DNA of 36,188 nt from Acidobacteriaceae bacterium (lineage in GTDB: Bacteria; Acidobacteriota; Terriglobia; Terriglobales; Acidobacteriaceae). A program made the translations under genes and the position numbers. This document shows positions 1-36,188 of the stretch, in pieces; position 1 is the stretch's first letter, and each line of letters opens with the position of its first letter. The notes under the pieces were generated by a model that was given only the letters and a program-made list of their open reading frames with translations, was not told the origin of the DNA and ran no database searches. The DNA is taken from assembly GCA_003166855.1 (NCBI GenBank), contig PMUM01000178.1, positions 1 to 36,188 of the forward strand, read 5' to 3'.

Positions 1-815
1 AATGTGCCGTCGCCGTTGTTGCGATAGAGGATATTCGGCGTGCCCAGAAAGTCGACGGGCGAGCAATAGGCCGGGAGTCCTTGCTGCACGCAGGGAGTTG
101 CGGTCTTGATTCCATAATTAAGATAGTTCACCACGAAGAGATCGAGCAGCCCATCGTTGTTGTAGTCGAACCACCCTGCAGCCACAGACCAAGCCTTGCC
201 GAGTTTTGGAACCATCCCTCCAACTCCTGCCTTCTCGGTCACGTCGGTGAATGTACCGTCTCCATTGTTATGGAAAAGCTGGTTGCGGTTGACTCCGGTC
301 ACGTAAAGATCGACGAATCCATCATTGTCGTAGTCGCCGGCGGCCACTCCCATCGAATACCCGATCCCTTGCAGGCCCGCTTTCTCGGTTACATCGGTGA
401 AGGTGCCGTCCCCATTGTTGCGGAAGAGGCGGTTCCAGTAACTGGGGTCGGTCTTTTCCAGCGACGGGATGGCCGCGCCATTGGTGAAGAAGATGTCGAG
501 CAAGCCGTCGTTGTTGTAGTCGAAGACACCGACTCCACCCGCCATGGTCTCAAACGTGTACCGTTGCGGACTGATGCTGTTCTTGAGTTTGAATTTGATT
601 TTGGATTGTTCGACTACATTTTCGAATTGGATCGTAGAGGCAGCTGGCACTACTGTCTTCGTAGACTCTTTGCCGGAGGCTCGGCCTGGCGCTGCTTGAG
701 CGAGCAGACTGGGAATGCAACACAGCAGAAAAAGCACAACCTTAGCGATAAGGTTCCCGTGGGAGCCTTTCTCGGAGTTGGTCACGCGAGTCGATTGTTC
801 ACTGCTCTGTGACAT
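1..815 (-). CDS. Secreted FG-GAP/VCBS repeat protein, CRTAC1-like (3' end beyond window)
   Basis: The reverse strand is open from an ATG at 815 to the left edge, giving 271 visible residues with the C-terminus missing. After a polar start there is a hydrophobic stretch (LIAKVVLFLLCCIPSLLAQA), a likely Sec signal peptide ending in AQA. The mature part repeats calcium-binding-like loops DYNNDGLLD, DYDNDGFVD and DYNNDGLLD, each followed by a strand and NNGDGTF, the beta-propeller blade pattern of FG-GAP/VCBS proteins. Spacing resembles CRTAC1/UnbV-type proteins common in Acidobacteria; the diagnostic C-terminal domain is not in view. The ATG overlaps the stop of the upstream permease-peptidase gene by 17 nt. 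An in-frame GTG at 785 would keep the signal peptide; neither start has a clear Shine-Dalgarno, so the start is uncertain. Role is inferred as extracytoplasmic binding or adhesion; substrate unknown. Confidence 0.85.
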   Translation of the reverse strand, partial: MSQSSEQSTRVTNSEKGSHGNLIAKVVLFLLCCIPSLLAQAAPGRASGKESTKTVVPAASTIQFENVVEQSKIKFKLKNSISPQRYTFETMAGGVGVFDYNNDGLLDIFFTNGAAIPSLEKTDPSYWNRLFRNNGDGTFTDVTEKAGLQGIGYSMGVAAGDYDNDGFVDLYVTGVNRNQLFHNNGDGTFTDVTEKAGVGGMVPKLGKAWSVAAGWFDYNNDGLLDLFVVNYLNYGIKTATPCVQQGLPAYCSPVDFLGTPNILYRNNGDGT

Positions 816-3800
816 CGATCATATTGTCATCGGCATTGCGGTCAATGAGCTTATTGTAAGGATCAATGCCCGCTAGAGTTGGCTTTTCGTCAACCACGAC
901 CACGAATGTCCTCTTTTGCTCGCTGATCTTTTCCTTTTTGAGGTAGAGCGGTTTTTCCTGATCTTTCTTGCCGCTGAAGACGCCGATCTCGATGTAGTCG
1001 GCGAGTGGCATCGGCGTTTCCGCACCGTTGCCGTCAGCTTGCATCTTGCGTGCCTCAACCTCAAGCGTGACCTTATATTTTCCATCCGGAGTCTTCTGCG
1101 AGGTTGCAGAGACAGTTTTGTTGTCGTAGAGGACGATGCGGTTGAAGCCGTCATCGACCAGATATTGGAGTTCCGGTGGAGTTTGGGCGCGGATCGCGTC
1201 CACCAGCATGCGGGTATCCGGATAAGGCTCGTTTACCTGCGCTGAGGCGCGACCGGTGTCGTTGGCGTCGACCTGATTGTTGGCGTTGGCGTAACGGTAT
1301 TGCATGAGGAAATTGTGCAGTGCGAGATTGAGTTTGTCTTCGCCAATGTAATCGGCGAGGGTGTACAAGATCTGACCGCCCTTCTGGTACCAGACGTATT
1401 GCTCACGCTGGACGAGGGCGAGTGGCGGTTCGTGGCGGACCTCGCCAGCGCGTCCCCGGAGATAGCCATCGAGCTCGTGGCGGAGAAAGCGGTGCATCAG
1501 GTCGCGGCCGTACTTATGCGCCATCACCTGCAGAGCAGAATACTCGGCGAGGCTCTCGGACATCATGTTGGAACCTTCTGCGTCGGCGCCCACAAGCTGG
1601 TGCGCCCACCACTGGTGGCCGAGCTCATGAGCGGTCACAAAGTAGGTGAAGTCGATGTCGGTCGGCTTGATGATGCGGCTGATGAAGCCGATGCCTTCCG
1701 AGTAAGGAATTGTGTTGGGAAACGATTGGGCGAAAGTGCGATACCGGGGAAACTCGAAGATGCGGTATTGGTTGAACTGGTAGGGGCTGAAGGTCTTTTG
1801 ATAGTAATCGAGGCCGGCACGGGAACTGGCCAACATATCGTCGATGTCGTAGGTGTGTGCGGGATCGTAGTAGACCTCAAGTGCGACGTCGCCGTTGGGG
1901 CCGTGGTAGATCTCTTTCCGCGACTGGTAGCGGGCAGAAATGTAAGAGAAGAAATCCAGAATGTGCGTGGAGCCCATGCTGTATTCGAAGTAGCGGCGAC
2001 CCTTATCCTGCCATTCGCGCTGGAGGTATCCAGGCGCAACGGCGATCTGGTCCGCTGACGTGCTGACCACAGTGTGATATGTGACCCAGTCGGATTCTCC
2101 GCGGAAGAAAACGTTGTTTATGTTATGTGCGGGATCGCCGCGGTGCGCCATCTCCTCGAGAGCCGGGAGATGCTCTTCGCGGCGGCGGCGTGGATCATCG
2201 AGTTCGATGCCGGTGTTGTAGCCGATGTAAGGGACGTAGTCGGAATCGAAAAAAGTGCCGTTATAAGCCAGTTCGGGGAGCTCGTTGCCATCGCGGACGC
2301 CGCGCGTCTGGTGGCCTACGTTGCAAGAGAGGGTGACCGTCTGACCCGGTGCCAGCGGCGGGTCGAGCGCATAGATCGAGTACATATGGCGCAGCGCAGC
2401 GCTGACTAGGTGGAATGCGCGGTCGAACTGGACGTTTGTGACCGACTGCTTCTGATCGGTGAGATGGATCTGGGCGATCGGCTGGTTGGTTTTGTTCTGC
2501 AGAGTCATCCGCACGGTTCCGTCGAAGGAGCGGCGCTCGGGATAGATGTTGATGGTCGCATCGACGGCTGTGACTTTCGGCTGGTCGAGGTTTTCGTACT
2601 TCTTGAACTGGCGTTCGTAGTCAGCCTGAATGCCGCGGCGTGCCTTCGAATCGAGATACTCATTCAGGACGTGAGCGTTGTAGAAGTACCAGGAGCCAGC
2701 GCCCAGCGCCATGATGGCAAACAGCAGAGCGGCAGGAATGAGCCGCGGAGCACGCTGAAGGGCTAGACGAGTGCGGGCGCGAAACGAATCCTCGGCTCCG
2801 CGGCGGGCAAAGGCGATGGAGATTACGCCTAACAGAGCACAAATCGCGAACCAATATGTAATCGACCAGAAAAGCGCCGGGACGAAGTGGCCGTAGCCGT
2901 TCATATCGGAGTACGTGTAGGCAGGAGTCTGGCCAACGAGGTAGAGCGTATTCTCCCAGCCGAAGTTGTAGAGAATTGGCATCAAGAGGAAGGTGCCCAA
3001 AAGGATGGCGTAGCCGACGAACTTGTTCGAGACCACGGTCTGGACAAACAGGGCGAGCAAGATGAAGGTAAGGACCTGCGGGAAGGTCACTACATACAGC
3101 TCCTTCAGGTACTGAAGGAATTCGTAGTGGTAGTAGCCCGCGATGGTTTGCATGACCATGCCGATGAGCATCGCGAACGCGAGAAGGATGAGTTCGACAA
3201 CGACGATCGCCGTGAGCCGCGAGAACCAATCGGTCGACTCGCGCATAGGCAGAGCGTCGTGAATGCCGTCGAAATGGTTGTCGCGCTCGCGCCAGAGCAA
3301 TTCAGCGGCATAGAGGCCCGCAACAATGAATAGGAAAAGAAGTGCGCTCCCTTCGACGGCCTGGACCATGAGGTAGGTGACCGGCCAGACGTTCTGTTCG
3401 GCGATACGGCCCGCGAAGTATCCGTTGTTGATCCCGAAGGCGACGATGAGGGCGACGAGAGCCCAGAACGGGATGTCGCGAAAAATGCTTCGCATCCGGA
3501 GGCGGGAAAGTGAGAGGTATTGAGCGAACGTAGTGGAGGCCGTAAAGGACTGATGGGCAGGGGGAAGTTGACCCGGTACGAGGGACCGTACCGGCTGTGT
3601 CTCCGTGAGATCCTGTTCCTTGGCTTTGGCGGCTCGGCGGCCCTGGGAGCGAGCCGTGAGAGCTTCCACAGACATGGGAAAGAGCGCCCAGACCGAAATC
3701 AGCGCTACGGCGCCAACGCCAAGCCAGAGTAGACGGTTATAGAGGAACACTCCATTGAGAAGAGCGGGGGACCACGAGACGAATAGAGTGTTTTTTTCGA

Positions 3801-4491
3801 TCACGGTCCAATAGCGGGTGACATTGTTGAACAGGATGATGCCGATGGGATCGAAGATGCTGGACCAGAAACGTTCCAGAGAGCGAGTGGCAACGAAGAC
3901 GGTCAAGCCAATGACGTAGATCATGAACAGGGCGACGCCCTGCAGATAGACGATGAAGATTTTGCGAGTGAGGGCGGAAACCGCGAAGAAGAGGGAACCA
4001 ATGAAGAAGATTTGAACGACGAGAATGGAGAGAAAAGGGTGAAGATAGGCCCAGAGATGATTTGGGCCGATGCGAGTATGGTCCGCCCAAGGGGCGAATG
4101 TGCCGAGGAACGTGCCGAGCATCATTCCGGAGAAGGCGAAGACAGTGGTGACGAACGAACCGGCCCAGCGTCCGCCAAGGTAAGCGAACTTTGAGATCGG
4201 CTGAGTAAACAGGATCTGGTAAGTATCGCGCTGGAAGTCGCGGAGAATTGAGGTACCGAAAATGGCGGCAATGACGATGATGCCGAACAGCGCGGCGCCG
4301 AAGTCGTTGAAAGCGTTGGCATACGCGGAATTGAGGAGGACCTTGCCGTTGCCGTTTCCGAGTGGGCCAAAACTTTCCGACGCAACGTTGAGGAATGAGA
4401 ACGCGAGCCAGAGCAGGAAATACATGTACGTCGAGAGGCTCTTGAAGCGGAACCTCAGCTCGAATGTGAAGAACTCCCAAAAGAGTGCCAT
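799..4491 (-). CDS. ABC-2 type permease fused to an M1-family zinc aminopeptidase domain
   Basis: 1230 residues. The first ~600 hold about thirteen hydrophobic helices in two ABC-2-like halves, for example FGIIVIAAIFGTSIL and FLSILVVQIFFIGSLFF in the first and LTAIVVVELILLAFAML and FVGYAILLGTFLLM in the second. The last helix (about ALLFAIMALGAGSWYFY) is followed by a ~600-residue soluble domain. This carries the gluzincin motif HELGH at residues 955-959 with a downstream glutamate at 979 (SESLAEY), as in M1 aminopeptidases. An odd number of helices with a cytoplasmic N-terminus would put the peptidase on the periplasmic side; that is inference. The start has a GGAGG 8 nt upstream. The cognate ATPase ends 26 nt before it, and the CRTAC1-like gene overlaps its stop. 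Similar permease/M1 fusions are known in Acidobacteria and Bacteroidetes; substrate and physiological role are unknown. Confidence 0.9.
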   Translation of the reverse strand: MALFWEFFTFELRFRFKSLSTYMYFLLWLAFSFLNVASESFGPLGNGNGKVLLNSAYANAFNDFGAALFGIIVIAAIFGTSILRDFQRDTYQILFTQPISKFAYLGGRWAGSFVTTVFAFSGMMLGTFLGTFAPWADHTRIGPNHLWAYLHPFLSILVVQIFFIGSLFFAVSALTRKIFIVYLQGVALFMIYVIGLTVFVATRSLERFWSSIFDPIGIILFNNVTRYWTVIEKNTLFVSWSPALLNGVFLYNRLLWLGVGAVALISVWALFPMSVEALTARSQGRRAAKAKEQDLTETQPVRSLVPGQLPPAHQSFTASTTFAQYLSLSRLRMRSIFRDIPFWALVALIVAFGINNGYFAGRIAEQNVWPVTYLMVQAVEGSALLFLFIVAGLYAAELLWRERDNHFDGIHDALPMRESTDWFSRLTAIVVVELILLAFAMLIGMVMQTIAGYYHYEFLQYLKELYVVTFPQVLTFILLALFVQTVVSNKFVGYAILLGTFLLMPILYNFGWENTLYLVGQTPAYTYSDMNGYGHFVPALFWSITYWFAICALLGVISIAFARRGAEDSFRARTRLALQRAPRLIPAALLFAIMALGAGSWYFYNAHVLNEYLDSKARRGIQADYERQFKKYENLDQPKVTAVDATINIYPERRSFDGTVRMTLQNKTNQPIAQIHLTDQKQSVTNVQFDRAFHLVSAALRHMYSIYALDPPLAPGQTVTLSCNVGHQTRGVRDGNELPELAYNGTFFDSDYVPYIGYNTGIELDDPRRRREEHLPALEEMAHRGDPAHNINNVFFRGESDWVTYHTVVSTSADQIAVAPGYLQREWQDKGRRYFEYSMGSTHILDFFSYISARYQSRKEIYHGPNGDVALEVYYDPAHTYDIDDMLASSRAGLDYYQKTFSPYQFNQYRIFEFPRYRTFAQSFPNTIPYSEGIGFISRIIKPTDIDFTYFVTAHELGHQWWAHQLVGADAEGSNMMSESLAEYSALQVMAHKYGRDLMHRFLRHELDGYLRGRAGEVRHEPPLALVQREQYVWYQKGGQILYTLADYIGEDKLNLALHNFLMQYRYANANNQVDANDTGRASAQVNEPYPDTRMLVDAIRAQTPPELQYLVDDGFNRIVLYDNKTVSATSQKTPDGKYKVTLEVEARKMQADGNGAETPMPLADYIEIGVFSGKKDQEKPLYLKKEKISEQKRTFVVVVDEKPTLAGIDPYNKLIDRNADDNMIDVTEQ

Positions 4492-4517
4492 GTTGGATTC
4501 CTCCAGTTTCGAGAGTG

Positions 4518-5411
4518 TTAATTCACCAGCGGACGCTTGGTCTGCTGCGATAGGTTGAGGAAGTAAACATCTTCCAGGTCCGACTCGACAGGGATGAAGC
4601 CGTCCCCCGGAGAGCTATCCGAATGAACGCGAACCTCGTGCTTTCCGCCCACCAAGTGAGTGGAGATGACGTGCAGCGATGCTTCGATCGAGCGCACCTC
4701 CTCATCGGTCGCAACCACCTTCGACCAAATCTTGCCGTTCAGGGCTGCAATAGTCTCGCTGGGTGCGCCCTCAAGCAAGAGTTCACCGGAAGCGATGATC
4801 GCCATGCGAGGACAGAGCTGGCGAACGTCGTCCACGATGTGAGTCGAGAGGATGACGGTGCGGTCACTGCCCAGAGACGAGAGCAGGTTCAGGAAGCGAT
4901 TGCGCTCCGCGGGATCCAGGCCAGCGGTGGGTTCGTCGACAATGATGAGTCGCGGATTGCCCAGCAAGGCTTGCGCAATGCCGAAACGCTGCTTCATACC
5001 GCCGGAATAAGTTGAGAGTGCTTTCTTGCGAGAGTCCCACAGGTTGGTCTGTTGCAGCAGCGCGTCCACGGTTTCTTTGCGCTCCGAAGAAGAAGTCATC
5101 CCCTTCATCACGGCCAGATGGTGGAGCATGTCCAGCGCGGATATTTTGGGATACACGCCGAACTCCTGCGGCAGGTAGCCGAGGATGCGGCGCACCTGGT
5201 CTTTTTGCCGCAGCACATCGATGCCGTCGAGGTTGATGGTGCCGGAGTCGGGATCTTGCAGCGTGGCAATCGTGCGCATCAGAGAACTCTTTCCGGCGCC
5301 GTTCGGTCCCACCAGGCCGAACATGCTGTTGCCAATGGAGAGTGAAAGGTTCTTGAGCGCCTTCACGCCGTTCGGATAAGTCTTGGAAAGACCATTGATC
5401 GTGAGTGCCAC
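4518..5411 (-). CDS. ABC-2 transporter ATP-binding protein
   Basis: 297-residue single nucleotide-binding domain that should drive the adjacent ABC-2 permease-peptidase. Walker A is GPNGAGKS (residues 35-42), the Q-loop is LPQEFG (Q82), the signature is YSGGM (135-139), Walker B is LIIVDE with catalytic E160, the D-loop is AGLD and the switch histidine is H191 (STHIVDD). All catalytic elements are intact. The frame extends to 5450, but I chose the GTG at 5411 because GGAGG lies 6 nt upstream and the protein then begins VALTINGLSKTYPNG, the normal NBD start. The C-terminal ~65 residues after the H-loop form the accessory tail usual for CcmA/NatA-type ATPases. The gene is first in a minus-strand operon reading out of the divergent control region. 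Confidence 0.92.
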   Translation of the reverse strand: MALTINGLSKTYPNGVKALKNLSLSIGNSMFGLVGPNGAGKSSLMRTIATLQDPDSGTINLDGIDVLRQKDQVRRILGYLPQEFGVYPKISALDMLHHLAVMKGMTSSSERKETVDALLQQTNLWDSRKKALSTYSGGMKQRFGIAQALLGNPRLIIVDEPTAGLDPAERNRFLNLLSSLGSDRTVILSTHIVDDVRQLCPRMAIIASGELLLEGAPSETIAALNGKIWSKVVATDEEVRSIEASLHVISTHLVGGKHEVRVHSDSSPGDGFIPVESDLEDVYFLNLSQQTKRPLVN

Positions 5412-5599
5412 CGCTACCTCCGCATGCGAGAATCGGTCTGGGAACAGCACTGTCCGCTTCGTAAGCGAACATGGGGAGCTATTCTACTATCACCCGCGAG
5501 ACCTGAAGACCTCTTCCATCACAGCGCAGCGTCGTTGCCACATTATCTTCTTGTGGTTTCGCGCCACTGACGAAACACCTCCTTATATATGTATTGTGC

Positions 5600-5635
5600 T
5601 GTCCGGTAGTGGACAATTGGTTCCGGCAGTGGACA
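5600..5635. promoter_or_regulatory. Paired activator-type binding sites (TGTCC-N6-GGACA)
   Basis: Site 1 (5600-5615) reads TGTCCGGTAGTGGACA, a perfect 5-bp inverted repeat with a 6-bp spacer. Site 2 (5620-5635) reads GTTCCGGCAGTGGACA and matches site 1 at 13 of 16 positions, with the GGACA arm intact. Centres are 20 bp apart, close to two helical turns, so two dimers could bind the same face of the DNA. If transcription starts near 5736 the sites lie around -108 and -128, the usual zone for sigma-54 activator sites. The likely binder is the NtrC-type regulator at 32658-34070, by inference only. Confidence 0.5.
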
Positions 5636-5709
5636 CCGGGCACCTCTCGATGGCGCGGCCGCAAGGGCCTATCTTGCTGTCCATCCATCACTTAGAGCGT
5701 TCTGAGGTG

Positions 5710-5725
5710 TGGAAGGCGAGTTGCC
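5710..5725 (+). promoter_or_regulatory. Possible sigma-54 (-24/-12) promoter
   Basis: TGGAAGGCGAGTTGCC keeps the core GG and GC dinucleotides exactly 10 nt apart and retains TGG and TTGC of the TGGCACG-N4-TTGC consensus, with C-to-A and C-to-G changes in the -24 box. It would start transcription near 5736, only about 3 nt before the ATG at 5739, giving a nearly leaderless message. That is unusual, though it would fit the lack of a Shine-Dalgarno there. If translation instead starts at the GTG at 5709 this element lies inside the gene and the call falls. Confidence 0.3.
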
Positions 5726-5738
5726 ACCGACTAGCTCG

Positions 5739-6998
5739 ATGGATATCGCTCGGCCAGAATTTAGGCGTCAGAAACTACGCCGCCAGATCGTGTTCGCGGC
5801 AATCGGCATCGTCGTCATCGCAGCGTTGACAGTTGGCGTTTCGCGGTTGAGACCGGCAGCACCCTCAGTCGAACGCGGAACGGTGTGGACTGACACGGTG
5901 AAACACGGGTCGATGCTGCGCCAGGTGAGAGGGCCGGGCTCGCTGGTCCCCAGCCAGGAAGCGGTTCGCCAGATTCCCGCTGAGACTGAGGCGACGGTGG
6001 TGCGCATTCGCATGCTGCCGGGCTCGCAGGTAAAAGCAGACGACATTCTTCTCGAGATGAGCAATCCGCAGGTGGAACAGGCGGCCGTAGACGCAGAGCT
6101 GCAACTGAAGGCGGCGGAAGCCGAGTACCAGAGCTTCAAGGTTAAACTCGACAGCGACCTGATGACTCAAAAGGCCGGCGCCGCAACCGTGACCGCAGAC
6201 TACAGTCAGGCACAACGACAGGCGGATACAGACAAGGCTCTTTACGATCTTGGAGTCATTTCAGGGTTGGCCTACAAAGCCTCCAAGGGCAAAGCGGACG
6301 AACTCACGACCAGAAATGATTTGGAAGAGCAGCGGCTCGTGATCAACAAGAAAGCGATCGAAACTCAACTGGCCCAGGAACAGGCGAAGGTCGACCAGGC
6401 GAGCACTCTGGCTGGTCTCAAGAAAAAGCAACTGGAAGCCTTGAAAGTGCGTGCCGGCATTACCGGAGTGCTGGTAGATCTTCCGTTGCAGGTTGGGCAG
6501 CACGTCCAGCCGGGGGCCATGCTCGCTAAGGTGGTCGAGCCGAACCATCTGATGGCGACATTGAAGATCGCGGAAACCCAGGCCCGGGACGTGCGCGACG
6601 GCGAACCTGCGGCAGTCGACACGCATAACGGGATCATCAACGGAACCGTGATGCGAGTCGATCCTGCTGTACAAAACGGAACCGTGACCGTCGACGTCAA
6701 ACTAACAGGCCAACTGCCCGAGGGGGCGCGCCCGGATTTGAGCGTGGATGGGACCATCGATCTGGAACGGCTGGACAACATTCTCTATGTGGGGCGTCCC
6801 GCGTTTGGGCAGGAAAACAGCACAATCAGTTTGTTCAAGCTGGATGCGGACGGTAAAGAGGCGACGCGTGTGCCGGTCAAGGTGGGGCGAGAATCCGTGA
6901 ATTCGATTCAGGTTTTCGAAGGGCTTCACGAGGGCGACACCGTTATTCTTTCCGACATGTCACGTTGGGATAAGACGGATCGCATCCGTTTGGAGTAG
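5739..6998 (+). CDS. HlyD/MacA-type periplasmic adaptor (membrane fusion protein)
   Basis: 419 residues from ATG 5739. A short basic N-terminus (RPEFRRQKLRRQ) precedes one transmembrane anchor, about IVFAAIGIVVIAALTVGV. A half-lipoyl segment (ATVVRIRMLPGSQVKADDILLEMSNP) leads into a long alpha-hairpin rich in Ala, Gln, Lys and Glu, then the second half-lipoyl (VRAGITGVLVDLPLQVGQHVQPG), a beta-barrel and a membrane-proximal domain ending in GLHEGDTVILSD. This is the MacA/HlyD plan: the hairpin would dock on the TolC-type protein at 30677-32650 and the membrane-proximal end on the permeases. It heads the 15-gene locus; the ATPase follows after 47 nt. The frame also opens at GTG 5709, adding ten residues, with GAGG only 3 nt away. 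I prefer the ATG because the protein then begins MDIARPEF, close to the anchor. Confidence 0.9.
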   Translation: MDIARPEFRRQKLRRQIVFAAIGIVVIAALTVGVSRLRPAAPSVERGTVWTDTVKHGSMLRQVRGPGSLVPSQEAVRQIPAETEATVVRIRMLPGSQVKADDILLEMSNPQVEQAAVDAELQLKAAEAEYQSFKVKLDSDLMTQKAGAATVTADYSQAQRQADTDKALYDLGVISGLAYKASKGKADELTTRNDLEEQRLVINKKAIETQLAQEQAKVDQASTLAGLKKKQLEALKVRAGITGVLVDLPLQVGQHVQPGAMLAKVVEPNHLMATLKIAETQARDVRDGEPAAVDTHNGIINGTVMRVDPAVQNGTVTVDVKLTGQLPEGARPDLSVDGTIDLERLDNILYVGRPAFGQENSTISLFKLDADGKEATRVPVKVGRESVNSIQVFEGLHEGDTVILSDMSRWDKTDRIRLE

Positions 6999-7045
6999 GG
7001 ACCGCAATTCAAGAAACGAAATCCAACATATCGAGGCAAGAACCC

Positions 7046-7771
7046 ATGACTGAAGCAGGGCAGCCGTTGATCCAAATTCAGGATCTGACCAAAGTCTTCT
7101 ACACCGACGAAATTGAAACCCACGCACTTTCAGGCGTGCACCTCTCGATTGCTAAGGGCGAGTATGTGGCCATGTCGGGACCTTCGGGTTGTGGCAAGTC
7201 GACGTTACTCTCCATTATCGGATTGCTCGATACGCCGACGCAGGGGCGTTACTCATTGAACGGCAAGACAGTAGAGAACCTCGATTTTGCCGAGCGTTCC
7301 CGCATCCGCAACCAGGAGATCGGGTTCATCTTTCAGAGTTTCAACCTGATTGGTGATCTCACGGTGTACGAGAACGTCGAACTGCCGCTCACGTACCGGC
7401 AGAGAATGCCTGCGGCCGACCGGAAGGCGCGGGTCATGGAGGCGTTGGAGCGCGTCGGAATGGCGCACCGTGTCCGGCACTATCCTTCGCAACTTTCCGG
7501 TGGTCAGCAGCAGCGCGTCGCCGTGGCGCGTGCGCTGGGAGGAAAGCCTTCCATCCTGCTGGCCGACGAGCCTACTGGAAATTTGGACTCGCGCAATGGC
7601 GAAGCGGTGATGGAGTTGTTGCAGAACTTGCACCGCGAGGGCGCGACGATCTGTATGGTGACGCACGATCCGCGGTTCGCCAAGCACGCGCAACGCGAAG
7701 TGCATTTGTTCGACGGCAAGGTTGTGGCGGAAGAAGAGCTGCAGAAGCTGATGGCTGACGCGCACGCGTGA
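7046..7771 (+). CDS. MacB/LolD-type ABC transporter ATPase (ATPase 1)
   Basis: 241 residues, a stand-alone nucleotide-binding domain of the MacB/LolD/FtsE group. Walker A GPSGCGKS (45-52), Q-loop FIFQSFNLI (Q97), signature LSGGQQQRVAVARA (from 150), Walker B LLADE (E175), D-loop GNLDS and switch H207 (VTHD) are all canonical, so it should hydrolyse ATP. FQSFNL and ADEPTGNLDS are typical of MacB-type ATPases. A GAGG lies 10 nt before the ATG. It sits between the adaptor and the first of nine ADOP permeases (18-nt gap), suggesting it powers one or more of them. In MacB itself the ATPase and permease are one polypeptide; here they are separate. Confidence 0.93.
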   Translation: MTEAGQPLIQIQDLTKVFYTDEIETHALSGVHLSIAKGEYVAMSGPSGCGKSTLLSIIGLLDTPTQGRYSLNGKTVENLDFAERSRIRNQEIGFIFQSFNLIGDLTVYENVELPLTYRQRMPAADRKARVMEALERVGMAHRVRHYPSQLSGGQQQRVAVARALGGKPSILLADEPTGNLDSRNGEAVMELLQNLHREGATICMVTHDPRFAKHAQREVHLFDGKVVAEEELQKLMADAHA

Positions 7772-7789
7772 ACGGCCTGGGAGTAGCCT

Positions 7790-10282
7790 ATGAACAGCCT
7801 GGTTCAGAATCTCCGTTATGCGCTGCGCCAGCTGCGCAAGAGCCCTGGGTTCACGACCGTCGCGGTGTTGACCCTTGCTCTCGGAATCGGCGCGAACACA
7901 GCCGTATTCAGCGTAATGAACTCGGTCTTATCTCGCATGCTTCCAGTGCGCGATCCGGGGCGTCTTTATTACTTGCAGATCGCCAGCGGGAATCAGCCGC
8001 CAGGCGCAAGTAATACAGGCAACAGTGATACGTCGTTCTCAGAGCCGGTGTTCGAGGCGCTTCGCCAACGCAATGACGTTTTGGATGACTTGATCGCGTT
8101 CGTTCCTCTCGGCATTGGCAAAGTTCCGGTTCGATACGGAGCCATGCCGGAAGAGGCCAGTGGCGATGAAGTCAGCGGAAACTTCTTTTCGGGCCTGAGC
8201 GCGGGAATTGCCCGTGGTCGCGGCTTTTCTCTGGCGGATGAGAAGGATCATTCACCAGTAGCCGTCATCAGTTATGACTATTGGACACGGCGTTTTTCAC
8301 GGGACCCGGCGGTCCTCGGCGCGACGCTGTTCGTCAAGAATGTGCCTTTCACCGTTGTCGGCATTGCTGCGCGCGGTTTTCGCGGAGTCGAAGCGGCCAG
8401 TTCAACGGACTTTTGGATTCCTCTGCAAAGCCGGGCGGAACTGAACGCGTGGGGCACTCCTGCCAACGTCAACAGCCTCTATGGAACGCCGACATGGTGG
8501 TGCCTCCCGCTGATCGCCAGGCTCAAGCCGCATGTCTCACCGGGGCAGGCGGGAATAGCCCTGCAGTCTACCTTCGGGGAAGCAGCCAAGATTGGAGTCG
8601 GCACCATTGATCCGAAGCATTGGAAGCCGTCGCTGAACTTCGATCCAGCCAAGGGGATTCAAGGCTATAACCAGCAGTTCCGCGAGCCAGTGCGGATCTT
8701 GATGGGCCTGGTGCTTCTGGTGCTGCTGATTGCCTGTACCAACGTTGCTCTGCTGATCATGGCTCGCAATGAAGCACGGCGACGGGAGTTCAGCCTGCGA
8801 ATGGCAATTGGAGCAGAAAGAGCGCACCTCTTTCGGCAACTGCTGACAGAGAGTTCGCTCCTGGTCATCGCCGGTGCGGGCCTCGGTTGGGCATTCGCCG
8901 TCTTCGCTACGCGCGCTTTGGCCGATTGGTCGGGAATCGAGACCGGCCTCGATCCTGACCGTAACGTGTTGTTCTTTACCCTTGCTATTTCGGTGATCAG
9001 CGCTTTGGCCTTCAGTGTCGCTCCGCTGTGGGTTGCATTGCGGATTCCGGTTTCGGGTGTGCTGCGGGCTACTGCAACCAATATCACTCAGGACCGGCGC
9101 CGTGCACTTGGCGGCAGGGTTCTGATGGCGTCGCAGGTGGCAATTTGTCTTTTGCTCCTGATCGCTGCCGGACTTCTCATTCGCACTCTTCGAAACTACG
9201 AGACTCAGGATCTCGGAATGCGCGCGGACGGGCTGCTGGTTTTTGGAATCACGCCGCAGCGCGCGCAGAGTGCCCAGGAGGCTCTGGCGTTCTATCGCAC
9301 TCTGCTCGACCGCATTCACGCTTTACCAGGCGTGGAATCCGCGACGGTCATGGAAAATCGCCTCGGCTCCGGTTGGAGTAACAACAATGACGACCCCGTG
9401 GACGGAGTCAATCTCTTGGCGAAATTTGGCCCGCAGTCCATCGTGCGGAGCAACAACGTCGGTCCGGGTTACTTCCATGTGCTCGGAGTCCCAATTCTCG
9501 AAGGCCGGGACCTCGCCGACACCGACACTCCGACCTCTCTTCCGGTCGTAGTAGTGAATGAAACGTTTGTGAAGCGGTTTCTGCCGAATACGAACCCGCT
9601 GGGTCACAGGGTTCGCGATAACCGAACGATCGTGGGCGTCGTGAAGGACAGTCGATACACGCGCGTCGATGAGACGCCGATGCCGATGGCCTACTACGCA
9701 GCGTTCCAAGGTCTCAATGTCGGGGACACGTTGCATGTCGAGGTGAGGGTGAATGGCGAACCGATGAGCGTTCTACCTTCAATCCGGCAGTTGGTTCACG
9801 ACATGGATCCCAATGTCCCCTTGGAGAAGCCAATAACACAGCGTGCGCAATTTGAGGAATCTTATGCGGGGCCGACTATGTTTGCGCGACTGGGCGGATT
9901 CTTCGGCGGGCTGGCTGCGCTGCTAGTTGCGACCGGGCTCTACGGCACGCTGTCGTATCGAACCAACCGGCGCACAGCCGAGATTGGAACACGCATGGCG
10001 CTCGTGAGCTCCACGGGGCCGGGTGCTCTGGATGATCATGCGGGAAAGTCTTCTGATCAGCTGCGCGGGGGCGGCGGCCGGGTTCGTCCTCGCGTTCTTC
10101 TGCGCCCGTCTCCTGAAGTCGATGCTTTACCAGTTGTCCCCGCTCGACGCCGTCAGCTTCGGGCTTGCGACATGTTGCGTTGTGAGCGTTGGGTGCGTTG
10201 CCGCATTTCTGCCTTCCTGGCGGGCAGCGAAAGTCGATCCGATGGTGGCCCTGAGGTACGAGTAGTGGGAGGCGAACGATGA
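7790..10282 (+). CDS. ADOP/MacB-type permease 1, with a C-terminal frameshift
   Basis: The open frame is 830 residues, but only the first ~738 are normal. It has the N-terminal amphipathic segment [16 protein letters not shown]1 with [16 protein letters not shown], a periplasmic MacB-like domain, the first FtsX core near residue 316 ([15 protein letters not shown]), a second periplasmic domain and the start of the second FtsX core ([14 protein letters not shown], then EIGTRMAL). From about 10005 the frame is wrong: the read product becomes Arg/Pro-rich. The expected tail, through [11 protein letters not shown], two further helices and [13 protein letters not shown], lies one frame over and ends at 10265. 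Removing T10005 would restore MALGAPRGRV and an 824-residue protein. GGGAG precedes the ATG. As read, the product lacks its last two or so helices and is probably not functional, unless the extra base is a sequencing error. The shifted frame overlaps the next gene by ATGA. Confidence 0.85.
10005..10265 (+). pseudogene. Out-of-frame 3' remnant of ADOP permease 1
   Basis: From 10008 to the TAG at 10263-10265 the +1 frame encodes the missing end of the second FtsX domain: [15 protein letters not shown], hydrophobic stretches [15 protein letters not shown] and [18 protein letters not shown], then [13 protein letters not shown], which matches the other eight permeases. In this frame positions 10005-10007 read TGA, so the piece is not continuous with the upstream frame. 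It shows that the reading frame was intact until recently or that one base is miscalled. Confidence 0.8.
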
Positions 10283-10331
10283 ACTGGTTGCTGCAAGACC
10301 TTCGCTATGCGGTGCGGCAGTTGCGCAAGAG
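10227..10331 (+). repeat. 105-bp junction repeat, copy A (permease 1/2 junction)
   Basis: This stretch and 12682-12786 are identical at 103 of 105 positions, both running from the last codons of one permease gene, across its stop and the 13-nt spacer, into the first ~17 codons of the next. The flanking coding sequences are far more divergent. Confidence 0.95.
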
Positions 10332-12720
10332 CCCGGGGTTCACAGGCGTGGCCGTGCTGACCATCGCGCTGGGGATTGGCGTAAATGTTGCCACTTTCAG
10401 TTTCGTGGACGAACTGTGGTTGCATCCGATGCCGGTACGAGATGCGAACCGTCTAGTGCGCATCTTTACCAGCAATCCCAGCAGCCAGGGGGAAATCGAG
10501 CGCGGCTACAGTTCATACCCTGACTTTCTGGACCTGCGCGCCAATTCCAGGACACTTGCGGGAGTGGCGGCTCTCGATAATCGTGGGGCGCAGGTGGATG
10601 ACGGCGTGCAGAATAGGTTGGTGTCAGCGGCCGTGGTCTCGGAGAATTTCTTTGAGGTGCTCGAAGCCTCGCCCGCCCTCGGGCGGACGTTCACCGAAAA
10701 GGAATTTCAGAATTCGCAAGTACCGTCGGTTGTGCTCAGTTACCCATTCTGGCGGCGACAGTTCAATGGCGATACAACACTTCCGGGACGAATGATCATC
10801 GTCGACAACCAGCCAGTGACCGTACTGGGTATTCTGCCGCGAGGGTTCCGAGGTTCAGAGGCGCTCGTGGTGCCTGATCTCTGGATTCCCATGCCAACAT
10901 GGCAGCAACTCACGGGCGAGCACGAAAAGCAGACCATCCGGGGATCGCGCGAATACGAACTGTTCGGGCGATTGCGGGAGGGCGTCATTCTGCAACAAGC
11001 CAAAGCAGAATTGGGAACGGTTGCTGCCGCATTGGCCAGTTCTTATCCGGAGTCGGATGCTGGACGCAGAATGACCGTCGCTGCAGAAGATGAGACGCGA
11101 GGTGGAGTCGCGAACATCGGCTTGGCACTGCTGGGCATAGCGGTATTGGTGCTGTTGGTCGCGTGCGCCAACGTTGCCGGTCTCTTGATTGCGCGCGGGG
11201 AGTATCGGCGGAAGGAGATTGCAACGCGGTTAGCTTTGGGCGCTTCGCGAGGAAAGGTCGTACGCCAGTTACTCGCCGAGACCGCCTTGCTGGCAACAGC
11301 AGCCACGGTAACAGCATTGTTTTTCGGAAGAGTTGTGCTCAATGAACTCCCTACCTTGTTGCCGCAGACTAGCTTTCCCATCTTCGTAGACGCTCATCTG
11401 AACTCGCGTGCTCTGCTATTTGCTCTGGCGACGGCGACCGCCTCCTTGTTCCTTTTCGGGTTGGTTCCGGCACTACAGGCCACAAACGTCGGTCCGGCCA
11501 CCATGCTCAAGCAATCCGGCGCAGTGATCGGAACCGGACGCCGGAGATTGAGAAGTGCTCTTATCGTCACGCAGGTTGCGTTGTCGCTGGTGATGGTCGT
11601 GTGCAGCGGTCTGCTGGCACGGTCGGTAATAAAGGCGCTGGCTCTCGATCCCGGCTTCAGCGCCCATCAGAACATGCTCATCATGGAGTTGGTGCCGGAC
11701 TTCGGTACGAAGAGCGAAGAAGGCAGCAAGGCATTCGTGCGCGAGGCGCGCCGAAGGCTGCAGGCGCTACCCGGAGTGAGCGCAACTACTACCGCGATGC
11801 GGTTTCCCTTCGGGATGAGTGGCGGCGGTGCGACACGCAAAGTATTTCTTGGGAATCTGGCAAGCGCAGCCGCTGAAGGCGCCACTATCAATTTTGACCC
11901 TGTGGGGGAAGGGTACTTTTCAGTATTGGGTACCCGACTCGTGCGTGGCCGCGCCATCGAGCAGCACGACTTGGATGTGAATGCCCATGTCATGGTGGTA
12001 AATCAAGCCATGGCAAACCGTTTCTGGCCCAATGGGAACCCCGTGGGGCAACGACTTCGCTTGGGCCGGTCAGACGGAGATGAGTACGAAGTAGTCGGAG
12101 TCGCGGAAGATGGGAAATACAACGATGTGCGAGAAGACCGAATGCCCTACTTGTTTCTGCCCATGAAGAGCGACGAATACGGCGAACTGGTGATGGCAGT
12201 GAAAACTAGCGTCGATCCGGAGGCACTGGCCCCAGCGGTGCGAAGAGTACTGCGCGAACTCAACCGCGGAGTGCCCATTATTTCTCTCGTGACGTTGCGA
12301 GAGCACATGCGGGAGGCGCTCTACGAAGAGCGAGTCATGGCGGGACTAATTGGCGTGATGGCCGGATTGGGCCTTCTGCTGGCGGCGGTCGGGATCTATG
12401 GACTGATGGCCTTTCTGGTGGGGCGGCGCATCCCGGAGATCGGAGTCCGAATGGCGTTGGGAGCACAGCGCGGAGGAATTTTCCGGCTGGTGATCGGACA
12501 GGCTCTGCGGCTGACGGCAATCGGCACGGCAATTGGCATAGCGGGCGCCATTGCGGCGGCGCGAGCGGTGCGCAGCCTGTTGTTTGGAGTCTCGCCAGCC
12601 GACGTATTCACGATTGCGATTGCGGTTTCCGTGCTGGCGGTGGTCGCATTCACAGCAGCGGCGGTGCCTGCACTGGGTGCGGCGAAAGTCGATCCGATGG
12701 TGGCCCTGAGGTACGAGTAG
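10279..12720 (+). CDS. ADOP/MacB-type permease 2
   Basis: 813 residues with an intact double-FtsX layout: [14 protein letters not shown] and TM1 ([17 protein letters not shown]) at the N-terminus, a MacB-like periplasmic domain, first FtsX core near residue 294 ([31 protein letters not shown]), a second periplasmic domain from about residue 430, and a second core at about 692-731 ([32 protein letters not shown]). It ends [10 protein letters not shown]. Eight helices in one chain would equal a covalent MacB dimer. It belongs to the group with MPVRDANRL after TM1, like permeases 1, 3 and 9. GGGAGG lies 8 nt before its ATG, within the 105-bp repeat shared with permease 3. Confidence 0.93.
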
Positions 12721-12786
12721 TGGGAGGCGAACGATGAACGGGTTGCTGCAGGACCTTCGCTATGCGGTGCGGCAGTTGCGCAAGAG
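12682..12786 (+). repeat. 105-bp junction repeat, copy B (permease 2/3 junction)
   Basis: Partner of 10227-10331, offset 2455 bp (one permease unit), differing at two positions. It covers the end of permease 2, the stop, the ribosome-binding site and the start of permease 3. Confidence 0.95.
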
Positions 12787-15217
12787 GCCGGCCTTTTTTT
12801 CGGTCGTCGTGTTGACGCTTGGGCTGGGCATTGGAGCCAACACTGCCATTTTCAGCATGGTGGATTGGCTGGTGTTGCGGTCTTTGCCGATCAAGGATCC
12901 GCAGCAGATACATTTCCTGGCATTTACCCGACCCGGCGCCAATTCCGAAATTCAATTCTCTTATCCCGAGTTTGCAGATATTCAAAAACAGACCACGGAT
13001 GTGTTTTCGGGTATAACGCCATTCATTTTTGGCGGTCTGGCGGGCGAGCAGAATTCGCAGAGTGGCTTGACCGCAGACGGTACGACCAAGCCAGTTCAGA
13101 CGGCCTACGTGGGCGCCGACTTCTTCTCTCTGCTGGGCATTGCGCCCGCCTCGGGCCGCTTCATTTTGAGCACCGAGGGGAAGGCCGCGGGCGCGGACCC
13201 GGTAGTCGTTCTGAGTTACAACTATTGGCAGACTCGCTTTGCCGGTGACCCCGCTATTGCCGGGAAAGCCGTTTCAATCAACGGTCACCCCGTCACCATC
13301 ATTGGAGTCGCGCCGAAAGGTTTTCTTGGGCCGACTCCGCTTCTCAATATCCAGGCGTATCTTCCGCTGAGCATATTCCTGATTGAGAGAGGAGTTGCGG
13401 GCGACTTCCTGGCCAATCCCAGCACCCGCAGCATGCTCGCACTGGCGCGAGTAAAGCCCGGAGCGAATTCGAAACGAATCCAGTCCGAGCTCGCCGTCGT
13501 GGGCCAGCGCCTTCTAAAGCAATATCCCAGAGATCGCGGAATTGGCGAATTGCAGGCCAATCCCTTGCGCCCGCCAGGAATCATGAGCGGGTCGACGAAT
13601 CCCTTCCCCAAGCTGGCAGCTCTGTTCCTGACTCTTGCTGGCTTGGTGCTGGCTTTGGCCTGTGTGAACGTTGCAAACCTCTTTCTGGTTCGAGCGGCAG
13701 CGCGACAGCGCGAGATGGCGGTACGCGCTGCGCTAGGCGCCGGGAGTGGCCGGTTAGTTCGCCAACTGTTCACAGAGAGTCTGGTTGTGGCGGCTCTCAG
13801 TTGCGGTTTGGGAGTAGTGCTGGGCTTGTCCGCAACGCGCCTGCTGGGCTCTGTGCCTCTGCAGAGTGAGTTGCCGATCGTGTTTGACTTCGAGTTCAAC
13901 TGGCGGGCGTTCGCGTATGTCTTCGCAGTCGCGGCGGCGACCGCGGCGTTCGTTGTTGTTGTGCCTGCGGCCCGCATCCGGCATGGCAACTTGCGGGAAG
14001 TGTTGCACGAAGGCGGACGCACATCGACCGGTGGACGCCAGCGTTTGCGCGACATCCTGGTCGCCGTGCAGGTTGGCGGGTCGCTGACTTTGCTGATCGT
14101 TGCAGGATTGTTTGTCCGCAGTCTTCGCGGCGTCCAGACCAGCGATTTGGGGTTTGATCCCCAGCATGTCCTCAATTTGACGCTCGACCCAAACGAGATT
14201 GGCTATACGGAGCAACAGGGAAGAGCCTTCTATCGCGCGATGCTGGAGCGTGCGCGAGCTCTGCCGGGAGTACAGTCGGCCAGTCTTGCGTCGGTTGTTC
14301 CGCTCAGTGACTCCGTCCAGGGCAGCGACTTGATGATTCCTGGATACGCCACCTCTGCAAACCAGGAAGCACCGCACGCCGAAGATGATGCTGTGTCTTC
14401 GGATTACTTCAGGACCATGCGCATCGCGCTGAAACGCGGTCGTGATTTCACCGATGCGGACAACGAAAACGCGCCCCACGTTGCTGTGATCAACCAGGCG
14501 ATGGCGGAACACTTTTGGCCGCGTCAAGATCCGCTGGGAAAGTCTTTCACGCTGACTTCTGGTCCAAAGCATCCCGCGACGATCGTTGGCGTCGTGCAAA
14601 ACAGCCGGATGAACCAACTCTATGGGGAATTCGAACCGATCTTCTATCTGCCGGCGGCGCAGAGTTACGTGTCGACTGAGACGCTGCAGATACGCTCGGA
14701 ACGAAGCGCGCAGGACATGGTCGCCGAAGTACGAACAATCGCACAGTCACTGGCGCCGGCGATCCCGGTCTATGGCGTGCGCACGATGACGGAAGCCCTT
14801 CACGGCGGCAATGGGTTGTTGTTCTTCGAAGTCGGAGCGAGCCTGGCCGCTGCGTTGGGATTGCTAGGGCTGATTCTCGCAGTGGTGGGCGTGTACGGAG
14901 TGATGTCGTACGCCGTCAGCCAGCGCACTCAAGAGATTGGCGTTCGCATGGCGCTGGGGGCTCAGCGTCGCGATATTCTGAGAATGATCGGACGCCAAGG
15001 AGCAGTGATTGTCGCATCGGGCCTAACCGTCGGTTTGCTTGCCGCGCTCGCCGCGGGGCGGCTGGTTAGCGATTTTCTCGTCGGCATTACGCCGAGTGAC
15101 CCAATTACCTACGTGGGCGTTTCACTTTTGCTGGCCGCCATCGCATGTGTGGCTACCTATATTCCTACGCGTCGGGCGACCAAGATCGATCCGATGGTGG
15201 CGCTGAGATATGAGTAG
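12734..15217 (+). CDS. ADOP/MacB-type permease 3
   Basis: 827 residues. The N-terminus [17 protein letters not shown] departs from the KSPGF seen in most neighbours, then TM1 contains [15 protein letters not shown]. The first FtsX core lies near residue 309 ([32 protein letters not shown]) and the second at about 702-742 ([33 protein letters not shown]). The end is [10 protein letters not shown]. The post-TM1 segment RSLPIKDPQQIHFL places it with permeases 1, 2 and 9. Its start region is nearly identical to that of permease 2 but the similarity stops abruptly after 12786, so only the junction was copied recently. No frameshift or premature stop is visible. Confidence 0.93.
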   Translation: MNGLLQDLRYAVRQLRKRPAFFSVVVLTLGLGIGANTAIFSMVDWLVLRSLPIKDPQQIHFLAFTRPGANSEIQFSYPEFADIQKQTTDVFSGITPFIFGGLAGEQNSQSGLTADGTTKPVQTAYVGADFFSLLGIAPASGRFILSTEGKAAGADPVVVLSYNYWQTRFAGDPAIAGKAVSINGHPVTIIGVAPKGFLGPTPLLNIQAYLPLSIFLIERGVAGDFLANPSTRSMLALARVKPGANSKRIQSELAVVGQRLLKQYPRDRGIGELQANPLRPPGIMSGSTNPFPKLAALFLTLAGLVLALACVNVANLFLVRAAARQREMAVRAALGAGSGRLVRQLFTESLVVAALSCGLGVVLGLSATRLLGSVPLQSELPIVFDFEFNWRAFAYVFAVAAATAAFVVVVPAARIRHGNLREVLHEGGRTSTGGRQRLRDILVAVQVGGSLTLLIVAGLFVRSLRGVQTSDLGFDPQHVLNLTLDPNEIGYTEQQGRAFYRAMLERARALPGVQSASLASVVPLSDSVQGSDLMIPGYATSANQEAPHAEDDAVSSDYFRTMRIALKRGRDFTDADNENAPHVAVINQAMAEHFWPRQDPLGKSFTLTSGPKHPATIVGVVQNSRMNQLYGEFEPIFYLPAAQSYVSTETLQIRSERSAQDMVAEVRTIAQSLAPAIPVYGVRTMTEALHGGNGLLFFEVGASLAAALGLLGLILAVVGVYGVMSYAVSQRTQEIGVRMALGAQRRDILRMIGRQGAVIVASGLTVGLLAALAAGRLVSDFLVGITPSDPITYVGVSLLLAAIACVATYIPTRRATKIDPMVALRYE

Positions 15218-15223
15218 GAGGTC

Positions 15224-17674
15224 ATGATGAACCGGCTATTTCAGGATATCCGTTATGCCGTGCGTCAGCTTCGCAAGAGCCCCGGGTTCACGGCGGTTGC
15301 GGTCATCACGCTGGCTCTGGGGATTGGCGCGAACACCTCCATTTTCAGCGTGGTGAACGGAGTCCTGCTGCGGCCACTTGCGTTCAGGGATCCCGGGCGC
15401 CTCGTTCGCCTCTGGCATGTTCCGCCCCCGAAGAGCTTCCCCGGAATGACATTGTTCTCAGTGTCGGCGGCGAATTATAGAGACTGGGAAAACCAGAACC
15501 ACGCATTCGACAGCATGGCGATCATGTCGTACCACGGCTTCACGATGACGGGTGGCGACAAGCCCGAACAGGTGGCCGCCTGTGCTGTGTCCGCGGGTTT
15601 CTTCTCGACCTTGGGTGTTCCTCCCATGTTGGGTCGAGTGTTATCTCCCGACGAGGATCAGGTAGGACACTCGCACGTGGTGGTTGTGAGTCACCGCATG
15701 TGGCAGGAGCATTTTGGATCGAACCCTGAGATCGTAGGCCACAACATCAATCTGGATGGCGAAGCCTACCTCGTGGCTGGGGTCATGCCGGCGAGCTTCC
15801 GGTTTCCTGATTTCGCGCAGATGTGGACGCCGATGGCGTGGACCGATAAAGAACGCGCGGTGCGCGGAGAGCATCACTACATGGTCATCGCGCGCCTCAA
15901 GCCCGGAGTTGAACTGCAGCAGGCGAAGGCTGAGATGAACACCATCTCAGACCGCTTGCAGCAGCTTTACCCAGATGACGACAAGGGATGGGGCGCTACC
16001 GTTCTGCCGTTGCATGACGATATGGTGAGTGACGTTCGCACTCCCCTGCTCGTGCTGCTCGGAGCGGTTGCCTTCGTGCTTCTGATTGCCTGTGTGAACG
16101 TGGCCAACCTGGCACTTGCAAAAACCTTCAGCCGCCAGAAGGAGATCGCGATTCGCACGGCGTTAGGAGCGAGTTGGCCGCGTGTTCTCCGCCAACTTCT
16201 CACGGAGACAGTGCTTCTCGCCGTCGCGGGCGGAGCCCTTGGCCTGTCCTGCGCTCATTTTGGAATCCGCCTGATCGTGGCTTTTCTGGGGGATAAATTG
16301 CCGGGGTTCACGGAGATCACGCTGGATTCGCAAGTCCTCGCTTTCACAGCCGTGATTTCCGTACTCAGCGGCGTTATTGCGGGAGTGCTGCCGGCGGTGC
16401 GTCTGGCGCGGGGTAACGTGAGTCAGGTGCTCAAACAGGGACTGGGTCGAACCGATGCGGACTCCGGCGGACATCGCACGCGCAGCGTTCTGGTTGTTTC
16501 CGAGGTCGCGCTCTCACTCATCTTGTTAGTCGGCGCGGGTCTGATGATCCGCAGCTTTCAGAAACTCCAAAGCGTGAATCCGGGTTTTGATGCACGCAAT
16601 GTTCTGACGATGAACGCAATGGTGTCCCGGGCAAAATTCTCTTCTCCGCTGCAGCAGATTAATTTTTTCGAGCGAGCGCTGCAGCGGATACGAATCCTGC
16701 CCGGAGTTGAATCTGCGGGCGTGATTGATGACATTCCCTTGGACAACGAAGGTTCCCATCAACCGATCGCGATCGAAGGCCGTCCGGTGGTGCGGATGTC
16801 CGAACAGCCGGAGGTCGACGTGCGCCTCATCAGTCCGGGTTACATGAGCGCGCTGCATGTCCCGATTCTGCGAGGACGGGATATTAGCGATGCGGACATT
16901 GCGGGCAGGCCGGACGTCGTCCTGATCAGCGAGTCCATGGCTCGGCAGTTCTGGCCGGGTGAAGACCCTTTAGGCAAGCACCTTACGCTGACGTTCTATC
17001 CAGATGCGGTTCGCGAAGTGGTGGGAGTTGTGGGCGACGTAAAACTCGATAGCCTGGATCAAACCCGCCCGAACGCGGCTCTCTATTTTCCTCTGGATCA
17101 GATTTCCGCTTCATCGAACGGCGGATGGACTTCGTTTCCGATGACGCTGGTCGTACGGTCCACCTCAGCTTCTGCAGGGATAGTTCCTGCCGTCACGAAC
17201 GCCGTGCACGATGTCGATCCGAATATGCCATTGCATGACATTTTCACGATGGACGATCTGGTCGCGAACTCCGTCTCCCAGCAACGGTTCAACATGCTTC
17301 TGCTCGGTGCATTCGCCGGGCTCGCCCTGTTGCTGGCGGCCGTGGGAATCTACAGCGTGCTGTCGTACAGCGTGAAGCGGAGTGTGCGGGAAATCGGAAT
17401 CCGCCTGTCTCTGGGGGCCCGCCTCGGCCACGAACTGCGGAGAGTCGTCTTCGAGGGCATGAGGCCGACTTTACTGGGACTCGCCATCGGTGCGGCCGGC
17501 GCGCTGTTGCTGGGCCGTGTTTTGTCGAGCCTCGTCTTTGAGGTTAAGCCGACTGATCCCATAACGTTTGTTGCGGTGACCGCGCTGCTGGCGGTGATCG
17601 CTTTGCTGGCCAGCCTGATTCCGGCTTACCGCGCAACCCGGGTCGATCCCATGGTGGCGTTGCGGTACGAGTGA
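15224..17674 (+). CDS. ADOP/MacB-type permease 4
   Basis: 816 residues, first of the block of five related permeases (4-8). It begins [14 protein letters not shown], then TM1 with [20 protein letters not shown]. After TM1 comes the block marker [13 protein letters not shown]. FtsX core 1 is near residue 289 ([31 protein letters not shown]) and core 2 at about 695-730 ([28 protein letters not shown]). It ends [10 protein letters not shown]. Only 6 nt separate it from the previous stop, and that spacer (GAGGTC) is itself part of its Shine-Dalgarno, so translation is probably coupled. The start is a double ATG; 15227 is equally possible. Confidence 0.93.
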
Positions 17675-17683
17675 GGAGATCCG

Positions 17684-20116
17684 ATGGAGAGTCTGATGCA
17701 GGACGTTCGATACGGCTGGCGAATGCTGGTGAAGAACCCCGGGTTCAGTGCCATCGCCGTCCTGACCTTGGCCATCGGGATCGGGGCGAGTACGGCAATC
17801 TTCAGTGTGGTTGACGCCGTCCTGCTGCAACCTCTGCCGTATCAGCAGGCCGAACAGTTGGTGCTCGTCACCGAAAGTGTGCCGGGAATGTCAGCCGATG
17901 AATTTGGAGTGGCCGCCGGGGAATATCAGGATTATCGCGACCGCAATCATTCTTTCTCGCAGATCGCAGCGTATGAGAGCGCAGGCTTCAATCTCACGGG
18001 CAAAGGTCGTCCGTTGAGGATCAATGCGGCGGCCGTCTCGGCGTCGGTGTTTCCACTGCTCGGAGTTTCGCCAGAGTTGGGGCGCGATTTCACCGCGGAT
18101 GAAGACCGCTACGGGGCGGGAAATGTAGTCGTACTTTCTCACGCCCTTTGGCAGCACGAGTACGGCGGAGATCCAAACATTCTGGGCGAGAGCGTGAAAC
18201 TCGACGAGCATCCTTACACTGTGATCGGAGTGATGCCACCCTCCTTCCGTTTTCCATTTGATGGTGCGCCGCTTTCGGAGACGGCTGATTTGTGGGTGCC
18301 GATTGCGTTTGCTCCGGACCGGCTCAGCCCCGAAAATCGACTGCGAGAATTCGGCGTGGGCATGGTCGGGCGGCTCAAGCCGGGGATTACGCGAGAGCAG
18401 GCGCAGGCTGACGTGGAGAGCATCGCTGCTGCCTTCATGAAGCAATACGGATATCCGGGTACGCTCCGAGTCGCGCCCAAAGCCTATGCTTTCGCGGCGC
18501 ACGCTGTGCAGAAGGCCCGGCCGCTGGTGATGTTGCTGGTGTTGGCAGTGGGTTGCGTGCTGCTGATTGCTTGCGCCAACGTGGCCAACCTGCTCCTCGC
18601 TCGCAGCAACCAGCGGAGCCACGAGATGGCGATTCGCGGCGCGGTCGGGGCGGGTCGTGCTCGCATCGCGCGGCAGTGCCTGGTAGAGAGCGCAGTGCTT
18701 TCGCTGTTTGGCGCCGGCGCTGGGATCCTCGTGGCGGAGGCGGCGGTGGCGGGGCTCCGGCGATTCGGTCCCAACGACGTGCCGCGCCTGCATGATGTGG
18801 CGTTGCATCCGACGGTTCTTTTATTCGCGGTGGCGCTTTCGCTGGTGACGGCATTTCTGTTTGGCCTGATCCCGGCATGGCGGATGGCGCACGTTTTGCC
18901 GCAGGAGTCCCTGAAAGAATCGACGCGACCCGGACCAGCGCGGGGCACACAGCGATTGCAGAATTCTGTAGCGACGATGGAGATTGCCGCGGCCTTGGTG
19001 CTGCTCATCGTTGGTGGCTTGCTGCTGCGAAGCTTCGTGCGATTGCTGGACTCGCCATTCGGCTTTGATCCTCATGACAAGTTCGTGGTCAGAACTCTGT
19101 TCGACCGCAGCCGCTATCCAGACCCGTCGAAACGTCAGGCCGTCCAAAAGGAACTCTTGCATCGTCTTTCTTATTTGCCGGGGGTCAGCGCGGTGGCAGC
19201 TGCCAGCCATCTGCCGTTGAGCGACGATCGGCAGATTGGATTTCACCTGGAACACGCTCCCTCCGACGACTCTCACTTCGCAGAAAATTCGCTGGTCAGT
19301 CCTGGATATTTCCACGCGATGGGAATTCCATTGCTCCAAGGAAGAGATTTCACGGAGGACGACCGTCCAGACACGCCGAATGTGGCCATTATCAGCGAGA
19401 CCCTGGTGAAACAATATTTGCCCGGGCAGAATCCGATTGGCCAGCGCTTTCAGTGGGGCGACCGTGCGATGTTCACCATTGTCGGGGTGGCGGGAGATGT
19501 GCACATTTCTGCGCTCGATGCCGACCCACCGCCGATGATCTACAACTCCATGTTTCAGGTAGAGAGCGGTGCCAGCGGACGCACGGCTTTTGTGTTGCGC
19601 GACAACGGGATCGAGCAGGGCTTGTTTCAGGAGGTGCAGCGGCAAGTCTGGTCTGTCGACAGGGACCTGCCCATCTACAACACCACGACTTTGACGAGCC
19701 TGGTCGCGGAGTCTCTGGCGCAGCGCCGTTTTACCGTGCTGTTGCTGGGCACCTTTGCTGTGATTGCACTCGTGCTGGCGGCGATCGGGCTGTTTGGAGT
19801 CATCTCTTGTCTGGTCGCTGAACGCACGCGGGAGTTCGGAGTACGCCTGGCTCTAGGAGCGGAGCGAAGCAGTATCTACTGGCAGGTGCTGAGACGCGCG
19901 GCACTGGTTGGGCTGGCCGGTTGCGGGCTGGGTCTGGCGCTGTCTTCGCTGGCCACCCAGTTGCTGCAGGCGAGCCTTTATCATGTCAGCCGCTTCGATC
20001 TTCCTACAGCGGTGATGATGCAGGCGCTGCTGCTGGGGGTTGCGTTGTTTGCGGCATATTGGCCCGCCCGACGAGCGGCGCGTGTCGATCCCATGGTGGC
20101 GCTGCGCTACGAATAG
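17684..20116 (+). CDS. ADOP/MacB-type permease 5
   Basis: 810 residues. The N-terminus is the most divergent of the set: [17 protein letters not shown] replaces the usual [11 protein letters not shown]1 has [25 protein letters not shown]. The block marker is [13 protein letters not shown]. FtsX core 1 lies near residue 295 ([31 protein letters not shown]) and core 2 at about 687-725 ([26 protein letters not shown]). It ends [10 protein letters not shown]. Its cytoplasmic face therefore differs most at the N-terminal coupling segment, which could mean a different ATPase preference; this is inference. GAGGAG precedes the ATG, 9 nt after the previous stop. Confidence 0.93.
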
Positions 20117-20127
20117 CAAGGAGACGA

Positions 20128-22569
20128 ATGATGACTGGGCTTCTACAAGACCTTCGCTACGCTCTGCGCCAGTTGCGCAAGAGTCCTGGCTTTGCCATGG
20201 TTGCCGTGATTACGTTGGCGCTTGGAATCGGAGCGAACACCGCTGTCTTCAGCGTTGTCGACGCTGTGATGCTACGCCCACTGCCTTACGCCCAGCCAGA
20301 GCGTCTTATTGAGGCGCAATCGGTAAACACGCACAATCCGCAGCCCGGCGCAATCTGCTATCCGGATTTCTTCGATTGGCGCTCACAGAATCGGACTCTT
20401 GAACATCTGGTTTCGTATCACGACAGCTTGTTCACCCTGACCGGTCTGGAACGGCCTGTCCAGGTGGATGTCGAGGTCGTCTCCTGGGATCTGCTGCCCG
20501 CACTTGGAGCGCGTCCGGGGCTAGGACGTGGTTTCGCCCAAGATGAGGAGAAGGCAGGCACCCGCGTGGTATTGATCAGCCACGCGCTGTGGTCTTCGCA
20601 GTTCGGAGCAGATCCGGCCATCATCGGCCGTGGCGTTCGCTTGAGCGGAGACCTCTACACGGTGATCGGTGTTATGCCGCCGTCCTTCCGCTTCCCGGTG
20701 AATAAAGCCAGGACTAGTGTCTGGACCACGCTCGCGGTGGACGATGACCCCTCTGATCCCAAGCCGAACACCAGTAACCGCGGTTCTCACTTTCTGAGCG
20801 CTTTTGGCCGACTGAAGCCGGGCGTTACCGTCAGCCAGGCGGATCAGGAACTGCGGACGATTGCGGCGAGACTGGCGAAACAGTATCCAGACACCAACAC
20901 ACGCCATAATTCGGCACGCGTACAAACTGAAGTCGCGGCGTTGATCGGTGACACGCGGACTGCGCTTCTGGTTGTATTGGGGGCCGTCGCTTTAGTGCTG
21001 CTGATCGCGTGTGGCAACATCGCCAACCTGCTGCTGGCGCGCATGCGCGAACGCCAGCGTGAGATCGCGCTGCGGTCTGCTCTTGGTGCGGGCCGGAACC
21101 GGATTGTCCGCCAACTGCTGGCGGAAAGCCTGGTTCTGAGTGCCATCGGTGGGCTCGCTGGCTGTGGACTGGCCTTGGTTTGCACTCCGATCATCCTCTC
21201 GCTGATTGGAGACAGCGTGCCGCGTGCGGCGGATGCGGGTGTCGATCCGCGCGTGCTTTCCTTCGCCGTGTTCGTATCCTTCGCCGCCGGATTGATCTTC
21301 GGGATTATCCCCGCCATCGCCGCTTCAAGGACTAACCTCATCTCTACTTTGAAAGAGGGTGGAAGAGCCGAAATCATTGGCCGGGATTGGGTGCGCGCAT
21401 CGTTGATTGTCGGCCAGGTGGCTTTGGGCCTTGTGCTCACCGCCGGGGCCGGCTTGCTCATTACTAGTTTTCAGCATCTGGTCCATGCCAACGAAGGATT
21501 CAATCCGGACCATCTCACGACGCTTTTCTTTGAAACGCCGGACGCGCGCTATAAGGATACCCGCGGGCAGTTCTATCGCGATTATTTCGATAAACTCCGC
21601 GCTCTGCCTGGAGTACAGGCGGCCGGAGGCGTCATGATTCTGCCCATGACGAACGACGGAGCCGTCATCACATTCGAAGATCCGGAGCACCCCACGCCTG
21701 AAGGACAGCGTCCTAGCGCGGACCTCAGTCCAATCTCGCCCGGGTATTTCCGAACAATGCAGATTCCGGTGCTGCAGGGGCGCGACTTTTCCGAGCGGGA
21801 TGACCCGAAGTCCCTGCAAGTGATGATTGTGAATCAGGCATTCGCGCAAAAATTCTTTCCCGGCGAGGAGGTGTTGGGCAAGAAGCTCAAACCAGGCGCC
21901 GGCAGCGGGACGCTCGAAGGGCCGCCGTGGCGCGAAATCGTGGGCGTCGTCGGCGACATCAAGCTTGGGGCAATGCAACGCGAATTGCGTCCGGCGATGT
22001 ATCTGCCTGCCGGCCAGTTGAACGCATGGTGCTGTCTCTACTCGGTAGTGCGCACGTCGCTCGATCCCATCAGCCTGGAGGCAAGTGTCCAGCGGATCGT
22101 CGCGGCGATGGACAAAGACATTCCTGTGACGCAGGTTCGCACAATGAATGAATTAATGTTCAGCGAACTTGCACAGCCGCGATTCGCGACTGTTCTGCTG
22201 AGTACATTTGCCGGGCTTGCCCTTGTTCTGACGATCGTCGGTCTTTATGGCGTGATGACTTATTCGGTTTCGCGCCGCACGCGCGAGATCGGAGTTCGCA
22301 TGGCGCTGGGCGCCCAGCGCAGTGCGGTCCTCGCGATGGTCTTGCGCGATGCGGCCATCTTGCTGGGGGCCGGCATCGTGATTGGCATTGCTGCAGCGCT
22401 AGCTGCCGCGTCCGTGTTGCAGGAGATGTTGTATGGCACCGGAGCACGCAATCCATCTGTGCTGGCGGTTGTGTGCGTGGTGGTTGCGCTCGTCGGAGTT
22501 GCCGCAGCCTACATTCCGGCTTTCCGCGCGGCGAAGGTCGATCCCATGGTGGCCCTGAGATACGAGTAG
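20128..22569 (+). CDS. ADOP/MacB-type permease 6
   Basis: 813 residues from ATG 20128. The same frame is open back to 19921, but the extra 69 residues overlap permease 5, have no resemblance to permeases, and lack a Shine-Dalgarno. AAGGAGAC lies a few nt before 20128, and the protein then begins [22 protein letters not shown] like its neighbours. FtsX core 1 is near residue 293 ([31 protein letters not shown]) and core 2 at about 690-729 ([29 protein letters not shown]). The block marker is [13 protein letters not shown]. It ends [11 protein letters not shown] second ATG follows directly, so the start could be 20131. Confidence 0.92.
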
Positions 22570-22576
22570 GAGACTC

Positions 22577-25000
22577 ATGAAAACACTACGGCAGAACGCT
22601 CGCTACAGTATTCGATTGCTGCGGAAAAACCCCGGCTTCACCCTGATCGCCGCACTCACGCTTGCGCTGGGCATTGGTGCGAACACTGCCATCTTCAGTG
22701 TGATTTACGCTGTAATACTAGCTCCCATGCCGTATCCCAATCCTGATCAGTTGGTGATGGTGTGGTCGAAGGTTCAGGGCGGCAACAACGTAGTTGCGGC
22801 TGGCGACTATCTGGATTGGAAGGCCCAGAATAAAGCTTTCCAGGACATCAACGCGTGGAGCGGCGCCAACTTCAATTTCGCCACCGCCGACCAACCGGAA
22901 CAAATCAATGGAAGCGCCGAAACACCAGGATTTCTCCGCATGACCGGCAACGCCTTTGTGATGGGGCGCGATCTTCTCCCCGAAGAAGGAGTACCCGGCA
23001 AGGACCACGTAGTCATCCTCACTCACCGGCTTTGGGAGCGTCTCGGTGGCGACCGTAACATTATCGGCAAGCCGATTCAGATGAACAGCGAGCCGTACAC
23101 GGTGGTGGGAGTGCTGGCGGCGGGACAGACTGACCGACTCCAGTCCCAGTTTGTCGTGCCCCTGTCTTTCAAACCTGAGCAGATCAATCACGACTTTCAC
23201 TGGCTGCTGGTCATGGCCCGCATGAAGCCGGGCGTCTCGTTGTCCCAGGCGCAGGCCGACATGGAACTGGTGACCAACCGCATTGCACAAGATCACCCGC
23301 AAAGCAACAAGGGCTGGGGCGCCAGCGTGGAAGAGCTTCACAACGATTTTTTCCCGAAGGAGGCGAAGCAAACGCTCTGGCTCTTGATGGGCGGGGTTGG
23401 CTTTATCCTTCTTATCGCTTGCGGCAACGTTGCCAACCTGGTGCTGGCCAGGGGGACGACGCGGCTAAAAGAGGTAGCGGTCCGCACTTCGCTGGGCGCG
23501 ACCCGATGGCACGTGTTCAGCCAGTTTCTGACGGAGAGCCTGGTATTGGCGGTACTCGGCGGTGCGCTCGGGATTGGGTTAGGCGCGGCGATCATTCGGA
23601 TCATGATGGCGAAGATGCCGCCCTTCACTCTTCCTTCCGAAGCAGATGTGACTCTGAATATCCCTGTTCTGTTATTCACTCTGTTGGCTACTACGATCGC
23701 CGGTATGCTGTTCGGTTGCGTTCCAGCGTGGCAGGCCTCGCGCGTCGATCCCAATGAGACGCTGAAGGAGGGCGGACGCTCAGGCACAAGCGCCGGAAAG
23801 CATCGGCTCCGCAGATCTCTCGTCGTCGGCGAGTTTGCTCTAGCGCTGACCTTGCTGGCTGGCGCCGGTCTTGCCATCCACAGCTTCTGGAACCTGGCAC
23901 GAGTCGATCCCGGTTTCCGCACCGATCACATTCTCACCTTTAACCTTCCCGTGCCGGAGAAGCGACTCACGCAACCAGAGCAGATCGTCGCGTACTATCA
24001 GCAACTCATCGAGAAGATCGAGTCGCTTCCGGGAGTGATCCGCGCCGAAGCGGCTACCGGCATGCCCCTTCAAGGCACGAACTTCGGAATGCCATTCACC
24101 ATCGTAGGCAAGCCGGTCGCAGATCCGTCCGCTCGTCCCGGTGCCGGATTCCAGATGGTCACTCCCGGATTCTTCCAGACCTTCGCCATCCAGATGGCGA
24201 AGGGCCGGGCGTTCACCGATCAGGACACCGCCAGCAGCGTGCGAGTCGCGATCGTGAATGAGACTTTCGTCAACCGCTATCTTTCCGGAGTAGATCCTCT
24301 AACCCAGCGCATCTTGGTCGAGCAGTTGATTCCGGGTGTGACCAAGCTGGGACCGCCGCTCGAGTGGCAGATCGTCGGGGTCTATCGCAATACGCATAAC
24401 GGCGGCATTCGCAGCACTGGCTTTCCAGAGATCGATGTTCCTTTCGCGCAGAGTCCCTGGCCGCAAGCTTCCATGGCGGTGCGAACCACCGGCGACCCGG
24501 CGCAGATGAGCAAGAGCATCGCCGGCGCGGTTCACTCCGTCGACGCTGACCTGGCCTTGGCCAATGTGAGGACCATGGATCAGATTGTCAGCGAGTCTTT
24601 GGTGGGAGATCAGTTCACGACTGCGCTCTACATCAGCTTTGCGACGGTGGCGCTGGTGCTGGCCGCGATCGGCATTTACGGCGTCATGGCGTTCGCCGTG
24701 GCCCAGCGCACGCACGAAATCGGATTGCGAATGGCGCTGGGCGCGAGTCAGGATCATGTGCTCGGACTGATTCTGAAAGAGGGCATTATCCTGGCCGCCA
24801 TCGGCCTGGGTCTGGGGTTGGTGGGAGCCTGCTTTGTCGGCCGTGCCATGCGCGGACTGCTGTACGGAGTGGGCACGATCGATATCGCAGCGTTCAGTGC
24901 GGTCGCGGTCACGCTGTTCATGGCTGCGCTGCTCGCATGCTACCTGCCCGCGAACAAGGCAGCGAAGGTCGATCCCATGGTTGCGCTGCGCTACGAGTAG
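22577..25000 (+). CDS. ADOP/MacB-type permease 7
   Basis: 807 residues. The N-terminus reads ARYSIRLLRKNPGFTLI, then TM1 with [24 protein letters not shown]. The marker is GDYLDWKAQNKAF. FtsX core 1 is near residue 281 (LIACGNVANLVLARGTTRLKEVAVRTSLGAT), core 2 at about 686-724 (LVLAAIGIYGVMAFAV, EIGLRMALGASQD). The end is [13 protein letters not shown] after NKAA, where the others have arginine pairs. The gene is intact. GAGTAGGAGACTC leads into its ATG, so the preceding stop codon sits next to the Shine-Dalgarno, 7 nt upstream of the start. Confidence 0.93.
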   Translation: MKTLRQNARYSIRLLRKNPGFTLIAALTLALGIGANTAIFSVIYAVILAPMPYPNPDQLVMVWSKVQGGNNVVAAGDYLDWKAQNKAFQDINAWSGANFNFATADQPEQINGSAETPGFLRMTGNAFVMGRDLLPEEGVPGKDHVVILTHRLWERLGGDRNIIGKPIQMNSEPYTVVGVLAAGQTDRLQSQFVVPLSFKPEQINHDFHWLLVMARMKPGVSLSQAQADMELVTNRIAQDHPQSNKGWGASVEELHNDFFPKEAKQTLWLLMGGVGFILLIACGNVANLVLARGTTRLKEVAVRTSLGATRWHVFSQFLTESLVLAVLGGALGIGLGAAIIRIMMAKMPPFTLPSEADVTLNIPVLLFTLLATTIAGMLFGCVPAWQASRVDPNETLKEGGRSGTSAGKHRLRRSLVVGEFALALTLLAGAGLAIHSFWNLARVDPGFRTDHILTFNLPVPEKRLTQPEQIVAYYQQLIEKIESLPGVIRAEAATGMPLQGTNFGMPFTIVGKPVADPSARPGAGFQMVTPGFFQTFAIQMAKGRAFTDQDTASSVRVAIVNETFVNRYLSGVDPLTQRILVEQLIPGVTKLGPPLEWQIVGVYRNTHNGGIRSTGFPEIDVPFAQSPWPQASMAVRTTGDPAQMSKSIAGAVHSVDADLALANVRTMDQIVSESLVGDQFTTALYISFATVALVLAAIGIYGVMAFAVAQRTHEIGLRMALGASQDHVLGLILKEGIILAAIGLGLGLVGACFVGRAMRGLLYGVGTIDIAAFSAVAVTLFMAALLACYLPANKAAKVDPMVALRYE

Positions 25001-25006
25001 GAGATA
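24962..25006 (+). repeat. 45-bp junction repeat, copy C (permease 7/8 junction)
   Basis: Identical to 27380-27424 at 44 of 45 positions. It covers the last 12 or so codons of permease 7, the stop and the GAGATA spacer. This is a second, separate pair of homogenised junctions. Confidence 0.9.
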
Positions 25007-25012
25007 GGAAAA

Positions 25013-27418
25013 ATGAGCGGACTTATCCAGGACGTGCGTTACGCCCTTCGCCAACTGCGCAAGAGCCCCGGGTTCACGCTGGTTGCCGTGCTCACTCTGG
25101 CCTTGGGAATTGGCGCCAACACCGCCATCTTCAGTGTGGTGGAAGGCGTTCTTCTGCGGCCACTGCCGTATCACAATTCGGACCAACTGGTACGTATGTG
25201 GTCCACTTCCAACCGGTCGTCCAAAGATGTGAGTTCTTATCCCGATTTCAGAGATTGGGCCGATCAGAACCACAGTTTCGAGCTGATGGCGGCCTATCGA
25301 GGCCAGTCCTTCAATCTCACCGGGGGCGATCATCCAGAACGGATTAGGGGGCTGATGATTACCTCCAAGTTTTTCGAGTTGCTGGACGTGAAGCCGATCC
25401 TCGGACGCTCGTTCACCAGCGATGAGCACGAACTCGGGCGCAATCACGTCGCGCTTCTCAGTTCGGCTCTTTGGCAGAGCCACTTTGCAGGCGATCCCGG
25501 TGTTCTCGGTCGAAGCGTCAAGCTCGACGACGAAAGCTACACCGTGATTGGTGTCCTGCCCTCTTCGTTTGATTTTCCTCCCGACGAGACCAGGGGAGGC
25601 GTAGTCCTTCCTCTTCCGCCGGATGCGCGCCGCAGCCACGGCTTTCTATATGTGTTCGGCCGTCTCAGGCCCGACACGACGTTGGCGTCAGCTCAAGCCG
25701 ACATCGATACAATCGCTCGACGGCTTGCCGGACAATACAAAAAAGAGGATAAGGGCGAGGGAGTATTAGTCCAAACGTTGCAGGCTTCCTTTGTGAGCGA
25801 CTACCGTCCTGCGCTAATGATCTTGCTCGGCGCTGTTGGATTAGTGCTGCTCATCACATGCGCGAACGTCGCCAACTTATTTCTGGGGCGGGCAAGTTCG
25901 CGGCAAAGAGAAGTCGCCGTCCGCGCTTCTCTGGGCGCGGGACGCCTGCGCTTAATGCGCCAGTTCCTGACTGAGAGCTTGCTGATCGGCCTCGCAGGCG
26001 GCACGGTGGGTCTGGTATTTGCCAACTGGGGCGTGAGCATGCTGGTGCGGCTTCTGACCCAGAGCTTTTCGATTCACGGAACGGAAGCAATCGCTACCAA
26101 CCTTGATGTGCTCACCTTCGCGGCCGTGATATCAATCATGACCGGTTTGATTTCAGGGCTTCTTCCTGCGCTTTTCGCTTCGAAGGTCAACCTGAGCGAA
26201 GGATTAAAAGAGGGAAGCCGCAGCGTCGGAAGTGGCCGGGCGCACAAACGCTTCCGCGGCGCGCTGGTGGTGTCTGAGGTCGCTCTCGCGCTTGTGCTCC
26301 TCTCTTGTGCAGGACTATTGATCAGGAGCCTCATGCTGCTGACTCGCGTCGACTCAGGCGTGCAGACGGAGAATGTGATGGCGATCCACCTGTCGCTGAC
26401 GACCGCCAAGTACTCTCATACCGCGACGCGGGCCGCTTTGTTCAGCCAGATACTACAGCGAGTCGGTCAGTTGCCCGGTGTCGAATCCGCGGCGGTAGTG
26501 GCGGATGTTCCTCTCACCCAGAACGAAGACAGCCTTGGCTTCAGCATCGAGGGGGTTCCGGACCCTCCGGACCGGAAGCTGAGTGTTCGCTTCAACATTG
26601 TCGGTCCCGGCTATTTCACCACCTTGGGCATCCCACTGACCCACGGCCGCGACTTTGCAGACACTGACTCGGACGGCACGCCGATGGTCATCGTCGTCAA
26701 TCAAGCGATGGCGCGGCGCTTTTGGCCGAACCGGAATCCGATTGACCGGCGTATCACGACAGACGACAAAACCTGGTACTTGATCGTCGGTGTCGCTGGC
26801 GACGTTCGTCAAATGGGTCTGCGGGCAGACTCTGAGCCCGAAGTCTATATGTCCTATCTGCAGGATCCATTTCAGTGGCCGTATTTGAGTTTGCTGGTAC
26901 GCGCCAGCTCGAATCCGGTAAAACTCTTCCCCTCGATCGAGCAGGCCGTCTGGTCTGTCGATAAGGACCAACCTCTGTCAAATCCAATTACTCTTGATCA
27001 GGTCCGGTCGCACTCGATCGCGCAACCTCGAATCGCGGCCCTCTTATTAGGACTCTTCGCGGGTGCGGCTCTGTTGCTCGCGGCGGTCGGACTCTATGGA
27101 GTCGTAAGCTACTGGGTTGCGGAGCGGACCCACGAGATCGGCGTGCGCATGGCGCTCGGTGCCAGGTCGTTCGACGTGTTTGTAAGTGTGGTCGGACGCG
27201 GATTGCTGCTCGCGTTGCTGGGGACTGCTTTCGGCTTGGCGGGGTCCCTGGCCGTGACCCGGGTGTTGGCCAGTTTCCTGTTTAGCGTCCGCCCCACCGA
27301 TCCGCTGACGTTTGCGGCCGTGGCATTGCTTCTGATGTGCGTCGCCCTGGTTGCCAGCTACTTTCCAGCCCGACGTGCGGCGAAGGTCGATCCCATCGTT
27401 GCGCTGCGCTACGAGTAG
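25013..27418 (+). CDS. ADOP/MacB-type permease 8
   Basis: 801 residues, the shortest intact copy. It begins [19 protein letters not shown], with TM1 [27 protein letters not shown]. The marker is [13 protein letters not shown]. FtsX core 1 is near residue 282 ([31 protein letters not shown]) and core 2 at about 679-719 ([28 protein letters not shown]). It ends [10 protein letters not shown], the one copy with Ile for Met in the tail. It is the last member of the 4-8 block. Its end and the following spacer nearly repeat those of permease 7. Confidence 0.93.
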
Positions 27419-27424
27419 GAGATA
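27380..27424 (+). repeat. 45-bp junction repeat, copy D (permease 8/9 junction)
   Basis: Partner of 24962-25006, offset 2418 bp. The single difference turns the Met codon of the conserved tail into Ile in permease 8. Confidence 0.9.
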
Positions 27425-27430
27425 AGACAC

Positions 27431-29941
27431 ATGATGACTGGATTCACACAAGACGTTCGGTACGCGTTGCGGCAGTTGGGCAAGGCTCCGGGCTTTGCCG
27501 CGGTCGCCATCATCACGCTCGCGCTCGGCATCGGCGCGAACACAGCGATCTTCAGCCTGCTCGACCAGGCGCTCCTCCGTACCCTCCCGGTGAAGGATGC
27601 TGATCGCCTGGTGATCCTGCAATCTCTGGGCAGTTTCAACGGACACACCAGTTCCCGCACAGATGAGAACTTCTCTTTCTCGTATCCCATGTATCGCGAT
27701 CTCCGCGACGGCAATTCCGTTTTCAGCGGCCTAATCGCCACGGACAAGGTGTCGGTGGGAGTGCAGTGGCACAACCAGCCTGAACTGGTCGACGGCGAAT
27801 TGGTTTCGGGGAACTATTTTGACGTGCTGGGCGTGCAACCCGCTCGGGGTCGTCTCCTGGTCGCATCCGATGACGTCGTGCCTGATGCGAATCCGGTAGC
27901 GGTTTTGAGCTTCAGTTACTGGCAACGCCGCTTTGGTTCGGACTTTGCCGTTGTGAACCAAAGCATTCTGATCAATGGCCGTCCCTTCACTGTCCTCGGA
28001 GTCGCGCCGCCCGGTTTTCACAGCGTGGTCATGGGCGACACTCCCGATCTGTTTGTGCCCATGAGCATGAAAGCGGAAATTCGGCCGGGTGTTACCGACC
28101 TTCTCGATCGCACGTCCCGCTGGCTCAACATTGTTGGGAAGCTCAAGCCCGGACTCACTCGCGAGCAGGCAGAGGCCGGCATCAATCCGCTCTGGTACTC
28201 CATCCGCGCCGACGAACTCAAGCAGCGGGGACACAGCTCGGAGCACTTCAAGGAGAGTTTCCTGACCAAGTCGCACCTGTTCGTTCGCGACGGAGCCAAG
28301 GGATTCTCCCCTCTGCGTGCCGACGTGCAAGAGCCGCTGGTGATCATCATGGGCATGGTCGGGCTGGTGGCGCTGATGGCGTGCGCCAACGTGGGCAGCC
28401 TGTTGCTGGTTCGCGCCGCCGGACGCATTCGCGAAATGTCTGTCCGCTATGCGTTGGGAGCTAAGCGTGCACGCGTGGTGCAGCAGTTATTGGTGGAAGG
28501 ACTGTTGCTCGGCCTGGCGGGAGGTGCGCTCGGGATCCTGATTGCGCCCCGCATCTCGGCGTGGCTGATCAATATGATCTGGAGCCGCACGGCTGGCGAT
28601 CTGCCATTTTCGTCGCATCCGGATCTGCGGATTTTAGTCTTCAATTTCTCGCTGGCGCTGCTGGTAAGTCTGATTTTCAGCCTCGCTCCTGCGGTGCAGT
28701 TCTGGCGTCCGAATCTGGCGCCCGCGCTCAAGCAGCAGGCGATGACGGCTGGCGGCGGACCGCTGCGCTTCCGTCGCCTTTCGGTTGCGGTCCAAATCGG
28801 ATTGAGCATTCTCGTGCTGGTCGGCGCAGGCCTGTTCGTGCGTACACTACACAATCTCAAATCGCTGAATGTTGGCTTTGAAACCGATCATCTTGTGACG
28901 TTCGGTGTACAGGCGACGCTTGCGGGGTATCAACCCCATCAAACCCGCGATCTGGATACGCGAATACTACAAACACTAGCGGCGCTGCCAGGAGTGCGCT
29001 CCGTGGCAGGTACGACCGATCGAGAACTGGCGGACACCAACACGTCGAACAACATTACGCTTGCCGGATACACGGCAAAAGAGAACGAGGACATGAACGT
29101 GGAGTCGCCCCGTGTCAGTCCTGGCTACTTCTCGACGATGGGAATGCCACTGGTCGCGGGTCGCGAATTTACCGACCAGGATCGCGATGCGACCCATAAG
29201 GTCGCAGTGGTGAACGAGAGCTTCGCCCGCCACTATTTCGGCGAACCGGAGCTGGCGATCGGCCACTATTACGGCAAGGGCGGAGGCCAGGTTGCAATCG
29301 ATACTGAAATCATCGGCGTCGTGAAGGACGCCAAGCACACCGGTGTTCGCCAGGAGATCACCCGCACCACGTTTGCTCCATATCTTCAGGAGTCGAATCC
29401 GGGCGCGATGACGTTTTATGTTCGCATCTGGCAGTCACCGGAAAGCGCAGAAGGAACGATCCGCACTGCGATGCAGACGCTAGATTCCAAGCTCGTTCTG
29501 GATACTTTCCGGACGATGGAGGAACAGGTCGATGACATTCTGACAACCGAGCGGGTGATCGCGATTCTGGCGTCGGCCTTCGGTGCGCTCGCTGTGCTCA
29601 TGGCCGCCGTCGGACTCTACGGCGTCCTGGCTTATTCAACGGCGCAGCGGACTCGCGAGATCGGCATTCGCATTGCTCTCGGCGCCGGCCGCACTTCCGT
29701 AATGCGCATGGTACTGGTTGAAGTGCTGTGGCTCGCTGGGATCAGCATTGCGGTCGCATTGCCGGCTTCGCTCCTGCTCACTCGTGCAGCGCGCAGCCAG
29801 TTGTTCGGCATTTCAAGCAGCGATCCATTGACTCTGGTCGTGGTAACTCTGGTGGTCGCGGTGGTCGCGCTGGCATCGGCGCTGCTGCCGGCGCGCCGCA
29901 CGGCCAAGACAGATCCCATGGTGGCGTTGCGTTACGAATAG
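27431..29941 (+). CDS. ADOP/MacB-type permease 9
   Basis: 836 residues, the longest copy. It starts with a double ATG and [17 protein letters not shown] (Gly-Lys-Ala in place of Arg-Lys-Ser), then TM1 with [31 protein letters not shown]. That LPVKD segment groups it with permeases 1-3, although it lies after the 4-8 block. FtsX core 1 is near residue 316 (LMACANVGSLLLVRAAGRIREMSVRYALGAK) and core 2 at about 716-753 ([30 protein letters not shown]). It ends [10 protein letters not shown]. ATPase 2 follows after 28 nt, making it the permease nearest to that ATPase. The gene is intact. Confidence 0.93.
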   Translation: MMTGFTQDVRYALRQLGKAPGFAAVAIITLALGIGANTAIFSLLDQALLRTLPVKDADRLVILQSLGSFNGHTSSRTDENFSFSYPMYRDLRDGNSVFSGLIATDKVSVGVQWHNQPELVDGELVSGNYFDVLGVQPARGRLLVASDDVVPDANPVAVLSFSYWQRRFGSDFAVVNQSILINGRPFTVLGVAPPGFHSVVMGDTPDLFVPMSMKAEIRPGVTDLLDRTSRWLNIVGKLKPGLTREQAEAGINPLWYSIRADELKQRGHSSEHFKESFLTKSHLFVRDGAKGFSPLRADVQEPLVIIMGMVGLVALMACANVGSLLLVRAAGRIREMSVRYALGAKRARVVQQLLVEGLLLGLAGGALGILIAPRISAWLINMIWSRTAGDLPFSSHPDLRILVFNFSLALLVSLIFSLAPAVQFWRPNLAPALKQQAMTAGGGPLRFRRLSVAVQIGLSILVLVGAGLFVRTLHNLKSLNVGFETDHLVTFGVQATLAGYQPHQTRDLDTRILQTLAALPGVRSVAGTTDRELADTNTSNNITLAGYTAKENEDMNVESPRVSPGYFSTMGMPLVAGREFTDQDRDATHKVAVVNESFARHYFGEPELAIGHYYGKGGGQVAIDTEIIGVVKDAKHTGVRQEITRTTFAPYLQESNPGAMTFYVRIWQSPESAEGTIRTAMQTLDSKLVLDTFRTMEEQVDDILTTERVIAILASAFGALAVLMAAVGLYGVLAYSTAQRTREIGIRIALGAGRTSVMRMVLVEVLWLAGISIAVALPASLLLTRAARSQLFGISSSDPLTLVVVTLVVAVVALASALLPARRTAKTDPMVALRYE

Positions 29942-29969
29942 AAAGTCTGATTCATGAAATGAGAATGAA

Positions 29970-30680
29970 ATGATCCAACTGAAGAATATCGACCGCAGCT
30001 ACAAAACTGGCGCCGGACGAACCTGGGTGCTGCGCCGTGTGAACCTCGACATTCGCGAAGGCGAGTTCATCACTGTGATGGGACCATCCGGAGCAGGGAA
30101 GTCATCGCTCTTGAATGTTCTTGCGCTTCTCGATGACCAATGGGAAGGCGAGTACTGGTTTCGAGAGCAGGGCGTGCACGACCTGAAACGCAAGCAGCGG
30201 GCTGAACTGGCCAAGAAGAATGTTGGGATGGTCTTCCAGAGTTATCACCTGCTTGACGACCTCACCGTGCAGGAGAACATCGATCTGCCGCTCTCCTATA
30301 AAGACATTCCGCGCAATCAGCGGCAGAGCCTGGTGGCCGACACGCTCGATCGCTTCCAGATCGTGGCCAAGAAAGATCTGTATCCCAGCCAGCTCTCGGG
30401 AGGTCAGCAGCAGCTCGTGGGGATCGCTCGGGCCGTGATCCACAAGCCGCCGCTGCTGCTGGCGGACGAGCCCACCGGCAACCTGCATTCGCTCCAGGCC
30501 AAGGAGATCATGGAACTCTTCCGCGGCCTGAATGAGCAGGGAACCACGATCGTGCAGGTCACGCACTCGGAAGCGAACGCGGCTTACGGGAGTCGCACCA
30601 TTCAACTGCGGGACGGATGGCTCGTAGGGGACACAGCCAATCCATCGCTCGCTCAGCCAGCGGAGGTCAGCGCATCGTGA
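29970..30680 (+). CDS. MacB/LolD-type ABC ATPase with altered D-loop (ATPase 2)
   Basis: 236 residues. Walker A GPSGAGKS (38-45), Q-loop MVFQSYHLL (Q90), LSGGQ (142-146), Walker B LLADE (E167) and switch H199 (VTHS) are present. Two changes set it apart from ATPase 1: the signature helix reads LSGGQQQLVGIARA, with Leu for the usual Arg, and the D-loop is GNLHS, with His173 for the usual Asp. The D-loop Asp helps couple the two ATP sites, so activity or dimer asymmetry may be altered, and a heterodimer with ATPase 1 is conceivable. The Shine-Dalgarno is weak (TGAGAATGAA), and a two-codon ATG-AAA-TGA lies just upstream at 29954. Its stop overlaps the GTG start of the TolC-type gene by two bases. 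Confidence 0.9.
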   Translation: MIQLKNIDRSYKTGAGRTWVLRRVNLDIREGEFITVMGPSGAGKSSLLNVLALLDDQWEGEYWFREQGVHDLKRKQRAELAKKNVGMVFQSYHLLDDLTVQENIDLPLSYKDIPRNQRQSLVADTLDRFQIVAKKDLYPSQLSGGQQQLVGIARAVIHKPPLLLADEPTGNLHSLQAKEIMELFRGLNEQGTTIVQVTHSEANAAYGSRTIQLRDGWLVGDTANPSLAQPAEVSAS

Positions 30681-32650
30681 ATGTTTCCGGGACCACTTTC
30701 TTGAAACGGGGAACTACCGTCATTTGCATTTATGCGATGCTGGCGTCGATGCTGCCGGCGCAGACGTCTAGCCCTGCGGCGCCTACTCCGCGGCAGGATG
30801 CTGCCGCCCAGACTGCGGTTTCGCCCACCACCCTTCCAGTTCGGTTTGAGATGCCAAAATCACACAATCCGCTGAACGCCTATTTGCCGGATTATGTTCC
30901 CGAGCCGGTGCTGGCGAACTCACCGCGTCTCGATCGGCTAGTCCGGGACGGGAAGCTCTATCTCTCGCTGAAAGACGCCATTGATCTTGCACTCGAGAAC
31001 AATCTGGATCTTGCCATTGCCCGTTACAATCTTCCGATCGCGAACACCGACATTCTGCGCACCCAAGCCGGCGGATTTTTTCGTGGCGTGAATACCGGCG
31101 TTGTGCAGGGAACTCCCGGCGGTGGAGTCGGTGGCTTTGGCACCGGAGCTCCAGGCGCGGGTGCCGGCGGCACGACCGGTGGCGCCGGCGGAGCCGGAGC
31201 GGGTGCGTCCGGATTGGTTCAGTCCACGCTGGGCGCCGGGACCGCCGTGTCTTCCTACGATCCATTTATCAGCGCGAACGGCGGAGACGAGCATCAGACT
31301 TCGCCGGTCGTCAACCAAGCGGTCTACGGAGTTCCGTCGCTGCAGCTGAATACCGGACAATTTAACGTCAATTACTCCCAGGCCTTTGCCACTGGAACCA
31401 GCATTAATTTCTCGTTTAACAATGCCCGCCAGACGACGAATAGCCCGTTTTTCACCCTGTCTCCTACGCTCACCTCGGCGTACCGCATCGCCATTCAACA
31501 GGAACTCCTCGCTGGATTCGGTTTCGGCCCGAACCTGCGCTATTTGCGAATCGCAAGAAACAATAAAAAGATCTCAGATATTGCCTTCAAGGACCAGGTG
31601 ATTGCCACCGTCACCCAGATCGAGAATATGTACTGGGACCTGGTGAGCGCTTACGAACAGACGCAGGTGAACGAGAAATCTTCGGCTTTCGCTCAACAAA
31701 CCCTTGAGAATGCCCGAAAGCAATTGCAACTTCAGAGCATTCCCGAGATGGATGTCCTGCGTGCCGAGGCGGAGGTTTCCCGGCGTGACCAAGATTTAAC
31801 CGTCGCCCGGACCAGTCTCCAATTTCAGGAGACGCTGATGAAGAATGCCATTACGAAGAGTTTGGATGATCCGATTCTTGAAGCAATTCCGGTCGTACCC
31901 ACCGACCGGACAGAGAGTTTGGAGCCTCAAACCACCCAGTCCATCCAGGATTTGACTGCTACCGCCCTGAAGGGCCGGCCGGAACTCGCAGAGTCGGACG
32001 TCGACCTGGTGAATCGCCAAATCAGCCGTCGTGCGGCACGGAATGCTTTGTTGCCGTCACTTTCGGCGGTGGCCTTCTATTCAGGGGCAGGGTTGGCGGG
32101 CCCTTTGAATCCCCTCTGCACCCAGGGCTGCACCGCAAACGTGCCAGTCGACTTTGGAGGCGCCCTGCGCAACACGTTCAACAATTCTTCTCCCGATTAC
32201 TATGTAGGACTGAACTTGAACATTCCGCTGCGAAATCGGGTCGCAAAAGCCGACCAGTACAGGTCGGAACTCGAGTACCGTCAGGCCGAACTGCGATTGG
32301 AACAACTGAAGAAGCAGGTCCGAATCGAGGTCCGTAACGCGCAGTATTCCGTCGAGCAAACCGCTGCGCGCGTTGCGGCCGCCCGAAAAGGCCGCGACCT
32401 CGCGCAGCGCACGTTCGACATCACCAAGAAAGAGCAGGACCTGGGAGCAGGCTCCAGCTATCAGACGCTATCCGCCCAGAAAGATCTCTCCCTCGCCGAA
32501 CTGGATCTGGTCACCGCGATGACCGTGTTCGCAAAGGCAAAAGTTGAATTGGATCGGGCAACGGGGGCGACTTTGGAACATAATGGAATCCAACTGCAAA
32601 ACGCGGTGAACGGCACGGTTGGTGATACCATCAGCGCCGCGACCCCGTAA
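30677..32650 (+). CDS. TolC-type outer-membrane efflux protein with a glycine-rich insert
   Basis: 657 residues from GTG 30677. The frame is open from 30617, but GGAGG at 30662-30666 and a following signal-peptide-like segment (TTVICIYAMLASMLPAQT) favour the GTG, which overlaps the ATPase 2 stop as GTGA and implies coupled translation. The body has the TolC layout of two long coiled-coil repeats: first ISDIAFKDQVIATVTQIENMYW and SAFAQQTLENARKQLQ, then YRSELEYRQAELRLEQLKKQ and RDLAQRTFDITKKEQDLG. A Gly/Ala-rich stretch at about residues 145-179 (GGVGGFGTGAPGAGAGG and on) interrupts the first half; ordinary TolC lacks it. The protein is ~200 residues longer than E. coli TolC. It would be the outer-membrane exit duct for the adaptor encoded at the head of the locus. 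Confidence 0.9.
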   Translation: MNVSGTTFLKRGTTVICIYAMLASMLPAQTSSPAAPTPRQDAAAQTAVSPTTLPVRFEMPKSHNPLNAYLPDYVPEPVLANSPRLDRLVRDGKLYLSLKDAIDLALENNLDLAIARYNLPIANTDILRTQAGGFFRGVNTGVVQGTPGGGVGGFGTGAPGAGAGGTTGGAGGAGAGASGLVQSTLGAGTAVSSYDPFISANGGDEHQTSPVVNQAVYGVPSLQLNTGQFNVNYSQAFATGTSINFSFNNARQTTNSPFFTLSPTLTSAYRIAIQQELLAGFGFGPNLRYLRIARNNKKISDIAFKDQVIATVTQIENMYWDLVSAYEQTQVNEKSSAFAQQTLENARKQLQLQSIPEMDVLRAEAEVSRRDQDLTVARTSLQFQETLMKNAITKSLDDPILEAIPVVPTDRTESLEPQTTQSIQDLTATALKGRPELAESDVDLVNRQISRRAARNALLPSLSAVAFYSGAGLAGPLNPLCTQGCTANVPVDFGGALRNTFNNSSPDYYVGLNLNIPLRNRVAKADQYRSELEYRQAELRLEQLKKQVRIEVRNAQYSVEQTAARVAAARKGRDLAQRTFDITKKEQDLGAGSSYQTLSAQKDLSLAELDLVTAMTVFAKAKVELDRATGATLEHNGIQLQNAVNGTVGDTISAATP

Positions 32651-32657
32651 GAGGACC

Positions 32658-34070
32658 ATGCCGACTTCCACCAAACCCGGAGCCCATCCCGCCGTTACGC
32701 CGGCGAAGGGCAGCTACGAGCGGCCTCGAATCTTGGCGGCCGACGACCAGCAGCATGTGCTTGAGGCCCTGGAACTGCTCCTGCGCCCCCAGGGATACGA
32801 AGTCGAGACCGCGAGATCGCCGGCGCTGGTTCGCGATGCGCTGGCCACGGGTTCCTATGATGCTCTGCTCATCGACTTGAACTACACGCGGGACACGACC
32901 TCCGGTCAGGAGGGACTCGACCTTCTTTCTGAAATCGTCGCCCTCGACAATTCAATTCCGGTCATTGTGATGACCGCCTGGGCCAACATTGAATTGGCCG
33001 TCGAAGCCATGCGCCGTGGGGCGCGGGATTTCATCCAGAAGCCCTGGGAGAACGAGCGGCTGCTGACAATCCTGCGGGCGCAAGTTGATCTCCGCAAGGC
33101 GTTGCAGCGCGCGGAGCGCCTCGCTGCCCAAAATCGCCTGTTGCAGGCTGAGGGACGTCCCGAGTTCATTGCCACGGCACAGCTCATGCAACCCGTCCTT
33201 GAGGCCATCACCCGCGTCGGGCCTTCCGACGCGAATGTTTTGATTACGGGTGAGCATGGCACGGGAAAAGAAGTTGTGGCGCGGACGCTGCACGCCGTCT
33301 CTCGGCGCGCGCAGCGCCTCATGGTCTCGGTAAACACGGGCGCCGTGCCGGAAGGCCTCTTCGAGAGCGAACTCTTCGGACATGTTAAAGGTGCCTTCAC
33401 CGATGCCCGTTCCGACCGCATCGGCCGCTTTGAACTCGCCGATGGCGGCACTATCTTTCTCGACGAAATAGGAAACATACCCATTCGCCAGCAGGCCAAG
33501 TTGCTGCGGGTGTTGGAGGCCGGTGAGATCGAGCGCGTCGGCGCGTCCCGCGCAGTCCGCGTAGACGTACGTGTGGTGTCCGCCACGAACGCCGACCTAC
33601 GTGCGGCCTGCGCTTCCGGACAGTTTCGAGAAGACTTGCTGTTCCGACTGAACACGGTCGAGATCCACGTGCCGGCACTGCGGGAACGCCGCGAAGACAT
33701 TCCGGCGCTTGCCGTGCACTTCCTCACGCGCTACGCATCCCGCTACCGGCGTCCAATCGAGGGTTTCGAGGCTTCTGCCCTGCAACTGCTCATGCAATAC
33801 TCTTGGCCGGGCAATGTTCGGGAATTGGAGCACACTCTTGAGCGAGCGGTCCTGATGTGCCGGCGCAACGAGATCCAGCGCGCTGACTTGGGCCTGGACA
33901 TGTTGCGGCCGCAAAGCCAGAACCTCGAAGAACTCAGCCTCGAATCGGTGGAGGCCATTCTGATCCGCAAGGCACTGCAGCGTTCTCAGGGGAATGTGAG
34001 CCAGGCCGCGGAAACCCTCGGGCTCAGCCGCGGGGCTCTCTACCGCCGGATGGAGAAGTATGGGCTCTAG
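32658..34070 (+). CDS. NtrC-family sigma-54 response regulator
   Basis: 470 residues. The receiver (about 24-140) has the acidic pair D29/D30, phosphoacceptor D73 (LLIDLNY), T106 (VIVMTAW) and K128 (IQKPW), so phosphorylation should be normal. The AAA+ domain has Walker A GEHGTGKE (198-205), the sigma-54 loop GAFTDA (245-250) where most activators have GAFTGA, Walker B IFLDE (E270) and the arginine region FREDLLFRL. A Fis-type helix-turn-helix ends the protein (NVSQAAETLGLSRGALYRRMEKYGL, read in two parts). I chose ATG 32658, preceded by AGAGG, over the upstream in-frame start at 32619 inside the TolC-type gene. It overlaps the kinase gene by 11 nt. It probably controls this locus through the sites at 5600-5635. 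Confidence 0.93.
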   Translation: MPTSTKPGAHPAVTPAKGSYERPRILAADDQQHVLEALELLLRPQGYEVETARSPALVRDALATGSYDALLIDLNYTRDTTSGQEGLDLLSEIVALDNSIPVIVMTAWANIELAVEAMRRGARDFIQKPWENERLLTILRAQVDLRKALQRAERLAAQNRLLQAEGRPEFIATAQLMQPVLEAITRVGPSDANVLITGEHGTGKEVVARTLHAVSRRAQRLMVSVNTGAVPEGLFESELFGHVKGAFTDARSDRIGRFELADGGTIFLDEIGNIPIRQQAKLLRVLEAGEIERVGASRAVRVDVRVVSATNADLRAACASGQFREDLLFRLNTVEIHVPALRERREDIPALAVHFLTRYASRYRRPIEGFEASALQLLMQYSWPGNVRELEHTLERAVLMCRRNEIQRADLGLDMLRPQSQNLEELSLESVEAILIRKALQRSQGNVSQAAETLGLSRGALYRRMEKYGL

Positions 34071-35499
34071 CCCGCGAGGGATCCCCAATCGCGGCGCGCG
34101 CAAGCCTCCAAAAAAACGGGTTCGCCTCCTGTATGAGCGCCGAGTAAATTTATATGCGTTGCTGGTGGCGCTTCCCGGGATGGTTGTCGCCGGGATCTTT
34201 ATCTGGCTGCAGCCCTGGACGCTCGAGTCCAAGCTGGCGCTGATGTTCGCCGAATTGTTCGTGTGGTGGCTCTTGGCCATGGCGCTCCAGGAGCAAGCCA
34301 CGCACCCTTTGCAGACTCTTGCCAACGTGATCGCTGCTCTGCGCGAAGAAGACTACTCGTTCCGCGCGCGGGGAGCGGCCACCGACGACGCGCTCGGCGA
34401 ACTCTCCATCGAAGTAAATGCGTTGGCCGATCTGCTCGCAGACCAGAGGATTCGGGCCATTGAAGCCGCCGCTCTATTGCGCCGCGTGGTTGAGGAGATT
34501 GAGGTCCCGCTATTCACCTTTGATCCTGACCAGATCCTGCGCCTGGTGAATTCTGCCGGAGAACGTCTTCTGCAGCAGTCCTCTGTGCGGCTACTTGGGC
34601 GTACCGCAAGAGAGATCGGATTGGCCGCCTGCATGGATGCTGAGAGCGAGACCGTGGTCCCGCTGCCATTCCAGGGCCCGAACGCGCGCTGGATGGTGCG
34701 GCGCAGTTCGTTTCGCCAGAAGGGCGTGCCGCACACTCTGATCGTTCTGTCGGATGTGAGCCGTGCTCTGCGCGAGGAGGAACGAGGTGCATGGCAGCGT
34801 TTGATTCGCGTACTGGGTCACGAGCTGAACAACTCGCTTACGCCGATCAAGTCGATTGCGGGCACGCTGCGAGCGCAGATTTCCACGGCCGCCCTCGATT
34901 CTGATCAACGCGACGACTTTGAACGCGGGCTCTCGATTATCGAGGCCCGGTCCCACTCTCTGAATCGTTTCTTGCAGGCCTACCGGCAACTCGCCCAGAT
35001 GCCGCCGCCTGCCTTGCGCAAGACGGAACTTTCCCCAATTGTTCAACGGGTCGCTGCCCTTGAGGCTGGTTTGCCCGTGCAGGTGCTTGCCAGTCCGCCG
35101 GCTGAGTTGATGGTAGATCCCGATCAACTCGAGCAAATGCTGATCAACCTGACGCGGAACGCCGTTGAGGCCGCACTGGAGCCGCAGCACGCTCCGGCCG
35201 CTCACAACGGAGGCGCGGCAGCACTCGCCTCGTCGCGAGAGCCGCGCGTAGTCGTGCGGTGGGATCTGACCGAGAAGGAGCTGGTTCTTACCATCGAAGA
35301 CAACGGTCCCGGGCTCGGCAATCCCGCCAATGTGTTCGTCCCTTTCTACACAACTAAGCCATCGGGCAGCGGAATTGGTTTGGTACTTTCAAGGCAGATC
35401 GCCGAGGCCCACGGCGGCTCGATTGAACTCCTGAATCGCACAGACCAGAAGGGTTGCCAGGCAAGAGTCGTGCTCCCCCGCACCCAGCCGCTGGCTTAA
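34060..35499 (+). CDS. Membrane sensor histidine kinase (NtrY/NtrB-like)
   Basis: 479 residues. After a basic N-terminus come two helices, LYALLVALPGMVVAGIFIWLQ (31-51) and LALMFAELFVWWLLAMAL (59-76), with almost no loop between them, so a large periplasmic sensor is absent. A HAMP-like segment (about 78-130) and a PAS-like domain (about 138-238) follow. Kinase motifs are complete: H-box LGHELNNSLTPIKS with H254, N-box NLTRNAVEA, G1 DNGPGLG (414-420), F-box FYTTK and G2 GSGIGL. The HELNNSLTPI form matches kinases paired with NtrC-type regulators. Its ATG lies inside the end of the regulator gene, so the pair is co-translated. With so short an outside region it may sense within the membrane or cytoplasm. 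It is the last gene of the plus-strand locus. Confidence 0.92.
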   Translation: MGSSPRGIPNRGARKPPKKRVRLLYERRVNLYALLVALPGMVVAGIFIWLQPWTLESKLALMFAELFVWWLLAMALQEQATHPLQTLANVIAALREEDYSFRARGAATDDALGELSIEVNALADLLADQRIRAIEAAALLRRVVEEIEVPLFTFDPDQILRLVNSAGERLLQQSSVRLLGRTAREIGLAACMDAESETVVPLPFQGPNARWMVRRSSFRQKGVPHTLIVLSDVSRALREEERGAWQRLIRVLGHELNNSLTPIKSIAGTLRAQISTAALDSDQRDDFERGLSIIEARSHSLNRFLQAYRQLAQMPPPALRKTELSPIVQRVAALEAGLPVQVLASPPAELMVDPDQLEQMLINLTRNAVEAALEPQHAPAAHNGGAAALASSREPRVVVRWDLTEKELVLTIEDNGPGLGNPANVFVPFYTTKPSGSGIGLVLSRQIAEAHGGSIELLNRTDQKGCQARVVLPRTQPLA

Positions 35500-35508
35500 A
35501 TGTCAGGG

Positions 35509-35682
35509 TTATTCCGCGGGGTCTTTCTGACGCGTCGCCTTTACCCCCGACAGGATCCCGACCCCCAAAAGCACGATCGCGCCCACAGCAATCCAATGTG
35601 CGGGCATATGGACCAGGTGAGCTCCATAAATCAATCCGCCAAGCATGATTGCGAATCCAACGGCGTAGAGTCCGAACGACAT
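35509..35682 (-). CDS. Small two-helix membrane protein, 57 residues
   Basis: ATG at 35682 to TAA at 35509-35511. The sequence starts MSFGLYAVGFAIMLGGLIYG, has a short polar turn (AHLVHMPAHW), a second helix (IAVGAIVLLGVGILSGV) and a charged tail KATRQKDPAE, so both ends are likely cytoplasmic. AAAGGG about 9 nt upstream is a modest Shine-Dalgarno. It converges on the kinase gene, leaving only 9 nt between the two stops. Two well-formed membrane helices plus a charged tail in the same frame make chance unlikely. I do not recognise a named family; function unknown. Confidence 0.7.
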   Translation of the reverse strand: MSFGLYAVGFAIMLGGLIYGAHLVHMPAHWIAVGAIVLLGVGILSGVKATRQKDPAE

Positions 35683-35795
35683 ATGTGTTTCCCTTTCACG
35701 CTACTGTTGTGGCTTTGCGCCAGAGGACTGCAGGCTGTCGTGCGCGCCCGGGTGCGACTGCTATTCGTCCCCAGGCACCGATCAACCTCGCAGTC
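35683..35795. other. Short intergenic stretch
   Basis: 113 bp between the BON-domain gene and the small membrane protein, both on the minus strand. I see no clear terminator hairpin or promoter; the gap is wide enough to carry a promoter for the small gene. Confidence 0.4.
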
Positions 35796-36188
35796 CTACT
35801 GTGACGAACTGGCTTTTTGATTCTTGACCTGTAGATCGTTCACAACCTGCTGCACGTTCGGCACTCCGGCCGCCACTTTCTCGGCGCTCGAACGCATTTC
35901 TTCCGAGTTCACTTCTCCGGTCAGCGTGACGACTCCGCTCTTCACTTCGAACTTCACCGCGTCGCGCATCTTGTTTTGGATTAGCGCAGCATCCAGATTT
36001 TTCTCGATGCCTTGGTCCAGATCGGAATTCACGGCCTTTGCGTCTTTTTCCAGACCTACTGGAATCACGGCAATCTGATTCGCAACAACCTGGATACCCG
36101 CAAAGGACTTCGCTACGGATTCCGCCCGCGACTTGTCATTGTCACTGGTGACCTGTCCGCCGAGGGTCACGATGCCCTTGTCACGATC
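35796..36188 (-). CDS. BON-domain protein (5' end beyond window)
   Basis: 130 residues are visible and the frame stays open to the right edge, so the start and any signal peptide are missing; an internal GTG at 36170 is not a credible start because the domain begins before it. Two BON-type units can be seen: GIVTLGGQVTSDNDKSRAES with AKSFAGIQVVANQIAV, and later GVVTLTGEVNSEEMRSSAEK with GVPNVQQVVNDLQV. Each shows the VTLxGxV turn and the central glycine typical of BON domains (OsmY type), which bind phospholipid or act at the periplasmic face of membranes. It ends KASSSQ. Role in envelope or osmotic stress is inferred from the family. Confidence 0.85.
   Translation of the reverse strand, partial: DRDKGIVTLGGQVTSDNDKSRAESVAKSFAGIQVVANQIAVIPVGLEKDAKAVNSDLDQGIEKNLDAALIQNKMRDAVKFEVKSGVVTLTGEVNSEEMRSSAEKVAAGVPNVQQVVNDLQVKNQKASSSQ

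Follow-up and report, generated by a model that had tools for sequence, protein, structure and literature searches.

A regulated type VII ABC motor that probably serves many ADOP permeases in an Acidobacteriaceae bacterium

One regulated type VII ABC motor, equipped with a periplasmic adaptor and an outer-membrane channel, probably serves a large set of swappable permeases in the bacterium studied here. We base this view on the order and conservation of the genes, the variability of a permease array, the co-occurrence of permeases and ATPase across the phylum, a promoter signature common to the motor operon and some of the permeases, retained docking elements and the fold. The permeases are ADOPs, duplicated MacB/FtsX-type proteins (family model NCBIfam TIGR03434), which are present as large sets of paralogues in many Acidobacteriota. 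If one regulated motor drives them, tens of genes per genome that had no explanation become open to testing as a system, and interchangeable permeases on a fixed ATPase would be a natural set for studying substrate choice in type VII transporters.

The locus would then encode an exporter of the type VII (MacB/LolCDE/YbbAP) ABC class whose motor is shared. The adaptor, ATPase1, TolC and, optionally, ATPase2 would make up the motor-and-conduit set, with export running through TolC. Each ADOP, a single-chain permease of two fused MacB halves, would pair physically with ATPase1/2; its two coupling helices and conserved C-terminal tail would be the docking sites for two ATPase subunits. Array ADOPs would take turns on one motor set with some, at least, of the scattered "orphans"; most of the differences among them are in the periplasmic domains, where the substrate would be met, and they presumably differ in substrate as well. 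The NtrC-type regulator and kinase encoded in the motor operon would activate this operon and some of the scattered ADOPs through a common enhancer and sigma-54 promoter.

In the open-licence PubMed Central literature, we found no report of a shared motor in any type VII ABC system and no paper on TIGR03434 or on an "ADOP family" of permeases. The spelled-out ADOP name was found there in a Dyadobacter description; the paper on Solibacter duplications, in the excerpt available, does not treat the family.

The array and its neighbors

The window (the whole stretch analyzed, 36,188 nt, contig PMUM01000178.1) has the gene order adaptor–ATPase1–[ADOPs]–ATPase2–TolC–NtrC-type regulator–histidine kinase (Table 1). 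Two LolD-like ATPases enclose nine ADOP ORFs in head-to-tail order (7790-29941, + strand, in the ORF list), and all nine ADOPs score above the curated TIGR03434 cut-off of 622.3 bits (693-992 bits). This bears out the first-pass annotation, which had described nine double-FtsX permeases in tandem, one ATPase before and one after them, and a common tail, [VIT]DP[MI]VALRYE, lying one frame over in copy 1. Searched at the DNA level with a degenerate pattern allowing up to three mismatches, the tail has nine sites in the window, one per permease, against a shuffled expectation of 0.01, and copy 1 is indeed frameshifted. The adaptor, TolC, response regulator and histidine kinase around the array were absent from that annotation.

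Table 1. Features of the window
Feature	Position	Strand	Basis and remarks
Enhancer-like palindrome TGTCCGGTAGTGGACA	5600-5615	+	15-genome alignment
Imperfect second copy of palindrome TTCCGGCAGTGGACA	5621-5635	+	15-genome alignment
Sigma-54-type -24/-12 element TGGAAGGCGAGTTGC (GG-N10-GC)	5710-5724	+	15-genome alignment
Periplasmic adaptor (HlyD/RND_mfp/DarC-like)	5739-6998	+	Pfam HlyD_3, HlyD_D23; probable start at ATG 3' of promoter, from translation, not GTG of ORF list
ATPase1, LolD/MacB/DarD-like ABC ATPase	7046-7771	+	Pfam ABC_tran
ADOP permease 1, frameshifted at ~10003-10008	7790-10282	+	TIGR03434 matches 7799-10003, 10008-10262
Tail motif of ADOP permease 1	10236-10262	+	Predicted ATPase-contacting tail in other frame, up to ~10265
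ADOP permease 2	10279-12720	+	TIGR03434 808.8 bits; two MacB_PCD and two FtsX stretches
ADOP permease 3	12734-15217	+	TIGR03434 837.7 bits; Pfam
ADOP permease 4	15224-17674	+	TIGR03434 991.6 bits; Pfam
ADOP permease 5	17684-20116	+	TIGR03434 926 bits; Pfam
ADOP permease 6	20131-22569	+	TIGR03434 941.1 bits; Pfam; ATG at 20131 taken as start, ORF list opens at 19921
ADOP permease 7	22577-25000	+	TIGR03434 907.2 bits; Pfam
ADOP permease 8	25013-27418	+	TIGR03434 992.3 bits; structure predicted
ADOP permease 9	27431-29941	+	TIGR03434 895.3 bits; Pfam
ATPase2, LolD/DarD-like ABC ATPase	29970-30680	+	Pfam ABC_tran
TolC-family outer membrane channel	30677-32650	+	Pfam OEP 131.4 bits; start uncertain, ORF opens at 30617
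NtrC-type response regulator	32658-34070	+	Pfam Response_reg, Sigma54_activat, HTH_8; start at ATG within listed ORF, read in translation
Sensor histidine kinase	34060-35499	+	Pfam HATPase_c; HisKA under its cut-off

Pfam gives two MacB_PCD plus two FtsX stretches in eight of the nine permeases and two plus one in permease 1, where the matches reach only up to the frameshift. Since the family match of permease 1 breaks at that point, its ORF ends in unrelated residues; unbroken relatives (824 aa; 94% and 85% identity) occupy the same position in two relatives. Pairwise identity among the nine is only 29-42%, and the copies are therefore old paralogues; birth of the array by recent tandem duplication is ruled out by the same values.

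ATPase1 has the canonical motifs DEPTGNLD and LSGGQQQR, present in 22/22 and 80/80 orthologues of two partly overlapping sets. In ATPase2, which is 41% identical to ATPase1, they read DEPTGNLH (a histidine in the D-loop) and LSGGQQQL; in its two orthologue sets GNLH is found in 35/35 and 33/34, and LSGGQQQL in 35/35 and 34/34. The sets have at least two genomes in common, namely G012 (contig L105) and G011 (contig L106). Across the sets the D-loop residue is a nearly invariant histidine in ATPase2 and always aspartate in ATPase1.

The adaptor scores 91.0 bits with the RND_mfp model of NCBIfam (cut-off 94.9). For both ATPases the best NCBIfam model is DarD of the darobactin exporter (249.5 and 238.8 bits, cut-off 375), and the adaptor and the permease match DarC and DarB weakly (64.6 of 450 and 17.4 of 700). 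Identity with the darobactin exporter was dropped as every score is under its curated cut-off and the ADOPs fit their own family far better.

Fold, docking elements and related systems

The AlphaFold2 model of permease 8 (pLDDT 91.1, pTM 0.86) has eight long helices, with coupling helices at 298-306 and 706-714. The closest solved fold is YbbP of YbbAP (Z 24.8, rmsd 9.4, 664 aligned), and one half of the model compared with MacB gives Z 19.7. MacB_PCD and FtsX domains, with a coupling helix between TM2 and TM3 in each half, mark the protein as a type VII ABC permease. Of the cytoplasmic parts of ADOPs, the coupling helices and the tail are conserved best, mean conservation being 3.0 bits in ATPase-facing segments vs. 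1.75 bits in periplasmic ones. Conservation of docking is judged from aligned columns, not from a regular expression for the coupling motif, which finds 7/8 copies of the array itself (half 2) and 68/100 named copies (both halves), an incomplete count because the expression also demands fixed positions. Aligned to MacB, the tail motif proves to be what MacB-family proteins ordinarily have at the C-terminus; in MacB this "minor coupling helix" touches the ATPase (PMC5985334).

MacAB-TolC shares with the locus the adaptor, the MacB-type periplasmic domain, the coupling elements, TolC and the tripartite layout. In MacB, however, the ATPase is fused to a four-helix permease, whereas here the ATPases are separate ORFs and the permease is, in the model, a fused dimer of eight helices in one chain. 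The ADOP locus also differs in having many permeases per ATPase set, a second ATPase with an altered D-loop and sigma-54-type regulation. YbbAP(-TesA) of E. coli is alike in combining one duplicated permease chain with two separate LolD-like ATPase subunits; its excerpted description gives two ATPases per permease and ten transmembrane helices in YbbP, against eight long ones in the ADOP model, and contains neither an adaptor nor TolC, both of which the ADOP locus has (PMC12646458). YbbAP, moreover, has one permease to one ATPase gene and the ADOP locus many. In MsiK-dependent sugar importers and group II ECF transporters, one ATPase (or ATPase set) energizes several transport parts encoded elsewhere. 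The shared ATPase MsmK does so for sugar importers (PMC4519317). These systems are importers of other ABC types, whereas the ADOP locus is of type VII with adaptor and TolC, and its exchangeable part would be the whole permease.

Variation, co-occurrence and the promoter signature

Within the genus, the ATPases are mostly 83-99% identical, and the ADOPs between them vary in number, identity and order. In 15 same-genus genomes with both ATPases on one contig, 1-10 ADOP ORFs, fragments included, lie between ATPase1 and ATPase2 (4 and 9 in the gene strings of G018 and G021). In the latter two genomes the count starts at ATPase1 and not at a paralogue of 42% identity that precedes the adaptor. In a sister family, all eight genomes with both ATPases in view have zero ADOPs between them and at least 13 ADOP matches each, genome-wide. 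Permease-less motor operons thus occur in genomes that also have ADOPs. The first-pass annotation had held that arrays lacking flanking ATPases would refute its reading. One such array exists, of ten ADOPs with no ATPase in view (G058), which to the letter tells against that reading; the motor operon of this genome stands, with no permease, on another contig, and the arrangement is compatible with a motor that acts in trans. Every one of the 37 genomes with ATPase2 has a single match to it; ATPase1 has one match in 39/42 genomes and two in three; ADOP matches (E<=1e-100) number 14-45 per genome in six relatives.

Across 327 genomes of the phylum, ADOP and ATPase1 occur together in 109 and are both missing from 206; 11 genomes have ADOP only and one ATPase1 only. 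The thresholds were E<=1e-150 for ADOPs, best E<=1e-90 for ATPase1 and 1e-85 for ATPase2, those for the ATPases having been chosen after a gap in the E-values was seen; ADOPs were scored as presence only, and per-genome numbers are lower bounds. In 14 mixed genera, 86/89 genomes are concordant vs. 57.8 ± 3.7 when shuffled. In the genus of the window, ADOPs are found in 27/27 genomes with ATPase1 or ATPase2 and in 1/10 without. Some co-occurrence is to be expected, as the operon itself often includes one ADOP or more. As to the exceptions, eight of the 11 ADOP-only genomes also lack ATPase2 at threshold, seven of the eight being less than 90% complete; ATPase1-like genes of family f12 (57% identity in G061) fall below the ATPase1 threshold; and in the genome counted as ATPase1 without ADOP (G356), a contig-cut ADOP-like ORF adjoins ATPase1.

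Elsewhere in its own genome the array has 14 full-length scattered relatives, with no ATPase1- or ATPase2-like gene near them in the stretches examined. The "orphan" in the name of TIGR03434 we take to mean that no ABC ATPase gene is nearby; within the stretches examined the 14 are orphans in this sense, whereas the array permeases, with ATPases next to them, do not fit the name. At >=60% identity, four of the 14 fall into groups that include array permeases of other genomes, and ten have no array relative at that level in the 23 genomes compared. A PadR regulator adjoins three. The exact array tail is present in 60/90 array copies vs. 1/14 scattered copies.

When 15 same-genus genomes are aligned, the palindrome and the sigma-54-like element are the main conserved non-coding signals 5' of the adaptor; the -24/-12 consensus of sigma-54 promoters is GG-N10-GC. 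Only the cross-genome alignment and a combined pattern make the promoter credible, not a consensus scan, which in the window finds 43 sites vs. 42.8 expected and is not above chance. Exact palindromes number 11 in the 6.94-Mb genome (3 in the reversed control), five of them at the motor operon or just upstream of scattered ADOPs; they lie 5' of 4/14 scattered ADOPs vs. 0/161 other ORFs. Genus-wide, in 45 genomes, the combined pattern of TGTCC-N6-GGACA enhancer and sigma-54-like promoter has 52 matches vs. 2 in the reversed control. Forty-five of these lie 5' of four gene families (adaptor 17, ADOP 13, DUF4440 9, receiver-SpoIIE 6; none of these 7), three being assigned by position or sequence likeness only (the ADOPs of G004:C87 and C126 by coordinates, the DUF4440 of G004:C139 by likeness). 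All seven matches of the window's own genome are explained. The operon's NtrC-type regulator (receiver, sigma-54 AAA+ and Fis HTH domains in Pfam) presumably acts on these sites; its sigma-54 loop reads GAFTDA in translation, the usual consensus being GAFTGA.

Enhancer and -24/-12 promoter together mark, besides the motor operon, only some of the ADOPs. In the window's own genome, nine of the 14 scattered ADOPs have no palindrome at 0 or 1 mismatch. Among six further same-genus genomes, two (G006, G027) have no exact palindrome at placeable ADOPs, and in G012 exact palindromes occur at the motor operon only, with none at other placed ADOPs. Many loci outside the genus, adaptors among them, lack the palindrome: adaptors of other families have it with 0 mismatches in G039 and G047, 1 in G037 and G048, and 2 to 4 in six others, and six ADOPs in view there have 3 or 4 mismatches. 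It was not found 5' of the G058 array and has at least two mismatches 5' of the adaptor and ADOPs of that genome, as it has at the ADOPs of G051 and G040.

One shared motor or other arrangements

The first-pass annotation had also suggested that "orphans" have real ATPase partners and that swappable permeases share a motor. This is favored by the co-occurrence, by the permease-less motor operons and cassette-like variation, and by the promoter signature common to the motor and part of the scattered ADOPs. Bracketing by two ATPases did not hold as a rule, since ATPase2 is present in 73/120 ADOP genomes and in view at no fewer than 34 of 80 ATPase1 loci of named genomes (the view ending at 10 kb or the contig end), and the G058 array has no ATPase in view. 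It is rather unlikely that ATPase1/2 power the array permeases only, with other LolD-like ATPases (or no ATPase) for the scattered ADOPs, and that joint loss and gain reflect no more than shared history or lifestyle. LolD-like matches (E<=1e-60) occur in 313/327 genomes, including 203/217 without ATPase1, and could serve the scattered ADOPs, most of which in the window's own genome lack the enhancer, some having PadR neighbors; the exact array tail is also rare among them. But ADOPs are tracked by ATPase1, not by the presence of LolD-like paralogues. The same permease groups are found both inside arrays and scattered, the motor operon's promoter signature is on part of the scattered ADOPs, and permease-less motor operons and an ATPase-less array (in view) occur in genomes having both.

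An ordinary MacAB-TolC-like multidrug operon grown by duplication, in which the number of permeases is meaningless and each may be its own fixed pump, would account for the adaptor, ATPase, MacB-like permease and TolC, and for folds that match MacB. We regard it as distinctly improbable given the low identity of the copies, a set that differs and is reordered between species whose ATPases are mostly 83-99% identical, and ATPases that are single (ATPase1 rarely two) per genome against the many ADOP matches of the six relatives. ADOPs could instead be mechanotransmitters, as in YbbAP-TesA, LolCDE and FtsEX, acting for example in lipid or lipoprotein extraction or in activation of periplasmic enzymes. 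The fold class is the same, the closest solved structure is YbbP, and the YbbAP-TesA complex extracts hydrophobic compounds (PMC12646458); the adaptor and TolC in the same operon nevertheless point to a tripartite conduit, and we consider such a role unlikely.

The shared-motor reading can be taken a step further, if tentatively. The ADOP systems may possibly form a modular exporter class that joins ECF logic to type VII chemistry, whole permeases being swapped on a fixed docking station of ATPase1(-ATPase2), adaptor and TolC. The motor of the station would be ATPase1 alone or an ATPase1-ATPase2 heterodimer; an obligate heterodimer is not favored, 40/110 ATPase1 genomes being without ATPase2 at the thresholds used. 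The array would be a cassette deck: with the ATPase genes fixed on either side, permeases would come, go and change order, and the conserved first ~120 and last ~30 permease bases may be where recombination brings this about. Such recombination would explain how one group can have the array tail in an array and a different tail when scattered.

The motor operon and its changing array

These data are best read as a putative shared type VII ABC motor that works with an adaptor and TolC for a large pool of exchangeable ADOPs (duplicated MacB/FtsX-type permeases, NCBIfam TIGR03434), a pool putatively co-regulated in part by the operon's own sigma-54 activator. A single motor with its adaptor and TolC would energise many ADOPs, in the array and scattered elsewhere, and the activator would switch on the motor operon together with a subset of them. 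The first-pass annotation had suggested a shared motor with swappable permeases, signalled by two bracketing ATPases. The main idea is supported by co-occurrence, by the variable array and by a promoter signature; bracketing fails as the signal.

The observation of nine head-to-tail ADOPs flanked by two LolD-like ABC ATPases, ATPase1 and ATPase2, was sound (see the table). It had missed four further parts of the unit: an HlyD/RND_mfp-type adaptor upstream of ATPase1 and, downstream of ATPase2, genes for TolC, for a response regulator of the NtrC type and for a histidine kinase. Pairwise identity among the nine permeases is 29-42%. The apparent frameshift of copy 1 falls within the second coupling-helix region, and unbroken relatives of this copy occupy the equivalent position in other genomes. 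The window is contig C240, one of 479 that make up a genome of 6.94 Mb (completeness 93.4%, contamination 6.3%). Among named genomes, its ATPase1 is closest to those of Acidobacteriota MAGs, including Candidatus Sulfotelmatobacter (89-92%) and a Terriglobia bacterium (97%).

Coordinates of features in the window and in related stretches
Feature	Contig	Positions	Strand	Remark
ABC-2 type permease/M1-peptidase-like fusion (1230 aa) and its own ATPase	C240	799-5450	minus	divergent from adaptor
ATPase1	C240	7046-7771	plus	
Nine ADOPs	C240	7790-29941		head to tail
ADOP copy 1	C240	7790-10282		
Apparent frameshift in copy 1	C240	~10003-10008		
ATPase2	C240	29970-30680	plus	
BON-domain protein	C240	35796-36188	minus	cut by contig end
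Stretch L236, source genome	C358	1000-16500		enhancer-promoter sites at 12890 and 5702
PadR (TIGR03433) beside ADOP	C191	12754		
PadR (TIGR03433) beside ADOP	C436	6006		
PadR (TIGR03433) beside ADOP	C183	500		
PadR (TIGR03433) beside ADOP	C147	5329		ADOP start only
Distant permease array, genome G143 (L252)	C12	20000-39500		

The surroundings of ATPase2 were compared in 35 of 36 ATPase2-bearing relatives (G034, with its match cut by the contig start, was omitted), using the proteins of the window as queries for annotation. Within the genus, the order of adaptor, ATPases, TolC, regulator and kinase is constant, and identities are about 58-99% (mostly 83-99% for the ATPases). In the 15 same-genus genomes with both ATPases on a single contig, the ORFs between them, fragments counted, number 1, 1, 2, 3, 4, 4, 6, 7, 8, 9, 9, 9, 9, 10 and 10. 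When ADOPs were clustered at 60% identity (112 ORFs from these regions plus the 14 scattered ones in the source genome), 24 groups and 32 singletons resulted, and the order of groups changes among regions. Even G004, a close relative with ATPases 99% identical, has copies 1-4, 7 and 9 in common with the window, lacks copies 5, 6 and 8, and holds two different ADOPs. In the sister family f2, both ATPases are in view in eight genomes (G037, G039, G040, G041, G043, G047, G048 and G049), and none of the eight has an ADOP between them; three have TolC there, and each has at least 13 ADOP matches genome-wide. The frame of the motor operon is fixed and the intervening permeases are not. The fusion beside the operon was seen in none of the other ATPase2 regions annotated in this way.

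In the best 80 of 581 candidate ATPase1 loci from named genomes, the adaptor lies immediately upstream of ATPase1 in 74, and the next gene is an ADOP in 50, ATPase2 in 10, TolC in 5, the regulator in 2 and another gene or strand in 9, with a contig end in 4. These 80 loci include those of Terriglobus roseus DSM 18391, Granulicella, Edaphobacter, Silvibacterium, Bryocella and Acidicapsa, and also Verrucomicrobiota.

Co-occurrence of the motor and the permeases

Presence was scored in 327 genomes of the phylum (ADOP, TIGR03434 at E<=1e-150; ATPase1, best E<=1e-90). Of these, 109 had both, 206 had neither, 11 had an ADOP without ATPase1 and 1 had ATPase1 without an ADOP (phi 0.92). In the sole ATPase1-only genome, G356, a contig-cut ADOP-like ORF adjoins ATPase1. 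Across the 14 mixed genera, 86 of 89 genomes are concordant, as against 57.8 +/- 3.7 upon within-genus shuffling (maximum 74 in 100,000). In the genus of the window (37 genomes of the relatives set), ADOPs occur in 27/27 genomes with ATPase1 or ATPase2 and in 1/10 without, so that loss of the motor accompanies loss of all ADOPs. In six motor-bearing relatives, ADOP matches at E<=1e-100, those of the arrays among them, number 14-45 per genome. Counter-evidence comes from the 11 genomes with an ADOP and no ATPase1; three of them hold ATPase2, and seven of the other eight are less than 90% complete.

Bracketing by two ATPases is not the rule. ATPase2 is found in 73 of the 120 ADOP genomes, and in 2 ADOP-free ones, and is more optional than ATPase1. 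In G058, of the same class, ten consecutive ADOP ORFs (C34, L266-L267) have no ATPase in view, and an adaptor-ATPase1-regulator-kinase operon lies on a separate contig without a permease. No ATPase1- or ATPase2-like gene was seen near any of the source genome's 14 full-length scattered ADOPs in the stretches examined, several of which stop at a contig end; in these stretches, the scattered ADOPs are orphans within this genome. Four of them cluster with array members of other genomes at 65-75% identity. The G058 arrangement and the scattered ADOPs indicate that permease and motor genes do not have to lie side by side.

G143, which has no ADOP at E<=1e-150, carries a more distant permease array with a matching layout: an adaptor-like gene, an ATPase1-like gene (54%), four permeases of 800-811 aa (24-27% identical to the ADOPs of the window) and ATPase2 (60%).

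Permease fold and the putative ATPase interface

A profile of 65 ADOPs matched MacB in the PDB at E 2e-44, and also YtrF, LolF, LolE, YbbP and FtsX. Copy 8, modelled with AlphaFold2 (pLDDT 91.1, pTM 0.86), shows eight long helices in the membrane and two domains in the periplasm, with short coupling helices formed by residues 298-306 and 706-714. Among solved structures, the model is closest to YbbP of YbbAP (Z 24.8, rmsd 9.4, 664 aligned, 12% identity), followed by BceB and single MacB-type halves. YbbAP is described as having one permease per two ATPases (PMC12646458). Conservation averages 3.0 bits in the ATPase-facing segments vs. 1.75 in the periplasmic domains. The common ADOP tail noted earlier aligns with the C-terminus of MacB, described as a minor coupling helix that contacts the ATPase (PMC5985334).

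The exact tail, DP[MI]VALRYE, occurs in 60 of 90 array copies in the genus vs. 1 of the 14 scattered copies. One ADOP group has the array-type tail in an array (G009) and a different tail in a scattered copy of the source genome (L033) and in G028, where the gene lies upstream of the adaptor. The gene ends are also the most alike DNA of the nine paralogues: in ungapped comparison, the identical fraction is 0.67-0.70 for the first 120 bases and 0.85 for the last 30, and further inside it is 0.26 (start side, base 180 onward) and 0.42-0.45 (end side). The tail difference and the likeness of the ends hint that gene ends may be exchanged among ADOPs; selection for docking would also give the likeness of the ends.

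The ATPases were examined in two partly overlapping sequence sets each. ATPase1 has DEPTGNLD and LSGGQQQR in 22/22 and 80/80 sequences, and ATPase2 has LSGGQQQL in 35/35 and 34/34. In ATPase2 a histidine replaces the D-loop aspartate (DEPTGNLH) in 35/35 and 33/34, the 68 of 69 in sum being from Acidobacteriota and Verrucomicrobiota; Walker A and the H-loop histidine are retained (one sequence of the first set ends before the H-loop). In ABC dimers the D-loop aspartate touches the opposite subunit, and ATPase2 may therefore form the asymmetric half of a heterodimer. Against this stands its absence from 40 of 110 ATPase1 genomes.

The promoter signature

When the stretch upstream of the adaptor was aligned for 15 same-genus genomes, a conserved TGTCC-N6-GGACA palindrome emerged, followed by an additional GGACA half; some 95 bases further, immediately before the start codon, lies a conserved sigma-54-type GG-N10-GC element. 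The exact palindrome occurs 11 times in the source genome (reversed control, 3): at the motor operon (1), scattered ADOPs (4), a receiver-SpoIIE gene (1), a DUF4440 gene (1) and four unexplained sites. It lies upstream of 4 of the 14 scattered ADOPs, and with one mismatch upstream of another, compared to 0 and 4, respectively, of 161 other ORFs in the same stretches. Palindrome and sigma-54 element together gave 52 matches in 45 genomes of the genus vs. 2 in the reversed control, the downstream gene being the adaptor in 17, an ADOP in 13, DUF4440 in 9, receiver-SpoIIE in 6 and none of these in 7 (two of the 7 being an already counted palindrome read in the opposite direction). The extent varies: exact palindromes are at four ADOPs in G004, one in G022 and one in G011, at the motor operon only in G012, and at no ADOP that could be placed in G027 and G006.

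The receiver-SpoIIE and DUF4440/SnoaL-like genes are candidate members of the motor operon's regulon. The pattern precedes the former, a phosphatase gene, in 6 genomes of the genus and the latter, with a signal-like N-terminus, in 9 (1 by likeness only). The receivers of the SpoIIE protein and of the NtrC-type regulator in the operon are alike in sequence, and from this likeness one kinase, that of the operon, might serve both.

In the G058 array, several ADOPs have upstream TGG-N10-GC elements (no control count), with no exact TGTCC palindrome. Three further scattered ADOPs of the source genome adjoin a PadR regulator (TIGR03433). Such neighbours suggest private regulation for some ADOPs, and hence at least two regulation classes.
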